Positions 1-64,000 of a stretch of 64,000 bases of DNA are shown piece after piece. Both the position numbers and the translations under genes were made by a program. The notes below the pieces were generated by a model that was given only the letters and a program-made list of their open reading frames with translations, was not told the origin of the DNA and ran no database searches. Source of the DNA: Paracoccus tegillarcae. GTDB taxonomy: Bacteria; Pseudomonadota; Alphaproteobacteria; Rhodobacterales; Rhodobacteraceae. The first letter of the stretch is position 1; every line of letters starts with the position of its first letter. The DNA lies in assembly GCF_002847305.1 (NCBI RefSeq), contig NZ_CP025408.1, positions 1,385,001 through 1,449,000 on the forward strand, read 5' to 3'.

Positions 1-678
1 GTCGGTCAGGGTGATCTTGACGATGGATTTGATCGACTTGAATCCGTATTTCCATGGCACAACAAGGCGGATCGGCGCACCGTTCTGGTTCGGCAGCGCA
101 TCATCGTACAGACCGGTCGCAAGGATCGCCAGCGGGTGCATCGCCTCGTCAATCCGCAGACCTTCGCGGTAGGGCCAATCAAGAATGGGCCGCGACTGAC
201 CCGGCATTTCCTCGGGCCGCACCAGCGTCTCGAATGCGACGAATTTCGCGCCCGGCTGTACGCCCGCCTTGTCCAGCACGCCGGCCAGCGGCACACCGAT
301 CCAGGGGATCACCATGGACCAGGCTTCGACGCAGCGCAGGCGGTAGATACGCTCTTCCAGCGCATTCGCAGGGGCAAGATCATCGACCGAATAGCTGCCG
401 GGACGATCCACCAGACCGCCAATCTCAACTGACCATGGATCGGTCGTCAGGTTACCGGCATGCCGCGCGGGATCCTCTTTGCCGGTGCCGAATTCGTAGA
501 AGTTGTTGTAATTTGTGATTTCTTCCAGGGTGTTGGGCGCCTCATCGGTCGAGAGGCCAGAGGGCTTTCCCGTCAGCGCCAATGCCGGAGAGGCGACCAG
601 CGCCGCCGCTGCCGTCATGAAGCTGCGCCGATTGAGGTAGTCAGCCTTGGGCGTCACGTCAGACCATTTCAGTTTCAT
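1..678 (-). CDS. msrP: Protein-methionine-sulfoxide reductase catalytic subunit MsrP (partial)
   Basis: This gene runs off the left edge, so only its first 226 codons are present. It encodes the periplasmic molybdopterin enzyme (YedY/MsrP, sulfite-oxidase fold) that repairs oxidised methionines in envelope proteins with electrons from the membrane heme protein MsrQ. A twin-arginine signal is visible (NRRSFM near residues 16-21, then an Ala-rich stretch), as expected for a Tat substrate carrying a folded Mo cofactor. The Cys in RLRCVEAW (about residue 116) matches the Mo-coordinating cysteine. The start is the ATG at 678. msrQ would be expected beyond the left edge. Family call is from sequence patterns and I am confident of it. 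Confidence 0.93.
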
Positions 679-774
679 CGCCTAGTTCTCCTTCGCATCG
701 TTCCTGATGGCTGGGCCGCATCCCATCATGTCACAGACACGACAGACAGGCTGATTATGCGCATCACATTCCTA

Positions 775-900
775 TTACCGTTCGTTCTGATAAGCCTGCC
801 CGTTACAATTCTGGCAAATGAAAGGACCGTGATCCACCTGCAAATGCGGCACGAAAATGCACTCGGAGGGCGCCATATTCATGGTCGGGATCGCGCGCAT
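775..900 (-). CDS. Possible 41-aa cysteine-rich small protein downstream of recQ
   Basis: A short ORF lies in the gap between recQ (ends 951) and msrP (starts 678), on the same strand. Its 41 residues include Cys14, Cys29 and Cys32, with the last two forming CQNC, plus His19 and His24, so a small metal-binding knuckle is conceivable. The frame stays open upstream into the end of recQ. No clear Shine-Dalgarno sequence precedes the ATG at 900 or the alternative ATG at 882. I do not recognise the family. The composition looks protein-like (LQVDHGPFICQNC), but this could be chance. Confidence 0.25.
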   Translation of the reverse strand: MRAIPTMNMAPSECIFVPHLQVDHGPFICQNCNGQAYQNER

Positions 901-950
901 CGCCGGTTTTCTGCTGCGATCTCGCCGGATCTCGGGCGCGCCGCAGAAAA

Positions 951-2996
951 TCAGTCCGTGACCAGAATCTCGTGCAGAAAGGCAACGCCAAAGCGGTCCA
1001 GCCGGGGTTCATCCAGATAGCGGCCAAGCGCAGCGGTATCTGATGGACGTGCCTGGGCAATGCGTCGCAATTGCGCGGTGGAACAGGACAGCGGCTTGTC
1101 CGTGCCGTCCTGCCCACGCGCCAGCCGCGTCTGCGTTTCGGCCAGGCGATCGAACAACGCGCCCGCCGGCTTGCCGGCCAGGCTGCGGCGCGCCGGGTGC
1201 ATGTCGGGAACATCGCCAGCAATGACCGCGAGAAAAGCGGCGCCGTAGCTGTCCAGCTTTTTCGCACCGACGCCGTTCACCTGCGCCATCGCGTCCAGCG
1301 TTTGCGGCCGGCGCTCGGCCATTTCGATCAGGGTGCGGTCGGGAAAGATGACATAGGCGGGCACCCGCGCCGCCTCGGCCAATGCGCGGCGTTTTGCCTT
1401 GAGCGCGGATAGCAGCGGCTCGTCCTCTTCCGAGACCTGCGTGCGCAGAACGGTTCCGGTCTTGGCCTTGATCGCGGTGTCGTGGCGCAGGGTGATCTGC
1501 GCCTCGCCTTTCAGGATCGGGTGTGCTGCGGGGGTCAGGTGCAGCGCGCCGTGCCGGTCGGGATCGGGGCGGCACAGATCGCGGCCCATCATTTGACGAA
1601 AGATCCCCTGCCACTGACCCTTGTTGAAATCGCCCCCGACGCCGAACGTCGGTAGCTGATCATGGCCGCGCGCACGGACCTTTTCCGTCGTGCTGCCGGT
1701 CAGGATATCAATCAGATGGCCCGCGCCGAACCATTCGCCGGTGCGAAGCATGGCTGACAATGCCATCCGCACGGCTTGCGTTGCATCGAACAGCTTGGGC
1801 GGGTTGGCGCACAGATCGCAATTGCCGCAATCCTCGCGCATATCCTCGCCGAAATAGCCCAGCAGCTGGCGGCGCCGGCATCCTGTTGCCTCGGCCAGCC
1901 CCAGCAGAGCATTCAGCCGGCCATGATCCGCCTCTTTGCGGGCATTCTCGGCCAATCCTTCATCGACCTGCGTGCGCCGCAGGCGGATATCATCAGGGCC
2001 GTAGAGGGTCAGCGTCTCTGCAGGATCGCCATCGCGGCCCGCGCGCCCGATTTCCTGATAATAGGCCTCGATCGACTTGGGCAGATCGGCATGTGCGACC
2101 CAGCGGATGTCAGGCTTGTCGATGCCCATGCCAAAGGCGATGGTCGCGGTGACGATCAGCCCGTCCTCTTGCTGAAACCGCGCCTCGGTCGCGCGGCGCA
2201 AATCGGCCTCCATTCCGCCGTGATAGGCAACCGCCGTCATCCCGTCGCGGTTCAGCGCGTCGGCCAGCGTTTCGGTCTTGGCGCGGCTGGCGCAGTAGAT
2301 GATCCCCGACTGCCCGCGCCGCGCCGCCGCAAATGCCATGATCTGCTTGCGCGGCCCGTCCTTGGGCTGAAAGGCCAGCCGGATATTTGGACGATCAAAG
2401 CCGCGCAGAAAGGTCTCGGGCGGGCGACCGTCGAACAGGCGGGTGACGATCTCTGCCCGCGTTTCGGCATCAGCGGTGGCGGTAAAAGCGGCCAGCGGCA
2501 CGTTCAGATCGCGCTTGAGATCACCGATCCGCAAGTAATCGGGGCGAAAATCATGGCCCCACTGGCTGACGCAATGCGCCTCGTCGACGGCGACTGCCGT
2601 CACGCCCGCGCGCCGCAGCAAATTCAGCGTTCCGCCCGATGCCAGCCGTTCCGGCGCCATATAAAGAATCTTCAGCGCGCCCTCGGCCAGCGCTTGAAAA
2701 ACTGCATCTGTCTCGTCCTGTGTGTTGCCGCTGGTCAATGCGCCCGCTGCTACACCCGCCGCGCGCAGGGCGCGCACCTGGTCCCGCATCAATGCGATCA
2801 GGGGCGAGATGACCACGGTCACGCCGTCGCGCATCAGGGCAGGCAGTTGGAAACACAACGACTTGCCGCCGCCCGTCGGCATGATCGCAAGCACGTCATG
2901 GCCATCGGCGACCGCACGCACGATCTCTTCCTGACCGGGGCGGAATCCGTCAAAGCCCCAGATCGCGCGCAAATGCTGTTCGGCATCCATGATCAC
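951..2996 (-). CDS. recQ: ATP-dependent DNA helicase RecQ
   Basis: RecQ is a 3'-to-5' DNA helicase acting in recombination and in repair of stalled forks. The 681-residue protein has the full bacterial architecture. Walker A (TGGGKS) is near residues 41-46, DEAH at 138-141 is followed by the RecQ-specific aromatic loop (HCVSQWGHDFRPDY), and the second RecA lobe carries QEIGRAGRDG. A Cys-rich zinc site (CGNCDLC) is followed by a winged helix and an HRDC-like domain (FPDRTLIEMAERRP). The chosen start is a GTG at 2996. It overlaps the stop of the upstream hydrolase (GTGA), with GGAG about 8 nt upstream; an ATG at 2990 is the alternative. It is last in a unit with the hydrolase. Confidence 0.96.
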   Translation of the reverse strand: MIMDAEQHLRAIWGFDGFRPGQEEIVRAVADGHDVLAIMPTGGGKSLCFQLPALMRDGVTVVISPLIALMRDQVRALRAAGVAAGALTSGNTQDETDAVFQALAEGALKILYMAPERLASGGTLNLLRRAGVTAVAVDEAHCVSQWGHDFRPDYLRIGDLKRDLNVPLAAFTATADAETRAEIVTRLFDGRPPETFLRGFDRPNIRLAFQPKDGPRKQIMAFAAARRGQSGIIYCASRAKTETLADALNRDGMTAVAYHGGMEADLRRATEARFQQEDGLIVTATIAFGMGIDKPDIRWVAHADLPKSIEAYYQEIGRAGRDGDPAETLTLYGPDDIRLRRTQVDEGLAENARKEADHGRLNALLGLAEATGCRRRQLLGYFGEDMREDCGNCDLCANPPKLFDATQAVRMALSAMLRTGEWFGAGHLIDILTGSTTEKVRARGHDQLPTFGVGGDFNKGQWQGIFRQMMGRDLCRPDPDRHGALHLTPAAHPILKGEAQITLRHDTAIKAKTGTVLRTQVSEEDEPLLSALKAKRRALAEAARVPAYVIFPDRTLIEMAERRPQTLDAMAQVNGVGAKKLDSYGAAFLAVIAGDVPDMHPARRSLAGKPAGALFDRLAETQTRLARGQDGTDKPLSCSTAQLRRIAQARPSDTAALGRYLDEPRLDRFGVAFLHEILVTD

Positions 2997-3793
2997 GGCG
3001 CAAGCTCCACCCGGTCAAGCCAGTCTTCGATCAGCGCATGCGCCAGTGGCATCTGATGGTCCAGCGGAAACTCGTGCCCTGCGGCATCCAAGACGGCCAG
3101 CGTTGCGCGCGGCCAATCGGCAGAGCGATCCACCGCATCGCGCCAGCCGACATTGTCATCCTGTCGCGCCACCAGGATCAGGGCCGGGTGCTGAAACTGC
3201 GTCTGCACCTGCCGCATGTCATAGCGCGCGGGATCGCCGCGCAGTGGCCCCAGATCGCGCCCACGCGCCCGGCGCATCGCAGGAAGAACGCGGGTCTCCA
3301 TCTTGGCCAGCAGCGCCTTGATCCAGGCAGGCCGCTGGATGATCGGCGCGGCGCCCAGGATAATGCGGTCCCGTCGCGCGAGCGAGGCAATCAGATCGGC
3401 ATCCTCATGCAGCACCGGCACGGGATCGACCCGGCGCCGCTGGTCATCGCCATGGATCATCGGCACACGCAGCAGCAGGCCACGCAGGCTTTCGGGCATC
3501 CTCGCAGCGACACCGCAGGCAATCAGCGCGCCTGCGGATGTGCCCGACAACAGAAAGGGCTGATCGCCGATCTCGTCACGGATCGCCGCCGCGACCTGGT
3601 CTGCATAGCCGTCTAGATCATGCGGCAGCGGCAAATCGGTGCTGCGCCCCATGCCAGGCAGATCAAAATAGATGCGTCGATAGCCGCGAGCCGCGAATAC
3701 GGCATCGTAGCTGGCGAATTCATCGCCGTGATCCATCAGCCAACCGTGCAAGAACACGACCGGCGGTCCGTTTCCTTCAAGCCGGGTCCACAT
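2993..3793 (-). CDS. Alpha/beta-fold hydrolase
   Basis: A predicted cytoplasmic hydrolase of 266 residues with the alpha/beta-hydrolase layout. It has the oxyanion HG motif (VFLHGW, residues 13-18) and the nucleophile elbow GTSAG with Ser86. A later Asp in ARQDDNVGW and the C-terminal His in AAGHEF complete the triad. The substrate cannot be told from sequence; esterase, thioesterase or lactonase are all possible. The start is the ATG at 3793, though the GTG immediately before it is equally possible; a GGGG tract lies 5-8 nt upstream. Its stop overlaps the recQ start, so the two are probably translationally coupled. yggT lies 11 bp upstream. Confidence 0.85.
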   Translation of the reverse strand: MWTRLEGNGPPVVFLHGWLMDHGDEFASYDAVFAARGYRRIYFDLPGMGRSTDLPLPHDLDGYADQVAAAIRDEIGDQPFLLSGTSAGALIACGVAARMPESLRGLLLRVPMIHGDDQRRRVDPVPVLHEDADLIASLARRDRIILGAAPIIQRPAWIKALLAKMETRVLPAMRRARGRDLGPLRGDPARYDMRQVQTQFQHPALILVARQDDNVGWRDAVDRSADWPRATLAVLDAAGHEFPLDHQMPLAHALIEDWLDRVELAP

Positions 3794-3804
3794 CACGCGG
3801 CCCC

Positions 3805-4098
3805 CTAGTAGCCCAGGAACAGACCCGCGTTATTGGCCAGAGCCTGCCGCAGAATGATGATGATGATGAACACGACCAGAGGCGCCAGATCCAGCGCGCC
3901 GGTATCGGGCAGGATACGACGGATCGGTCCGTAGATCGGTTCCAGAAGTCGGTTCAACCCGTCCCAGATCTGCGCGACGATCGGTTGACGCAGGTTCAGC
4001 ACCTGAAAATTGATCAGCCAGGACATGATGATGTGGACGATCATGATGAACCAGATCACGTCGAGGATCAGCATCAGCGCCTGAAACAGTGTTGTCAT
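3805..4098 (-). CDS. YggT family membrane protein
   Basis: A 97-residue inner-membrane protein of the YggT family. It has a hydrophobic segment at about residues 5-32, an amphipathic middle with the typical WDGLNRLLEPIYGPIRRILPD pattern split across its length, and a second hydrophobic helix rich in Ile (about 68-85). Family members are linked to osmotic shock tolerance and to membrane protein or cell-division functions, but the molecular role is unsettled. A GAGGGG Shine-Dalgarno precedes the ATG. It sits 13 bp after asd on the same strand, so it is probably co-transcribed with asd, the hydrolase and recQ. Confidence 0.88.
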   Translation of the reverse strand: MTTLFQALMLILDVIWFIMIVHIIMSWLINFQVLNLRQPIVAQIWDGLNRLLEPIYGPIRRILPDTGALDLAPLVVFIIIIILRQALANNAGLFLGY

Positions 4099-4111
4099 AA
4101 CTACGCCCCTC

Positions 4112-5269
4112 TCAGGCTTCGATTAGGATGCGCAGCATCCGGCGCAGCGGCTCGGCCGCGCCCCATAGCAATTGGTCGCCGACGGTGAAGGCGCCCAGAT
4201 AGTCCGGACCCATCGCCAGCTTGCGGATGCGGCCGACAGGGATGGCCAACGTGCCGGTTGTCGCCACAGGCGTCAGGTCGCGCATGGTCGCCTCTTTCTC
4301 GTTCGGGACCACGCGGACCCAATCGTTGTCGGCGGCGATCATGGCCTCGATCTCGTCCAGCGGCACATCACGGCGCAGCTTGAAGGTCAGCGCCTGACTG
4401 TGGCAGCGCATCGCGCCGATGCGAACGCAGAAGCCGTCGATCGGGATCGCGGCCTCGTTCGAGCCGCCAACGGCATCCGGACCGAGACCAAGGATCTTGT
4501 TGGTCTCGGCCATGCCTTTCCATTCTTCCTTGGTCACGCCATTGCCCAGATCCTTGTCGATCCAGGGGATCAGGCTGCCGCCCAGGACCGCACCGAACTG
4601 CTGCGCCTCATCCGTGCCATCCATCGCGCGCTGACGCTCGATCACGCCGCGGTCGATGTCGAGAATGGCGGCTTTGGGATCATCCAGCAGTGGCCGCACG
4701 GCCTCGTTCAGCTTGCCATACTGGGTCAGCAATTCGCGCATATGCTGCGCGCCGCCACCCGAGGCGGCCTGATAGGTCTGGGTCGACATCCACTCGACCA
4801 GACCGGCCTTGAACAGCGCGCCCACGCCCATCAGCATGCAGGAAACGGTGCAATTGCCGCCAACCCAGTTGCGATTGCCCGCCACCAGCGCAGTGTCGAT
4901 CACCGGGCGATTGACCGGGTCCAGCACGATCACCGCTTCACCGTCCATCCGCAACGTCGAGGCCGCATCGATCCAGTGGCCCGCCCAGCCGTCTGCACGC
5001 AGCTTGGCAAAGACCGCGCCCGTGTAATCACCGCCCTGACAGGTGATGATCGCATCGCATTGCGCCAATGCGGTCAGGTCATGCGCGTCCGCCAGCGGCG
5101 CCTCGCCCAAGGGCGCGGTCCCGCCTGCATTCGAGGTCGAAAAGAATACCGGTTCGATCAGGTCGAAATCGCCTTCACTCTGCATTCGGTCCATCAGGAC
5201 CGACCCGACCATGCCACGCCAGCCGACCAGGCCAATAACAGGTTTGCTTCCGTTCTTTCCCAACGCCAC
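4112..5269 (-). CDS. asd: Aspartate-semialdehyde dehydrogenase
   Basis: Catalyses NADPH-dependent reduction of aspartyl phosphate to aspartate semialdehyde, the branch step to lysine/diaminopimelate, threonine and methionine. The NADP motif VGWRGMVG (about residues 15-22) and the active-site Cys140 in GGNCTVSC identify the E. coli-like ASADH subclass rather than the GATGNVG subclass I would expect in alphaproteobacteria. No ATG is available in frame near the expected N-terminus. I chose the GTG at 5269 (385 aa); a TTG at 5263 (383 aa) is possible. A weak AGGA lies about 11-14 nt upstream of the GTG. The reading frame stays open far upstream, but that part does not resemble the family and overlaps the divergent thioesterase gene. 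Confidence 0.93.
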
Positions 5270-5401
5270 GAGACTGCCATCCTTTCCGAAAATCGCGCCA
5301 TTCCTATTGCAGGCAGCGCATGGGCGCAATGGCTGCCGCGAGGTCGTGGTTGACCTTGCCGCCGCTCCGCGCCAAGCCCGGCACGGAAAGGCAGGTGGCC
5401 C

Positions 5402-5962
5402 ATGTATCCGCTTATTCGGTTCGTCAAAGAGATGATCAAGTTCCGCGCGGCGCCGCGGCTGTCGGTGACCGGCACCCATGTTTCGACGCATATGTGCTGG
5501 CCCTGGGATCTGGACCCCTGGATCGAGCTGAACAACGGCCGCACGCTGACGCTGTACGATCTGGGCCGCATCCCGATGGCCGCGCGGACCGGACTGGTGG
5601 GAATTCTGCGAAAGAAAAACTGGGGCTTTACAGTCGCCGGAAATTCCGTGCGCTACCGCCGCCGCATCAGGGCGTTTCAACGGTTTACCATGATTTCGCG
5701 GGTCATCGCGTGGGATGCGCGGTTCATCTATATGGAACAGTCGATGTGGCGCGGCGATGATTGCTGCAACCACATGCTGCTGCGCTCTGCCGTGACCGGG
5801 CCGAAGGGCATCGTCTCGCCCGCCGAAGTTCTGGCCGAGATTGGCGGCGACCCGGAAAGCCCGCCTCTTCCCGGTTGGGTCGAAGCCTGGATCGAGGCCG
5901 ATGCACAACGTCCATGGCCACCTGTTTTGCCCGAGGATGTGCAAGGCATCTTGCCAGACTGA
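5402..5962 (+). CDS. Acyl-CoA thioesterase-like hotdog-fold protein (4HBT family)
   Basis: A 186-residue protein of the hotdog thioesterase superfamily, the subgroup that includes animal THEM6-like proteins. The diagnostic stretch is [21 protein letters not shown] (given here as the DLD, NNGR and DLGR motifs, about residues 38-58), in which the Asp/Asn near the start of the long helix would be catalytic. It is predicted to be cytosolic, and the physiological acyl substrate is unknown. A GGAAAGG/AGGTGG region precedes the ATG. It is divergent from asd, with about 130 bp between the starts that presumably carry both promoters. Confidence 0.8.
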
Positions 5963-6047
5963 TCCGTCTTTGGCCTTATGGCCCGGTCGGACCGGGGGCC
6001 AGCCCCCGGACCCCCGGGATATTTGACTGAAGAAGAAAAGGGCCGCC

Positions 6048-7406
6048 ATGAACCGCAAGCGTATCTGGGGGTGGTGGTTCTTTGATTGGGCCAGTCAGCC
6101 CTTTGCGACCCTGCTGCTGACCTTTATCTTTTCGATCTATTTCGGCGAAGTCGCCAGAACCCACTTTATCGCCATGGGCGAAGGCGCGACCGTAGCCGGC
6201 GCGCAGGCGCAGACGTTGTGGGGCACCGGGCTGGCGATCTCGGGGGTGATCATTGCGATCTGCGCCCCGATTCTGGGGGCAGTTGCCGATACGACCGGGC
6301 GACGGATGCTGTGGATCTGGGTGTTTTCCGGCTTTTATGTATTGGGCGCGCTTGGGCTGTGGTTTCTGGTGCCGCAGCAGCCGCCCCTGACCTTGGCGCT
6401 GATCTTTTTCGGCATCGGATTGATCGGGATGGAGTTCGCCACGATCTTTACCAATGCGCTTTTGCCGGCGCTGGCACCGCCCGACGAGATCGGGCGCATC
6501 TCGGGCAGCGGCTATGCCTTTGGCTATCTGGGCGGGTTGGTCTCGCTGGTTTTCATGCTGCTGCTATTTGCGGAAAACCCCCGCACTGGCCTGACGCTGG
6601 CCGGGATCCCGCCGATTTTCGGGCTGGACGCAGCAGCGCGCGAGGGGACCAGGTTTGCCGGGCCATTTACAGCGATTTGGTATGTGATCTTCATGATCCC
6701 GTTTTTCCTGTGGGTAAAAGAGCCGCGGCTGCCAAAGCGGAGCTTCAGCGCGGGTCGCACGCTGTCCGATCTGTGGCGATTGATCCTGAGCCTGCGTGAC
6801 CGGCAATCGTTGAGCGCATGGCTGGTGTCGTCGATGTTCTCGCGCGATGCACTGAACGCGATGTATGCCTTTGGCGGGATTTATGCCGGTACGGTCCTGG
6901 GGTGGCCGGTGTTTTTGTCGGGCGTCTTTGGCGTGGTCAGCGCGTTGGCGGCCGCCATCATCTCGCAATTGGGTGGCCGGGCCGACAGGGCATATGGGCC
7001 AAAGCCCGTCATCATCGTCTGCACAATCGCACTGATCGCGGTTTGCGTGGTGATCGTCGGGATGGACCGGACCTCGCTGCTTGGCATTCCGCTGGCCGCA
7101 GGGTCGCGGGTTCCAGATGCGGTGTTCTTTGCCTGCGGCGCGGTCATCGGGGGCGCGGGCGGTGCGTTGCAGGCCGCCAGCCGCACGATGATGGTGCGCC
7201 ACACCACCCCCGAAAAGGCGACCGAAGCCTTTGGCCTTTATGCGCTATCGGGCAAAGCCACGGCCTTTCTGGCGCCGTTCCTGATCGCCACCGTCACGGC
7301 GATTTCCGGTGATCAGCGGATTGGTATCTCTCCGCTGATCGTGATGTTTATTCTGGCGCTGGTCCTGCTAAGATGGGTCAAAGCAGAAGGGGAGGTCGAG
7401 CAGTGA
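6048..7406 (+). CDS. MFS transporter, UMF1/Atg22-like family
   Basis: A 452-residue polytopic membrane protein with about 12 predicted transmembrane segments. The N-terminus ([17 protein letters not shown]) is characteristic of the UMF1 group of the major facilitator superfamily, related to yeast vacuolar amino-acid effluxer Atg22. A typical MFS loop motif ([10 protein letters not shown], about residues 78-87) follows the second helix. Substrate is unknown; amino-acid or metabolite efflux is the usual guess for the family. AAAAGG precedes the ATG. Its stop codon overlaps the GTG start of the murein endopeptidase, so the two are probably co-expressed. Confidence 0.85.
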
Positions 7407-8287
7407 TCCGCAAGATTTTGACAACCGCCGCTATTCTCATCGGGATGGTGGCCCCGGTATCCGCGCAATCTCCATTGGCCAAAGACGTGTTCGGCCGCGT
7501 CGGAGGCCCCACGGCGGGCAACGCGGTGGCGATTGGAACCTACAACAAGGGTTGTTTCAACGGGGGCGCGCAGCTGCCTCAGTCGGGTCCGACCTGGCAG
7601 GCCATGCGTTTGTCCCGCAATCGCAACTGGGGGCATCCCGACATGGTCAGCTTTCTTGTGGGGCTGTCTCAGGCGGCAACCAAGATGGGCTGGCGCGGCC
7701 TTTATATCGGCGACATGAGCCAGCCGCGCGGCGGGCCGATGCTGACCGGGCATGCCAGCCACCAGCTTGGGCTGGACGCCGATATCTGGATGCTGCCGCC
7801 GTCCAACCTGAACCTGTCGCCCGCGCAGCGCGAAAACATCTCTTCGATTTCGGTCGTTGCCGGGAACGGTCTCAGCGTGAATCGCAACTGGACCCCGTCG
7901 CATGCGGCGATCATCCAGTCGGCGGCGATGGACCCGCGTGTAGACCGCATCTTCCTGGACGCGGCGATCAAGGTGGCGATGTGTCAGGCCAACAACAATC
8001 GCGGCTCGTGGCTGCAAAAGCTGCGGCCGACACCGAACCACGACTATCATTTCCATGTCCGCCTGAATTGCCCGCGCGGCAGCGGCGGTTGCGTCAACAC
8101 CGCCGCGTCGGTTGCCTCGCTTTCGGGCAATGACAATGGCTGCGGTGCGGCCATGCAGGAACTGCAATATCGCGCCAACCCCGGATCGCGGCCGAGGGGT
8201 CAGGGAAATCCTGATTACCGTCACCCGCGTACCTTCCGACTTAGTGAGATGCCAAGGCAATGTCAGGTCATCGGCACCGCCCGGTAG
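7403..8287 (+). CDS. mepA: Penicillin-insensitive murein endopeptidase MepA
   Basis: A periplasmic LAS-family metallopeptidase that cleaves D-alanyl-meso-diaminopimelyl cross-links in peptidoglycan. The protein has 294 residues, with a signal peptide ending around VSAQS (about residue 22). Zinc-site motifs are visible as [15 protein letters not shown] and DYHFHVRL. Other family hallmarks are [13 protein letters not shown] and the Cys pairs around CPRGSGGC. I chose the GTG at 7403, in a GTGA overlap with the transporter stop, because GGGGAGG lies 7-8 nt upstream and a clean signal peptide follows; a longer ORF beginning 30 bp upstream lacks these. Confidence 0.93.
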
Positions 8288-9165
8288 CATTTCCTGTACT
8301 CTTTCTGACTTGTCTGCTCGCCGCGGTATCGCCCGCCGCGGCGGCGAGTCTGGAATACGTGGCGACCTATGTCTGGTCGATGCCACAGGATGCGAATTTC
8401 GGCGGCTTTTCGGGAATAGAAATCTCTGACGACGGGACCGAGTTTCACGTCCTCAGCGACCGGGCACACCTCTATTGGGGCAGCATCAACCGAGACCCTT
8501 CAGGACGGATCCGCGGGCTGAATGTAGCAGGCCGTGCGCATCTGAAGGACAGCAAGGGCAATCCGCTGCCGCCGGGCCGGCTAGGCGACAGCGAAGGTCT
8601 GGCAATCGGTGCCGACGGTCGGATCTGGGTCAGCTTTGAAGGGCTGGATCGACTGGCCGCCTATGATGATCCCGACCAGCCGGCGCAGCGTATCCCGCAG
8701 CCGCCCGTGCTGAAGGAGCTTAGCCTGAATGCCGGGATGGAAGCTTTGGCCATCGAGCCCGACGACACCCTCTTGACCTTGCCCGAGCGTTCGGGTGGCG
8801 CGCGCAAGCCCTTTCCGATGTTGCGATACCGCGATGGCAAGTGGGATCAGCCTTTCTCGCTGCCTCGCAACAGCGACTGGCTGCCGGTCGGTGCCGATAT
8901 CGGACCGGATGGGCGGCTTTATCTGCTGGAACGTGATTTCCATGGGATCATGGGTTTTTCGTCGCGCGTCCGGCGCTTTGACCTTGGCCCCGACGGTCTG
9001 AGCGAGGGCGAGGAACTTCTGACAACACGGCCGCTGCAATATGACAATCTCGAAGGGATCTCGGTCTGGGATGACGGGCTGGGGCTGCGGCTGACGATGA
9101 TCTCGGACGACAATTTCCTGTTCGTGCAGCGCACGGAACTGGTGGAATATCGGCTATTCGAATGA
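8260..9165 (+). CDS. Secreted esterase-like/phytase-like beta-propeller protein
   Basis: A 301-residue predicted secreted protein with a signal peptide ([18 protein letters not shown], cleavage near residue 29). The body has the phytase-like domain pattern often annotated as esterase-like activity of phytase family ([21 protein letters not shown], later [12 protein letters not shown]). Enzymatic activity and substrate are not established for most members. The first 28 bp overlap the end of mepA in another frame, implying coupling within the transporter-mepA unit. No Shine-Dalgarno is obvious at the ATG, but the signal peptide requires a start close to this point. Confidence 0.78.
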
Positions 9166-9180
9166 CCGGCAGCATGATGG

Positions 9181-9669
9181 TCAGACCGACAGTGTCTTCA
9201 TCATCCGGCGAAGATCATGTCCTTGATCGGTAAAGCGATGGTCCCCGGTCGGCTGAAAACCCTGCCTTTGCCAAAAGGACCGGGCGCGCGGATTGCGATC
9301 CAGCACCGCCAGATACAGTCGCGGCGCCCCGGCCTGACGGGCCAGCCCTTCGATATGGTCCAGAAATCTGACGCCATGACCTGCAGACTGTGCCCATGGC
9401 CCCAGCACCAGCCGCCCGAGATAAGCATCATGGGTTTGCGGAAATCCAAATGACAGCTCTGCCAGGCCAGACAAGCGTTGATCCAGAAACAATCCCAGTC
9501 TCGCCGAAATCGTGGGATCACAGCCGGGCGGGCAGTCGGAAAAGAACTCTTGCGCCCTGACATCCGGGTCGCAATGGCCCTCGGCCAGCAGCCAAAATTC
9601 CGGTGCTTCGTTTTAGAACCGCGTCACCAGCGGCAGGTCTGCTATCGGGAGCAGCGGCCTGATCGTCAC
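9181..9669 (-). pseudogene. GNAT-family N-acetyltransferase interrupted by an in-frame TAA
   Basis: Read from the GTG at 9669, the frame gives a GNAT-like N-terminus (VTIRPLLPIADLPLVTRF), then a TAA at 9615-9613. It then continues in the same frame with a convincing acetyltransferase: EAPEFWLLAEG, AYLGRLVLGPWAQSAGHG (acetyl-CoA loop region), APRLYLAVLDRNPRARSFW and QRQGFQPTG. Without the stop the product would be about 162 residues, the usual GNAT length. Downstream of the stop the only internal start is a TTG at 9492, which would delete the first strands. I therefore read this as a nonsense-mutated gene, or a base error. It lies 12 bp after the transglutaminase gene. Confidence 0.8.
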
Positions 9670-9680
9670 TTTGCCGCAGC

Positions 9681-10493
9681 CTATTGCGGCAGCTCTTCGA
9701 CCTGAACGCGCACACCCATCTTTTCTTCGCCCGTTCCCATCGCGACGCCGCGGATCGGCGCTGCATCCTGCGCATCCAACCCAGAACCCAGCCGGACATA
9801 GCGTTCATCCGGACAGCAGCTATTGGCTGCATCAAAGCCGACCCAGCCCAAACCGTCGATGAATATCTCGGCCCAGGCATGCGCTGCGTCATGCGAGTCG
9901 CCGTCGATTGTCGAATGCAGATAGCCCGAAACATATCGCGCCGGCATCATTCGCAGGCGGGCGATGGCGATCAGCGCATGAGCATGATCCTGGCAAACCC
10001 CCTCGCCCAGCGCCAGCGCCTCGGCGGCGGTCGTCGATACCTTGGTGACGCCACTGACATAGCGGATAGCACCCGCCACCGCCGATGACAGCTTATGCGC
10101 CGTGTCCAGCCCGTCATCCGCGTTTCCGTCGACCTCTGCGGCCAGGTTCTTGAGCCCGTCATCGACGCGGGTGGGCGCGGTGTCGCGCAGATAGGTCATG
10201 GGGTGGATCACCTCACGGTGCCCGCGCAGAACGCCCGCCGTGTCGCGCGTGTCGACGCGACCAGAGATGCGCACCGAGACCTCTTCGACAGGACCGCGCA
10301 CGGTCCAGCCCTCGATCCAGTCACCGGTACCGTCGCGAAAGCAGGGCCCTTTCATCCCGCCGGTCACGTCAATCGTCCATTCATGCGTTTTCTGGCCCTC
10401 GAAAACCGAAGGGGTCAGGCGCAGGCTTTGAACAAGATTGCGGATCGGCTTGTCGTAGCCATAGACCGTTTCATGCGAAATGCGCAGCTTCAT
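9681..10493 (-). CDS. Transglutaminase-like family protein
   Basis: A 270-residue protein with an N-terminal transglutaminase beta domain (KLRISHETVYGYD) and a cysteine-protease-like core. The catalytic Cys is in GEGVCQDHAHALIA, the His in DAAHAWAEIF and the Asp in GWVGFDAANS. It is predicted to be cytosolic, with no signal peptide. Homologues are constantly found with alpha-E and circularly permuted ATP-grasp proteins, as here (3 bp after the alpha-E gene). That suggests a peptide- or protein-modifying pathway, possibly ligation and cleavage, whose substrate is still unclear. The start is the ATG at 10493. Confidence 0.9.
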   Translation of the reverse strand: MKLRISHETVYGYDKPIRNLVQSLRLTPSVFEGQKTHEWTIDVTGGMKGPCFRDGTGDWIEGWTVRGPVEEVSVRISGRVDTRDTAGVLRGHREVIHPMTYLRDTAPTRVDDGLKNLAAEVDGNADDGLDTAHKLSSAVAGAIRYVSGVTKVSTTAAEALALGEGVCQDHAHALIAIARLRMMPARYVSGYLHSTIDGDSHDAAHAWAEIFIDGLGWVGFDAANSCCPDERYVRLGSGLDAQDAAPIRGVAMGTGEEKMGVRVQVEELPQ

Positions 10494-10496
10494 GGG

Positions 10497-11453
10497 TCAG
10501 GCGCTCCCCTGTAGGTAATCCTGGTGAACCAAGGCGGCGACACTTCCGATGCTGGTGATGAACCAGGTCAGAAACTCATGCAGCCCCTCGTCAAAGATGG
10601 TGTCGATATCGCGATTCTGCAGCGTCTCCAGCACCTGTCGCGCCTCATCGCGGGCGGCCGTCGGAACCGCATCGCCGTAACGGCGCGCCAGACCCTCCAG
10701 ATGCCAGACGGCTTCGTAAAGAGAGGTGATCAGCGAACGCGGGCTTTCACCGTTCAGGATCAGGAAATCCGCGACCCGACCGGCGGTCACATCGCCGCCG
10801 TAAGCCCAGTGGAATGCCCGATGCGCCGAAAGCGCACGCAGGATCACCTGCCACTGATAGGAATCCAGCCCAGAGCCTACAAATTCGATCCGTGGCAACA
10901 GCACGAAATATTTCACATCCAGCAACCGCGCCGTCGCATCCGCGCGTTCCAGGCCATAGCCGAGATTCATGAAATGCCAGCCATCATTGCGCAATTGCGT
11001 CGCGTTGATGGCGCCGCGCACGGTCGAGGCATGGCGGGTGGTGAAATCCGTCAACCCGGCCATGTCCAGCTTGTTTCGCGGCGTCTTCTCGATCTTGCGC
11101 AATTCCTGATAGGCCACATTCAGCGCGTCCCAGACTTGCCCTGTCAGCGCAGTGCGGACGATCCGGCCACTTTCGCGGGCCTTTTCGAAACACACGACGA
11201 CCGACGACGGATTCTCACGGTCGAAGAACAGATATTCCTCGATGTTTTCCTGCGTGACGTCGCCATATTTCGTCGTAAAGGCTTCGATCGTTCCCGATGC
11301 CCGCAGCAGCGATTTCCATTCGCTCTGATAGCCCTCGTCGGTGTTGGGCAACAGCGTGATACGCTGGCCCACATCGATCAGACGGGCGGCTGTTTCGGCG
11401 CGTTCCAGGTGGCGGCCCATCCAGAACAGATTCGAGGCGGTACGGCTTAGCAT
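10497..11453 (-). CDS. Alpha-E domain-containing protein (DUF403)
   Basis: A 318-residue helical protein opening with MLSRTASNLFWMGRHLERAE, the signature of the alpha-E domain. It contains repeated Glu/Arg helices and a late WHLEGLARRYGD segment. The biochemical role is unknown. In family genomes it is an obligate partner of the circularly permuted ATP-grasp protein, and in some systems the two are fused, implying one complex or consecutive steps. Here it follows the ATP-grasp gene by 16 bp and precedes the transglutaminase by 3 bp. An AGGAGGG-type Shine-Dalgarno (from the GAGGAGGGATAAG region) precedes the ATG. Confidence 0.92.
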   Translation of the reverse strand: MLSRTASNLFWMGRHLERAETAARLIDVGQRITLLPNTDEGYQSEWKSLLRASGTIEAFTTKYGDVTQENIEEYLFFDRENPSSVVVCFEKARESGRIVRTALTGQVWDALNVAYQELRKIEKTPRNKLDMAGLTDFTTRHASTVRGAINATQLRNDGWHFMNLGYGLERADATARLLDVKYFVLLPRIEFVGSGLDSYQWQVILRALSAHRAFHWAYGGDVTAGRVADFLILNGESPRSLITSLYEAVWHLEGLARRYGDAVPTAARDEARQVLETLQNRDIDTIFDEGLHEFLTWFITSIGSVAALVHQDYLQGSA

Positions 11454-11469
11454 ATTCTTATCCCTCCTC

Positions 11470-12882
11470 TTATTCCGACAGAACCCAGGTGTCCTTGACC
11501 CCGCCGCCCTGCGACGAGTTCACGACCAAAGATCCTTCGCGCAGCGCCACCCGGGTCAGTCCGCCTGGCACCAGCTCGATCCGGTCTCCACACAGGCAAT
11601 AGGGCCGCAAGTCCACATGACGCGGTGCGATTCCCTCATCGACAAAGGTTGGCGTGGTCGACAGCGCCAAGGTGGGCTGTGCGATATAGTTCGAGGGATC
11701 GGCCTCGATTTTCTTGCGGAATTCCTCGATCTCGGCCTTGGTCGATTTCGGACCGACCAACATGCCGTAGCCGCCAGAGCCGTGAACCTCTTTCACCACC
11801 AGGTCGGGCAGGTTTTCCATCACGTATTTATAGTCATCTTCCTTCCACAACGTCCACGTATCGACGTTCTTCAAAAGAGGCTCTTCACCCAGATAGAAGC
11901 GCACCATTTCCGGCACAAAGGTATAGATCGCCTTGTCATCGGCCACACCCGCACCTGGTGCCGAACAGATCGACACCCCGCCCGAGCGATAGATATCCAT
12001 CAGCCCCGGCACACCCAGCATCGAATCGGGGCGAAAGCACAGCGGATCAAGATAGGGGTCATCGAGTCGGCGATAGATCACATCGACACGCTTGGGTCCC
12101 TGCGTCGTGCGCATATAGACGAATTCGCCATCGACGAACAAATCCTGGCCCTCGACCAGTTCGACGCCCATCAGGTTGGCAAGAAAGCTGTGCTCATAAT
12201 AGGCGCTGTTGAAATGGCCCGGCGTCAGGATCACGCAATTCGGACGGCTCTCGCATTTCGCGGGCGCGACCGATTCCAAGGTGCGGCGCAGCAGTTCGGG
12301 ATATTGATCAACCGGCTCGATCCGATTGCCCCGGAACAACTGCGGGAACATGCGCATCATGATCTCGCGGTTTTCCAGCATATAGCTGACACCGGACGGC
12401 GTGCGGCAGTTATCTTCCAGCACGAAGAACTCGTCCTTGCCCGTACGCACAAGGTCGATGCCGATGATATGGCTATAGACCCCGCGCGGCGGCACGACGC
12501 CGGCAACCGCCTTTTCATAGGCCTCATTCTGATAGACCAGCCGGGCCGGAATGCGGCCCGCGCGGACGATCTCGCCCCGGCCATAGACATCGCGCAGAAA
12601 CGCGTTCAGCGCCCGTGCCCGCTGCTTTATCCCGCGCTCCAGCTTGCGCCACTCGTTCTGTTCGAAAACGCGCGGCATCATGTCAAAGGGGATCAGCCGG
12701 TCGGGATCGCCGCCCTCGCCATAGACGGCGAAGGTAATACCGATGCGGCGGAACAACTCTTCGGCCTCGGCCTGTTTCATCTGGCGAAAGTCATCGGGCA
12801 TCGTATCAACCCAATTGCGCAGCCTCGCATAGGGTTCGCGGACCTTATCGCCCTCGTACATCTCGTTGTAAAATTCCATCAC
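11470..12882 (-). CDS. Circularly permuted type 2 ATP-grasp protein
   Basis: A 470-residue protein of the circularly permuted ATP-grasp family (former DUF404/DUF407). Typical motifs are visible: NEMYEG near the N-terminus, RIGITFAVYGEGGDPDR, the GYGMLVGP ATP-binding loop and a C-terminal LRPYCLCGDRIELVPGGLTRVAL. ATP-grasp enzymes form acyl-phosphate intermediates and ligate carboxylates to amines, so a peptide-ligase-like role is likely, but the substrate is not known. It is first in the three-gene minus-strand unit. The ATG at 12882 follows a GGGGGA tract. Confidence 0.92.
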   Translation of the reverse strand: MMEFYNEMYEGDKVREPYARLRNWVDTMPDDFRQMKQAEAEELFRRIGITFAVYGEGGDPDRLIPFDMMPRVFEQNEWRKLERGIKQRARALNAFLRDVYGRGEIVRAGRIPARLVYQNEAYEKAVAGVVPPRGVYSHIIGIDLVRTGKDEFFVLEDNCRTPSGVSYMLENREIMMRMFPQLFRGNRIEPVDQYPELLRRTLESVAPAKCESRPNCVILTPGHFNSAYYEHSFLANLMGVELVEGQDLFVDGEFVYMRTTQGPKRVDVIYRRLDDPYLDPLCFRPDSMLGVPGLMDIYRSGGVSICSAPGAGVADDKAIYTFVPEMVRFYLGEEPLLKNVDTWTLWKEDDYKYVMENLPDLVVKEVHGSGGYGMLVGPKSTKAEIEEFRKKIEADPSNYIAQPTLALSTTPTFVDEGIAPRHVDLRPYCLCGDRIELVPGGLTRVALREGSLVVNSSQGGGVKDTWVLSE

Positions 12883-13147
12883 GTCCCCCTGCCCGACCGG
12901 ACTTTAAAGGCCCGGCGTTATTGCCCGATGATCTGCGTCGATCGCAGCAAAGTCTATAATCGAAGCACCGGGAACCAGAGAAAGTTCCAATGTTTCATGG
13001 TGCTGCAATGCGACTTGCCGGCTTTTCAGGCTGATATTCCGACGTTCAAGCACTGACCGAGAGGGGGCTTGGCATCGCCTGGGGTTCCGTCAGGCCGCGA
13101 AGGTCGCGCCCCGACGGGGTTTTGGTCATGCATCCGGGCTTTGCCGA
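12883..13147. other. Intergenic region between ATP-grasp operon and thiolase
   Basis: This 265-bp stretch should hold the promoter of the ATP-grasp/alpha-E/transglutaminase operon and the end of the thiolase transcript. I see an imperfect GC-rich dyad (GGTCGCGCCCCGACGGGG region) near 13103-13125, but no convincing terminator with a T-tract. No coding frame here looks real. Confidence 0.4.
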
Positions 13148-14314
13148 TCAGACCAGTTCAATTGCGATGGCCGTGCCTTCACCGCCGCCGATACAGATAG
13201 CCGCCACGCCGCGCTTGCCGCCGCGCGCCTGAAGGGCATGGATCAGCGTGACGATGATGCGCGCACCCGACGCACCGATGGGATGGCCCAACGCGCAAGC
13301 GCCGCCATTCACGTTCACCCTGTCATGCCCGACACCCATGCGTTCCATGAAGGCCATGGGGACGACCGCGAAGGCCTCGTTGACCTCCCACAGATCGACA
13401 TCGTCCTTGGTCCAGCCGATCTGGTCCAGCAACCGCTCGGTCGCGGGGACCGGCGCTGTCGGAAAATCGGCCGGTGCCTGCGCATGACCGGCATAACCCA
13501 CGATGCGCGCGATTGCGCCATCCGCGTTAATACCGATCACCAGCGCCGCAGCGCCGTCCGAGATCGAACTGGAGTTCGCCGCCGTGACGGTCCCGTCCTT
13601 GCGAAAGGCGGGCTTCAATGTCGGGATCTTGTCTGGTCGCGCATTGCCGGGCTGTTCATCGGTATCGACGACATGTTCGCCCTTGCGCGAGGCGACGGTG
13701 ACCGCCGCGATCTCGGCCTTGAACGCACCCGAGGTGATGGCCTCGTTCGCGCGGCTCAGGCTGGAGAGGGCAAAGTCGTCTTGCGCCTCGCGGGTAAAGC
13801 TGAACTCGCTCGCGCAATCCTCGGCAAAGGTGCCCATCAGGCGGCCCTTGTCATAGGCATCCTCGAGCCCGTCCAGGAACATGTGGTCGATGACCTGCCC
13901 ATGCCCCAGCCGTGCCCCGCCCCGCATCTTGGGCAGCAGATAGGGCGCGTTTGTCATGCTTTCCATGCCCCCCGCGATCACCAGATCGGCGCTGCCCGCG
14001 CGGATCATGTCGGCGGCTGTCATCACGGCCTGCATCCCCGATCCGCACATCTTGTTCAGCGTCGTCGCCGGTACCGATTCCGGCAGCCCGGCTGCAAAAC
14101 CGGCCTGGCGCGCGGGTGCCTGGCCCTGACCTGCCGGCAACACACAGCCCATCAGCAGCGCCTGCGGCTTGTCCGGCGCAACACCGGCCCGTTCCAATGC
14201 CGCAGCGATCGCAACCCCGCCCAGCTGTGCGGCGGAAACATCTGCAAAAGCACCTTGCAGCCCCGCCATTGGCGTACGGGCCGCACCAAGAATGAAAATG
14301 TCTCGGGTTGTCAT
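13148..14314 (-). CDS. Acetyl-CoA C-acyltransferase (thiolase)
   Basis: A 388-residue thiolase that condenses two acyl-CoAs or cleaves 3-ketoacyl-CoA. The nucleophilic Cys90 lies in NKMCGSGMQAV, the His in GGACALGHPIGASGAR and the second catalytic Cys in AICIGGGEGTA. Motifs fit the biosynthetic acetyl-CoA acetyltransferase subgroup as well as degradative ones, and there is no phaB or fad partner nearby to decide. I moved the start to the ATG at 14314, preceded by GGAGGACAACG; a longer frame exists but its extra residues do not belong to the family. It is divergent from the STAS gene. Confidence 0.93.
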   Translation of the reverse strand: MTTRDIFILGAARTPMAGLQGAFADVSAAQLGGVAIAAALERAGVAPDKPQALLMGCVLPAGQGQAPARQAGFAAGLPESVPATTLNKMCGSGMQAVMTAADMIRAGSADLVIAGGMESMTNAPYLLPKMRGGARLGHGQVIDHMFLDGLEDAYDKGRLMGTFAEDCASEFSFTREAQDDFALSSLSRANEAITSGAFKAEIAAVTVASRKGEHVVDTDEQPGNARPDKIPTLKPAFRKDGTVTAANSSSISDGAAALVIGINADGAIARIVGYAGHAQAPADFPTAPVPATERLLDQIGWTKDDVDLWEVNEAFAVVPMAFMERMGVGHDRVNVNGGACALGHPIGASGARIIVTLIHALQARGGKRGVAAICIGGGEGTAIAIELV

Positions 14315-14406
14315 CGTTGTCCTCCGCGATTTCGGGCTACGCTTACCGGATGGTAACCATTTCCGTCTAGTCAGGATGCCAGAAAAGCAGCTCAAGGGAT
14401 TGTCCG

Positions 14407-14739
14407 ATGAACCTGACAGTCACATCCGACACGTGCAAGACGGTGGTGAAAATAGAGGATCGGCGGCTGGATGCCGCGATTTCGACGCGCTTCAAGGATA
14501 GAATGCGCCAGATAGTCTCCAAATGTAAAAATCAGGTCACGCTCGACATGCGGCAGGTGGATTTCATGGACAGTTCGGGGCTGGGCGCGATGATCGCCGT
14601 GCACAAGGCGATGCCCGCCGGCGTACCGCTGATTCTATCGGGGCTGACGCCCAATGTTGGCCGGGTATTCAAGCTGACGCGGATGGATACGGTTTTCGTC
14701 ATCGAGGATTCATCCGATCTGAAGCGCGAGGCAGGCTGA
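14407..14739 (+). CDS. STAS-domain anti-sigma factor antagonist
   Basis: A 110-residue single STAS domain of the SpoIIAA/RsbV type. The phosphorylatable Ser lies in DFMDSSGLGAMIA (Ser56 or Ser57). In such switches the dephosphorylated antagonist binds the partner kinase/anti-sigma factor and frees its target. The next gene starts inside this gene's stop (TGATG), so the two are translationally coupled, as usual for antagonist/kinase pairs. No sigma factor or PP2C phosphatase is present in the window, so the output of the switch is unknown. Confidence 0.9.
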   Translation: MNLTVTSDTCKTVVKIEDRRLDAAISTRFKDRMRQIVSKCKNQVTLDMRQVDFMDSSGLGAMIAVHKAMPAGVPLILSGLTPNVGRVFKLTRMDTVFVIEDSSDLKREAG

Positions 14740-15239
14740 TGAATGCGGCAAACAACGCGGATGCAAAGCGGGCGGGGCAGGTCACCCAGAGCCGCAGGCA
14801 GCCGATGTTTCACCGCGTTTTGCATGCCAGGCCGATGGTGGTGCGTGACACGCTGGCCGCCATACGCCGCCGCTTTGCCGCCGAGATTGACGAAGACGCG
14901 CTTGGGCGTCTTGAACTGGTGCTGGCCGAAGTGATGAACAACGTCACCGAACACGGCCCTCGCGGGGATACAACCGCGCCTGACGCGCCAGTGATTCATC
15001 TCAGCATCGTGCGTCACGAGGGCGGGCTGTCCTGCTCGATCACCGATGACGGTGTCTCTTTGCCCGATAGCTGTCTACTGCCCCGGCCCATCCCAGACAC
15101 CGCGGCGCTTGACCTGCCCGAGGGCGGGTTTGGCTGGTTTCTGATCCAGGACCTGACGCAAGAACTGTATTACTACCGCGAGGAAACCCGTAACTTTCTT
15201 GCCTTTCACCTGCCGGTTACAGACGATCCTGAGAGCTGA
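14739..15239 (+). CDS. RsbW-like ATP-binding anti-sigma factor / serine kinase
   Basis: A 166-residue HATPase_c protein of the SpoIIAB/RsbW type. The N box is visible in ELVLAEVMNNVTEHG (about residues 59-73). The G1-like box is SITDDGVSLPD, and the glycine-rich GGFGWFLIQDLTQ serves as the lid/G2 region. It should phosphorylate the upstream STAS partner on Ser and sequester a sigma factor or another target. A non-conserved N-terminal 25 residues carry several Arg/Lys. It overlaps the STAS gene by one base. Confidence 0.9.
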   Translation: MNAANNADAKRAGQVTQSRRQPMFHRVLHARPMVVRDTLAAIRRRFAAEIDEDALGRLELVLAEVMNNVTEHGPRGDTTAPDAPVIHLSIVRHEGGLSCSITDDGVSLPDSCLLPRPIPDTAALDLPEGGFGWFLIQDLTQELYYYREETRNFLAFHLPVTDDPES

Positions 15240-15335
15240 CAGGACCAGTTGCGCAACGCTGACGGATGAAACACATGGACCCTGCGCGGCTTTGCCGTTC
15301 GCAGGTTGCCTGGCCGCCAAACCGGCATCGGCCAT

Positions 15336-15668
15336 TCAGTTCATGGGCGATTGCAACGGATATCGCCCGTCCTCGAATTCACCGAACATCTCTGTCACCT
15401 CGGGATGTTCCAGCGGCTCGCCCGAGAAATCAGGGACCAGATTCTGCTCGGACACATAGGCGACGTAATAGGTTGCCTCGGTCTCGGCAAAGAGATGGTA
15501 GAACGGCTGATTCTTGGCCGGCCTGATATCTTCGGGAATGGATTCGTACCATTCTTCAGTATTCGCGAATTCGGGATCGACATCGAAAACCACCCCGCGA
15601 AAATCGCGGCTACGGTGGCGGACGACTTGTCCCAAACTGTATTTCGCAATTCTGCGGTGAAGTATCAT
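15336..15668 (-). CDS. hspQ: Heat shock protein HspQ (YccV/hemimethylated-DNA-binding family)
   Basis: A 110-residue HspQ protein. Diagnostic motifs are YSLGQVVRHRSRDFRGVVFDVDPEF (read as the GQVVRHR and FRGVVFDVDP parts), NQPFYHLF and YVAYVSEQNL. In E. coli HspQ is a specificity-enhancing factor of Lon protease and was first described as binding hemimethylated oriC DNA. It is cytosolic. The start at 15668 is an ATG, and the gene stands alone between two intergenic gaps. Confidence 0.94.
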   Translation of the reverse strand: MILHRRIAKYSLGQVVRHRSRDFRGVVFDVDPEFANTEEWYESIPEDIRPAKNQPFYHLFAETEATYYVAYVSEQNLVPDFSGEPLEHPEVTEMFGEFEDGRYPLQSPMN

Positions 15669-15779
15669 TTAAACGGTCCCAACCGGCAACCAACTATTGC
15701 AATATGTCCAAGCTGTCTACAGCCGCGACCGCCTGTTTCGACAGGTTTTCGTCCAGAATCGAGCTTCGCGCCGAAAGGC

Positions 15780-16247
15780 TTACTGGGCGGCCAGCGCAGC
15801 CAGTTCATCCTGCGTCAAGGCAACGGTCGAGATGGCCATCTTGGCCGAGCCTTCGCTCAGTTCGTTGGCATGCGCCAGATAGACCAGAACGCCGTTCACC
15901 TCGTCAAAGACGCGTTTGACCCGCAGCGATTTGAAGACCAGCGAGCGCCCCTCGGAAAACACGTCTTCGCCGCCTTTCCCGCGCTCGATATCGCCAACGG
16001 TGATCGGGCCGGTACGGCTGCATTCGATCGCGGAATTCGACGGATCCTCAAACCAGTTGCCTTGACTAAGGCGGTCAATGACCGAGCGGTCGAAATAGGC
16101 CAGATGACAGGCCACACCTTCAACCTCTGGGTCGCGGATGGCCTCTATCATGATGTCGTTTCCGACCCAGTCCACGCCGATCTCGCCGACTTCTTCTGCA
16201 TTGGCCGACCCGGCTGTCAGCATCGCCAAAAGGATCAATCGTTTCAT
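15780..16247 (-). CDS. creA: CreA family periplasmic protein
   Basis: A 155-residue CreA-type protein with a cleavable signal peptide (MKRLILLAMLTAGSANAEE, cleavage near residue 17). The mature part has the family pattern VGNDIMIEAIRDPEVEGVACHLAYFDR, represented by the IEA-DP-V-GV-C core, and a second Cys in AIECSRTGPI. Its function is unknown. I chose the ATG at 16247 because AAGGAG lies 7-9 nt upstream; the longer open frame upstream lacks family similarity. It lies 14 bp after the phosphoesterase gene and may be co-transcribed with it. Confidence 0.9.
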   Translation of the reverse strand: MKRLILLAMLTAGSANAEEVGEIGVDWVGNDIMIEAIRDPEVEGVACHLAYFDRSVIDRLSQGNWFEDPSNSAIECSRTGPITVGDIERGKGGEDVFSEGRSLVFKSLRVKRVFDEVNGVLVYLAHANELSEGSAKMAISTVALTQDELAALAAQ

Positions 16248-16261
16248 TCTGTCACTCCTTG

Positions 16262-16996
16262 TCATCCAACAGCGGGCTCGGGCATCAGCGGCACCGCCTC
16301 GTGCTCTGTCAGCAACCATGCCCCATCTTCGTCCAACCGCACCGCAGATAGCGGGCCACCATAGGCCGCGCCGCTGTCGAGGTTCAGCCGGTTTCCGTAA
16401 TGTGTCGCACGGTCAATCGCCGTGTGGCCATGCACGACCAGTGAGCCATGATCGACGCCGCTGTCCAGAAAGCCCTTTCTGATCCAGACCAGATCCTGCT
16501 CTGCCTGCGCCTGCAAATCTACGCCCGGCCGGATGCCCGCGTGAACGAACAGCGCGCCGTCCTGCAAATGCCAAAGCGGCAATCCCGCCAGGAACTCGGC
16601 ATGTTCGACCGGCACCGCCGCCTTTGCCGCTGCGTGCAGCAGATCACGCGGCTGATCCGGATCGACGCCATATGAGGCCAGCGTCGCCGCCGCGCCAAGA
16701 CCTGAATGGTCTGTCCAGACGACCGGGGTCGCCAGGCCGGGGTCGGCCCAAGCCGAATCGCTGAGAAATGCGGGCAGAAAACGGTCGTGATTGCCGCGCA
16801 AAACAATCCAGTCGCGACCCGCCGCCTGCCCGTCCAGCAGGTACTGAACCACGCCGCGCGAATCGGGACCACGATCAATCAGATCGCCCAGATGGACGAT
16901 CCTTGCATCGTCGCCGGCATCCGCTGCGATCAACCGATGCGCCTGATGCAACAGCTCTAGCTGGCCGTGGATATCACCAATGGCATAAACTGGCAT
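16262..16996 (-). CDS. Calcineurin-like serine/threonine phosphoesterase
   Basis: A 244-residue metallophosphoesterase with all core motifs: GDIHG (7-11), GDLIDRGPDS (37-46), GNHD (68-71) and the late VVHGHTAID. This set matches the PrpA/ApaH-like protein phosphatase subgroup, which binds two metals and hydrolyses phosphoserine/threonine or dinucleoside polyphosphates. The ATG at 16996 is preceded by GAGG; the upstream open frame runs back into serA on the same strand and is not part of the protein. The substrate is undetermined. Confidence 0.9.
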   Translation of the reverse strand: MPVYAIGDIHGQLELLHQAHRLIAADAGDDARIVHLGDLIDRGPDSRGVVQYLLDGQAAGRDWIVLRGNHDRFLPAFLSDSAWADPGLATPVVWTDHSGLGAAATLASYGVDPDQPRDLLHAAAKAAVPVEHAEFLAGLPLWHLQDGALFVHAGIRPGVDLQAQAEQDLVWIRKGFLDSGVDHGSLVVHGHTAIDRATHYGNRLNLDSGAAYGGPLSAVRLDEDGAWLLTEHEAVPLMPEPAVG

Positions 16997-17016
16997 GGGA
17001 ACCTCGGTCGCCAATG

Positions 17017-17043
17017 AAAAATCCCGGCCTGTCTGGCCGGGAT
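17017..17043 (-). terminator. Rho-independent terminator downstream of serA
   Basis: A perfect 9-bp stem (ATCCCGGCC paired with GGCCGGGAT, 5-nt loop) is followed on the minus strand by TTTTT. It lies 27 bp after the serA stop and before the phosphoesterase start, so it should end the serC-serA transcript. Confidence 0.9.
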
Positions 17044-17069
17044 CAGTTCTTTTGGCAAGCCTCGAAGGA

Positions 17070-18659
17070 TCAGACTTCGAAATGTAGCGGGCGCGCCTGG
17101 ATGAATTTTCCGGTCTTTTGCAGCGCCGCCAGTGCCGAATCCGAGATCGCCTCGTCCAGATAAAGGATCGCGATGGCGTCATCACCCGCTGCCGAACGCC
17201 CAAGCGTGAAGTTGGCGATGTTGACGCCTTGCTCACCCAGGGTCATCCCCAATGCGCCGATCACGCCGGGCAGATCCTTGTTGCGGGTGTACAGCATGTG
17301 CTCACCGATCTCGGCGTCGATATTGATGCCGCGAATCTGGATAAAGCGCGGCTTGCCGTCGCTGAAGACCGTACCAGCGATAGAACGCTCGCGATCGGCG
17401 GTGACGACCGTCAGCTTGATATAGCCTTCGAAAACGCCGCCCTTGTCCTGATGCGTGGTGGCAACCTGGATCCCGCGATCCTTGGCGATCACCGGGGCCG
17501 AGACCATGTTCACATCCGGGTTCGAGGCCTTCATCACGCCTGCGATCACCGCCGCATTCAGCGCGCTGAGGTTCATGGTCGATACGACGCCGTCGTAAAG
17601 CACGTTGATCGCCTTGATCGGTTCGCCGGTCATCTGCCCGACAAAAGCGCCCAGATGGCTGGCCAGCTTGATCCAGGGGCCCATCACGGCTGCCTCTTCG
17701 GCAGTGACAGAGGGCATGTTCAGGGCGTTTTGCACCGCCCCGGTCAGCAGATAGTCCGACATCTGTTCAGCCACCTGAATGGCGACATTTTCCTGCGCTT
17801 CGCTGGTCGAGGCGCCCAGATGCGGGGTCACTACCACGTTGGGCAGGTTGAACAGGGGCGATTCGGTCGCCGGCTCGGTTGCAAAGACGTCAAAGGCTGC
17901 GCCTGCCACGCGGCCATCCTTCAGCGCCTCGGCCAGCGCGTCTTCGTCGACCAGACCACCACGGGCACAGTTGACGATCCGAACGCCCGGCTTCAGCTTG
18001 GCAATCGCCTCGCGCGACAGGATGTTGCGGGTCTTGTCGGTCAGCGGCACGTGGAAGGTGATGAAATCGGCCTTGGCCAGCAATTCGTCCAGTTCGACCT
18101 TTTTCACGCCAATGTCTTTCGCGCGTTCTTCCGACAGGAAGGGGTCATAGGCGATGACCTTCATGTGCAACCCAAGCGCCCGGTCGATCACGATCGAGCC
18201 GATATTGCCCGCACCGATGACGCCGAGCGTCTTGTTGAACAGCTCGACCCCCATAAAGCGGTTTTTCTCCCACTTCCCGGCATGGGTCGAGGCCGACGCC
18301 TCGGGCAGCTGGCGCGCGACCGCGAACATCATCGCAATCGCATGTTCGGCGGTGGTGACGCTGTTTCCGAACGGCGTGTTCATCACGATCACGCCTTTTT
18401 TGGATGCCGCCGGGATATCGACATTGTCGACGCCGATGCCGGCACGTCCGATGACCTTGAGGTTGGTCGCGTTTTCCAGCAATTTCTCGGTCGCCTTGGT
18501 GGCCGAGCGGATCGCCAGCCCGTCATATTGGCCGATCACCTCGGCCAGCTTGTCCTTGTCCTTGCCCAGATCGGGCAGGTAATCCACCTCCACGCCGCGA
18601 TCGCGAAAGATCTGAACGGCGGTCTCTGACAGCTTGTCGGATACGAGTACCTTGGGCAT
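17070..18659 (-). CDS. serA: D-3-phosphoglycerate dehydrogenase
   Basis: First enzyme of serine synthesis, oxidising 3-phosphoglycerate to 3-phosphohydroxypyruvate with NAD+. At 529 residues it is the long form with catalytic, NAD-binding, intervening (ASB) and C-terminal ACT domains. The Rossmann motif VIGAGNIGS is at 147-155, and the catalytic His is in TPHLGASTSEAQ. The ACT domain region (MLYTRNKDLPGVIGALG) suggests feedback control by serine. The ATG at 18659 follows AAGGATAAAAGCT. It lies 122 bp downstream of serC on the same strand. Confidence 0.96.
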   Translation of the reverse strand: MPKVLVSDKLSETAVQIFRDRGVEVDYLPDLGKDKDKLAEVIGQYDGLAIRSATKATEKLLENATNLKVIGRAGIGVDNVDIPAASKKGVIVMNTPFGNSVTTAEHAIAMMFAVARQLPEASASTHAGKWEKNRFMGVELFNKTLGVIGAGNIGSIVIDRALGLHMKVIAYDPFLSEERAKDIGVKKVELDELLAKADFITFHVPLTDKTRNILSREAIAKLKPGVRIVNCARGGLVDEDALAEALKDGRVAGAAFDVFATEPATESPLFNLPNVVVTPHLGASTSEAQENVAIQVAEQMSDYLLTGAVQNALNMPSVTAEEAAVMGPWIKLASHLGAFVGQMTGEPIKAINVLYDGVVSTMNLSALNAAVIAGVMKASNPDVNMVSAPVIAKDRGIQVATTHQDKGGVFEGYIKLTVVTADRERSIAGTVFSDGKPRFIQIRGINIDAEIGEHMLYTRNKDLPGVIGALGMTLGEQGVNIANFTLGRSAAGDDAIAILYLDEAISDSALAALQKTGKFIQARPLHFEV

Positions 18660-18742
18660 AGCTTTTATCCTTGTTTGACGCGCCCGGGCCTCTGCCGCGC
18701 TGGCGCTTGTTCTGCTTTGGTCGTGAAATATCATCGGAGGGT

Positions 18743-18765
18743 CCGGGGGCAGTCAGCGCCCCCGG
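18743..18765 (-). other. GC-rich hairpin between serC and serA
   Basis: An 8-bp perfect stem (CCGGGGGC with GCCCCCGG, 7-nt loop) lies 17 bp after the serC stop. There is no T-tract on the minus strand, so it is more likely a partial attenuator or a mRNA-stabilising element than a full terminator. It could set the serC:serA ratio; this is inference. Confidence 0.5.
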
Positions 18766-18781
18766 CCATGGCGGATCGCAA

Positions 18782-19930
18782 TCAGCCTTGCGCAGCCAGT
18801 TCGGCGCGGTAAGCGTATTCGATCCACGGCATCAGCGCCGCGACATCGGCGGTTTCCACCGTCGAGCCGCACCAGATCCGCAGACCCGCCGGGGCGTCGC
18901 GATAGGCGCCTGCATCCAGCGCCACGCCCTCTTTCTCCAGCCGCTTGGCGACGGCCTTGGCGAACGCCGCACCGTCCTTGATCGCGGGGTCGGTGAATTT
19001 CAGGCACACGCTGGTGGTAGAGGCGGTAGCCGGATCTTCGGCCAGATCGGCGATCCAGTCCTTGTCCGCAATAAAGTCGCGAACGGCCCCTGCATTGGCA
19101 TCGGCACGCCCGACCAGCCCTTCAAGCCCGCCGACCTGATGTGCCCATTTCAGGGCAACCAGATAGTCCTCGACGGCCAGCATCGAGGGCGTGTTGATCG
19201 TCTCGCCCCGGAAAATGCCCTCATTCAGCTTGCCGCCTTTGGTCAGGCGGAAAATCTTGGGCAAGGGACGGTCGGGGGTAAAGCTTTCCAGCCGCTCGAC
19301 GGCGCGCGGGCTGAGGATCAGCATCCCATGCGCGGCCTCACCGCCCAGCACTTTCTGCCAGCTGAAGGTGACCACATCCAACTTGTCCCAGGGCAACGCC
19401 ATCGCAAACGCCGCGGAGGTCGCATCGCAAATGGTCAGCCCCTCGCGATCCGCCGGGATGCCATCGCCATTGGGCACCCGCACGCCGCTGGTCGTGCCGT
19501 TCCAGGTAAAGACGACGTCGCTGTTGAAATCGACATCCGCAAAATCGACGATCTTGCCATAGTCAGCCTTGCGCACGGTAGCGTCCAGTTTCAACTGCTT
19601 GACGGCATCCGTCACCCAGCCTTCGCCAAAGCTTTCCCAGGCCAGCATCTCGACGGGGCGCGCGCCCAGCATCGACCACATGGCCATTTCGACCGCGCCG
19701 GTATCGGATGCGGGAACGATGCCGATGCGGTAATCCGCAGGCACGCCCAGAACCTCGCGTGTCAGATCAATCGCCTCGGCCAGTTTCGCCTTGCCGACAG
19801 CGGCACGGTGCGAACGACCAAGCGGAGCATCCGCCAGCAGGTCCAGATTGTAATTGGGGATCTTGGCACAGGGGCCAGAGGAAAAGCGCGGATTAACCGG
19901 GCGCGCAGCCGGGATCATTGGATCAGTCAT
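18782..19930 (-). CDS. serC: Phosphoserine aminotransferase
   Basis: Second step of serine synthesis, converting 3-phosphohydroxypyruvate and glutamate to phosphoserine; the same fold is used in vitamin B6 synthesis. The 382-residue product has the PLP-binding Lys193 in [11 protein letters not shown], the N-terminal [11 protein letters not shown] signature and [10 protein letters not shown]. This is the alphaproteobacterial/Methanosarcina-type SerC, which differs from E. coli SerC. The ATG at 19930 is preceded by GGAAGG; the open frame continues upstream through the leader, but that part is not conserved protein. Confidence 0.96.
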
Positions 19931-19934
19931 ATAC

Positions 19935-19985
19935 TCAGCCTTCCAGCCAAAAGCCCTTCGTTGGGGAAGGGTGTCCCGCTGCCGG
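19935..19985 (-). promoter_or_regulatory. Candidate structured serC leader (possible serC RNA motif)
   Basis: Immediately upstream of the serC Shine-Dalgarno (CCTTCC on the plus strand, 19939-19944) is a 6-bp hairpin. CCCTTC pairs with GAAGGG around the 6-nt loop 19960-19965 (stem arms 19954-19959 and 19966-19971). A conserved serC RNA motif has been described upstream of serC in Alphaproteobacteria, and position and size fit. I cannot align to the published consensus here, so the assignment is tentative. Confidence 0.45.
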
Positions 19986-20121
19986 ACATACGCCCAGCCC
20001 GGGGAAACCGCAATAGGCAATCCGGCCAAGCCTCTGACGCTGCTGCCATCTGCAGATCTTTGGCAGCGACGGCCCGCGCGTCCGATGCGTCACCAATCCG
20101 CCCAACGCAGCAGCCGGCCTC

Positions 20122-20158
20122 AAAAACGCCCGCGCAGCACCATGAAGGCTGCGCGGGC
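20122..20158 (-). terminator. Rho-independent terminator downstream of the extracellular nuclease gene
   Basis: An 11-bp stem (GCCCGCGCAGC with GCTGCGCGGGC, 9-nt loop) is followed on the minus strand by TTTTT. It lies 12 bp after the stop of the large nuclease gene. Confidence 0.9.
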
Positions 20159-20170
20159 TTGCATGCGCGG

Positions 20171-23100
20171 TCAGGCCAGCAGCGGATCTTCCAGCGTCAG
20201 ACCGACGATCAGCGGATCATGATCCGAGGCCGCGAAAGGTCCCGGCGTATAGAAACCCGGGTCATTAAAGGCAGAGTTATAGCCCAGCAGGTCGGGCTCA
20301 TCCGCATTCACATGCCACTCTGTCGCGCCAGTGACATTGTCGGCCAGCCCGTCCGACGCCAGCCCCTGATCCAGCGTCCCGCGCTGACCGTCGAACACGT
20401 AGCTATAGGCCTGATCCTGTCCGATAAACTCGTCGATCAGATCAACCAGCCCCTGATCGCGCAGCAGTTGGACCGGGTCTTCCTGCGCATAGGCGTTCAT
20501 ATCGCCCAGCAGGATATAGTCGGTGACCCCGCCGCCGTTATAGCTTGTCTCGAGCCAATCGGCCAATTCACCTGCGGCATCCGTGCGCACGCCATTCCAA
20601 TAGGCCTGCCCGTCGCCCTGATCAAAATTGGGGTCGGCCAGCAGCGCGTCGATATCAGCTTGCGAAAAGCCCGCAACTGCCTCGCCATTCGCATCCAGAT
20701 AGGTCTGCGCCGCATCGGCCAGCGACGCCAGCCCGCTATCGCCCTTGGATTTGAAATGTGACGAGACAACGGTGAACTGGTTGCCATCCGCATCCTCGAA
20801 CGTCGCAGCGACAGAAGGGCGGTTGCGCTGGTAATCCTCAAGATAAGTCCCCTGCGGCAGCGCATCATCCAACACCTTGGCAAGCTGATAGGTGGCGTCG
20901 GCAGATGCCTCTTCGAAGACAAGGTATTCGGTATGCACCAGGGTCACTTGGCTGCTGTCATAGATGATGCCGGTCATGATCGCGTCATCGCCGACAAAGC
21001 CGCCGGCGCCGGTCGGATCGACATAGACATAGACCGCGCCGGACCCGGTTTCCGTGGCCTCGGCATTCAGCGCATCGACCAGCGTATCAATCGCCGAGCC
21101 ATCGCCAAAGCCGCCATTCTCGATCTCTTGCAGGGCAAAGACCTCGGCCTCGGTTCCGGTCATCACCGACACCAGTTTTTCGGTTTGCCGCGCCAGATCG
21201 GCCTCTGACGTGGCGCCGCGCGGATCAAGTGAACCATCCGGCCCTGTGCCGCCCGACAGCGTGGTGAAATAGTTCAGCACATTGATCGAGGCGACCTGCA
21301 GATCGCCGCCGACAGCATCGGGGGTTTCCTGGCGCGCGCCGCTATTGGTGGTCTCGTCAATCGGCAATTGCTCGGTCGGGATCAGAGCGAAATCGCCGAA
21401 CTGATAGGTGATCACGCCTTCGATCGGCCCATTGAACTGCGCACCAAGCCGCAGCGTCGCGCCGTCATTGCCAAAGCTGTCCCCGGCGTCGATGTAACCA
21501 TTGCCGTTATCGCCCGCCGAATTATTGGCAAGGAATTCGAAACTGTCGGGATTTTGCGCACTGACACCATCCTCGATGATCAGCCGGTTATTGGCGTTTT
21601 CCTGCGCCAACTGCGCGACCTGATCGGCCTCTGTCTGCGCGTCAAACAATTGGGTGGGCTGATATTGTGAACCGGCGCTGATGACGATTTCGCCGAAACG
21701 ATCGAGGTTGAAATTCTCGATCACGGTCAGCGGATTACTGGTGCCGCCGACGACCGAAACCCGCATTCCTTCGACAGATTCAAAGTTGAAACCTTCGGGC
21801 GACAATTCGACCACGGCGGCGGTCGGCAGTTCGTTGTCGGACGAGATCGTCACGATTTCCGAGACATCGGTCAGTTCGGTCAGGCCATTGAACTCGGTAA
21901 CGGTGCCATCCAGTTGCACCAGATCGCCAAGCGCGACCGCCGTGCCGCCGCCGGTATAGACAAAGATCCCCTCGGATGTCAGCGCGTCGCCATCGGCATC
22001 GGCGTCCTCTTCCTGGATGTAAAAGCCATTGGCGGCGATATGGACGACCACAGCCGTCACCTCGACCCGCTGTCCGATCATGGTCGACGCGTCGGTCGAG
22101 CCCTGAATGACCGAGATCAGTGCCGGCGTCGCCTCTTCATCACCGCCGCCGCCATCGCCACCACCGGAATTGGCGGCGCCTTTCGTCTCGGTCGCAGGGG
22201 CGGACCAGTCGCCATTTTCGTCGCGTTGCAGCGACAGGCCTATCTCGGTGTCCGGCGCCTCGGACACACCGATATCGCTGGATGTCAGGCCATCGGCAGT
22301 ACCGCCATCTGCCGTCATCTCGCCTTCATAACTGAGGAATTCGACGACCTCGCCGCTATTGATCAGCGCCAACCCGTCGGGCGCGCCGTTCTGCAACCCG
22401 TTCGCCGGCAGATCCCAGACATAGTAGTCGTAGGTCCCGTCGCTGGCCATGGTCGCATCTGCAATCAACAAGCTGCTGTAAACACCGCCACCATTGCCGT
22501 TATAAAGCTCGATACTGAGACCCGAGGCATCGCCCCCTGCGGTGACCCGCACCTCGATGAACTCGCCCGTATCCGCGCCGGCATTGTCATAGTGGAATTC
22601 GTTGATCCGCGCCTCGAAGGCGGGGGTTTCCTCGACATCCGTGACCGTCACGGCGATATCGGCACTGTCGCTGCCGCCCTGATCATCCGCAACGCTGACG
22701 GTCACGTCATAGATATTGTCACCACCCGCATCGGTCGGATTTTCATAATCGGGCGCCGAGACAAAGCTAAGCGCACCTGTGTCCGCGTCGATCTGAAACA
22801 ATGCGGCATCGGCACCGCCACTGATCGCATAGGTCAGCGCTGCGCTGTCAATGTCGGTCGCCGAAATCTGGGCCACGATCCCGGTTTCATTCTCGGCCAT
22901 CTCGACCGCGGGGGTTACGCTCAGAACCGGTGCATCATTGGCGCCGCTGATGGTCACCGTGACGGTTGCCGTATCGGTTCCACCCCGGCCATCATCGACC
23001 CTATAGGTAAAGCTGTCTGTCGCGGTTTCACCTTCGGCCATATAATCAAAGCGCGTGCCCGGATCGTAAAGAATCTGATCGCCCTGCAACGTCACCTGGG

Positions 23101-23608
23101 CACCCGATGCCGCATCGGACACGGCTGCAATTGTCAGCGTGTCGCCATCGAATTCGCGGTCATTGGCCAGCAGACCCGCTGTGGACAGGCTGGCAACGCC
23201 ATCCTCGCCTGCCGAAATCGCATCATCGCCCGCCATTGCGGCGTTGTTCCGACCGTCCAGATGCAGCGTGTAGTCGTCGCCTGCGAAATACAGCGCCTCG
23301 ATACTGCCCAGCCAGTCGGTGCCCTCATCACCCCTCAAGGCGCTGACCCGAACCAGATTGCCGAACGAGGGGGTCACCGTGTAATCGGCAACACCGCCCA
23401 GATAAACCGCTGTGTCACGGCCGCCGCCGCCAAGAAGTGTGTCGTCACCGCCGCCACCCATCAGCCTGTCATTGCCGCCGAGGCCCAGCATCAGATCGCG
23501 CCCATCGCTGCCTTTCAGCAGTTTTGCGCCCCAATTTCCCAGCACAAATGAGGGCAGACCAAACGCCCCTTTGAAACCGATTCCCTTAAACGCTGATTTC
23601 ATCGCCAT
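20171..23608 (-). CDS. Large multidomain ExeM/NucH-like extracellular endonuclease
   Basis: A 1145-residue predicted surface or secreted nuclease. In order it has a short RTX-type calcium-binding block (GGNDRLMGGGGDDTLLGGGGRD, split as nonapeptides, about 40-70) and a VCBS/cadherin-like module (LLANDREFDGDTL, then FTYRVDDGRGGTD). A cadherin repeat (YENPTDAGGDNIYDVTV) and a lamin-tail-like domain (INEFHYDNAGADTGEFIEV) follow. Next comes an OB-fold region (GFYIQEEDADADGD), and last an endonuclease/exonuclease/phosphatase domain (VASINVLNYF, FALQEIENGG, LLGDMNAY, SDHDPLIVG). There is no Sec signal peptide. The RTX block is N-terminal although type I secretion signals are usually C-terminal. The ATG at 23608 has GGGGAG upstream; an ATG at 23638 is also in frame. 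Likely role: DNA scavenging or biofilm DNA turnover. Confidence 0.85.
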   Translation of the reverse strand: MAMKSAFKGIGFKGAFGLPSFVLGNWGAKLLKGSDGRDLMLGLGGNDRLMGGGGDDTLLGGGGRDTAVYLGGVADYTVTPSFGNLVRVSALRGDEGTDWLGSIEALYFAGDDYTLHLDGRNNAAMAGDDAISAGEDGVASLSTAGLLANDREFDGDTLTIAAVSDAASGAQVTLQGDQILYDPGTRFDYMAEGETATDSFTYRVDDGRGGTDTATVTVTISGANDAPVLSVTPAVEMAENETGIVAQISATDIDSAALTYAISGGADAALFQIDADTGALSFVSAPDYENPTDAGGDNIYDVTVSVADDQGGSDSADIAVTVTDVEETPAFEARINEFHYDNAGADTGEFIEVRVTAGGDASGLSIELYNGNGGGVYSSLLIADATMASDGTYDYYVWDLPANGLQNGAPDGLALINSGEVVEFLSYEGEMTADGGTADGLTSSDIGVSEAPDTEIGLSLQRDENGDWSAPATETKGAANSGGGDGGGGDEEATPALISVIQGSTDASTMIGQRVEVTAVVVHIAANGFYIQEEDADADGDALTSEGIFVYTGGGTAVALGDLVQLDGTVTEFNGLTELTDVSEIVTISSDNELPTAAVVELSPEGFNFESVEGMRVSVVGGTSNPLTVIENFNLDRFGEIVISAGSQYQPTQLFDAQTEADQVAQLAQENANNRLIIEDGVSAQNPDSFEFLANNSAGDNGNGYIDAGDSFGNDGATLRLGAQFNGPIEGVITYQFGDFALIPTEQLPIDETTNSGARQETPDAVGGDLQVASINVLNYFTTLSGGTGPDGSLDPRGATSEADLARQTEKLVSVMTGTEAEVFALQEIENGGFGDGSAIDTLVDALNAEATETGSGAVYVYVDPTGAGGFVGDDAIMTGIIYDSSQVTLVHTEYLVFEEASADATYQLAKVLDDALPQGTYLEDYQRNRPSVAATFEDADGNQFTVVSSHFKSKGDSGLASLADAAQTYLDANGEAVAGFSQADIDALLADPNFDQGDGQAYWNGVRTDAAGELADWLETSYNGGGVTDYILLGDMNAYAQEDPVQLLRDQGLVDLIDEFIGQDQAYSYVFDGQRGTLDQGLASDGLADNVTGATEWHVNADEPDLLGYNSAFNDPGFYTPGPFAASDHDPLIVGLTLEDPLLA

Positions 23609-23791
23609 GATCTGTTCGCTCCCCATCTGGCAAAACATCGGTCCATAAGACGCCGATTACACGACAAAGTTGTAACTAAATCTACAGCACCCGCAAAATC
23701 GTGCGCAAACGCGCCGGTCCGCCCTGCTCTGGCGCTGCGACCGCGAGTCGCTTAAAGGCTGGCCTGTCCGTTCAGACTGAAAGCTTCGCCC

Positions 23792-24667
23792 ATGTTCACC
23801 CTCTCGCTGATCGCCGCGCCCCAAAACGCCAACCTTGAAAGCACGCTGATCGACAGCCTGCGCAAGGATTGGGGCGGAACCGCTGTTCGATGGCTGAACC
23901 CCGGGATTGCCGCTGAATTTCAGCTGGCCGAGCGTCCTGAAGGGTTGCAACAGCTATGGGCCGATCTGCAGTCCATCCAGATCGATATGGCCATCCAACC
24001 CACCGCAGGGCGGCGTAAAAAGGTGCTGCTGGCGGATATGGATTCGACCATGATCGATCAGGAATGCATCGACGAACTGGCCGCCGAGGCAGGCGTTGGC
24101 GAACGCGTCGCCACTATTACCGCGCGTGCCATGAACGGCGAGCTGAACTTTCACGAGGCCCTGATCGAGCGCGTCGGCCTGTTGGCCGGACTGCCCGAAT
24201 CGGTGATCGGCAAGGTTCTGGCCGAGCGCATCACATTGGCGGCGGGCGGGCAGGAATTGGTCGCGACCATGCGCAACCATGGCGCCTATGCCGCGCTGGT
24301 TTCGGGCGGCTTTATCAGCTTTACGCATCCGATTGCCGCGCGATTGGGCTTTGATGAGAATCGCGCCAACACGCTGTTATCCGAGGGCGGCGTGTTGACC
24401 GGCCATGTATCGCTGCCGGTGCTGGGCCGCGAGGCCAAGGTCGAGGCGCTGAACGAGATCGTTGCCGCGCGAAACCTGACGCCCGCTGATGTGATCGCGG
24501 TGGGCGATGGCGCCAATGATCTGGGCATGTTGCAACTGGCCGGTTCGGGCGTGGCGCTGCACGCCAAACCCGTGGTGGCCGAGCAGGCCGGTATCATCGT
24601 CAATCACGGCGATCTGACCGCGCTGCTTTACCTGCAAGGCTATGCAGCCGAGGAATTCAGCCGCTGA
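23792..24667 (+). CDS. serB: Phosphoserine phosphatase SerB
   Basis: Final step of serine synthesis, dephosphorylating phosphoserine. The 291-residue HAD enzyme has the nucleophile motif DMDST (82-86), a Ser motif in LVSGGF and the metal-binding GDGANDLGML. The N-terminal 75 residues form an ACT-like region seen in long SerB proteins. It is transcribed away from serC-serA, separated from them by the nuclease gene, so all three serine-pathway genes are present within 8 kb. Its last 11 bp overlap the convergent nitronate monooxygenase gene. Confidence 0.95.
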   Translation: MFTLSLIAAPQNANLESTLIDSLRKDWGGTAVRWLNPGIAAEFQLAERPEGLQQLWADLQSIQIDMAIQPTAGRRKKVLLADMDSTMIDQECIDELAAEAGVGERVATITARAMNGELNFHEALIERVGLLAGLPESVIGKVLAERITLAAGGQELVATMRNHGAYAALVSGGFISFTHPIAARLGFDENRANTLLSEGGVLTGHVSLPVLGREAKVEALNEIVAARNLTPADVIAVGDGANDLGMLQLAGSGVALHAKPVVAEQAGIIVNHGDLTALLYLQGYAAEEFSR

Positions 24668-25673
24668 TGGCGGCAAGCGTCTGCGCCGCCGGACGCGCCA
24701 CCGCATGCGCGGCACCGGTGCCGGCCCATTGCGCGGCATAGCTGTGATCACCCCGCGCCATTGCAGCAGCGCTGAGCGCCTTGGCGGCGTCATAGGCCAT
24801 CGGATAAGCCGCCGCCCTCGCCTCATCCAGTTGCATCAGGCGATTGATCAAGCCGCGCGCCGGCCTGCCTGAAATGGCACGCGTCATCTGCGTCTTTGTG
24901 CTGGTCAGCCGCGCCCGGTGATCGGGGCTGGTGGCCGCCTCGGGCGCCAGCAAGAAGGCGGTGCCGCATTGCACTGCGGATGCGCCCGCCTGCATGGCAG
25001 CGCGGCGATCACCCGCCGTCATGATACCACCCGCTGCGATCAGAGGCAGGCCCACCTCGCGCAATTTCTCCAGCAAGGTCAGTGTTTCCATTTGCTCGTC
25101 GCGCGCCGGATCAACGGGATCGAACACGCCGCGATGCCCGCCGGCCTGCCAACCCTGCGCCACGATCCCATCCAGCCCGGCCTGCGCGATCCGCTGCGCG
25201 TCCTGGACGTTGGTCGCTGTCGCCAGCAGGATTGCCCCGGTCTCTTTCAATGCCTGCAACTGGTCCGCGCGGGGCAACCCAAAGTGAAAGCTGATCACTG
25301 GCGGTCGCCGCTCGATCAGCAGCGACAACAAGTCGTCATGAACACGAAAGCTGGGATACATCTCGTGCAATTCCGCCGGTGGCTTGGCCGAAAAGCGGTC
25401 GAATTCCGGGCCCAACAGCTGCAGCCACTCTGCTTCATGCTCAAAATCACGGCGGGCCGGTTCATGGCAAAACAGATTCACACCGAACGGACGGTCCGTC
25501 AAAGCGTGCGTCTTGTCCAACACCGCGCTCGCATCCGCCACCGAAAACGTGCCGAGCGCCACGAAACCCAACCCACCCGCATTCGCAATCGCGGCGGTCA
25601 GTTCAGCGGTCGAGACACCTGCCATCGGCGCTTGAATGACCGGCGCTTCAATGCCCAGTTTGGTAAACATCAC
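24657..25673 (-). CDS. NAD(P)H-dependent flavin oxidoreductase / nitronate monooxygenase family
   Basis: A 338-residue TIM-barrel FMN protein of the 2-nitropropane dioxygenase family. Signatures are PVIQAPMAGVSTAELTAAI near the N-terminus, GWQAGGHRGVF and PLIAAGGIMTAGDRRAAMQAGASAVQCGTAFL (the GGIM and GASAVQ.GTAFL phosphate-binding parts). It probably oxidises nitronates or acts as a quinone/flavin reductase; the exact substrate is unknown. It is convergent with serB, overlapping it by 11 bp. Confidence 0.88.
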   Translation of the reverse strand: MMFTKLGIEAPVIQAPMAGVSTAELTAAIANAGGLGFVALGTFSVADASAVLDKTHALTDRPFGVNLFCHEPARRDFEHEAEWLQLLGPEFDRFSAKPPAELHEMYPSFRVHDDLLSLLIERRPPVISFHFGLPRADQLQALKETGAILLATATNVQDAQRIAQAGLDGIVAQGWQAGGHRGVFDPVDPARDEQMETLTLLEKLREVGLPLIAAGGIMTAGDRRAAMQAGASAVQCGTAFLLAPEAATSPDHRARLTSTKTQMTRAISGRPARGLINRLMQLDEARAAAYPMAYDAAKALSAAAMARGDHSYAAQWAGTGAAHAVARPAAQTLAAISG

Positions 25674-25724
25674 AACACCTCATCTGCAGCCAGAACGCCG
25701 GCACCGACGACCCGCGTCAGCACC

Positions 25725-26552
25725 TCATGCTTCCATCAGCTGCTTGAAGTGCCGCGAGAGCAGCAGCAGGCCGAAGAAGAGTGTGATCCCACCAACCAAT
25801 GTCACGAAAAGCGGGCTGATATATTCACCGTCATAGGTGGGGTACAGCCCGCGCCGCATCAGACCGACAATATGGACAAGGGGATTGTACCAAAGGATAT
25901 CACGCGCGACGGCGGGCAATGTCTCAAAGGTAAAGAACACAGCCGAAATAATGAACAACGGCCGCGTCGCGATCGCCCAGATCTGCTCATAAATGGGAAA
26001 TGACGTCATCATATAGCAATTCAACGTGCCAATCCCCGAGGCCAGCAGCATCGCAAGGCTAATGGACATGGCGAGACTGCCCAGATCAGCCCAGATCGGC
26101 AGACCAAAAATGACCATAATGCCGAACAAAACGACGGCCATGACGACGACGTTCGTCAGTGCGTTCAGCAGAAGCCGGGCGACCAGCGCATCCATGAACG
26201 TGACGCAGGGATATGCCATGAACGGCCGCGAGAAACGCACCGACTGCCCCACCTTGTTGATGGTTTGCAGCGTCATCGCAAAGGGCAGGTAGCCGCTGGC
26301 GTAAAACAGTGCAAAATTGGTCCCCAGGCCCGGCGATCGCAGCGCCAGCGAAAAGATGACCGAAAGCAGGGCAATACCCAACACCGGCTCGATAATCGCC
26401 CAGAAATATCCGCCTGCCGATCTGCCATAGGTCGTCGCGATCTCGCGCAGCATCAACGCCATGACCGTGCGCGTCATCTGAAAGCGGGGGCGCTTGCGCA
26501 CCGCGTGAAGTCGTGCGGCGGGCTGGTCGATCGGTGGCGAGCTGTCAATCAT
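25725..26552 (-). CDS. kpsM: Capsular polysaccharide ABC exporter, permease (KpsM-like)
   Basis: A 275-residue ABC-2 type permease with about six transmembrane helices and the family start region RTVMALMLREIATTYGRSAGGYFWAIIEPVLG (read as the LMLREI and WAIIEPVLG motifs). It ends with the typical FNPLVH-like motif (WYNPLVHIVGLMRRGLYP). With KpsT and KpsE below, it should export a lipid-linked polysaccharide across the inner membrane. Start is uncertain: I give the ATG at 26552, while in-frame ATGs at 26588 and 26615 would add 12 or 21 residues; none has a strong Shine-Dalgarno. It is divergent from kpsE with about 80 bp between. Confidence 0.88.
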   Translation of the reverse strand: MIDSSPPIDQPAARLHAVRKRPRFQMTRTVMALMLREIATTYGRSAGGYFWAIIEPVLGIALLSVIFSLALRSPGLGTNFALFYASGYLPFAMTLQTINKVGQSVRFSRPFMAYPCVTFMDALVARLLLNALTNVVVMAVVLFGIMVIFGLPIWADLGSLAMSISLAMLLASGIGTLNCYMMTSFPIYEQIWAIATRPLFIISAVFFTFETLPAVARDILWYNPLVHIVGLMRRGLYPTYDGEYISPLFVTLVGGITLFFGLLLLSRHFKQLMEA

Positions 26553-26631
26553 GTGAACTGAGACTCTGGTATTGATGTTGATGCGCATGTAACAAGCCCG
26601 CAGCACGAGAAACAACCGAAAGCATCGTGAC

Positions 26632-28008
26632 GTGAGCCAATCCCCTTCTACCGATGCGCAAAAATCGGCTCAGCCCGTCAAGGATAACACCGCGCCGTTC
26701 AGCCGGCCGGATATTCAGGCGCCACAAAAGCCGGCCGCTCCGGCGGGGCCACCGTCGCAAGGTCAGCCTGGGGCAGCAGGTGGCGCTGCGGGCAAGAAGC
26801 CGGCGCCGGCCAATCAGGCCAAGGCACAGCCACAGGCACAAGCACAAGCACAAGCACAGAAACCGAAACACACACCACTCCCTCCGGTCCCGTCGGCCAG
26901 TTTCGAGACGCGGCACCTTGTATTGGCGTTGACGTTTTTGCTGCTGATCGTTGTCCCGACTGCCGTTTCCGCCTGGTATCTCTGGACCCGCGCCGAGGAT
27001 CGCTATGTCTCGACCGTCGGCTTTTCGGTCCGCAAAGAGGATTCTGCGCCCACGCTGGACGTGCTGGGCGGCCTGACCCAGATTACCGGCAGCGCGTCGG
27101 CATCTGATACCGATATTCTTTACGATTTCTTGCGCAGCGAAGACATTGTTGCCCGCATCGATGCGGCCGTCGACCTGCGTACCCTGTTCTCGAGGGAATG
27201 GCCGAACGATCCGTTTTTTGCCTTCGACCCTTCGGGTACCATCGAGGATCTGACGGCGCACTGGGATCGTCATGTCAAGGTTCTGTATGACACCTCGACC
27301 CAGTTGATCACGCTTCGCGTGTCAGCCTACACGCCCGAAGATGCCTTGGCCATCGCTCAGGCAACGTTCGAGGAAAGCAGCCGCACGATCAACCGATTGT
27401 CCGACATTGCCCGCGACGATGCCACCCGTTTTGCCCGCGAAGAACTGACCCGTGCACAAGAGCGTCTGACCGAAACGCGCCAGGCACTGACAGCATTCCG
27501 GATGAGAACGCAGATCGTCGATCCGTCTGCCGACCTGGCTGGCCAGATGGGCATCCTGAATACACTGCAGGCAAGTCTGGCCGAAGCGCTGATCGAAGTT
27601 GACATGCTACGCGACAATGCAACCGACAGCGACCAGCGCGTGATACAGGCAGAAAAGCGGATCGAGGCCATCCGCGCGCGCATCGCGGAAGAACGCGGTA
27701 AATTCGGTGCCGGCAGCGAGGGACCAGCAGGTGAAAGCTATGCCCAGCTTGTTGCGGAATATGAAAAACTGGCCTCTGACCTGGAATTTGACCAGATCGC
27801 CTTTCAGTCAGCGCAGGCCGCATATGATTCAGCCATAGCCGAAGCTCGGCGGCAGTCCAGATATCTGGCAGCGCATATCGAACCCAAACTGGCCGAGGCC
27901 TCGCTGGTGCCAAACCGCCCGTTCTGGTTGATCAGCATCCTTGGCGCATTGCTGCTGGGTTGGTCGGTGCTGTTGCTGATCTATTATAGTGTTCGCGACC
28001 GGCGCTGA
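26632..28008 (+). CDS. kpsE: Capsule export inner-membrane/periplasmic adaptor (KpsE/BexC-like)
   Basis: A 458-residue polysaccharide co-polymerase-type protein (KpsE/CtrB/BexC family). It has one TM at about residues 96-117, a periplasmic domain with long coiled-coil helices (about 240-420) and a second TM near the C-terminus (about 428-450). It spans the periplasm and links the ABC transporter to the outer-membrane exporter. The cytoplasmic N-terminus is unusual: about 90 residues rich in Pro, Ala and Gln with a QAQAQAQAQ run, encoded by an imperfect 6-bp tandem repeat (CACAAG) around 26836-26860. The start is a GTG at 26632. No kpsD, kpsC or kpsS gene is in the window. Confidence 0.85.
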   Translation: MSQSPSTDAQKSAQPVKDNTAPFSRPDIQAPQKPAAPAGPPSQGQPGAAGGAAGKKPAPANQAKAQPQAQAQAQAQKPKHTPLPPVPSASFETRHLVLALTFLLLIVVPTAVSAWYLWTRAEDRYVSTVGFSVRKEDSAPTLDVLGGLTQITGSASASDTDILYDFLRSEDIVARIDAAVDLRTLFSREWPNDPFFAFDPSGTIEDLTAHWDRHVKVLYDTSTQLITLRVSAYTPEDALAIAQATFEESSRTINRLSDIARDDATRFAREELTRAQERLTETRQALTAFRMRTQIVDPSADLAGQMGILNTLQASLAEALIEVDMLRDNATDSDQRVIQAEKRIEAIRARIAEERGKFGAGSEGPAGESYAQLVAEYEKLASDLEFDQIAFQSAQAAYDSAIAEARRQSRYLAAHIEPKLAEASLVPNRPFWLISILGALLLGWSVLLLIYYSVRDRR

Positions 28009-28010
28009 TC

Positions 28011-28709
28011 ATGATCGTTCTGCAAAACCTGACCAAGATCTATCGTCGGGTCGGCAAGAAGACGGTGGTGGCCGACAACATCTCTGCCGCGTTTCCCACG
28101 GGCGAATCCGTCGCGCTGCTGGGCCGCAACGGCGCTGGAAAATCCAGTCTGCTGCGGATGATTGCGGGAACCATGCTGCCCACCTCTGGCAAGGTCATGA
28201 GCGATGGCACGGTTTCGTGGCCGGTTGGCTTCGCTGGCAGTTTTCACGGTGAGCTGACAGGCGCGCAAAATGTGCGCTTTGTCGCACGGATCTACGGTGT
28301 CGATACGGATGCGCTGGTCGATTATGTCGATGACTTCGCTGAGTTGGGTGTGAACTACCACAAGCCCTTTTCGACCTATTCATCCGGCATGAGGGCACGC
28401 CTTGCGATGGGCACCAGCATGGGCATCGACTTTGACACCTATCTGGTTGACGAAGTCAGTAGCGTAGGTGACGCGTCCTTTCGCGAAAAATCCAAGGCCG
28501 TGTTTGCTGATCGAATGACCAATTCCAGCTCGGTCGTGGTCAGCCACTCGATGCCGTTTATCCGCGGGTTGTGCACAATGGGTGCCGTGCTGGAAAACGG
28601 GCATCTGGAAACGTTCCCCGATCTCGAGGACGCCATTGCCTATCATGAGACGCTGATGGGCGTCCCGCTGAGCCGACCCATGCGAAAGGCGGCCGCAGCT
28701 CGGCCCTGA
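28011..28709 (+). CDS. kpsT: Capsular polysaccharide ABC exporter, ATPase (KpsT-like)
   Basis: A 232-residue ABC ATPase. Walker A is GRNGAGKS (38-45), the signature segment is STYSSGMRARLAMG and Walker B is YLVDEVSSVGD. The glycine-rich H-loop region contains VVVSHS. The short size and the YSSGM signature place it in the KpsT/Wzt family without a carbohydrate-binding extension. It powers KpsM. It starts 2 bp after kpsE, so they are one operon. Confidence 0.92.
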   Translation: MIVLQNLTKIYRRVGKKTVVADNISAAFPTGESVALLGRNGAGKSSLLRMIAGTMLPTSGKVMSDGTVSWPVGFAGSFHGELTGAQNVRFVARIYGVDTDALVDYVDDFAELGVNYHKPFSTYSSGMRARLAMGTSMGIDFDTYLVDEVSSVGDASFREKSKAVFADRMTNSSSVVVSHSMPFIRGLCTMGAVLENGHLETFPDLEDAIAYHETLMGVPLSRPMRKAAAARP

Positions 28710-28848
28710 ACGACGACCCTCATTGCGGCACAGTGGCCGCAAAATGGGCATTTTGACGCAGCGATAACGTCGACATGTACGGACAGTCACCTTGCCCCGC
28801 CGCCAAAAGACACGCAAAGTTGCGGCCCAACGGGGGAACGCGTCGCGA

Positions 28849-31164
28849 ATGAGAAATTCACTTGCAGCATTGCTGGCGCTTGGACTGGCCGGGCTGCAAT
28901 TCGTTGCGGTCCTGCTAGTGGTGCTGTCATCCTATCTGACATCAGAGCAAGCACTGTTGAACCATGCGCGCGCGCTCCTGACCGATGTCGGCGTCAACGC
29001 GACCGAGCACACCAAGGGCTTTCTCGATCCCGCACGAGGCGCTGCCGAATTGGCCGCACGGCTAGCCCAGCACCGCGTCGTGGCCAGCGACGATCCAGTG
29101 TTGCTAGAGCAGTTCCTGTTCCAGCAATTGCGGGTCACGCCCAATTTCTCGGGTCTGTATTACGGCGATGAGAACGGCAATTTCGTCTACATCATGAGGA
29201 CAGACGGGCCCGGCCCGTTTCGGACCAAGATCATACAGACGACCCCTGAACGATCGGTCAAGATGATGTGGCGGAACGAAGATTTCAGCATCGTGGACAG
29301 CACAACCGACCCCGAAGACATGTTCGACCCACGCAACCGGCCATGGTATCAGCGCGCCTTTGAAAAGATGGGCACGATCTGGACCGAACCCTATATCTTC
29401 TTTTCCTCCAAAGCGCCGGGGATCACTCTGGCCTCGCCGGTCTTCAGCAATGAAGGGACGGTACGCGGCGTCGTCGGTGTCGATATCGAGATCAGCAGCA
29501 TATCGGAATTCCTGTCCAGGCTGCGCATTGGGCTGTCGGGCAAGGCGCTGATGATCAACCAGAACGGGGATGTCATCGCGCATCCCAATCTTGCACTGAT
29601 CAGAACCGAAAACAGCGATGGCTCGCTGCGCTTTACGCAGATTAACGAATTGGAAGACCCGATCGCGCGGGCCGCCTTTGGCACGACCGGCGCGGCGATG
29701 ACCGACACGCCGAGCACACGTGCCACGTTCACGGATTTTGAATTCGAGGGCTCGTCATATGTGGGCGGGGTGATGCCGGTCATCAGCGAGGAGCTGCCCT
29801 GGACGATTGCAGTTTACGCCCCCGAGAACGATTTTATCGGTGAGATAAAGAAAAACCGGGCGGATAATATCTGGATCGCAGCATTGGTCGCTGTCATTAC
29901 CGGGTTGATCGGACTGGCGCTGGCGAATTTCATCCACCGTCCCGTGCGCGCCTTTGCCGTGCGTTCGGCGCTGATTGCACAGGGTGAAATCGACCCGTCA
30001 GAGCCGCAGCCCAAGACCTATTCTGAACTGGCCGAGGCCAATCAGACGCTGATGCGCCAGATCGTCGAGCGCAAGAAAACCGAACGGGAATACGGCCTGA
30101 CCTTCGACCGGTCGTCGCGCGGAATGGCGCAGATGGCCCCGGATACAAGCCGTTTTCTCAGGGTCAACGATCGCTTTTCCGAGATGACGGGCTACAGCTC
30201 AAAAGAGCTGTCGCAGATGGTCTACACCGATCTGATCCCGCCCGGCGCTACCGGTCTTTTCCGGCCGCACAAACCCATGCAGGACGAAAGTTTCGCAACC
30301 CACCGCGAGGCCCGGCTGGTCCGCAAGGACGGCACGCTGATCAATGTCACCGTGAACGCCATCCTGATACGCGATCATAGCGGTCTGCCGCTGCATGCGG
30401 TGGTCGCGTTCGACGACATCACCGAGACCAAGATCAAGGAAGGACAGATTGACCAGCTCAGCCGGGATCTGTCGCGGCTGGCCAGGGGTGAAACCATGGG
30501 CGAGCTGGCCGCCGGGCTGGCACATGAGGTCAACCAACCGCTGGCCGCCATCGCGCAGAACGCCGATACGGCGCTGCTGCTTCTGGACAAGGAAGGCGAG
30601 CAGCCGAAAGAGTTGCGTGAAACGCTGGTCGAGATCGAGAAACAATCCCTGCGCGCTGGCGACATCATCCGGGCATTGCGCAGCTTTATTCGCAAGGAAG
30701 AGGTCACAGCAGAGCCCTTCGACATTGCGCAACTGCTGGACCAGACCCTGATCCTCGTGCAGCCAGAGGCAGCCGAGGCCGGCGTCACGATCAGAACAGA
30801 GATGCCGCCCTTGCCACCCATTCCCGCCAACCGCGTCCAGATCGCGCAAGTGCTGGTGAACCTGATCCGCAATGGCATCGAGGCAATGGTCAAGTCCGAT
30901 CCTGCCAATCGCCGACTGACGGTCAGCGCGGTACAGGTCGGGCGGACGGCCCGCATCTCCGTCTCGGATACCGGGCCTGGCGTCGATTCCTCGATCAGCC
31001 TCTTTTCGAAGTTCGAAACCACCAAGGCCACTGGCATGGGACTGGGTCTGTCGATCTGTCGATCCCTCGTCGAAGCCAATGGTGGCAGGCTTTGGCTGGA
31101 CGACGACCACTCCGAAGGAGCAAGGTTCTGTTTTACTCTGCCAATTCAGGCAGAGCCGAAATGA
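28849..31164 (+). CDS. Membrane dCache-PAS sensor histidine kinase
   Basis: A 771-residue sensor kinase. TM1 is at about 5-28 and is followed by a long periplasmic dCache domain (about 35-340, with the DPRNRPWYQRAFE and GVVGVDIEIS motifs). TM2 is near 345-365 and is followed by a PAS domain (FDRSSRGMAQMAPDTSRFLRVND, read as the RGMAQ and FLRVND parts). The HisKA domain carries His559 in AHEVNQPLAAIAQN, and the HATPase has NLIRNGIEAM and DTGPGV. The HEVNQPLAAI box is that of FixL/DctB-type kinases. dCache domains often bind small organic acids or amino acids. I chose the ATG at 28849 with a GGGGGA upstream; a TTG 57 bp earlier is possible. It is coupled to the regulator by an ATGA overlap. Confidence 0.9.
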   Translation: MRNSLAALLALGLAGLQFVAVLLVVLSSYLTSEQALLNHARALLTDVGVNATEHTKGFLDPARGAAELAARLAQHRVVASDDPVLLEQFLFQQLRVTPNFSGLYYGDENGNFVYIMRTDGPGPFRTKIIQTTPERSVKMMWRNEDFSIVDSTTDPEDMFDPRNRPWYQRAFEKMGTIWTEPYIFFSSKAPGITLASPVFSNEGTVRGVVGVDIEISSISEFLSRLRIGLSGKALMINQNGDVIAHPNLALIRTENSDGSLRFTQINELEDPIARAAFGTTGAAMTDTPSTRATFTDFEFEGSSYVGGVMPVISEELPWTIAVYAPENDFIGEIKKNRADNIWIAALVAVITGLIGLALANFIHRPVRAFAVRSALIAQGEIDPSEPQPKTYSELAEANQTLMRQIVERKKTEREYGLTFDRSSRGMAQMAPDTSRFLRVNDRFSEMTGYSSKELSQMVYTDLIPPGATGLFRPHKPMQDESFATHREARLVRKDGTLINVTVNAILIRDHSGLPLHAVVAFDDITETKIKEGQIDQLSRDLSRLARGETMGELAAGLAHEVNQPLAAIAQNADTALLLLDKEGEQPKELRETLVEIEKQSLRAGDIIRALRSFIRKEEVTAEPFDIAQLLDQTLILVQPEAAEAGVTIRTEMPPLPPIPANRVQIAQVLVNLIRNGIEAMVKSDPANRRLTVSAVQVGRTARISVSDTGPGVDSSISLFSKFETTKATGMGLGLSICRSLVEANGGRLWLDDDHSEGARFCFTLPIQAEPK

Positions 31165-31823
31165 GCGGAAACACTGATATGCCCAAGAGCGACACCCCCC
31201 CCGTCGTTTTCATTGTTGATGACGACCCCGATATCCGGTCGTCCCTTTCGCGCGCGCTGCGCTTGCGCGGCCATACCGTCGAAAGCTTTGAAAACGCGGA
31301 TGCATTTCTTGAACGTTATGACAGCAGCATGTTCGGCTGCCTCATCCTTGATCAAGGCCTGCCGGGTATGACCGGGCTAGAGTTGCAAAGACATATGAAT
31401 AACCAGGGCATCCCTTTGCCAATCATCTTTATCACCGGCCATGGCGGCGTACCGGAATCGGTTCAGGCGATAAAGGGCGGCGCAATCGATTTTCTGGAAA
31501 AGCCGTTTCGTCAAACCGAATTGATTGAACGCATCAATGCCGCGCTGGAGGCCGCAAAGACTCAAAGGAAATCTGAAAGCCGCAAAAAGGATGCGCGTGC
31601 CCGCTTTGAACGACTGACACCGCGCGAACGCGAAATTGTCGATCATATGCTGCGCAATCCGTCCGAAGCATCGAGCAAGGGAATTGCGCGGGCCCTGGAC
31701 ATCAGCCCCCGCACGGTTGACCACCATCGCGCGCGCATACTGGAAAAGCTGCTGGTCAATTCGGTCGCGGAATTGATCGACCTGGCCTTGCGGCTGGACG
31801 AGGCACCAACAACTGACGTCTGA
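31161..31823 (+). CDS. FixJ/NarL-type response regulator
   Basis: A 220-residue response regulator. The receiver domain has the acidic pocket VDDDP (20-24), phosphoacceptor Asp64 in LILDQGLPGMTG and Lys in FLEKPF. The LuxR-type helix-turn-helix has LTPREREIV, then GIARALDISPRTVDHHRARILEKL. The organisation matches FixJ/TodT/DctR-like regulators. It overlaps the kinase stop (ATGA), so they form one two-component system. Because it sits between the Kps exporter and the exopolysaccharide locus, one of these is a plausible target, but there is no direct evidence. Confidence 0.92.
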   Translation: MSGNTDMPKSDTPPVVFIVDDDPDIRSSLSRALRLRGHTVESFENADAFLERYDSSMFGCLILDQGLPGMTGLELQRHMNNQGIPLPIIFITGHGGVPESVQAIKGGAIDFLEKPFRQTELIERINAALEAAKTQRKSESRKKDARARFERLTPREREIVDHMLRNPSEASSKGIARALDISPRTVDHHRARILEKLLVNSVAELIDLALRLDEAPTTDV

Positions 31824-31840
31824 GACTAAGATTGTCCTAT

Positions 31841-31881
31841 AAAAAAGTGCCGCCGAAACAGCATGGTGGCCCTGTTTCGGC
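31841..31881 (-). terminator. Hairpin with T-tract on minus strand
   Basis: A 10-bp perfect stem (GCCGAAACAG with CTGTTTCGGC, 10-nt loop). On the minus strand it is followed shortly by TTTTTT. It could end the minus-strand glycosyltransferase operon, about 190 bp after its last stop, and it also lies only 28 bp past the response regulator stop, so it may act from both sides. Confidence 0.7.
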
Positions 31882-32036
31882 TGGCATCCAGGCAAATACT
31901 CGTTTCTTATTATTATTAAAAAATCACTCGTTACGAACGGGGGGCGGAAGCGCGGGCCTTGGATTTGCAGGCGTCCGTTTCGCGTTCGGCGTAATCTGAA
32001 TATCACGAAATAAAAGTTAGTTATGATGAGCAGCTT

Positions 32037-32065
32037 GGTAAATACGCGGCTTTACCTAGGTAAAG
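32037..32065. promoter_or_regulatory. Perfect 16-bp palindrome with a third half-site
   Basis: CTTTACCTAGGTAAAG (32050-32065) is a perfect palindrome. A further GGTAAA at 32037-32042 forms a second inverted pair with the first TTTACC. It sits 5 bp beyond the stop of the last minus-strand glycosyltransferase, within an AT-rich gap (31882-32069). It looks like an operator for a dimeric regulator, but there is no downstream gene in an obvious position, so the role is open. Confidence 0.4.
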
Positions 32066-32069
32066 TTGC

Positions 32070-33281
32070 CTAGCCGGCAGAAAGACGCGGAAATGCAGCG
32101 GATGAGCGCTGCAGATCCAACGCGGGGGCCAGAAAGGGACGCACGTCTTGTGCAACCTGCACAAAATCGGATTCTGGGCGCGCCAGCAACCTGTTGCGAT
32201 CCTGTGCCAGTTGCCGGGGCGTCAGGCCCTGCAGCAATGCGGCCAGTTCGTCCGGCTGCGGCGCATCAATGACATAGCCCAGATTGTCCCGTGCGATCCG
32301 GCGCCCCGTTTCCGTGGTCCTCAGCGCGACCGAGGGGCAGCCGCACCAGCTGGCCTCGTAGATGCGGTTGGGCAGCAGCCAATCGCTATTCGTGCCCCGC
32401 TGCCACATGTCTTGCGCCCAGACCAGATCGCAACCGGCATAGGCCTGCGCCAGTCCGGTCGGATAGTCATATGGCCCCATCCATTCAACATTTTCCCTCT
32501 GCGCGAGTTCATCGTGAAAGTCGCTCAGCGCATGTTCGTGCAGCGCACCAGCGATCCGCACGCGCACGCGGTCGCCCATCAGGTCAGCGGTTTCCATCAG
32601 CAGCCGGACCGAGGCCTGACAGCGGATCGAGCCGACCAGCCCGATGGTCAGTGGCCGGCCCTCAGAGCGTGCTTCAGCAGTGGGGCGCGGCGGTCGCGCG
32701 GCGTCGTCCAGTCCCAGCCACAGCTTGTTCTCGACCAGGGCGGTTGGGCCGTCATATCCCTGCAGCGGCTGAAAATATTCGCGTACAAAGCCCGGAGATG
32801 AGACGACCAGCAACGAAGCCCGCGCCAGCACCCGCCGCTCGGCCGCCCGCATGACGCGACCGACCCTGCCGGGGCGTGTCATCAGATCGTGGATGTCCAG
32901 ACACTCATAGACCAGAGGCGCCGGGCGCCGGCCCGCGCGCAGACCCGCCAGGCGCCGTGCCGTCAACGCGATCAGCGCCAGATCCAGATTACGGGCAATG
33001 ATGACTTGCGCCTCGGACAGCGCCCGCCAGCCTGACATCGCCCGTTGCACAGCGCGCGCCGATCCAAGCGCGCGGCCCTTGATATCGTTGTGACGCACGA
33101 GCCCCAGATCGATATTGCGCCATTCCGGCTGGAAATCGGGGCTGCCCTCGCGACGCTGGCAGAACGAGGTCACCTCGCAGCCAAGCGCAATCAACGAACG
33201 GATCCGCCGGATCTGCGCAGCCTCTGCGAGATCAAAGCCGAAAACGGCGACCTTCAGGCCAGGAGGGACAGCACCGGTCAT
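32070..33281 (-). CDS. Glycosyltransferase (GT-B fold, family 4-like)
   Basis: A 403-residue cytoplasmic glycosyltransferase. It starts with the Rossmann entry VAVFGFDLAEAAQIRRI and has an LVYECLDIHDL segment typical of GT4-like GlcA/mannosyl transferases. The C-terminal sugar-nucleotide domain includes LTIGLVGSIRC, VEWMGPYDYPTGLAQAYAG and NRIYEASWCGCPSVAL. It presumably adds one sugar to the undecaprenyl-linked repeat unit. It is the last of a chain of minus-strand genes joined by 4-bp overlaps. Sugar specificity cannot be read. Confidence 0.82.
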   Translation of the reverse strand: MTGAVPPGLKVAVFGFDLAEAAQIRRIRSLIALGCEVTSFCQRREGSPDFQPEWRNIDLGLVRHNDIKGRALGSARAVQRAMSGWRALSEAQVIIARNLDLALIALTARRLAGLRAGRRPAPLVYECLDIHDLMTRPGRVGRVMRAAERRVLARASLLVVSSPGFVREYFQPLQGYDGPTALVENKLWLGLDDAARPPRPTAEARSEGRPLTIGLVGSIRCQASVRLLMETADLMGDRVRVRIAGALHEHALSDFHDELAQRENVEWMGPYDYPTGLAQAYAGCDLVWAQDMWQRGTNSDWLLPNRIYEASWCGCPSVALRTTETGRRIARDNLGYVIDAPQPDELAALLQGLTPRQLAQDRNRLLARPESDFVQVAQDVRPFLAPALDLQRSSAAFPRLSAG

Positions 33282-34183
33282 ACCGGGTCGCGACCGTAAA
33301 GTTGTGCCTGCGGCTTATCCAACAGACCTGCGACCACGCCGCGATGCAACTGGCCGCGCAAATACCAGAAATTACGCTGCGTTTCATCACTGCCCGACAG
33401 GTGCTCACGCAGCCGGCAGTAGGCCGCCTTGGCCCGCGCCGTCACCATCAGACGGGCGCGCGCGACCGCCGTTTGCGCGTTGATGATATGGGTCTGCCCC
33501 ATGCGATAGCGCCGCTCGCCCAACCAATCCAGCGTCTGCCGCCCGGTGGGAACCGGCTCGGTCACCACGGCCAGCGGCGCGGCCGAGAAACGGGCGCCCA
33601 TGCCGTGAAGGCGCAAAAAGAACTCGGTATCCTCGCCCCCGGTCGTGCCGCGCGCCAGATCATAGCGCTGGCCCTGCCAAGGCGCGCCATGCCAGCGCAG
33701 CGCGACATTGCCGCTGTTGCCGGTCCGGATATGACGGCCCAGATGTTCGGGGTGAGAGGAATGGAAATCCAGCACCTTGACCCACTCGGGCGCCTCTTGC
33801 GGGTAAACCGCAAGAACCTTGCCGAAACTGCCGTCATGGCCGCTGGTCGCCTTCATCAGTTCGACCAGCCATTCGCGACTGACCGTTTCATCGTCGTCCA
33901 GACTGGCGATCCAGTCGGCACCACGCGCGCTGGCGGCATCCAGGCAGGCGTTGCGCGCCAGTGAAATGTTGCGCGCCGGCGCATGGATGTAGAGACAGGG
34001 AAAGGGCAGCGACGCCGCAGCCTGTTCAACGACCGCACGGGCGCTGTCGGTATCGTCATTATCGGCGATGACCAGTCGCAGCTCGCTGTTTGCGGGCCGG
34101 TCGATCTTTCCGATGGCTGTGATCGCTTCGCCGACCTCGGGGCGGCGAAAGGTGCACATGAGGATGTCGATCTTGGTCGTCAT
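33278..34183 (-). CDS. Glycosyltransferase family 2
   Basis: A 301-residue GT-A enzyme with the GT2 entry KIDILMCTFRRPEVGEAI, a nucleotide-binding VIADNDDTDS and the catalytic DxD-like ASLDDDETVSREW. A later GEDTEFFLRLHGMG resembles the ED acceptor motif. It is predicted to be soluble. The ATG at 34183 overlaps the upstream stop (ATGA), and its own stop overlaps the next start, indicating tight coupling. It probably extends the exopolysaccharide repeat unit. Confidence 0.87.
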   Translation of the reverse strand: MTTKIDILMCTFRRPEVGEAITAIGKIDRPANSELRLVIADNDDTDSARAVVEQAAASLPFPCLYIHAPARNISLARNACLDAASARGADWIASLDDDETVSREWLVELMKATSGHDGSFGKVLAVYPQEAPEWVKVLDFHSSHPEHLGRHIRTGNSGNVALRWHGAPWQGQRYDLARGTTGGEDTEFFLRLHGMGARFSAAPLAVVTEPVPTGRQTLDWLGERRYRMGQTHIINAQTAVARARLMVTARAKAAYCRLREHLSGSDETQRNFWYLRGQLHRGVVAGLLDKPQAQLYGRDPV

Positions 34184-35205
34184 CGGCCTGATCCCTTGAT
34201 TATTCCGGTCAGAAAGCCCGCCCCCCAAGGCAGGTGCATGGCTGCAAGCGCCGGTCCCGCCAACAAGCCGCACGGGCTGCGATGGCGCAGTGTCATCCAG
34301 ACCGAGGCCGCACCCAGAACCGCCAGATAGAGCAGCGGCCAGATCGCAGCCAACCAACCCGCACCGGCCAGTGCAAGCACCGCGCTGGCAAGCAAAAGGA
34401 CCAGGTTCAGCGCGGGTGCCATCTGGCGCAGGCGTGGGCGCATCCGGTGCCTGGTCACTGTTCGCGCGCGGCCCTTGCCATAATTCCAGTATTGCCGGGC
34501 AAGGCCGCGAAGATCGGGGCGCATCCGGTAATCCAGCCGCAGATCGCGCGCCAGCCAGATCCGCCCGCCAGCCGCACGGATACGCTGATCAAGCTCGGCA
34601 TCCTCGTTATGGCTGAAGCTGGCATCATAGCCGCCGACGCGCCGGAACCAGCCCATATCCATCGCCGCGTGGTGCCCGTGATCGACCTCGCCCGAGGCCT
34701 TGCCGCCCCGATGCGCCGATCCGCCGCTGCCCAGCGGGGTATCGACGATCCACGCGGCCGCACGGCCAAAGCAGGTCGTCCCAGTGGAATCCATCGGCAC
34801 GACAACCGATGCCACGTCCATTTGCACAAGACGATCAGCCGCCCGCATCGCATAGCCCGGCGGATAGATCGCGTGCGCATCGGCACGGATCAGCACTCTG
34901 TGATGCGGCTGAGCGTGCGCCTGGACCGCCAGATTGAGACCAGCAGATTGCAGCCGTTGCGGGTTTTGGATCAATCGCAGCCGGGGAAACTCACGCGTCA
35001 GTCTGGCAACAATCTGATCTGTGCCGTCGCTGCTGCCACCATCCGCCACGATAACCTCGCAGTCCGTCAAGCGCGGATCGCCCGCGAAAAGCGAGCGCAG
35101 GCATGCCTCGATCCCGCGCGCCTCGTTCAACGCAGGCACGACGATCAGCACCTCTGCGCCGGAAACTACGCTGTCAGAGGCGATATCGGATTGATGGACG
35201 GTCAT
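34180..35205 (-). CDS. Membrane-anchored GT2 glycosyltransferase (ExoA-like)
   Basis: A 341-residue GT2 enzyme with LIVVPALNEARGIEACLRSL at the N-terminus, VIVADGGSSDGT, the DxD equivalent in IRADAHAIYPPGY and HNEDAELDQRIRAAGG. It has C-terminal hydrophobic helices (about 270-330) that anchor it. This arrangement matches ExoA of succinoglycan synthesis. The ATG at 35205 overlaps the flippase stop (ATGA). It should act on the lipid-linked intermediate made by the ExoY-type transferase. Confidence 0.86.
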   Translation of the reverse strand: MTVHQSDIASDSVVSGAEVLIVVPALNEARGIEACLRSLFAGDPRLTDCEVIVADGGSSDGTDQIVARLTREFPRLRLIQNPQRLQSAGLNLAVQAHAQPHHRVLIRADAHAIYPPGYAMRAADRLVQMDVASVVVPMDSTGTTCFGRAAAWIVDTPLGSGGSAHRGGKASGEVDHGHHAAMDMGWFRRVGGYDASFSHNEDAELDQRIRAAGGRIWLARDLRLDYRMRPDLRGLARQYWNYGKGRARTVTRHRMRPRLRQMAPALNLVLLLASAVLALAGAGWLAAIWPLLYLAVLGAASVWMTLRHRSPCGLLAGPALAAMHLPWGAGFLTGIIKGSGR

Positions 35206-36578
35206 GCCGGCGCCCCGCTGTTGGTCGATGCCGCGCGCAGGTGGCGCAGGCTGAGTAATGTGGTGTCGACGCCTAGTCTGCTGCGGCACAGCCAGGCCAT
35301 GATCGCCAGGTTGACCAGATGGCCGATCACCGCACCGACCGCAGCGCCGGTCAGGTCACCCATCACGCCACCCAGCGTCACCGCCAGAATCGTTGCGGTG
35401 GCACCGATGACATTGCCGGTGAAATCCAGCCGGCCCTGCCCACGTGACGACAGCACGATCGATGCCGGCCCGAACAGGATCGAACCCGCTGGCAAGAGCA
35501 GCAGAACCATCATCGCTGGCCATGCAGCAAGATAGTCGGCGCCGAACCAGCCCAGAATCCAATGTCCCAGCCCCAACAGCAGCCCTCCGCCCAAGGACAG
35601 GCCAGCCAGCTTGATCGCGCTCGACACGGCCAACAGCCGGTCACGGCGCGCACCATCGTCGCCGGCCATCGCATGGGCAATGCGCGGACTGAAGGCGACA
35701 TCGACGGCGACAACGCCGAAATTGACGATATTGATGATCGAGAACGCGATCGCAAACAGACTAAGTTGTGCAGGTAGCAGGACAATTGCCGAAGCCGCGA
35801 TCAGCAGGGCCTTGCGATACTCGCTCATCATCAGGCCGGGCGACAGCCACAGACCCAGCGAAAGCCAGTTGCGCCAACCCTCGGTGTTCGCCGGCTGATC
35901 CTTGAAACGGCCGAGGTCATTGCGCAGCAGATAGTGCTGCACGGTAACGGTCAGCGCCTCCGACAGGGCATAAAGCGCGGCGACGTGCCATGGTTGCAGG
36001 CGCCAATCAGCCAGCCAGACGATACCCAGCCCGACTGTCATCACGATCGGACCCATCAGCAGACGGGGCAACAGCCCCTTTCGCATCACCCCAAGCGCGG
36101 TCGCGTGTCGGGATGTCATCCGTGCCAGCGCGACCATGATCGCGCCCAAGGCAACGAACAGGATCACGCGGACCGACAGTTCCGGTGCGGCGAACAGCCC
36201 GTGCCAGAGCAGCGCCAACATTGCCAAAAACGGCACTGAAAACAGCATGATGCGGCGGTTAAAGCGGATAAATCCAGCCGCCTGATCCAACCGGCCCTCG
36301 CGCATCGCTGGCACCAGCGTTCGAACCGCCCCGGATTCAACATTCAACGTCAGCAGGATCGAAAACAACTGCGCCATTGCAATGGCCTGAAAGGCGATGC
36401 CGGACAGGCTGGGCTGCACCAGACGCACCAGCAGCATCGTCCAGACCAAAGCCAGCACATTCGCGCCGACCCGCGCGACGATCAGCAACAGCGAATCGAC
36501 CAGCCCGGCGAGATATTCACGCCGGGGCTTGTCGATTCGCGTCACCGTTTGGGGCGTGGTCTGGGTCACGTTTCGCAT
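35202..36578 (-). CDS. Wzx-type polysaccharide flippase (MOP superfamily)
   Basis: A 458-residue polytopic membrane protein with about 12-14 predicted helices. It resembles oligosaccharide flippases of the Wzx/ExoT type (LLIVARVGANVLALVWTMLLVRLVQP at the start, read as VARVGANVLALVW). It would move the undecaprenyl-diphosphate repeat unit across the inner membrane for polymerisation. It is the first gene of the four-gene minus-strand chain. The ATG at 36578 has a GGAAC-type weak Shine-Dalgarno upstream. Confidence 0.85.
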   Translation of the reverse strand: MRNVTQTTPQTVTRIDKPRREYLAGLVDSLLLIVARVGANVLALVWTMLLVRLVQPSLSGIAFQAIAMAQLFSILLTLNVESGAVRTLVPAMREGRLDQAAGFIRFNRRIMLFSVPFLAMLALLWHGLFAAPELSVRVILFVALGAIMVALARMTSRHATALGVMRKGLLPRLLMGPIVMTVGLGIVWLADWRLQPWHVAALYALSEALTVTVQHYLLRNDLGRFKDQPANTEGWRNWLSLGLWLSPGLMMSEYRKALLIAASAIVLLPAQLSLFAIAFSIINIVNFGVVAVDVAFSPRIAHAMAGDDGARRDRLLAVSSAIKLAGLSLGGGLLLGLGHWILGWFGADYLAAWPAMMVLLLLPAGSILFGPASIVLSSRGQGRLDFTGNVIGATATILAVTLGGVMGDLTGAAVGAVIGHLVNLAIMAWLCRSRLGVDTTLLSLRHLRAASTNSGAPA

Positions 36579-36630
36579 TCAAGTTCCAAAGAGGTACGGG
36601 CCGCTGCGTACCTGGTAAAAGTCTTTCGAG

Positions 36631-36843
36631 ATGAGGCTGGTAAAATGGCTTTTTCCATGCTGCTATGTCGCGATGCCGCTTGGATTATTGTTCATCTCGC
36701 TTCTGTGTGGGGCGCTCGGGGCCCTGGTCGCGCGGGTCGGCTTTGGCCTGTCATGGCCAATGTCGACGGTTGTCCTGATCCTGTTGGCGAATCTGATCGT
36801 TGGTGTCGGCCTGTTTTGGCTGGGCCGACACCGCAGAAAATAG
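36631..36843 (+). CDS. Small two-helix membrane protein (hypothetical)
   Basis: A 70-residue ORF in the 270-bp gap between the flippase and the ExoY-type transferase, on the opposite strand to both. It has two clear hydrophobic segments (about 8-34 and 43-63), a positively charged start (MRLVK) and a basic tail (GRHRRK), so it reads as a genuine inner-membrane mini-protein. No Shine-Dalgarno is strong, and I recognise no family. Its end is 5 bp from the convergent sugar transferase stop. It could modulate the assembly machinery; that is speculation. Confidence 0.5.
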   Translation: MRLVKWLFPCCYVAMPLGLLFISLLCGALGALVARVGFGLSWPMSTVVLILLANLIVGVGLFWLGRHRRK

Positions 36844-36848
36844 CCAGA

Positions 36849-37550
36849 TTACCGACCGGTCGCACCCAGCACCACGCCAATCGTTTGCGCCAGGATCGCC
36901 AAATCGCCGACCAACCCGAAATTGCGCGCGTAAGTCTGATCCAGCTGCACACGCTCATCGTAGGTTACATCGTTGCGACCGCTGACTTGCCATTTGCCGG
37001 TCAGTCCGGGGCGCATGGCAAGATAGCTTTGACAGGCCTCACCGTATTTCGACAACTCTGAGGCAGTCACTGGACGCGGGCCGACCAGGCTCATCTCGCC
37101 CCGCAAGACGTTCAACAGTTGCGGCAATTCATCCATGCTGCTTCGACGCAGAACATTGCCGAGCCCGGTTACCCGAGGATCGTCAGTCAGCTTTTGGGTC
37201 TCGCGCCATTCCTGACGGGCCTCCACATCCGAGGCCAGCAGCTTTTCCAGCCGTTTGTCGGCATCTGCCGCCATGGTCCGGAACTTGAGGCAGCCGAACT
37301 CTTCCCCGAACTGGCCAATGCGCGTGTGGGTAAACAATGCGCCGCCCGCTTGCGTGAGTTGCAATAGCGAGATGACCAGAATGATCGGTGAGAACACCAC
37401 AAGCAGAATGATGGCGCCCGTGATGTCGAGATAGCGCTTGCCGCGCTTTGCGTAAAAACCGCCGCCTTGCTCGACTGCTGGTGGAGTAGCCGAATCCTGC
37501 GACGGACGAGAGGGGGATTTTTGCGAAGAATCCAGAACGTTATAAATCAT
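36849..37550 (-). CDS. Undecaprenyl-phosphate sugar-1-phosphate transferase (ExoY-like)
   Basis: A 233-residue bacterial sugar transferase that starts repeat-unit synthesis by moving a sugar-1-phosphate from UDP-sugar to undecaprenyl phosphate. It has one membrane-entering helix (about 40-66), then CLKFRTM, the catalytic RRSSMDELPQLLNVLRGEMS, SLVGPRP and AMRPGLTGKWQVSGRN. These are hallmarks of the monotopic phosphoglycosyl transferase superfamily. The first 35 residues are variable and Ser/Pro rich. Its promoter should lie in the large gap upstream. Confidence 0.93.
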   Translation of the reverse strand: MIYNVLDSSQKSPSRPSQDSATPPAVEQGGGFYAKRGKRYLDITGAIILLVVFSPIILVISLLQLTQAGGALFTHTRIGQFGEEFGCLKFRTMAADADKRLEKLLASDVEARQEWRETQKLTDDPRVTGLGNVLRRSSMDELPQLLNVLRGEMSLVGPRPVTASELSKYGEACQSYLAMRPGLTGKWQVSGRNDVTYDERVQLDQTYARNFGLVGDLAILAQTIGVVLGATGR

Positions 37551-38123
37551 GTCTGTAGCTCAATAAAATTGTGTCGTGGGCTTTCTTTAACGCAGATGAA
37601 GTCAACGTGTGAGGGTACCTCGTTTCGAACAGTCGGGGCGAGATATAGTTCATTCGGACTAGCTAGGCCCTACGACATCTCGGCGGTTTTCTGCTTTCAC
37701 CCTAAATTGCACCACCGCCGGAAATGGCAGCGCTGACGGGGGTGCAACCAAGGGTAAATGCCCTTGGGTCGCGGCAGAATAAATAGCTTAATAAATGTGT
37801 ATTTTGTTCAGTCGCTTATGGTCCAGAAAGTCGCATTTTTCTGACAGACGCTATGGTTCCCTATTTTTCCAATCAGTCATAAACGTGCGCGGCTTTTCGC
37901 CGAGCACATTGCCGTGACATGACCTGAACAACCCCTGTTCTATCAATCTTAAATATAGTGTTGCAACTAACCATTCGGTTTAGTTCGAAAAAACCCGGAT
38001 ATTTAGACGTTCAACTTGCGTTCATCCAGGAATTCAGTTGCAAGCGCGGGACGTAAACCGCCGCCTGACACGACTTGACGACTCACCCGTAGGGCGAATG
38101 GAAAACGTACCGGTTCTATTAAT
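37551..38123. other. 573-bp AT-richer intergenic region between divergent polysaccharide operons
   Basis: No credible gene is present here. The region separates the ExoY-type transferase (leftward) from the PIG-L operon (rightward) and must hold both promoters. It has several dyads: CCAAGGG/CCCTTGG at 37748-37767 (6-nt loop), GTGC-CGGC/GCCG-GCAC at 37885-37907 and AACTAACC/GGTTTAGTT at 37965-37985. Such density suggests regulated expression. I could not pick a sigma-70 promoter with confidence. Confidence 0.6.
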
Positions 38124-38798
38124 ATGCTGATTAAACAAAGTTCGATTGAAACCCGCACCGCTCTGACAGTGCTCGCCCATCCCGATGACGCCGAGCTGGC
38201 TTGCTTTGGTCTGTTGGCCAAGCTGCGCAAGAATGGCTGGCGGGTTGTCATATGTATTGTAACGCGCGGCGAGAACGGTGCCGACCCCACGCAATGGGAT
38301 CGCTTGAACGAGGCGCGGGTCGCGGCGGCCCTGATCGACGCCGAGATCGTGGTGGGCGATTTCATAGATGGCTTTGTGCCGCGCACGCGCGAGTTGATTT
38401 CATGGACAGAGGCGATGTTGGTCGACCACCGTCCGGATCTGATCGTGTCTCATCATGTCGGTGAAAGCCGGACCGCGCATCAGGATCATGTTGCCGTCGA
38501 GGCGGCTGTTCAAATCGCCGTGCGGCGGACCGATTGGCTGCCGACATTGCTGCTGGCAGAGGATACAGACCATGATCCCGCCTTTCGGCCGAACTGGTTC
38601 GTCGACATCACCGACGAGTTTGAAACCAAGCTGGCCGCAATCGAAATGCACAGCTCGCAAAGTCAGAAATACTATATGCGATCCGATTACCAAAAACTGC
38701 GCAGCAACCGATGGGCCCTGAACTTCACGGCGCAATCCCATGAGGTCGCGCTGAGCAAATATTACGAAGCCTATTTTCTTGTGCAGCAAGTCAATTGA
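38124..38798 (+). CDS. PIG-L family deacetylase
   Basis: A 224-residue metal-dependent deacetylase with the zinc motif AHPDDAE (18-24) and later His residues in VSHHVGESRTAHQDH. PIG-L/LmbE enzymes remove acetyl groups from N-acetylated sugars. In this context it could deacetylate a lipid-linked or nucleotide-linked amino sugar of the polysaccharide, exposing an amine. It is first in a plus-strand run of tightly spaced genes (16 bp to the next). The start ATG at 38124 lacks a strong Shine-Dalgarno. Confidence 0.88.
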   Translation: MLIKQSSIETRTALTVLAHPDDAELACFGLLAKLRKNGWRVVICIVTRGENGADPTQWDRLNEARVAAALIDAEIVVGDFIDGFVPRTRELISWTEAMLVDHRPDLIVSHHVGESRTAHQDHVAVEAAVQIAVRRTDWLPTLLLAEDTDHDPAFRPNWFVDITDEFETKLAAIEMHSSQSQKYYMRSDYQKLRSNRWALNFTAQSHEVALSKYYEAYFLVQQVN

Positions 38799-38814
38799 TC
38801 AGCGGACGAGTGCA

Positions 38815-39705
38815 ATGACAACGATCACAGCGCCGGATCCAGACGGCATGACCACGACGGACAGCAGGGCCAACGCCCGGCCGATGGTCGATTTCGTCGT
38901 GATCGGCGCAATGCGGGCCGGCACCACGACCCTGCACAACACCCTGTCACGCCACCCTCAGATCAGCATGTCGCGCGACAAGGAGACCGACTTTTTCATT
39001 GCCGAAAAGAACCTGTCGCGCGGCGCTGACTGGTATCGCGGGCAATTCGACCCTCAGCGCCCCCTTTGGGGAGAGGCCAGTCCGAACTACACCAAGGCGC
39101 GTGATTTCGCGGGGGTGCCCGAACGCGTGGCGCAAAGGGCGCCTGACGCGCGGCTTATCTATGTCGTGCGCGACCCGGTTGCGCGCGCGGCATCTCAGTT
39201 CGAGCACAGCTGGACCATGGGCCTGCTGCGGACCCTGCCCGAGGATCTGATCGGCAGCCACGAATATCACAGCCTGATCGACATCAGCAGCTATGCCAAA
39301 CAGCTGGACCTGTGGCACGCGCATTTCCCGAATGATCAGATCCTGGTCGTCGATTTCGACGCATTGCTGGCGGAACCCGACGTTCAGGTGAATCGCATCC
39401 TGGCCCATGTCGGCGCCGAATCGATGCAACTGGACAAGCTTGCCAGCCAAAACTCTGGCCGGCAATTGTCCAAGGTGCCGCTGCCCTTGCTGCGGCTGGC
39501 ACAGGGTCCGATGCGCCCCTTGCTGACGACGGTGCTGGGGCCTCGTATGCGTGACCGGCTGCGCAGGCTGGCAGCCATCGGCCCGCGACGTGTCACCCCA
39601 AGCCTGCCAGAGCCGGTCTTGCAGCACATGCGAGACGATCTGGCCCAAGATACCGCGCGTTTCAGAGAGATGACGGGACTGGAGCTGGCACATTGGTCAG
39701 TCTGA
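38815..39705 (+). CDS. Sulfotransferase family protein (PAPS-dependent)
   Basis: A 296-residue cytosolic sulfotransferase. The 5'-phosphosulfate loop is GAMRAGTTTLHNTL (31-44), and the 3'-phosphate motif is in YVVRDPVARAASQFEHSW. The fold resembles heparan-type sulfotransferases, with carbohydrate as likely acceptor and PAPS as donor. The ATG at 38815 is preceded by GGACGAG. The first ~25 residues are Thr/Asp rich and variable. Its end overlaps the polymerase gene by 13 bp, so sulfation is encoded inside the assembly operon. Confidence 0.88.
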   Translation: MTTITAPDPDGMTTTDSRANARPMVDFVVIGAMRAGTTTLHNTLSRHPQISMSRDKETDFFIAEKNLSRGADWYRGQFDPQRPLWGEASPNYTKARDFAGVPERVAQRAPDARLIYVVRDPVARAASQFEHSWTMGLLRTLPEDLIGSHEYHSLIDISSYAKQLDLWHAHFPNDQILVVDFDALLAEPDVQVNRILAHVGAESMQLDKLASQNSGRQLSKVPLPLLRLAQGPMRPLLTTVLGPRMRDRLRRLAAIGPRRVTPSLPEPVLQHMRDDLAQDTARFREMTGLELAHWSV

Positions 39706-40994
39706 CCGCATATGATCAAGCTGCCGCGCCGCGTCGCGTGGCCCTGGCCCGTGGCGGCCAGCGTGCTGTCTGGCGGCTATACGATACCGGTCTGGCACTG
39801 ATGGTGCTGATCGCCGCTGGCGATCTGCCCAACCGCTGGGGACTGACCTCGGAACTGTGGATGCTGATCTATGGTGCGGCGCTGCTGCGGATCTTGTCGG
39901 TCTGGCCGGCCTATTTCCGGCTGCTGGCGCGCAATTGGACCTATTTGCTGTATCCTGCCGTATGCCTGCTATCGGTGGCCTGGTCGGTGGTGCCAAAAGT
40001 GTCGCTGGTCGGCGGCATCCAGATCAGCATGTCGGTTCTGATCGCCTGCTATCTTGGCTGGCGCTTTGATCCGCGACGCCTGATGATCCTCGCCTTTTCG
40101 ACCCTGTTCTTCGGCAGTGTCCTGTCGATGCTGAATTACCTCAGCGGCGGGGCCATCTCACAGCCGCTTTACAGCGATGTAGGCGGGTTGCTGGGTATCT
40201 ACACCAACAAGAACATGCTGGGCCATTATGGTGCCATGGCAACGGTGCTGGCACTGACCTTCGTTCTGACGCCGCGCGGACAGATCCCGTCGATCTTGCG
40301 CGCCGCCGCGCTGGTCGCGCTGGTGCTTTGCCCGATTGCGGTGCTGCTGTCGAAATCAATGACGGCGATCTTGCTGTTGCCGATCTATCTGGCACTGACG
40401 CTGCTACTGAACCGGCGCAGACTGGCGGGCTGGCTGCGCCATGGCGCGATTGCGGCACTGGTGCTGGCCGTGGCGCTGGCGCCTGTGCTGATGACACTGG
40501 TGGGCTTTGATCCGATGGCCGAACTGTTCGCCCGCACCGGCAAGGACGCCACTCTGACCGGACGAACCGAGCTGTGGTCGATTGCGGCGGGCGAGATCTC
40601 CAAGGCGCCGCTGACCGGCTATGGTTTTCAGGCCTTCTGGACTGCCGAACGCTTTGAAAGCGTGCGCTTCCTGGTGCTACGCGCCGGCGCCACCGCACCG
40701 ACCTTTCATAACTTCATCGCCGATACCGGCATCGGCACTGGCCTGCTGGGCATCGCGGCAATCTGTACACTGGTCTTGACCAGTCTGCGCCGGGTTCTGC
40801 GCGTCTGGAGGCTGGATGGCTCGCCCTTGGCGATCGGCTGCCTGATCACCGTCTTGATGCCAGTCAACGTTGCACTGGTCGAACCATATCTGTACCGCCA
40901 GCACGAATTTATGATGGCCTGGCTGATCATGATCGGCGTCAGCCTTGGCCGGGCCCGAACCTCACCTGTTTTCATGGATAAATTTTTACGATGA
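39693..40994 (+). CDS. O-antigen ligase/polymerase family protein (ExoQ/Wzy-like)
   Basis: A 433-residue membrane protein with about 10-12 helices. The C-terminal-half motif LTGRTELWSIAAGEI followed by PLTGYGFQAFW is typical of ExoQ and related Wzy polymerases, and YTNKNMLGHYGAM matches the G-NKN-G motif of this group. It should join translocated repeat units in the periplasm. The start is a TTG at 39693 inside the preceding gene, with GGAG about 8 nt upstream. Its stop overlaps the next ATG (ATGA). Confidence 0.87.
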   Translation: MVSLTAYDQAAAPRRVALARGGQRAVWRLYDTGLALMVLIAAGDLPNRWGLTSELWMLIYGAALLRILSVWPAYFRLLARNWTYLLYPAVCLLSVAWSVVPKVSLVGGIQISMSVLIACYLGWRFDPRRLMILAFSTLFFGSVLSMLNYLSGGAISQPLYSDVGGLLGIYTNKNMLGHYGAMATVLALTFVLTPRGQIPSILRAAALVALVLCPIAVLLSKSMTAILLLPIYLALTLLLNRRRLAGWLRHGAIAALVLAVALAPVLMTLVGFDPMAELFARTGKDATLTGRTELWSIAAGEISKAPLTGYGFQAFWTAERFESVRFLVLRAGATAPTFHNFIADTGIGTGLLGIAAICTLVLTSLRRVLRVWRLDGSPLAIGCLITVLMPVNVALVEPYLYRQHEFMMAWLIMIGVSLGRARTSPVFMDKFLR

Positions 40995-41848
40995 GAGAGC
41001 TTCCCCCATTTGAACGCTTCAAGCAGCGCTCGCGCCTTTATGCCGGGCGCTCGCTGCGCACCATGTCCGGCCAAAGCCTGCGCCACCCCTGTGTTTTCCT
41101 GCATGTTCCGAAATGCGGGGGCACGTCGGTTTCCGAGGCGCTGTATGCAACCGTTCCACTGCATCGCAAGATCGGCATCCTGGACAGCCCCTCGATCCGT
41201 CGCGCATTGGCCATTCAGAACAGCGGGCAGGATGATCAATCCTATCACGACGAAGGCCCACATGCAGCCGATGTCACCCGCTTTCGCGAATCCATGGTGC
41301 TGATGCACATGGCCCATCAAGCAACCCTGATCCATGGTCATTTCCTGTGGTCGGAAACCGCGTGGCAGCATTTCGGTGACCGCTATCGCTATGTCACGAT
41401 TTTGCGTGATCCGGTTGCGCGGACGATCTCGAACTATCGCATGGACAAGCGCAGCGGCAACTTTACCGGCGACTTCGACGCCTTTCTGGTCAGTCCAGAG
41501 GGGCGCCGAAAGGCATTGCACAAACTGCGTTACTTCAGCGGCATGGCGACCGTGACACCCGAACAAGAGGCCGAGGCACTGACCCTTGCCCGGCGCAATC
41601 TTGGCCGCATGTCCCTTATCGGCTTTCTGGACGACCTGCCGGGATTTGCACGCGATTTTGCGTCGATCTTTGGCGTCCGGCCACGGATACCGCATTACAA
41701 CAAGGCCGAGGACAAGGGCGTGGATCTGACCGATGATCAGATGAAGCGGCTAAGGGCGCTTTGCGCGCCGGATATCGAGTTGTTTGAACTTGCACAAAAG
41801 ATCGCACCCGGGCGGACGGCCGGCGCTGCGTCGGAGAACGCGGCATGA
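40991..41848 (+). CDS. Sulfotransferase family 2-like protein
   Basis: A 285-residue predicted sulfotransferase. The phosphosulfate loop is CVFLHVPKCGGTSVSEALY (34-52), the form HVPKCGGTS being typical of the sulfotransferase family 2/Gal-3-O group. The 3'-PB motif is in VTILRDPVARTISNYRM. Many such proteins act on glycans. It overlaps the polymerase and the ExoP-like gene by 4 bp each, so it is embedded in the operon. There is no signal peptide or TM, which predicts action on cytoplasmic lipid-linked intermediates. Confidence 0.87.
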   Translation: MRELPPFERFKQRSRLYAGRSLRTMSGQSLRHPCVFLHVPKCGGTSVSEALYATVPLHRKIGILDSPSIRRALAIQNSGQDDQSYHDEGPHAADVTRFRESMVLMHMAHQATLIHGHFLWSETAWQHFGDRYRYVTILRDPVARTISNYRMDKRSGNFTGDFDAFLVSPEGRRKALHKLRYFSGMATVTPEQEAEALTLARRNLGRMSLIGFLDDLPGFARDFASIFGVRPRIPHYNKAEDKGVDLTDDQMKRLRALCAPDIELFELAQKIAPGRTAGAASENAA

Positions 41849-44043
41849 CCAATCACGACACGCAATGGCGCCCCCTAAGCGCGCAAGAGGGCGAGCACGT
41901 CCCCGAAGTCGATCTGGCCAGCACCATCCGCGCGCTGCGCGCAGGCCTGGGGCGACAATGGCGGCTGATTGCGGGGCTGACGCTGATCCTGCTGGCGCTG
42001 GCGCTGGTCTATATCGCGCTGGCGACGCCGAAATACACTGCCCGGGCAGAGCTGATCGTGGACCCCCGTATCTCGAACTCTCTCTCCGGCCCCGAGGCCC
42101 CGACGCTGCTGCTGTCAGACGCGCTTGTGGTGGACAGCGAACTCAAGGTCCTCTCCTCACGCGAGGTGACAATGCAGGCCGCCGACAGCCTGGGCCTGTT
42201 CGACGCCGCACCCGAAACCGAAGAGCCGGGCGTGTTCGGCGACGTTCTGCCCCGGCTGCGCGATCTGCTGGGCGTCGAGTCCGAGGCCCTGCCGCCCGAA
42301 GTCGCAGCCAATACCGAGTCGACCCGCCGCGAGGTCATTCGTCGTGACCTGATGCGCGGCTTTGACGTCAATCGCGATGGCGGGACCTATGTGATCGACA
42401 TCGCCTATACCTCGGACGATCCGATTTTTGCGATGAACGCGGTCAACACTCTGATCGACGCCTATTTCCGCGTGTCATCAGATGCATCGCTGTCAGACAC
42501 CCGCCGCATCAGCACCTGGCTGGACCAGCGCGTCGGCGTTCTGGCCGCCGAGGTGCAGACGGCGGATCTGGCGGTGGCGAATTACCGTCGCGAGAACGAT
42601 CTGTTCACCATGCGCGACGATATCCTGCCCTCCGAGGCTGAACTGTCGGACGCGACAGACCGGCTGATCCGCCTGCGCTCTGACCTGATCGAAACGCAGA
42701 CCATGCAAGACAAGATGGAGGGCATCGTCGCCTCGGAAACCGTTGCCGCACTGATGGACGGCACGCTTGGCGGCGACGTGGCCAGCCCGGCCCTGCGCGA
42801 TGTTCAGACCCGCTTTGCCGGTCTGATTTCCGAAGAGCGCGATCTGATTGGACGTTTCGGCGCCAACAGCGATGTCGTCGCGCGCAATCGCGCAGAACAG
42901 GATCAGCTGCGCCAGTTGATGCTGGAAGAGGCCGGTCAGATCGCCCTGCGTCTTGGATCGCAACAAGAGGCGACCCGCCGCGAAATCACCGCGACCGAAG
43001 CGCAGGTCGAAGAACTAAGGGCACGCACCAATATAGACGCCGAGAAATCCATTCGCCTGCGCGAACTGGAACGTGACGCCGACGCCAAGCGCGAGCTTTA
43101 CGGCTCTATGCTGCAAGAGAGGATCTCGGCAACGCAGCGCGAGACCTTTCAGCGCGCGCCCGCCCGCGTGATCGCCCGCGCGGTGCCGCCCGACCAGATT
43201 TCATCGCCCAATGCAAAACGCCTGCTGATCCTGACCGTGTTTGCGGGCGTGATGCTGGGGGGCGCGCTTGGTTTTCTGCGTGAGGTGATGGACAGCAAGC
43301 TGCGTCGCGTCAGCGACCTGCGCGAAGGCTTGGGTTTGCGTTGGCTGGGCCTGCTGCCGCGTCTGCCGGGTGGCGAAAGTCGGCTACGGCGCCCGACGCT
43401 GCTGGTGACACCGCCCACCCGGGGCGAGGCCTCGGCCACCTTGCGCGGGCTGATCTCGGAATTGCAGCAGCGCAAGGCCGATGGCGGCACCGCGCTGATC
43501 ACCGGGATCGGTGCGGTCAGTCCCGGCGCGGGCCGCGCGGCACTGGCCGGTTGGCTATCGCGCGCCATCGCGGACTCGGGCAGCCGCGTCGCCGTGCTGG
43601 ATCTGGACGCACAACGCGCCGGTCTGTCACGGCAGCTGCCGGGTCGTGTGCTGCTGGGCGATCCGTTCCTGCCCGGCACCGTCGATGCGGATCTGGATCG
43701 CATTCGCGACGCATGGCAAGAGGGCGACCCGCTGATCCTGTCGCTGCCAGCAGAGGCCGATATCCTGACCCGCGCCCAGCAACGGGCATTGGGTGATTAT
43801 ATCACCGCGCTGCGGCCCGACCTGGATCACCTGCTGCTGATCCTGCCCCCGCTTGTCGATCGAGCCGAGGCCGACACCGCCGCCGCCCTGGCAGACACCG
43901 CCATACTTGCGCTGCGTTGGGGCGAAACCGGCATCTCACACGCGTCCGAAGCACTGGCCGCCAGCGGGACATTGCGGCACAAATTGCTGGGGGCGGTTTT
44001 CACGACAGATAAGCCAAAGGCCTTTTCCAGGTACAACCGCTAG
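41845..44043 (+). CDS. Polysaccharide co-polymerase, ExoP/Wzc-like with degenerate kinase domain
   Basis: A 732-residue chain-length regulator. TM1 is at about 41-61, then a Wzz periplasmic domain with coiled coils (about 230-440), TM2 at about 461-480 and a cytoplasmic P-loop-fold domain (about 545-720). In active BY-kinases Walker A reads GEGKST/T and Walker A' ends in DADLR. Here the equivalent positions read GIGAVSPGAGRAALA and LDLDAQR, without the Gly-Lys pair, and the C-terminus has one Tyr (SRYNR) rather than a Tyr cluster. It is therefore probably a catalytically dead or ATP-independent version that still sets chain length with the ExoQ-like polymerase. Confidence 0.88.
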   Translation: MTNHDTQWRPLSAQEGEHVPEVDLASTIRALRAGLGRQWRLIAGLTLILLALALVYIALATPKYTARAELIVDPRISNSLSGPEAPTLLLSDALVVDSELKVLSSREVTMQAADSLGLFDAAPETEEPGVFGDVLPRLRDLLGVESEALPPEVAANTESTRREVIRRDLMRGFDVNRDGGTYVIDIAYTSDDPIFAMNAVNTLIDAYFRVSSDASLSDTRRISTWLDQRVGVLAAEVQTADLAVANYRRENDLFTMRDDILPSEAELSDATDRLIRLRSDLIETQTMQDKMEGIVASETVAALMDGTLGGDVASPALRDVQTRFAGLISEERDLIGRFGANSDVVARNRAEQDQLRQLMLEEAGQIALRLGSQQEATRREITATEAQVEELRARTNIDAEKSIRLRELERDADAKRELYGSMLQERISATQRETFQRAPARVIARAVPPDQISSPNAKRLLILTVFAGVMLGGALGFLREVMDSKLRRVSDLREGLGLRWLGLLPRLPGGESRLRRPTLLVTPPTRGEASATLRGLISELQQRKADGGTALITGIGAVSPGAGRAALAGWLSRAIADSGSRVAVLDLDAQRAGLSRQLPGRVLLGDPFLPGTVDADLDRIRDAWQEGDPLILSLPAEADILTRAQQRALGDYITALRPDLDHLLLILPPLVDRAEADTAAALADTAILALRWGETGISHASEALAASGTLRHKLLGAVFTTDKPKAFSRYNR

Positions 44044-44074
44044 GATATAGGCGGCGCAACCACGCCTATATCCT
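44042..44074. terminator. Perfect 12-bp hairpin at the end of the ExoP-like gene
   Basis: AGGATATAGGCG pairs with CGCCTATATCCT around a 9-nt loop, and the stop codon TAG lies at the base of the stem. No T-tract follows on either strand, so classical Rho-independent termination is uncertain; it may cap or stabilise the operon transcript. Confidence 0.5.
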
Positions 44075-44149
44075 CATTCAACCGATCTTTCCGGTTTTGA
44101 ACGGGACGCGCGGGTTGACAGTACCACGTCGTTCGATAAGCACCGACAC

Positions 44150-46474
44150 ATGATTTCTGAGGCCTCGCGGACCCCTACCGATATGAGCACTGCCCTGCAC
44201 CTTACCTCCGACGCTATTCTGCCATCATTGGACCTGCCGGCCAAAAACTGGGACGTCGTCCTGACCTGTTTTGAGCCTCTCATCGCGGTCACCGGTGGCA
44301 TCGGGACCTATCACCGGCTGCTACTGCAGGAACTCGCACAGTCGGGAAAGAAGGTACTGGTACTGACCCGGGGCATGAATGCAGAGCAGGATTTTCTGCC
44401 CGAAATCGAAAAGATCAATGTCGATCTGCTCAAGCCGGCAAAGGCATTCAATTTCGTCGGTCTGGAGCACGAGTTCTTTTCGCTTCAGTGCCATTTTGCG
44501 CTGCGCGCATTGTACCAGACAGGCCATCGGTTTGGTCTTGTCGAATTCTCGGATTACGGCGCGGATGGGTTCTATCCACTGCGCGCGCGCGCGGCGGGCA
44601 TCTACGAGTTTGGCGTCGGTGCTGTCAGGCTGCACTCGCCCAGTGTCATGCTGACCGAGGATAATGGCGGCAACCATTTCAGCCTGAACGACTTCAACAG
44701 GGACCGTATTGACCGTGAAATGAGCGTCTACCAGGACGCCGACGCCATCCTGTTCGGCGGTGACGCCATGCGCGACCGCGTTCTTGAACTGACCGAGCGG
44801 TTCGGACTGGATGTCGCCGACAAGATGGTGAAATGTCCGCATCCCTATCCAAGGCACTTGTTCACAGCGATCGAAGGAGTGTCCGACGATGCGATGGGCG
44901 ATGCGCGGACGACATTGATTAACAAGGTCTGTGAAAAAAGCAGATTTGTGAAGCCGGCCGACCTTCAAACCGCGCGGTTCATCGGCGTTTTTGGCCGCAT
45001 CGAGGACCGCAAGGGTCAATTTCAGATGTTCTGGCAGGCCGTGACGGACGCCGACTTCGTCCGCTTTGTCAAAACCAGTGACTTTCACTTTTTGGTTGCC
45101 GGTCACAATGTGCTGGACCACATCGGCAACTATAGACTGAACGACCTTTACGCGCTGATCCATGAAAAGGGTTTGCAGGGTCGCATCCACTTTACCGGCA
45201 GGCTGGAACAAGACGAGCTAGCCGAATGCTCTCGTGCGGTATCGGGCTATATCTTTCCGTCGATCTTCGAGAACTATCCCAATGCGCTGCTGGAAATCCT
45301 TCCCACCTGCCGGCCGGTCGCGATCTCTGTGCATGGTTGTATGCCAGAGATTACCGAGGGCTTTTCTGACGTCGCGCTGATCGACCCGAAAGAACTGGAG
45401 ACCGAATCGCTGATTGCCTTCATGCAAGGCATACCGGTCGAAGTCGGGCCCCCGGCGGAGGATGAACTGGCCAAACGGATCGCGACATTCGAGCATCGGC
45501 AGGCCGAGATGATGGCCTATTACAAGCAGGATTTCCCGACCCCTGACGTGGACGCGAATGTCGACCTGCCCAGCCTGGGCATCGTGCTGCCGGTCTATCA
45601 GGAGCACCGCTACCTGCATCAGGCCATATCGACCGCGAAAACCGTGCTGGGCGGTGGCGAGAACATCGTCGTGGTCGATGATCATTCTGCGCCTGAAAAC
45701 GCCAGGAAAATCGCGCGGATCACCAATGAACTGGATGTCCAGCTGATCACTCTGCCGGAAAACGCTGGTCCGGCAGTCGCCCGCCTGCATGGGGTGAAGG
45801 CGCTGACCACGGATCTAGTGCAGCTATGCGACGGCGACGATCTGCTGGACCCGCAGGGCATCGCCGCGATCCACTTGATGTTCGCGCGCGATCCCGACCT
45901 GACCATGGCGACCGGCGTGATGTCCTGCTTTCAGGAAGAAAATCACTGCTGGACACCGCGTAACGGCAATATCTGGACCGCAACCGCTGCGAATTTCGGC
46001 CATAGCGGCAGCATGTTCAGACGCGACGCGCTGCTGGCGGCCCTTGGCACGCAGCATGAACGGCTGCCGCTGAACGAAGACTGGTTGATGAATCTGTTGA
46101 TCTTGGTTAAGGGCGGAAAATGCCGGATGACACCCGAGATCACCTATCACTATCGGCGCTATGGTGGTTCGCGCAGCACGCAGAATGCATCGCTGGTTGG
46201 TCGCGTTTCACGCCAGATCAATCGCATCATCAGCGATGAAATGAGCTTCCAGAACCCCGAACAAAAAGCCAGATTGCGCGAAATCTACAAGGGCTATCTC
46301 GGCTCTGTCAGCCGGCCCGGAGCGCCCGGAAGCCACATGTCGGCGCACTCCTTTCCGCTTCGCTATCAGTATCTGGACGCAGTGTTCTTCAAATTGGTAA
46401 AGATCAAAGGGATAGAACCCCTGTTCCTGAAATTGAAGAGACGGCTTGTGCAGCGCAGCAGAGTGAAGACCTAG
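44150..46474 (+). CDS. Two-domain glycosyltransferase (GT4-like fused to GT2-like)
   Basis: A 774-residue protein joining two glycosyltransferases. Residues about 35-460 form a GT-B domain (TGGIGTYHRLLLQELAQSG entry; IGVFGRIEDRKGQ and YIFPSIFENYPNALLEILPTCRP in the donor lobe). Residues about 473-700 form a GT-A GT2 domain (LGIVLPVYQEHRYLHQAI, VVDDHSAPENA, DxD in LCDGDDLLDP, LNEDWLMNLL). It probably adds two consecutive sugars. The start at the ATG 44150 has only a weak Shine-Dalgarno; an in-frame ATG at 44183 is possible. It follows a 12-bp hairpin, so it may be a separate transcript. Confidence 0.87.
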   Translation: MISEASRTPTDMSTALHLTSDAILPSLDLPAKNWDVVLTCFEPLIAVTGGIGTYHRLLLQELAQSGKKVLVLTRGMNAEQDFLPEIEKINVDLLKPAKAFNFVGLEHEFFSLQCHFALRALYQTGHRFGLVEFSDYGADGFYPLRARAAGIYEFGVGAVRLHSPSVMLTEDNGGNHFSLNDFNRDRIDREMSVYQDADAILFGGDAMRDRVLELTERFGLDVADKMVKCPHPYPRHLFTAIEGVSDDAMGDARTTLINKVCEKSRFVKPADLQTARFIGVFGRIEDRKGQFQMFWQAVTDADFVRFVKTSDFHFLVAGHNVLDHIGNYRLNDLYALIHEKGLQGRIHFTGRLEQDELAECSRAVSGYIFPSIFENYPNALLEILPTCRPVAISVHGCMPEITEGFSDVALIDPKELETESLIAFMQGIPVEVGPPAEDELAKRIATFEHRQAEMMAYYKQDFPTPDVDANVDLPSLGIVLPVYQEHRYLHQAISTAKTVLGGGENIVVVDDHSAPENARKIARITNELDVQLITLPENAGPAVARLHGVKALTTDLVQLCDGDDLLDPQGIAAIHLMFARDPDLTMATGVMSCFQEENHCWTPRNGNIWTATAANFGHSGSMFRRDALLAALGTQHERLPLNEDWLMNLLILVKGGKCRMTPEITYHYRRYGGSRSTQNASLVGRVSRQINRIISDEMSFQNPEQKARLREIYKGYLGSVSRPGAPGSHMSAHSFPLRYQYLDAVFFKLVKIKGIEPLFLKLKRRLVQRSRVKT

Positions 46475-46511
46475 GGTCACCGAATCCTCCAACTCAGAGT
46501 AGAAAGCTCAG

Positions 46512-46889
46512 ATGACAACAGCCTCTGGACAGCCTGATGAACTGACAACAGTTTTTGTCATGACCTATCGTCGGTCGGACTCCACATTGCTGCACGCCAT
46601 CATGAACGCAATGCAGGACTTGATCATCCGTGGAAAAAACAGCCTGGCCCTTGCCCCACTCTTAGAAAGCTGGCGGCGGATCAAGAAAAACAAAAACAAG
46701 TTCGCGCGGGTCGCTAACACAGCGGTTTTGCGTCCTGAATCCGATCGGCGGATCGTCGGATATAAGGAAATTCGCTACAACGGCTTCATTAAAGCGCCCG
46801 CCGAAGCGCTACATACAGCGGAGTTTGTGGGATCGACCGTTGACACCGATGCCGTAGAAAAGATTCATGGCAACCGGCTTGCACACTAG
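46512..46889 (+). pseudogene. Truncated sulfotransferase-like remnant
   Basis: A 125-residue ORF whose first half resembles the N-terminus of a sulfotransferase: FVMTYRRSDSTLLHAIMNAMQ corresponds to the phosphosulfate loop, followed by IIRGKNSLALAPLLESW and IVGYKEIRYNG. It stops where the central sheet and the 3'-phosphate motif (RDP...S) should begin, and no other frame downstream supplies the rest before the next gene. Normal members have 230-300 residues. The tail (VDTDAVEKIHGNRLAH) looks out of family. I read it as a decayed gene lying beside a complete sulfotransferase. Confidence 0.6.
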
Positions 46890-46929
46890 AAGATGTGCGA
46901 AATAGAGAATCCGAAGGCATGAGGTAGGA

Positions 46930-47670
46930 ATGGACAAGAAAATCGACAAGATCTGTTTGGTCTGCATGGATCGCACCGGATCGAACATGGTCTCTCAGCG
47001 CCTCAACACGCACCCCGAGATCATTTTCTACAACGAGGTGTTCCATCGTCAGTACATGATTTTTCACGACAAAAGGGTGAATGGCGACCCTCAAACCCTG
47101 GCAACGCGCGACGGCAAGCCAGCCGCGTTCGTATCGCAGCTTTGGTCAGGTGCCTTCGAGCCGAAAGACGAGCTTGAAAACGTCAAGGCGATTGGGTTCA
47201 AGCTCTTCCTGAACCACAATGCCGAAGCGCTGAAATACGTTGTCAACTCGGATGCCAAGCTGCTCTTTCTGCGTCGGCGCAACCCGCTTAGCCGCTTTTC
47301 AAGCTTCAAGATCGCCGCCGCGACCAACGAATGGAAATCCACGGTCCTGTCCAAGACAAAGAAGACCGTGCAATTCCACCCCCCGGAATTTCGCGCCTAT
47401 ATGCAGAACTTCACTTCGCTTGAAAGCTTGTTCGAGATGGTCGCGAACCGCTGGAATCGGCCATATTTCGACCTGTGGTACGAGGATCTGGTCAAGCGTC
47501 CCGAGGTTTGGGACAACATGTGCGAATACCTTGGCTATCCCGGCGACGCATTCGGGGAATCGCCGATCGTCAAACAGAATTCGAGTGATATTCTCAGCCG
47601 CTTCAGCAATCCCGATGTGGTGAGGGACTACGTCAGCCATCTCGGCAAGTACGAGTGGCTCAGCGAATAA
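46930..47670 (+). CDS. Sulfotransferase (Stf0-like)
   Basis: A 246-residue protein with the phosphosulfate-binding entry ICLVCMDRTGSNMVSQRLNTHP (the RTGSN part at 15-19) and a central LFLRRRNPLSRFSSFKIA that supplies the 3'-phosphate-binding Arg and Ser. A late YEDLVKRPEVWDNMCEYLG matches the family's C-terminal helix. The acceptor is unknown; a sugar is likely in this locus. GAGGTAGGA precedes the ATG. The codon usage here and in the remnant before it looks less GC-biased than in the core operon, hinting at later acquisition. Confidence 0.82.
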   Translation: MDKKIDKICLVCMDRTGSNMVSQRLNTHPEIIFYNEVFHRQYMIFHDKRVNGDPQTLATRDGKPAAFVSQLWSGAFEPKDELENVKAIGFKLFLNHNAEALKYVVNSDAKLLFLRRRNPLSRFSSFKIAAATNEWKSTVLSKTKKTVQFHPPEFRAYMQNFTSLESLFEMVANRWNRPYFDLWYEDLVKRPEVWDNMCEYLGYPGDAFGESPIVKQNSSDILSRFSNPDVVRDYVSHLGKYEWLSE

Positions 47671-47782
47671 AGCCGCTGCCGTAAATGGCATGTGATCGGC
47701 CATACTCTTTTGCTCGTCCTGCAAGGCAGCCGCCAATCGGCTGACCCGCTGTTTGCCAGTTGCTCTGCAGGGCGGGCCGACG

Positions 47783-50700
47783 CTAGGTGCCGGCTGTCGC
47801 GGCCATCGCTTGCTGTGCCTCGGCCCGCTGCCTGCGCTTTGATTTGGAATTGTCGCGCAGCATCAGCATCGCAGGGGTAACGATCAGGGTCAGGATGGTC
47901 GCGATCACCAGACCGCCCGCAATGGCCGACGAAAGTTCGGTCCAATACTGGGTCGATGGCGCACCGTAAACGATGCTGCGCTGGAAAAAGTCGATGTTCA
48001 GCCCGATCACCATCGGCATCAGACCCAACGCCGTGGTGACCGATGTCAGGACGACCGGACGCAGGCGCTGCGCACCTGTGCGCAGCGCGGCCTCTAGCGG
48101 GTTCAATCCCTTGGTGCGGAAATCATTATAGGCATCGATCAGAACGATGTTGTTGTTCACCACAATCCCCGCCAAGGCGATGACCCCGACGCCGCCCATG
48201 ACCACGCCGAACGGTCGACCCGTCACCACCAACCCCATCAGCACCCCCGAGATCGAGAACATGATCGCGCTCATCACGATGAACGACTGGTAGAAGCTGT
48301 TGAACTGAATGATCAGGATCATGAACATCAGCACGATGGCCGCCGCAAAGGCGCTGATCAGAAAGATCATGCTTTCCTGCTGATCCTCGGCCTCACCCGC
48401 GAACGTATAGGTGGTTCCGTCTAGCAGGTCCGCCGATTCCAGCGCGGCGCTAAGCGAGACGATCAGATCGTTGACCAACAGGCCCGGCGCGACATTGGCC
48501 TCGATCGTCGTCACCCGCCGTTCATCGACGCGCTTGATCACGCCCACCCGCTCGACCGCCGAGAAGGAGACGAAATTCGAGATCGGAACCAGGCCCGTCG
48601 ACGTCGGCACGCGCAGATTGCTGAGTTCGTTCAAAGAGCGGTCGCCAGACGGAAAGCGGACGCGAATATCCAGCTCGCCCTCGGCATCCGAGGGGCGATA
48701 GTCTGCCACCGCGATACCCTGCGTCAGCAGCTGAATCGCCTGACCCAGCAGGCTGACATCCGCGCCGTATCGTGCAGCCTCGGCGCGGTTCACATTGATC
48801 GCCACCTCGACACCCGATAGCGGGCGGGTATCGGTGATATCGGTAAAGCCGCCGAGCCGTTCCATGATCGCCAGAACCTGCTCGACGCCCGCATTCTGGT
48901 CCTCTGGCGTCCCAGCCGAGATCCGCAGGTTCACCGGTTTGCCGGCGGACGGGCCGCCACTTTCGGTTTGAACCTGCACGTCGATGCCGGCGATGTCGGC
49001 TACCGTCTCGCGAATTTCAGCGCCGATTTCAGCAGCCTTCGGGCGGGTATCCCAATCCAGCAGGTCAAGCTGGATCGTGCCGATCACGTCCTCGTCGTCC
49101 TGACCGGAACCGCCAAGGCTAGAGCGTGCATAGACCGTCTCGATCCCCTCGGTGCCGATGATGCGATCCTCGACCTTGCGCACAAGATCGTCGCGCTCAT
49201 AGATCGACAGATTGTCGCGGGCGCGAACCTGCACCTGCATGAATTCGGGTTCGATCGACGGAAAGAAGGAAATCCCGCTGCCGAACTGACCGTAAATCCC
49301 GAAAGAGCCCAGAAGCATGGCAACGGCCAGAATGACGGTTGCCCATGGCCGCATGATCGCGCGTTCCAGCAGCCTGACATAGGCACCCGTCAGTCCCGGC
49401 ACTTCACGCGGGTCGCCATGGGTTGATGCAGCCTGCGCCAGCTTGTCGCTTGCGGTCTGCGGGCGCGCGCGGCCGATAGCGCCACCGACAACGGGGATAA
49501 AGATCAGCGCCATGAACAGCGATGCCCCCAATGTCAGAATCACCGTGATCGGCAGGTATTTCATGAACTCGCCGATAATGCCGCCCCAGAACAGCAACGG
49601 AAAGAACACGCTGAGCGTTGTGGCGGTCGACGCGATGATCGGCCATGCCATGCGCTTTGCGGCGTGGGCATAGGCCTCGCGCGGGGTGTCGCCCTCGTGC
49701 AGACGTCGGTCGGCCAGTTCAACCGTGACAATTGCGCCGTCGACCAGCATCCCCACGACCAGGATCAACGAAAACAGCACCACGATGTTCATCGTATAGC
49801 CCATGGCCCAGATCGCAGTGACCCCGGCCAGGAAAGCACCCGGAATAGCCAGTCCGACCAGAATGGCCGAGCGCGCGCCCAGCGAAAATACGATGACGAT
49901 CATCACCAGCAGGATTGCGGCCAACACGTTGCTTTCCAGATCGGAAAGCAAGGTCTTCACCTCTTCTGCCTGATCCTGCAGATAGGTCGCATCAACATTG
50001 CTGGGCCAATCGGCGGTCAGCGCCTGTCCCACAGCCCGTGTTTCAGCCACGGTGTCGATAATATTCGCGCCCGAACGCTTTTTGACCTCCAGTGACAGCG
50101 CCGGCTGACCGTCGATGCGCGCATATCCCGTCGGATCCTCAAAGGTGCGCCTGACGGTCGCGACATCGCCAAAGGTGACCACCGTGTCGCCGTCGACCTT
50201 GACCGGCATGGACAACACATCGGACATGTCCTCGATCAGGCCCGGCACCTTCAGGACGATGCGCCCGCCACCCGATTCGATGGCCCCCGCGGCGATCAGC
50301 TGGTTGTTGCGGGTCAACTGCGAGATCAGCGTCTCAAAGCTGAGATTGTAGGTCTGAAACACCGTCGGATCGATCAGAACCTCCAGGAATTCGTCGCGCT
50401 CGCCGCCGACATCAACCTCGAGCACACCGAACAGCGCCTCTACCTGATCCTGCGCCTGTTCGGCCAATGAGTTCAGCATCCGTTCGGGTACAGGACCGGA
50501 CAGAACCGCGGTGATGATCGGGAAAAGCGCGGTGTTGATCTCGACCACGTGGATCGCGCTGGCGTCTTCGGGCAGGTCGGCCTGCACGCTGTCAGCAGCC
50601 TCGCGCACCTTGTCCAGCGCATCGTCGATATCGCCGCCCGCAGCGAATTCCAGCTGGATGGCGGCATAACCCTCGGCGGCAGTGCTGGACATCAGGTCCA

Positions 50701-50932
50701 GCCCCTCGATGGCGCCAAACTCGGCCTCCATCGGCTCTAGCAGCAAGCGTTCGGCGTCGGACGGGCTGATGCCGTCGACCGTGGTCGAGACATAGACCAA
50801 GGGCAGGGGCACCTCGGGATTGGCCTCTTTCGGGATGGTCAAATAGGCAATGGCGCCGACCACAAGGATCATCGCAAGCGCAATGATGACCGCCCGGCTG
50901 CGCGAAAAGGCCGCGTCGATGAGTCCGTTCAC
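47783..50932 (-). CDS. RND-family efflux transporter permease
   Basis: A 1049-residue inner-membrane proton-driven pump of the AcrB/MexB-like hydrophobe-amphiphile group, somewhat divergent. TM1 is near residues 12-32. The central helix-4 motif is LILVVGMLVDGAIVTVELAD with the proton-relay Asp, followed by FFPLLFWGG. In the second half, AGIVVNNNIVLIDAYNDFRTKG replaces the usual AKNAILIVEFA. It takes substrate from periplasm or membrane to an outer-membrane channel. The start ATG at 50932 overlaps the adaptor stop (ATGA). No TolC-like gene or repressor is adjacent. Confidence 0.93.
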   Translation of the reverse strand: MNGLIDAAFSRSRAVIIALAMILVVGAIAYLTIPKEANPEVPLPLVYVSTTVDGISPSDAERLLLEPMEAEFGAIEGLDLMSSTAAEGYAAIQLEFAAGGDIDDALDKVREAADSVQADLPEDASAIHVVEINTALFPIITAVLSGPVPERMLNSLAEQAQDQVEALFGVLEVDVGGERDEFLEVLIDPTVFQTYNLSFETLISQLTRNNQLIAAGAIESGGGRIVLKVPGLIEDMSDVLSMPVKVDGDTVVTFGDVATVRRTFEDPTGYARIDGQPALSLEVKKRSGANIIDTVAETRAVGQALTADWPSNVDATYLQDQAEEVKTLLSDLESNVLAAILLVMIVIVFSLGARSAILVGLAIPGAFLAGVTAIWAMGYTMNIVVLFSLILVVGMLVDGAIVTVELADRRLHEGDTPREAYAHAAKRMAWPIIASTATTLSVFFPLLFWGGIIGEFMKYLPITVILTLGASLFMALIFIPVVGGAIGRARPQTASDKLAQAASTHGDPREVPGLTGAYVRLLERAIMRPWATVILAVAMLLGSFGIYGQFGSGISFFPSIEPEFMQVQVRARDNLSIYERDDLVRKVEDRIIGTEGIETVYARSSLGGSGQDDEDVIGTIQLDLLDWDTRPKAAEIGAEIRETVADIAGIDVQVQTESGGPSAGKPVNLRISAGTPEDQNAGVEQVLAIMERLGGFTDITDTRPLSGVEVAINVNRAEAARYGADVSLLGQAIQLLTQGIAVADYRPSDAEGELDIRVRFPSGDRSLNELSNLRVPTSTGLVPISNFVSFSAVERVGVIKRVDERRVTTIEANVAPGLLVNDLIVSLSAALESADLLDGTTYTFAGEAEDQQESMIFLISAFAAAIVLMFMILIIQFNSFYQSFIVMSAIMFSISGVLMGLVVTGRPFGVVMGGVGVIALAGIVVNNNIVLIDAYNDFRTKGLNPLEAALRTGAQRLRPVVLTSVTTALGLMPMVIGLNIDFFQRSIVYGAPSTQYWTELSSAIAGGLVIATILTLIVTPAMLMLRDNSKSKRRQRAEAQQAMAATAGT

Positions 50933-52155
50933 AGATTCGTCTCCGTGGCGTCGGGGACGATATCGGCATCGACCGCTTCGACGGCCTCGGCGTCGGCGGC
51001 TGCGGCCTCTTCGTCTTGCGCACGAACAGCGTCGCCATCGCGGACGAAACCCTGGCCGATGGTGATCATACGGACCTTGTCGGCAAGACCGGTCGCCCAG
51101 ATGCCACCGATCTCGGCGGCTGCGATTTCGATCGGGTGGAAGACGACGATGCCGTCTTCTTCTGTCTTGATGCCCAACTCACCATCAATCCCCAGCGATA
51201 CGATCGAGGGCTCGACAAAATGGGCCAGCTTTTCGCCGGTCGGGATGACGATGCCGGCAGACACACCGGCGGGGATTTCTCCGCCGGGATTGGGAACCTC
51301 GATCTCGGCCAGAAAGGTCCGGGTCGCGGTCGAAGCGGCGGTCCCGACAAAGCTGACAACGCCCTCGATCGTCTGACCGGTGATGAATTGAACCGTCGCC
51401 GTCTGGCCAGCCTGTAGCCTGTTCAGAGATTGCTGCGGCACCTGAAACGATACCGTCAGCGGATCATTGTCGACAATCCGTGCGACCTCATCGCCCGCCG
51501 ATACGAACTCTCCTTCATTGATCGCCAGGGTCTCGACCCGACCGGCAAAAGGCGCGGTGATTGTCAGATTTTGCATCGCCTTATCGGCAAGGGCGACCTG
51601 CGCATCGGCTGCCGCCAGAGCGGCCCGTGCCTCGGTCACGCGATCGGTTGTGGCGATGCCACGTTCGCGCAGCTCACTGGCATTGCTGAATTCCCGCTGC
51701 GCGCGAGTCTGTTCCTGTCGGGCCTGATCGAGGCTGGCCTCGGCCTCTTCGGTCGATAGCTGGGCGATGACCGCACCGGCCTCGACATTGTCGCCCTTGG
51801 CCACCTCGATCTGCAACGCCGTGCCCGACGCCTCGGAGCGAACGCCCGTATCCCGCTCCGGCTCTGCCTGTCCTTCGGCGCGGAAGTTCAGCGTGACCGC
51901 CGACGCTTGCGAGTTGCGCACAACGACCTTTGGCGGCTCGGGCTCGACCACAGGCGCGGCGGCGACCGGCTCGTCCTTGATAAATAAACCGCTGCCCATC
52001 CAGAGAATGATGAGCAACAGGATAATCCCCGCCAGCCAGACAGACCGCGATGCGCCCGGATCGCTTTCGAATGTCAGCTTGCCACGTTGCGGTTCGGCCG
52101 CAGCAGCCTGCGCCTCAGCGATGGTCGTGTCGGCCTCAGGGGTTTCGGTCGTCAT
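50929..52155 (-). CDS. RND efflux periplasmic adaptor (membrane fusion protein)
   Basis: A 408-residue membrane fusion protein. A single N-terminal TM (about 38-58) anchors it. A lipoyl/barrel-sandwich half (GTALQIEVAKGDNVEAGAVIAQL) is followed by an alpha-hairpin coiled coil (about 150-210), then LTITAPFAGRVETLAINEGEFV and a beta-barrel. The C-terminus ends in an acidic Glu/Asp/Ala-rich tail. I chose the ATG at 52155 because AAGGA lies about 11 nt upstream; the ATG 12 bp earlier is too close to it. It is first in the two-gene efflux operon. Confidence 0.92.
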   Translation of the reverse strand: MTTETPEADTTIAEAQAAAAEPQRGKLTFESDPGASRSVWLAGIILLLIILWMGSGLFIKDEPVAAAPVVEPEPPKVVVRNSQASAVTLNFRAEGQAEPERDTGVRSEASGTALQIEVAKGDNVEAGAVIAQLSTEEAEASLDQARQEQTRAQREFSNASELRERGIATTDRVTEARAALAAADAQVALADKAMQNLTITAPFAGRVETLAINEGEFVSAGDEVARIVDNDPLTVSFQVPQQSLNRLQAGQTATVQFITGQTIEGVVSFVGTAASTATRTFLAEIEVPNPGGEIPAGVSAGIVIPTGEKLAHFVEPSIVSLGIDGELGIKTEEDGIVVFHPIEIAAAEIGGIWATGLADKVRMITIGQGFVRDGDAVRAQDEEAAAADAEAVEAVDADIVPDATETNL

Positions 52156-52380
52156 CGTTGCGCGCATCCTTCAAAAGCTCTGGATCGACTGAATCGGCCC
52201 AAAAAACTGCCTTTACCTACTTTTTTTGACCCTATGGCACAATCCGTCATGGCCAAACACGCGGTCACAAGCGCGTCTGTGCCGCTGACCGGACCGGTGG
52301 CGTTGTCGCGTTCGTGCGAGCAAGATCAACCCGCGATCAGGACTTTTTGCCCGTGCCCGATGCGCGATAAGGGCGGTGCG

Positions 52381-53352
52381 TCAGCCCTCGCGCGGATCGG
52401 CCAGGATCGCCACGCGCGCATGCCCTGCGTCGTTTAGCACGCGCGCAGCACGCCACGCGCGCAGCCCGCTTGCGCAGACAAAGACCGCGCGCCGATCGCC
52501 CGGCGGATTCAGTGCGGCGACGGAGGCAGCGGGCATTCGCTGCACCTGAGCGCTGGTCAGGCTGGGCAGTTCCGCTGCGTCGCGCAGATCAAAAAGCAGA
52601 TCATCGGCGGTGATCTGCCCCCAGCCCAGCACCTGAGGAACAGCCGTCAAGGGCTCTTGCGCATCATCAAAGCGAAATCCGGACATGCGCCAGCTTGCCA
52701 TGTCCAGACTGACAAGCTGACCCAGCGGTGAGGGCCGGTGATCCAGCAGCACCGAAAGGCCCATCTGCGCCTGCAGCGCGCCCAGCGTGGCCACTGCCGG
52801 CCCCATGACGCCGGCGGTCGCACAGCTTTGCAGATTGGACGGCAGATCGGGAAAGATCGCGCGAATGCTAGGCGCAGCGCCGCAAAAGCCGCCGACATAA
52901 CCCTGACGCCCCAGAACCGACGCGCTGATCAGCGGCTTGCCAATGTCACGGCAAAGGTCCGACAGCGCATAGGTCGTGGCAAAGGCATCCGCCGCATCAA
53001 AGATCAGATCGGCATCGGCGATTTCATCTGCCGCATTGTCCGGACCAAGCCGAGCGATAACCGGCGTGACGCGGCAGTCGGGGTTCAACGCCGTCAGCGC
53101 CTCAGCCGCCACCTGCGCCTTGGGTCGGCCAAGATCGGTCATGCGAAACAGGATCTGACGGTGCAGATTGCTTTCTTCGACCCGGTCCGGATCGTATACC
53201 CGGATCTCGCCCACACCTGCGCCAGCCAGCAAAGGCAGCAGCGTTGCGCCCAATCCACCCGCGCCCGCGACCAGAACGCGCGACGCGGCAAGCCGTGCCT
53301 GCCCCGCCGAGCCGATCTCTGGCAGGCAGGTCTGGCGGTCATAGCGGGTCAC
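52381..53352 (-). CDS. thiF: ThiF/MoeB-family adenylyltransferase with C-terminal rhodanese-like domain
   Basis: A 323-residue E1-like enzyme that adenylates the C-terminal Gly-Gly of ThiS. The nucleotide motif VLVAGAGGLG (26-35), followed by RVYDPDRVEESNLHRQILF, is characteristic. Residues about 240-320 form a rhodanese-like domain with the candidate sulfur-accepting Cys in VFVCASGLRAWRAARVL. The usual paired CxxC zinc sites are not visible. The start is a GTG at 53352 in a GTGA overlap with thiE. It is last in the thiamine operon, which favours ThiF over MoeB. Confidence 0.88.
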   Translation of the reverse strand: MTRYDRQTCLPEIGSAGQARLAASRVLVAGAGGLGATLLPLLAGAGVGEIRVYDPDRVEESNLHRQILFRMTDLGRPKAQVAAEALTALNPDCRVTPVIARLGPDNAADEIADADLIFDAADAFATTYALSDLCRDIGKPLISASVLGRQGYVGGFCGAAPSIRAIFPDLPSNLQSCATAGVMGPAVATLGALQAQMGLSVLLDHRPSPLGQLVSLDMASWRMSGFRFDDAQEPLTAVPQVLGWGQITADDLLFDLRDAAELPSLTSAQVQRMPAASVAALNPPGDRRAVFVCASGLRAWRAARVLNDAGHARVAILADPREG

Positions 53353-53963
53353 GTGGACACCACGCGTGTGGCGGCGATCCATTCGACGCAGCGTCGTTCG
53401 GGGTCATCGGCGGCCTGAATGTCGGTCACGACGGCGGCGCTGTCGGCACCTGCCGCGAACAGGCCCGGCAAGCGGTCCACCGTCAGCCCGCCGATCCCGA
53501 CCAATGGCACTTCGCCCACCAGACGCCGCCATTCGCGCACCTTTTCCAGCCCCTGCGGTGCCCAGGGCATCTTTTTCAGCAGCGTCGGATAGACAGGACC
53601 CAGCGCGACATAGGCCGGTTTGCAGGCAAGCGCGCGCTCCAACTCGTCGTGATCATGGGTCGACAGACCAAAGCGGATACCAGCCCGGCGCAGCGCGGGC
53701 AGGTCGGCGCCTTGCAGATCCTCTTGGCCAAGATGGACGAAATCACAGTTCATCTGCAGGGCAATTTGCCAGTGATCGTTGACCACCAGCTGCGCGCCAT
53801 GGGCGGCACAGATGCTGCGCGCACGCGCAATCTGTCGGCGCAGTTCAGCCTCGGGGCTGTTCTTGAGACGCAGCTGCACCAGCCGCACGCCCAGCGGCAC
53901 CAGACGCTCTAGCGCGGCCACATCGCTGACGATCAGATAAAAGCGATCGAGTGTTGTCATCAT
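53349..53963 (-). CDS. thiE: Thiamine phosphate synthase
   Basis: Joins the pyrimidine (HMP-PP) and carboxythiazole phosphate to give thiamine phosphate. The 204-residue TIM barrel shows [45 protein letters not shown] and [12 protein letters not shown]. The sequence is a divergent ThiE (GQEDL in place of the usual GQ.D). Start at 53963 overlaps the thiG stop, with a neighbouring in-frame ATG 3 bp later. Confidence 0.9.
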
Positions 53964-54718
53964 GCCAGCTCCGCCATGCCGAATATGGGGGTCGAAGCCA
54001 CCGCCATATCGCGGCGCGGCATCAACCCGGCCTGATATGCAGCCTGCCCAGCCGACACCGCCTGACCAAAGGCATGCGCCATGCGGACGGGATCGGCAGA
54101 CCGGGCAACGGCGGTGTTCAGCAGCACAGCATCATATCCCATTTCCATCGACTGGGCCGCCTGCGAGGGCGCGCCGATGCCGGCATCGATTACCAGCGGG
54201 ATCTGCGAAAAATGCGCCCTGAATGCGCGCAGCCCATCGGGATTGCGCAGCCCCTGACCAGAACCGATGGGCGCGCCCCACGGCATCAGCACCTGACAGC
54301 CCGCCTCGATCAGCTTTTCGCCAACGATCAGATCGTCGGTGGTGTAGGGAAACACCGAAAAACCATCAGCGCAGAGGATGCGGGCGGCCTCGACCAGTCC
54401 GAACGGATCGGGTTGCAGTGTGTCGGCGTGACCGATCACCTCAAGCTTGATCCAGTCGGTGCCGAACAGTTCACGCGCCATCCGCGCCGTCGTGACCGCC
54501 TCTGCCACGCTATGGCATCCGGCAGTGTTGGGCAGGATGCGGCAGCCAGTTTGGCTTAGCAAATCGCGGAATTTTGCGCCCTCATGCCCCTCGCGCCGCA
54601 GCGAAACGGTGATCACTTCGGCACCCGACGCCTCGATGGCGTCGTGCAGGACAGCGGGCGATGGATACTGCGCCGTGCCCAGCATCAGACGGCTTCTCAG
54701 ATCGACGCCGTAGAACAT
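53960..54718 (-). CDS. thiG: Thiazole synthase
   Basis: Builds the thiazole phosphate ring from deoxyxylulose phosphate, dehydroglycine and the sulfur on ThiS thiocarboxylate. The 252-residue protein has [12 protein letters not shown], the Schiff-base Lys region [38 protein letters not shown] and [14 protein letters not shown], all standard ThiG landmarks. The ATG at 54718 is 4 bp after the thiS stop, with a GGGGGGG tract acting as Shine-Dalgarno. It is translationally linked to thiE by an ATGA overlap. Confidence 0.96.
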
Positions 54719-54722
54719 CTGA

Positions 54723-54909
54723 TCACCCCCCCTGCATTGGCGACAGAACCTCGACGCTGGCGCCCTCGGCCAGTTGGGCATTCATGCGCGCGGCACGCGG
54801 CACAAAGGCGCCGTCCACAGCCGTCGCAACGGCATCTGCCGGAAATCCCTGCTCGGTGATCAGGTCATCCAGCGTCATTGCGCTGGTTTCGATGAGGGCG
54901 CCGTTCAGC

Positions 54910-54920
<11 letters not shown>
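54723..54920 (-). CDS. thiS: Sulfur carrier protein ThiS
   Basis: A 65-residue ubiquitin-like sulfur carrier ending in the required Gly-Gly (SPMQGG). The beta-grasp start MQIKLNG and [12 protein letters not shown] are typical. ThiF adenylates the C-terminus, which then carries sulfur to ThiG. It overlaps the end of thiO by 11 bp. Confidence 0.95.
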
Positions 54921-57857
<2,937 letters not shown>

Positions 57858-57948
57858 GTGGGCGCAGATTGGCGCGAATGGTGGTCGGGGTCAAGCAGGT
57901 CCGGCGGCGCTGAACGCGCCCCGGCATGTTTTGCATGAGAAGAACATA

Positions 57949-57979
57949 AAAAGACGGGCAGCCCTGGGGCTGCCCGTCC
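57949..57979 (-). terminator. Rho-independent terminator after the small zinc-finger-like gene
   Basis: A 12-bp perfect stem (GACGGGCAGCCC with GGGCTGCCCGTC, 2-nt formal loop) is followed on the minus strand by TTTTT. It lies 71 bp past the stop at 58051 and separates that gene from the thiamine operon. Confidence 0.93.
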
Positions 57980-58050
57980 GCCTATCCGCAAGCCACGACG
58001 GGGGGGAAACTCGTTAAAATAAGGCTCGTCGGATATCGTGCGACAACTGG

Positions 58051-58464
58051 TTATCTTACATCGGGTTGTGTCGGGCGTTCGCCCATCACATGGGTCAAGG
58101 CCGGCAGCACATAACGCTCAAACTTCTGCCGGTCGGGTCGCAGGGCTCCGGGCTTGCCGTGGCCGTTGCATTCTTCGCAATCATGGATCGTGCCCCAGCA
58201 ATTCGAGCAGGCGCCAAGAGCGGATGCCAACACATCTAGCTGGTGAACGAGCAAGTCGTTCTCGCGTGCCAGCCGCTCGAATTCGACAGGAGCCGGGCGG
58301 TCGTGGCCGGGCTGAGGAAAACCCGCCCTCGACCGCCCGTAAATCGCCGCAGTCAGTGCCTGCGCAGTCCGCTGTTCCGGTTCATTCTCCGCGCCCACCG
58401 GCAGGGTACGCAAGAACTGAAGGGCGGCGATAAGGGTATCCAGCTGTTCGTTCGGAATGGACAT
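58051..58464 (-). CDS. Hypothetical protein with a DnaJ-like CxxC zinc motif
   Basis: A 137-residue protein I do not recognise as a named family. The N-terminal half is helical (NEQLDTLIAALQFLRTL), with a central LARENDLLVHQLDVLASALGA stretch that could be a short coiled coil. A zinc-binding motif CSNCWG...CEECNGHGKPG follows, like one half of a DnaJ cysteine-rich domain. The ATG at 58464 has GGAGA 7-10 nt upstream, whereas the longer ORF start lacks one. Its upstream region has phased GCGTGAA repeats, so it may be specifically regulated. Confidence 0.7.
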   Translation of the reverse strand: MSIPNEQLDTLIAALQFLRTLPVGAENEPEQRTAQALTAAIYGRSRAGFPQPGHDRPAPVEFERLARENDLLVHQLDVLASALGACSNCWGTIHDCEECNGHGKPGALRPDRQKFERYVLPALTHVMGERPTQPDVR

Positions 58465-58542
58465 CGTGGGTCTCCCGCTTGGCGCTGTCTGCTGACTTGC
58501 TGAGGTCACGCCGTGTTTGCTGAAACCAGTTATCGCCCCATG

Positions 58543-58593
58543 GCGTGAATCCAGCGTGAAAAGCGCGTGAAAATTCAGGCAGATTCGCGTGAA
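58543..58593. repeat. Four GCGTGAA repeats phased at 11 bp
   Basis: GCGTGAA occurs at 58543, 58554, 58565 and 58587, so successive spacings are 11, 11 and 22 bp, i.e. one helical turn or two with the middle copy missing. All copies point the same way. They lie about 80-130 bp upstream of the zinc-finger-like gene start at 58464, in an AT-richer gap (58465-58689), and may bind several protein protomers on one DNA face. Confidence 0.6.
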
Positions 58594-58689
58594 ATTTTAC
58601 GAATCTTGCGATTTTTTTCGCTGAGATTAAGGAAATCTTCAATTTTATCGGTCTGTGCGACACAAAGCCCGGGCTTCGCGAATCCCGGA

Positions 58690-59472
58690 TCAGACCAGCG
58701 AATCAACCAAGAGGCGATGCAGGATCGGTCCGGCGATGGCCAGACCATCGACCGCAGCGCGCGGGCTGTTGAAGCGCATGTCCGTGCCCCGCCTGTCGGT
58801 CACCGCCGCGCCCGCGCGCTGCGCGATCAGGCTGCCTGCGGCAATGTCCCATTCCCAGGCCGAGCGCAGCGACAGCGCCGCATCAAAGCGGCCTTCGGCC
58901 ACCAGACACAGCCGCCACGCCAGAGAGGGACGAAATTCGCGGCGAAACGGCGGCGGCTGGCCTGCCTTCCAGTTCTGCGCCTCGGACACGGCGCGATAGG
59001 TCAGCACAGTGGCATCCTGCATCTGGCTGCGCGTGCTGACCGCAATCGGCTGCCCATCCATCAGCGCGGGGCCATCGGCATAGGCGGTATAGATCTGGTC
59101 ACGCGCAGGCAGATAGACGACAGCCGCCGTAATCCGGTCACCGGTAGAGACCGCCAGCGAATGCGAAAACCCTTCTTGCCCCGCGATAAAGGCGCGGGTG
59201 CCGTCGATCGGGTCGATGATAAAGCAATGCTCGGCGTCCAGCCGCGACAGATCGGCCTCGCTTTCCTCGCTTAGCCAACCATAATCCGGGCGCGCCGCGC
59301 GCAGCATCAACTCCAGATGCGCATTGACCGCCAGATCGGCCTCGGTCACGGGGCCAGCATCACCGCCCTTGTCCCAGCTTTCGGGATCGTTGCGCCAAAA
59401 ACGCATCGCGATCTGCCCCGCCTGCCGGGCAGCATCTTCCAGCAGGCGCAGATCGTCTTCAGGCGCCGGCAA
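58690..59472 (-). CDS. 3'(2'),5'-bisphosphate nucleotidase CysQ-like (inositol monophosphatase family)
   Basis: A 260-residue metal-dependent phosphatase. Metal-site motifs are GPVTEADLAVN, SEESEAD, IIDPIDGTRAFI and WEWDIAAGSLI. The arrangement fits CysQ/SAL1 enzymes that hydrolyse PAP, the by-product of PAPS-dependent sulfation, though inositol monophosphatase activity is possible. Several sulfotransferases lie within 20 kb, which makes PAP recycling an attractive role. Its first 14 bp overlap the end of pmbA. Confidence 0.85.
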   Translation of the reverse strand: MPAPEDDLRLLEDAARQAGQIAMRFWRNDPESWDKGGDAGPVTEADLAVNAHLELMLRAARPDYGWLSEESEADLSRLDAEHCFIIDPIDGTRAFIAGQEGFSHSLAVSTGDRITAAVVYLPARDQIYTAYADGPALMDGQPIAVSTRSQMQDATVLTYRAVSEAQNWKAGQPPPFRREFRPSLAWRLCLVAEGRFDAALSLRSAWEWDIAAGSLIAQRAGAAVTDRRGTDMRFNSPRAAVDGLAIAGPILHRLLVDSLV

Positions 59473-60811
59473 CCGTCATCCCCCGCACCAGTAGGCTGGG
59501 CACCTGAACGGGACGCCAGTCCTCGGCATCATTTCCGGCGGTGATCGTCATCAGCATATCGCGCAGATTTCCGGCGATGGTGCATTCATTGACCGGATAG
59601 GCGATCTTGCCGTTCTCGACCCAGAAACCAGCGGCACCGCGCGAATAGTCCCCGGTCGTCGCATTGATCGAGGCCCCCAGCATCGAGGTGACGACCAGTC
59701 CCGTTCCCATGTCGGCCAGCAGATCGTCAAAGCTGGCGTCGCCCTGCGTCAGGCTGACATTGGAATGGCCGGGCGAGGGCGCCGAGGTCAGTCCGCGCGT
59801 TGCCGAGGCCGTGCTGTCCATGCCCAGCTTGCGCCCCGTCGCCAGATCCAGCGTCCAGCCGGTCAGGACGCCGCCGGCAACGATTTCGCGCGGCAGGCAA
59901 GGCAACCCTTCGGCGTCGAACGGACGCGAGGACGGATAGCGCGGGCGCAGCGGATTTTCGGTCACGGTCAGATCCGCTGGCAAGACAGGTTCATCCAGCG
60001 CATCGCGCAGCCAGCTTGCCCCGCGCACCACGGCATTGCCGTTCACGGCGGCAAGCAAATGCGCGATCAGCGTCGGTGCGACGCGGCGATCGTACAGAAT
60101 GGGAAACGCGCCGGTCGGTGGTTTGCGCGACCCGATCCGTGCCAACGTGCGCTGCGCCGCCAGCAGGCCGATCTGCTCGGGGTCGGGCAGATCGCTGGCC
60201 CAGACACGGGATTCCCCGGCATAGTCGCGTTCCATCCCGGTGCCCTGCCCGGTAATGGCAACCGCCGACACCGAATGACCGCTGCGCGTGTAACCACCAG
60301 AAAAGCCATTGCTTGCCGCCAGCCACATCTGCCGGCGCGAAAATGCCGCCGCCGCGGATTCGACCTGCGTGATACCGGGCTGCGCCGCCGCCGCAGCCTC
60401 GGCACGCAGGGCCATCGCCTGCAGCGCATCGGGGCTAGGGTCGGGGGCCGGATCCGTCATTTGCAGGGCAGCGCCATCGCGCGTTTCTGCCAACTGATCC
60501 GGATCAGCCAGCCCCAGCATATCGTCGACCGGCGCCTCGCGTGCCATCGCAACCGCGCGGGCGGCCATTTCGCGGATGGTGATGTCGGAATGGTCCGAGG
60601 CCGATACGCTGGCTTGCCGCCCGCCGATCAGCACGCGCAATCCGATTTCGGTTGCCTCCGCGCGCTCGGCCAGTTCCAGACCACCCTTGCGGACATCAAT
60701 GGACACGGATTGCCCGCGGACCGCGATGGCGTCGGATTGGTCGGCACCGGCCTGCGATGCCGCCTGGATCAGCGCCTGCGTCAGGGTTTCAAGATCGGGG
60801 CTGTCGCTCAT
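59459..60811 (-). CDS. pmbA: TldD/PmbA family metallopeptidase, TldE/PmbA subunit
   Basis: A 450-residue PmbA/TldE protein, the partner that forms a heterodimeric protease with TldD and helps mature peptides and degrade unfolded ones. Landmarks are the N-terminal SDAIAVRGQSVSIDVRKGG, MERDYAGESR, the central GSRKPPTGAFPILYDRRVAPTLIAHLL (read as PTGAFPILYDRRVA) and GDYSRGAAGFWVENGKI near the end. TldE lacks the HEXXH site of TldD, as here. I chose the ATG at 60811. tldD itself is not in the window. Confidence 0.92.
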   Translation of the reverse strand: MSDSPDLETLTQALIQAASQAGADQSDAIAVRGQSVSIDVRKGGLELAERAEATEIGLRVLIGGRQASVSASDHSDITIREMAARAVAMAREAPVDDMLGLADPDQLAETRDGAALQMTDPAPDPSPDALQAMALRAEAAAAAQPGITQVESAAAAFSRRQMWLAASNGFSGGYTRSGHSVSAVAITGQGTGMERDYAGESRVWASDLPDPEQIGLLAAQRTLARIGSRKPPTGAFPILYDRRVAPTLIAHLLAAVNGNAVVRGASWLRDALDEPVLPADLTVTENPLRPRYPSSRPFDAEGLPCLPREIVAGGVLTGWTLDLATGRKLGMDSTASATRGLTSAPSPGHSNVSLTQGDASFDDLLADMGTGLVVTSMLGASINATTGDYSRGAAGFWVENGKIAYPVNECTIAGNLRDMLMTITAGNDAEDWRPVQVPSLLVRGMTVAGA

Positions 60812-60831
60812 TCGGATCACGTCTTCAAAGG

Positions 60832-60858
60832 AAAGGGCCGGGACACGATGCCCGGCCC
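60832..60858 (-). terminator. Hairpin downstream of the DUF2125 gene
   Basis: An 8-bp perfect GC stem (GGGCCGGG with CCCGGCCC, 8-nt loop) lies 22 bp past the stop at 60880. It is followed on the minus strand by an imperfect T-tract (TTTCCTTT), so it probably terminates the DUF2125 transcript ahead of pmbA. Confidence 0.75.
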
Positions 60859-60879
60859 GAGGTTTACCCATATGGGCGC

Positions 60880-62514
60880 TTACTTCACTTGCTGGCCATT
60901 GGCAAAGATGCTGCCATCGTCGCGGAACTCAAGCTCGGTCGTCAGTTTGCCCGGCTCGCCCTCGACCGGACGAGCAAACATGGACAGCATCATGCGTGCG
61001 CCCATCATCTGCTCTTGCGGGATCAGACCCATCGCGCCCAGCGTGCCCATCAGCGACTCGATGCCAGTGAACTCACCCGTGATCTGGCCGACCGGGGCTT
61101 CGGCCATCGTGCCGCCTTCGGGTGCCGTCAACTCACCTTGCACCTTGGCCTCTGCACCGACAGCCTTCAGCGAGATATCGTTGATCGTGACCTTCACGGG
61201 CATCGGCGGTTCTGGCATCGCCTCCATCCCGGGCATGGCCTCGCCGTCATCGGCCATATCATCACCAGCCATATCGTCGCCGGTTGCCTCGTCCCCGCCC
61301 TGTGCCTCACCAGAAGGTTCCGGTGCAGAAGGATTCATCGGCGGGTTGAGCAGCGATTCTGTCATCAGCAGATCGCCTGCCACGTCGATGTTGAGGTCAG
61401 CGGCGTCACGCGGCAGTTGGGCGTTGGGATCGAACAGCGCCCAGACCTCATCATTGACGGTCAGGCCCGAGATCGCGCTTTTAAAGGTGAACGGCGCAGG
61501 CTCGTCGGACGGCAGGACCGGGATGGCCAGTTCAAAGCTGCCAGCGTTCAGAGCATACTGCACCGGAAACGGCATTCTGCTGTTGCTGAAAGTGTTCGTG
61601 CTGCTCTCGACATCCGCAGAATAGGTCAGGCCCTCATCCGACATCGCAAAGCTCAGCTTGCCCGGACCTGCTGTCATCGAGCCCTCACCGTTGGTCGGGG
61701 CGCCATCCGAGTCGGTACCGTTGAAGGTGAAACTGCCGGTGCCGCCCGTATAGGAGGCGTCCAGCACCACCTCCATGCCGCCACGCAGGGCCTCTTCAAG
61801 CTGCTCTTCGAGGTTATCGACCCCTTGCGCCAGCACAAACCGGCCAGTCATTTCCAGCCCGTCCATGACGTACTCGCCCGCCGCTGTCCCCGCGCCGCGG
61901 CCTTCGCCTTCCTCGATATTGGCGTCCAGCGCGAAGCCCAACCTGGTGATGGCACCGTCGAAATCGACCTCGCGTCCGCCAGCAGCACCTTGCTCGATCG
62001 AGCGTTGGGTCCCGCTCAGGCCCTCCATGGTAATGGTCAGCGGAACCGGTGCGCTTTGTCCCTCATCGACAGGGAATTCCATGGTAACAGTTACTGTCTC
62101 TGCCGTGTATTCATGCGTCAGATCTTCGAACGACCCGGTGGTGACCGTCTCGTTGACCGGCATCGAAAGGGTGAAGGGAATGACGATTTCCGTGTCGTCC
62201 GGCGTGACCTCGGTGATGCTGCCGGTCACGTCGCCCTCCAGGAACCAACGGACACCGCCATCGCCGGTCTGGTTCAGGACGACCTTGGGCATCGTCATTT
62301 CCATCGACGACGTCGCGGATTCATTCGAAAACACCGCGTCGGTGATGGTCAGCGTATCGCCGGCCTCTTCACGGCTGCCTTCGGTCAATTCGATGCCGAC
62401 AGATTCATTTTCGGCGATCAGTTGATCCCAGACTTCTGCGGGGGTGATTTCAGATAGCGCGGGAACGGCCATTGCGGCCATTGCGAGCGAAGAGGTTGCA
62501 AGCCTGCGGAACAT
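60880..62514 (-). CDS. DUF2125 domain-containing exported protein
   Basis: A 544-residue predicted periplasmic or membrane-associated protein with a signal peptide (FRRLATSSLAMAAMAVPALSE, cleavage near residue 21). It is rich in repeated beta-strand patterns with TM-Thr/Glu surfaces, and has a Met/Gly/Asp/Glu low-complexity linker around residues 415-435 (GDDMAGDDMADDGEAMPGME). The overall layout fits the Rhodobacterales DUF2125 family of unknown function. An ATG at 62514 with AAAGGTAT-type upstream sequence is used. It forms its own unit with a terminator. Confidence 0.78.
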   Translation of the reverse strand: MFRRLATSSLAMAAMAVPALSEITPAEVWDQLIAENESVGIELTEGSREEAGDTLTITDAVFSNESATSSMEMTMPKVVLNQTGDGGVRWFLEGDVTGSITEVTPDDTEIVIPFTLSMPVNETVTTGSFEDLTHEYTAETVTVTMEFPVDEGQSAPVPLTITMEGLSGTQRSIEQGAAGGREVDFDGAITRLGFALDANIEEGEGRGAGTAAGEYVMDGLEMTGRFVLAQGVDNLEEQLEEALRGGMEVVLDASYTGGTGSFTFNGTDSDGAPTNGEGSMTAGPGKLSFAMSDEGLTYSADVESSTNTFSNSRMPFPVQYALNAGSFELAIPVLPSDEPAPFTFKSAISGLTVNDEVWALFDPNAQLPRDAADLNIDVAGDLLMTESLLNPPMNPSAPEPSGEAQGGDEATGDDMAGDDMADDGEAMPGMEAMPEPPMPVKVTINDISLKAVGAEAKVQGELTAPEGGTMAEAPVGQITGEFTGIESLMGTLGAMGLIPQEQMMGARMMLSMFARPVEGEPGKLTTELEFRDDGSIFANGQQVK

Positions 62515-62601
62515 ACCGGATACCTTTCAATGCAAATTAGTATCGTCCTGATTTGTGCCGGAATGTGGCACAGGCCGGGGAAATGCGAAAGGGACGTTCA
62601 G

Positions 62602-63210
62602 GTGATCAGCGCATTTCAGCAGGACGGTATACAGGTTTTGCGGATCGAAAGACCGGACAAGGCCAATTCCCTGACCGAATCGATGCTGTCGCGCCTGACC
62701 GAGGAATTTGACCGCATTGCAGCGACTGATTGCAACGCGGCCATCCTGACCGGCGCGGGCAAGGTTTTCTCCGCCGGTGCCGATCTGGAAGAGGCCAAAA
62801 GCGGGCTGGCCACGTCCCCGCAATGGGAACGTCTGTCGGCCCGGATCGCGACCATGCCTTGCCTGACGATAGCGGCACTAAACGGAACGCTGGCGGGCGG
62901 TGCCTTTGGCATGGTGCTTGCCTGTGACCTGCGCGTCGCGGTGCCCGGCGCGAATTTCTTTTATCCGGTGATGAAGCGGGGCTTTCTGCCGCAACCCAGC
63001 GATCCGCGCAGAATGGCGGCGCTGATCGGACCGGCGCGGACAAAGATGATCCTGATGGCGGGCGCGCGGATCGACGCGCAGCAGGCACTGGACTGGGGCC
63101 TGATCGACCGGATCGCCGCTGATCCTGTTGCCGCCGCCACGGAACTGGCCGCTGATTGCCTTGCGGCCAGCCCCGATCATGTCATGGCGATCAAAGGGCT
63201 GATCGCCTAG
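62602..63210 (+). CDS. Short enoyl-CoA hydratase/isomerase family protein
   Basis: A 202-residue crotonase-fold protein with GAGKVFSAGADLEEAK (oxyanion-hole Gly) and ALNGTLAGGAFGMVLACDLRVA. It ends at PDHVMAIKGLIA, about 50 residues short of the usual crotonase C-terminal trimerisation helices. The catalytic Glu/Asp positions of true hydratases are not clear: PVMKRGFLPQPSDPRR replaces the normal PE.GL.P..G. The start is a GTG at 62602 with AAGGGA 8 nt upstream; an ATG 72 bp earlier would add non-family residues. It is convergent with DUF2853. Confidence 0.82.
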   Translation: MISAFQQDGIQVLRIERPDKANSLTESMLSRLTEEFDRIAATDCNAAILTGAGKVFSAGADLEEAKSGLATSPQWERLSARIATMPCLTIAALNGTLAGGAFGMVLACDLRVAVPGANFFYPVMKRGFLPQPSDPRRMAALIGPARTKMILMAGARIDAQQALDWGLIDRIAADPVAAATELAADCLAASPDHVMAIKGLIA

Positions 63211-63548
63211 GCGTAGACCGACTGTTTCCCGAAATGGGTGCACAGCATGTAATAGACCACCGGGCGATATTTGTTGCGGTTCGAGCGGCCGTATTTTTCG
63301 ATCACGGCGTCGATGGCCTCCATCAACTGCGGCCCGTCGGCAAGGCCCAGCTTCTTGACCAGATAGCTGTCCTTTACACGCTCAAGCTCTGCCTTGTCCG
63401 TACCCGATACGGTTTCCGCATCAGCGTTATAGATCGACGGCCCGCAGCCGATCGTGACTTTGGTCAGCAGATCCATGTCGGGCGTGACACCCACCTTGTC
63501 CTTCAGGTCCGCCGCGTATTTTGCGATCAAATCGTCGCGTTTACTCAT
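63207..63548 (-). CDS. DUF2853 family protein
   Basis: A 113-residue small helical protein of the DUF2853 family, with family motifs KYAADLKDKVGV, IGCGPSIYNADAETVSGTDKAELERVK (read as GPSIYNADAETVS) and KYRPVVYYMLC. The function is unknown. The ATG at 63548 has AGGGAGAAAAGAT upstream, a good Shine-Dalgarno. Its stop overlaps that of the convergent enoyl-CoA hydratase-like gene by 4 bp. Confidence 0.88.
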   Translation of the reverse strand: MSKRDDLIAKYAADLKDKVGVTPDMDLLTKVTIGCGPSIYNADAETVSGTDKAELERVKDSYLVKKLGLADGPQLMEAIDAVIEKYGRSNRNKYRPVVYYMLCTHFGKQSVYA

Positions 63549-63618
63549 CTATCTTTTCTCCCTGGTGGCTTTTTAGATGGATCGACATTACCGGCCAATC
63601 AGCAAATATCAATCGTGG

Positions 63619-63664
63619 ATGCAAAGGGCGCTGGAACGGTCCGGTTGCTCTTGCGGCCTTTGCA
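63619..63664. promoter_or_regulatory. Inverted repeat upstream of glucokinase
   Basis: TGCAAAGG at 63620-63627 and CCTTTGCA at 63657-63664 form an 8-bp inverted repeat with 29 bp between. It lies about 90 bp before the glucokinase start and could be an operator or a hairpin. It is suggestive only. Confidence 0.3.
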
Positions 63665-63753
63665 TAAATAAGAAAATCATGCAGATGCACGCTCGTCAGT
63701 TGCGCGGCGATCTAGTATGTGGGCGCTAACAGTCCGAGGGAGAGGCAGGAACC

Positions 63754-64000
63754 ATGGCGACTTTGCTGGCCGATGTTGGTGGAACGAACGCACGTCTGGC
63801 AATCGCGCGGAACGGCGTGATCGACGGCGAGACCGTCACCCGTTTCAGAGGTGACGACTACAGTAGCTTCGACGATGTCGTGCGGCAGTTTCTGCAAGAA
63901 CAGGACGCCCCGCGCATCACCAGCGTGGCCGTGGCTGTGGCAGGGCCGGTGTCCGGCGGCATGGCGCAGCTGACCAACCGCGACTGGGACTTTTCCGAAG
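63754..64000 (+). CDS. glk: Glucokinase (partial, 5' end)
   Basis: The first 82 codons of a glucokinase that phosphorylates glucose to glucose 6-phosphate with ATP. The phosphate-1 motif LADVGGTNARLAIA is at the N-terminus, followed by VAVAVAGPVSGG and LTNRDWDFSE, typical of proteobacterial Glk. GAGGCAGGA precedes the ATG. The gene continues beyond the right edge. Confidence 0.93.
   Translation, partial: MATLLADVGGTNARLAIARNGVIDGETVTRFRGDDYSSFDDVVRQFLQEQDAPRITSVAVAVAGPVSGGMAQLTNRDWDFSE

Follow-up and report, generated by a model that had tools for sequence, protein, structure and literature searches.

A Paracoccus Wzx/Wzy-type locus with built-in sulfotransferases as a candidate source of sulfated exopolysaccharide

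Gene content of the locus

The window, a stretch of 64,000 nucleotides from a Paracoccus genome of 3.95 Mb, holds at 32070..47670 (15.6 kb) a Wzx/Wzy exopolysaccharide locus that also encodes a deacetylase of the PIG-L family together with three sulfotransferases that are intact (ST1, ST2 and ST3) and one sulfotransferase fragment. The features are listed below, each named gene being an open reading frame at its coordinates with no internal stops.

32070..33281, minus strand: GT4a, GT4-type glycosyltransferase (PF13579/PF13692 above cut-off; present in 7/7 close Paracoccus loci, L041-L047)
33278..34183, minus strand: GT2b, GT2-type glycosyltransferase (PF00535, frame and conserved order; 4 bp overlap with each neighbour)
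34180..35205, minus strand: GT2a, GT2-type glycosyltransferase (PF00535, frame and conserved order)
35202..36578, minus strand: Wzx-like flippase (PF01943 at 23.5 bits, under the cut-off of 28.2; 8 hydrophobic peaks; conserved place)
36849..37550, minus strand: PGT, WbaP-like priming sugar-phosphate transferase (PF02397; TIGR03022)
37551..38123, no strand: divergent intergenic region, 47.6% GC
38124..38798, plus strand: PIG-L family deacetylase (PF02585 at 8.6e-20, 72 bits against a cut-off of 28.2; AHPDD and HQDH without variation across 8 aligned sequences, the window's own among them)
38815..39705, plus strand: ST1, sulfotransferase (PF13469/PF00685; profile match to heparan sulfate 3-O-sulfotransferase)
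39693..40994, plus strand: Wzy polymerase, TTG start (PF04932; marks the clade)
40991..41848, plus strand: ST2, sulfotransferase (PF03567; profile match to heparan sulfate 6-O-sulfotransferase)
41845..44043, plus strand: Wzc-like co-polymerase with a degenerate ATPase domain (PF02706, Wzz; PF13807, GNVR)
44150..46474, plus strand: GT4-GT2 fusion glycosyltransferase (family match; not found in relatives' loci)
46512..46889, plus strand: N-terminal sulfotransferase fragment (PF13469 at 18.2 bits, below the cut-off of 27; not in relatives' loci)
46930..47670, plus strand: ST3, NodH-like sulfotransferase (PF13469 at 29.9 bits, cut-off 27; not in relatives' loci)

A preliminary description of this DNA had listed four glycosyltransferases, three sulfotransferases with a truncated remnant, and the PIG-L protein. 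The reading frames and families bear this out, with one of the four glycosyltransferase genes being a two-domain GT4-GT2 fusion and the remnant scoring below the PF13469 cut-off. The overlaps of 4 to 13 bp that it had reported are also there: ST1, Wzy, ST2 and Wzc are chained by overlaps of 13, 4 and 4 bp, the first provided that Wzy uses its TTG start, and the other two each being ATGA. The gap from PIG-L to ST1 is 16 bp.

The assembly set had been called complete. PGT (PF02397 193.8 bits, cut-off 27), Wzy (PF04932 59 bits, cut-off 31.7) and the co-polymerase (Wzz 36.1 bits, cut-off 25.5; GNVR 31.1 bits, cut-off 27.7) are recognised above cut-off, the flippase has a sub-cut-off Pfam score, and completeness is qualified by the outer-membrane exporter Wza, which is absent from the locus. 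Position, conservation and the 8 hydrophobic peaks point to a putative flippase; its ortholog in P. zhejiangensis is annotated as a hypothetical protein in PLSDB. PGT also matches TIGR03022 at 1.9e-84, its 284.5 bits falling short of the cut-off of 403, and the co-polymerase matches the exopolysaccharide transport family TIGR01005 at 204.3 bits, below the cut-off of 411.7. Neither the Wzc P-loop lysine nor the C-terminal tyrosine cluster was found in the window protein or in the 8 close orthologs aligned with it; an active kinase domain is present in many, though not all, Wzz/GNVR co-polymerases. The genome encodes two Wza proteins elsewhere, one beside capsule genes and one beside a second polysaccharide locus, and export probably uses a Wza of this kind. 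Because the glycosyltransferases have no NCBIfam match above cut-off, their sugars cannot be named.

The conserved unit runs from 32070 to 44043, ending at Wzc. Conserved gene order, which had been proposed as a check, recurs in relatives up to that point, whereas the three genes downstream were not found in relatives' loci, and the idea that all 15.6 kb are conserved together is rejected on this ground. Specifically, the 58 compared stretches (about 10-21 kb each, several being one genome twice, so that the scope is locus neighbourhoods and not whole genomes) yielded no match to ST3 or the fragment at E<=1e-2, and none to the GT4-GT2 fusion over 60% of its length. With up to 5 candidates scored in each of 196 genomes, no second full-length fusion appeared among the matches listed, and the tail DNA has no match in plasmid records. 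ST3 scores 8.7e-9 against PDB 9vki, named 'LPS sulfotransferase NodH', and at least 19 proteins, ST3 itself included, are among the matches listed for it. It is best taken as a putative strain-specific extra.

Sulfotransferases and their association with the locus

ST1, ST2 and ST3 each score above a Pfam sulfotransferase cut-off, ST1 with 73.2 bits to PF13469 (cut-off 27) and 60.3 bits to PF00685 (cut-off 22), and ST2 with 26.1 bits to PF03567 (cut-off 22). Searched as a profile against solved proteins, ST1 aligns with heparan sulfate 3-O-sulfotransferase (2.2e-33), 3rnl, named 'Sulfotransferase' (1.4e-32), NDST (2.5e-25) and cytosolic SULT (8e-8), and the ST2 profile aligns with heparan sulfate 6-O-sulfotransferase (1.4e-12) and 2-O-sulfotransferase (2.6e-3). 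As a single sequence, ST2 matches no solved sulfotransferase convincingly: the heparan 6-O-sulfotransferase scores 0.025, and designed repeat proteins rank above it at 3e-4. PF03567 at E<=0.01 matches just 8 of 12 aligned ST2 relatives. The 5' and 3' PAPS-site motifs of ST2 are invariant in 12 and in 58 aligned rows, with HxPKCGGTS and HGH in 58 relatives. ST1 shows no variation in its 3' motif (RDP, R, S) or in KE, and its 5' motif is partly conserved. No other protein of the locus is as well conserved as ST2, at 84% between the window and the related locus L025, the others being at 60-76%. For PAPS, the genome encodes a bifunctional ATP sulfurylase-APS kinase. No hydrophobic segments were found in PIG-L, ST1, ST2 or ST3.

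Genome-wide, PF13469 and PF03567 together give 8 genes above cut-off in 3.95 Mb, and 3 of the 8 lie within 8.9 kb at the locus. The binomial value for such clustering is 6e-7, for this one interval and these two families and uncorrected for the choice of interval, and on this count chance clustering is rejected.

The question is then whether the sulfotransferases go with the locus. Since the 43 loci selected by ST2 carry ST2 by construction, the association was re-tested with 23 loci picked by Wzy alone at E<=1e-30, from 13 genomes of the genus, including the window's own, and 10 further genera. ST1 and/or ST2 is nearby in 22/23 of these, against 0/8 of the sampled more distant Wzy loci (Fisher value 1e-6, with shared ancestry ignored), so selection by ST2 is rejected as the source of the association. 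ST2 is in the same locus in 12 of the 13 genus genomes, and in all 10 further genera one or both of ST1 and ST2 lie no more than about 10 kb away (both in 7, ST1 only in 2, ST2 only in 1). "Nearby" in those 10 means the fetched stretch, which reaches about 9 kb or more on each side in 8, the shorter ones being L099 (7.2 kb on one side) and L103 (5.0 and 7.5 kb). The controls are 8 of 22 listed genus places, the top five by rank and three hand-picked; their stretches extend at least about 9 kb to either side of Wzy, except for L113, which has 4.4 kb before it.

ST1 and ST2 recur at the same places in relatives' loci, and plasmid pPZ01 of P. zhejiangensis bears the unit in different surroundings. 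On the count of 22/23 loci, ST1 and ST2 belong to the locus. The earlier statement that sulfation is integral rather than accidental goes too far: two relatives are without ST1 in their locus, and the orthologous locus of relative G118 has PIG-L, Wzy and Wzc but neither ST1 nor ST2; since G118 retains the locus without them, the machinery is seemingly independent of ST1 and ST2. A search for ST1 matched 129 of 196 genomes, mostly distant paralogs over short stretches, and for this reason its presence is judged from high identity and place only. Among 18 weak ST2 relatives (L066-L083) there is no Wzy relative at E<=1e-5. Because 4 of the 16 forks of the Wzy tree are open and ST2 served to select the outgroups, the direction of gain or loss is just suggested.

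Alternative readings and the proposed route

The preliminary description had likened the locus to heparan modification. A bacterial N-sulfated aminoglycan would arise if PIG-L freed the amine of GlcNAc, ST1 N-sulfated it and ST2 O-sulfated the chain. PIG-L and ST1 do adjoin, and ST1 is related to NDST and ST2 to the 6-O-enzyme. However, ST1 is closer to the 3-O-sulfotransferases, NDST is absent among the solved-protein matches listed for PIG-L, and the deacetylase and sulfotransferases do not co-occur as in the NDST pairing. PIG-L is retained in three relatives without ST1 in the locus (L028, L029 and L094), and L032 has ST1 and ST2 without PIG-L; PIG-L was found in 0/18 more distant ST2-chosen loci at E<=1e-2, two of them Paracoccus, and a profile search of 10 loci from other genera, picked by Wzy, found it in none. 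The view that sulfation requires PIG-L is rejected, the two occurring independently, and a coupling of N-deacetylation to N-sulfation is not supported; we regard the N-sulfated reading as quite improbable. What is partly supported is the analogy itself, in that ST1 and ST2 appear as distant sequence relatives of the heparan enzymes (3-OST, 6-OST, NDST) and, among solved proteins, resemble the O-sulfotransferases. The heparan system has deacetylase and N-sulfotransferase in one protein, whereas here they are separate, apparently cytoplasmic enzymes. Heparan modification takes place in the Golgi, on the completed polymer. Also quite improbable is a fuller version, a heparan-like aminoglycan that is de-N-acetylated and both N- and O-sulfated on the cytoplasmic lipid-linked repeat, in which PIG-L would have been added later, in Paracoccus, to an O-sulfated polymer that is older within the Rhodobacterales. 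If true, a heparan-like route would give an identical sulfation pattern in every repeat, unlike irregular animal heparan.

That the sulfotransferases act on a lipid or small molecule, with their position in the locus incidental, seems to us most unlikely. Their substrates are not readable from sequence, and in G053 an ST1 ortholog stands alone among non-polysaccharide genes (L095), but an incidental placement sits poorly with the 22/23 loci of the Wzy clade set against 0/8 sampled of the next, and with the start-stop overlaps that join them to Wzy and Wzc. Another possible product, in place of a released exopolysaccharide, is a capsule or O-antigen that is sulfated, and the PF04932 protein could then be a ligase. 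The PF04932 family, which Pfam names 'O-Antigen ligase', spans polymerases and ligases, and a capsule-type locus with Wza lies elsewhere in the genome; against this, the large Wzz/GNVR co-polymerase has its (sub-cut-off) match to the exopolysaccharide transport family, and we consider a capsule or O-antigen unlikely. Such a product is compatible with sulfation and alters the kind of polymer only.

Sulfated exopolysaccharide is the best reading of the locus from its genes, and it is likely that the polymer is made via Wzx/Wzy from a lipid-linked repeat O-sulfated in the cytoplasm, with sulfation removable. Gene content, order, conservation, families, motifs and the PAPS gene are observed; from them we infer the substrates and the order of steps. 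PGT would start the repeat unit on its lipid carrier, and GT2a, GT2b and GT4a would lengthen it, together with the GT4-GT2 fusion in this strain. PIG-L would take an N-acetyl group off one amino sugar, while ST1 and ST2 would each transfer sulfate from PAPS onto defined hydroxyls, deacetylation and sulfation taking place on the cytoplasmic face ahead of flipping. Wzx would flip the unit, Wzy and Wzc would then polymerise it, and a Wza from elsewhere in the genome would probably export the polymer. Sulfate on the product, also inferred, would be a conserved yet removable decoration, and the polymer may also exist unsulfated.

Known systems and meaning

On its gene content, the locus would join the known synechan-type loci, which combine Wzx/Wzy machinery and sulfotransferases in one cluster, with the flippase here below cut-off. 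As described for Synechocystis PCC 6803 (PMC8205485), the xss cluster shares with it the Wzx/Wzy genes, a co-polymerase, two sulfotransferases of different subfamilies and an outer-membrane exporter gene located elsewhere. It differs in being cyanobacterial, in having eight glycosyltransferases and the XssQ/R/S regulators, and in that sulfate was chemically shown there; the word 'deacetylase' is absent from the paper's main text. Family searches of our locus proteins gave no match to any regulator family. The wps-1 cluster of the actinomycete Actinoplanes missouriensis also has Wzx/Wzy and two predicted sulfotransferases, which belong to different families and of which one is heparan-type; in both systems sulfation is predicted from the genes. 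It differs by methyltransferase, kinase-like and GH26 genes, and its paper does not mention 'PIG-L' (PMC13390465). Sulfotransferases also lie within the surface polysaccharide loci of Cobetia marina KMM 1449 and Vibrio sp. KMM 8419, where the determined capsule structures contain sulfate, but those are described as ABC-transporter capsules with PAPS genes inside the cluster (PMC11766843, PMC11641403). Within the genus, one paper names Paracoccus zeaxanthinifaciens subsp. payriae as a producer of sulfated polysaccharide (PMC4189415), and P. yeei, which carries the locus (L044), has a genome paper that speaks of a capsule without using the word sulfotransferase (PMC11578231). No paper on this locus was found in the open-access literature.

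The locus is a candidate genetic basis for sulfated exopolysaccharide in Rhodobacterales, and its enzymes may be of use for sulfating substrates enzymatically in a controlled way. One orthologous locus here forms a natural graded series with two, one or no sulfotransferases, and because relatives' loci grade in this way, it can be tested what sulfation does to one and the same polymer.

Gene layout and extent of the locus

The host genome (G000, 3.95 Mb in 4 contigs) belongs to Paracoccus, like the named relatives that share the locus. Two gene strings run away from each other across a 573-bp gap of 47.6% GC, and further genes lie downstream of the second string.

32070-44043, conserved unit, leftward string: priming sugar-phosphate transferase (PGT), Wzx-like flippase, glycosyltransferases GT2a, GT2b and GT4a; the last four linked via three 4-bp overlaps
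32070-44043, conserved unit, rightward string: PIG-L family deacetylase, sulfotransferase ST1, polymerase Wzy, sulfotransferase ST2, co-polymerase Wzc; a 16-bp gap, then overlaps of 13, 4 and 4 bp
44150-46474, downstream of Wzc: GT4-GT2 fusion
46512-46889: sulfotransferase fragment (125 aa)
46930-47670: sulfotransferase ST3
Elsewhere in the window, 19930-19981, minus strand: serC leader
Elsewhere in the window, 57744-57864, minus strand: TPP riboswitch, with a score exactly equal to the gathering score

All three intact sulfotransferases clear their Pfam cut-offs, which the fragment and the flippase candidate miss, and the 13-bp overlap of ST1 with Wzy holds only with TTG as the Wzy start. The Wzc-like protein (41845-44043) and the 8 close orthologs aligned with it are all without the P-loop lysine and a C-terminal tyrosine cluster, so the kinase domain seems inactive throughout this clade.

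Among 196 genomes (121 of the genus, own included, and 75 single genomes from other genera), ST2 has matches in 15 at E ≤ 1e-3, 12 with at least 44% identity and three as weak fragments. Both gene strings are present in eight genus relatives (L025-L032), with these exceptions: L032 (G061), a metagenome assembly with both strings on the same strand, is without PIG-L on its contig; L028 (G053) and L029 (G070) are without ST1 in the locus; and in L029 GT2a and GT2b are unmatched, with Wzx and GT4a matched only partly. Seven close Paracoccus loci, six of them apparently on the same contigs as loci among those eight, include P. siganidrum (G053), P. yeei (G038), P. shanxieyensis (G032) and P. mutanolyticus, in which PIG-L, Wzy and Wzc are each matched as two pieces. 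Of all proteins in the locus, ST2 is the most strongly conserved, at 84% between the window and L025 against 60-76% for the others. The P. zhejiangensis copy sits on plasmid pPZ01 between thiamine and phenylacetate genes, whereas the neighbors in the window, named by eye, are a sensor kinase/regulator pair and an RND-type pump; with such different surroundings, the locus seems to travel as a single unit.

The preliminary description had placed sulfotransferases within a Wzx/Wzy exopolysaccharide assembly set and drawn the locus through to ST3. The set with its sulfotransferases is real, but its boundaries need correcting: the conserved unit stops at Wzc, and the tail of fusion, fragment and ST3 was not found in the loci of these relatives. 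The tail has 52-57% GC versus 61% for the whole window. A word-based search of 5.8 billion proteins lists 19 for ST3, itself included, and it appears to be a member of a small family.

The same genome has a second polysaccharide locus (C1:1274001-1294000) with Wza, Wzx and a protein combining WecG-type and sugar-transferase domains, and at C1:3322001-3342000 a Wza-type exporter gene flanked by two Capsule_synth genes, which we take to be KpsS/KpsC-like.

Sulfotransferases and the Wzy clade

Relatives chosen by ST2 cannot test a link between sulfotransferases and assembly, and hence loci were picked by Wzy instead. Wzy is found at E ≤ 1e-30 in 13 genomes of the genus, own included, with ST2 in the same locus in 12. 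A family-wide sample of 394 genomes gives 11 at this threshold, the own genome and 10 that are each of another genus; all 10 have ST1 and/or ST2 within about 10 kb (both in 7, ST1 only in 2, ST2 only in 1), and at least 4 of the 10 are apparently on contigs also present among the ST2-chosen loci. The control loci were 8 of the 22 places where the genus has a more distant Wzy (E 3e-29 to 6e-26); none of the 8 gave a profile match to ST1, ST2 or PIG-L at E ≤ 1e-3. This contrast argues that the sulfotransferases follow this Wzy clade, and it strengthens the main reading, a sulfated exopolysaccharide. Five of the 8 controls have the GT4a, GT2a, GT2b trio at 34-46% identity, by which related putative backbone enzymes occur also in loci free of sulfotransferases.

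One close locus, L094 in G118, has GT4a, GT2b, GT2a, Wzx, PGT, PIG-L, Wzy (58%) and Wzc in unchanged order. Its PIG-L and Wzy alignments lie 215 bp apart and its Wzy and Wzc alignments 202 bp apart, which shows that ST1 and ST2 are both missing there. Across the G118 genome, ST2 has no match, and ST1 has none with more than 33% identity. A Wzy tree, with 4 of its 16 inner forks open and with outgroups picked by ST2, places G118 among sulfotransferase-bearing loci and joins G053 and G070 as one group (100/100), which suggests that the loci without ST1 or without both arose by losses. In G053 an ST1 ortholog with 60% identity lies outside the locus (L095:9352-10224); its neighbors, genes for an alpha/beta hydrolase, a histone-deacetylase-type protein, a polyprenyl synthetase and a DXP synthase, are unrelated to polysaccharides. 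From these variants we infer that sulfation is a conserved yet removable decoration.

In two relatives, G119 and G004 (L096 and L097), ST1 lies next to PGT, GT2a, GT2b and GT4a (and Wzx in L096) on a different contig from the ST2 locus; the G119 ST1 match runs through one TGA.

Predicted chemistry and the heparan analogy

The ST1 profile is nearest among solved proteins to heparan sulfate 3-O-sulfotransferases (2.2e-33), with 3rnl, titled only "Sulfotransferase", nearly as close (1.4e-32), NDST third (2.5e-25) and cytosolic sulfotransferases far behind (8e-8). For the ST2 profile, the top solved match is heparan sulfate 6-O-sulfotransferase (1.4e-12), followed by 2-O-sulfotransferase (2.6e-3); as a single sequence ST2 gave nothing convincing against solved proteins. 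Because few bacterial polysaccharide sulfotransferases have, to our knowledge, solved structures, we read this nearness only as predicting the carbohydrate O-sulfotransferase type, not heparan specifically. Alignments give as invariant in ST1 K56-E57, R119-D-P, R124 and S127, with the 5' motif only partly so, and in ST2 HxPKCGGTS, HGH, R139, P141, R144 and S147; the glutamate of ST1 and the histidine of ST2 among these motif residues are presumably catalytic. The PIG-L protein retains AHPDD and HQDH; a profile comparison relates it to LnmX, diacetylchitobiose deacetylase and LmbE-type enzymes. A hydrophobicity scan finds a 19-residue peak above 1.6 in none of PIG-L, ST1, ST2 and ST3, and the sulfate donor PAPS is cytoplasmic, so deacetylation and sulfation would happen before flipping. 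The genome encodes an ATP sulfurylase-APS kinase of 569 aa.

The proposed extension to heparan-type N-deacetylation and N-sulfation is unsupported. PIG-L is present with 9 of 10 close Wzy orthologs (window, L025-L032, L094), among them L094 with neither sulfotransferase, and 3 of these 9 loci are without ST1; L032 has both sulfotransferases and no PIG-L. At E ≤ 1e-2, PIG-L is absent from all 18 ST2-chosen loci at greater distance, two of which are from Paracoccus, and it is likewise absent from the 10 Wzy-chosen loci of other genera. Deacetylation and sulfation thus look like separate additions, which counts against an obligatory pair; N-sulfation may occur in those Paracoccus carrying both.

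Relation to known systems

The closest well-studied system is synechan, with its exporter gene outside the cluster (PMC8205485), as is probably the case here. The 2021 authors of that paper were unaware of sulfotransferase genes in other bacterial extracellular-polysaccharide clusters; a putative one had been described in Pontiella sulfatireligans in 2020 (PMC7356697). Later accounts place sulfotransferases in Cobetia and Vibrio capsule loci (PMC11766843, PMC11641403), in Shark Bay mat Alphaproteobacteria by gene content (PMC9723792) and, as predicted genes, in Actinoplanes wps-1 (PMC13390465). Paracoccus zeaxanthinifaciens subsp. payriae is listed as a sulfated polysaccharide producer in a review (PMC4189415), and the Salipiger mucosus exopolysaccharide is reported to have 0.9% sulfate; neither passage links its polymer to a locus. 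We found no paper on this Paracoccus locus in the open-access literature. In Rhodobacterales, this locus is a candidate for the genetic basis of sulfated exopolysaccharide, and its relatives make available a natural series of loci for testing sulfation.
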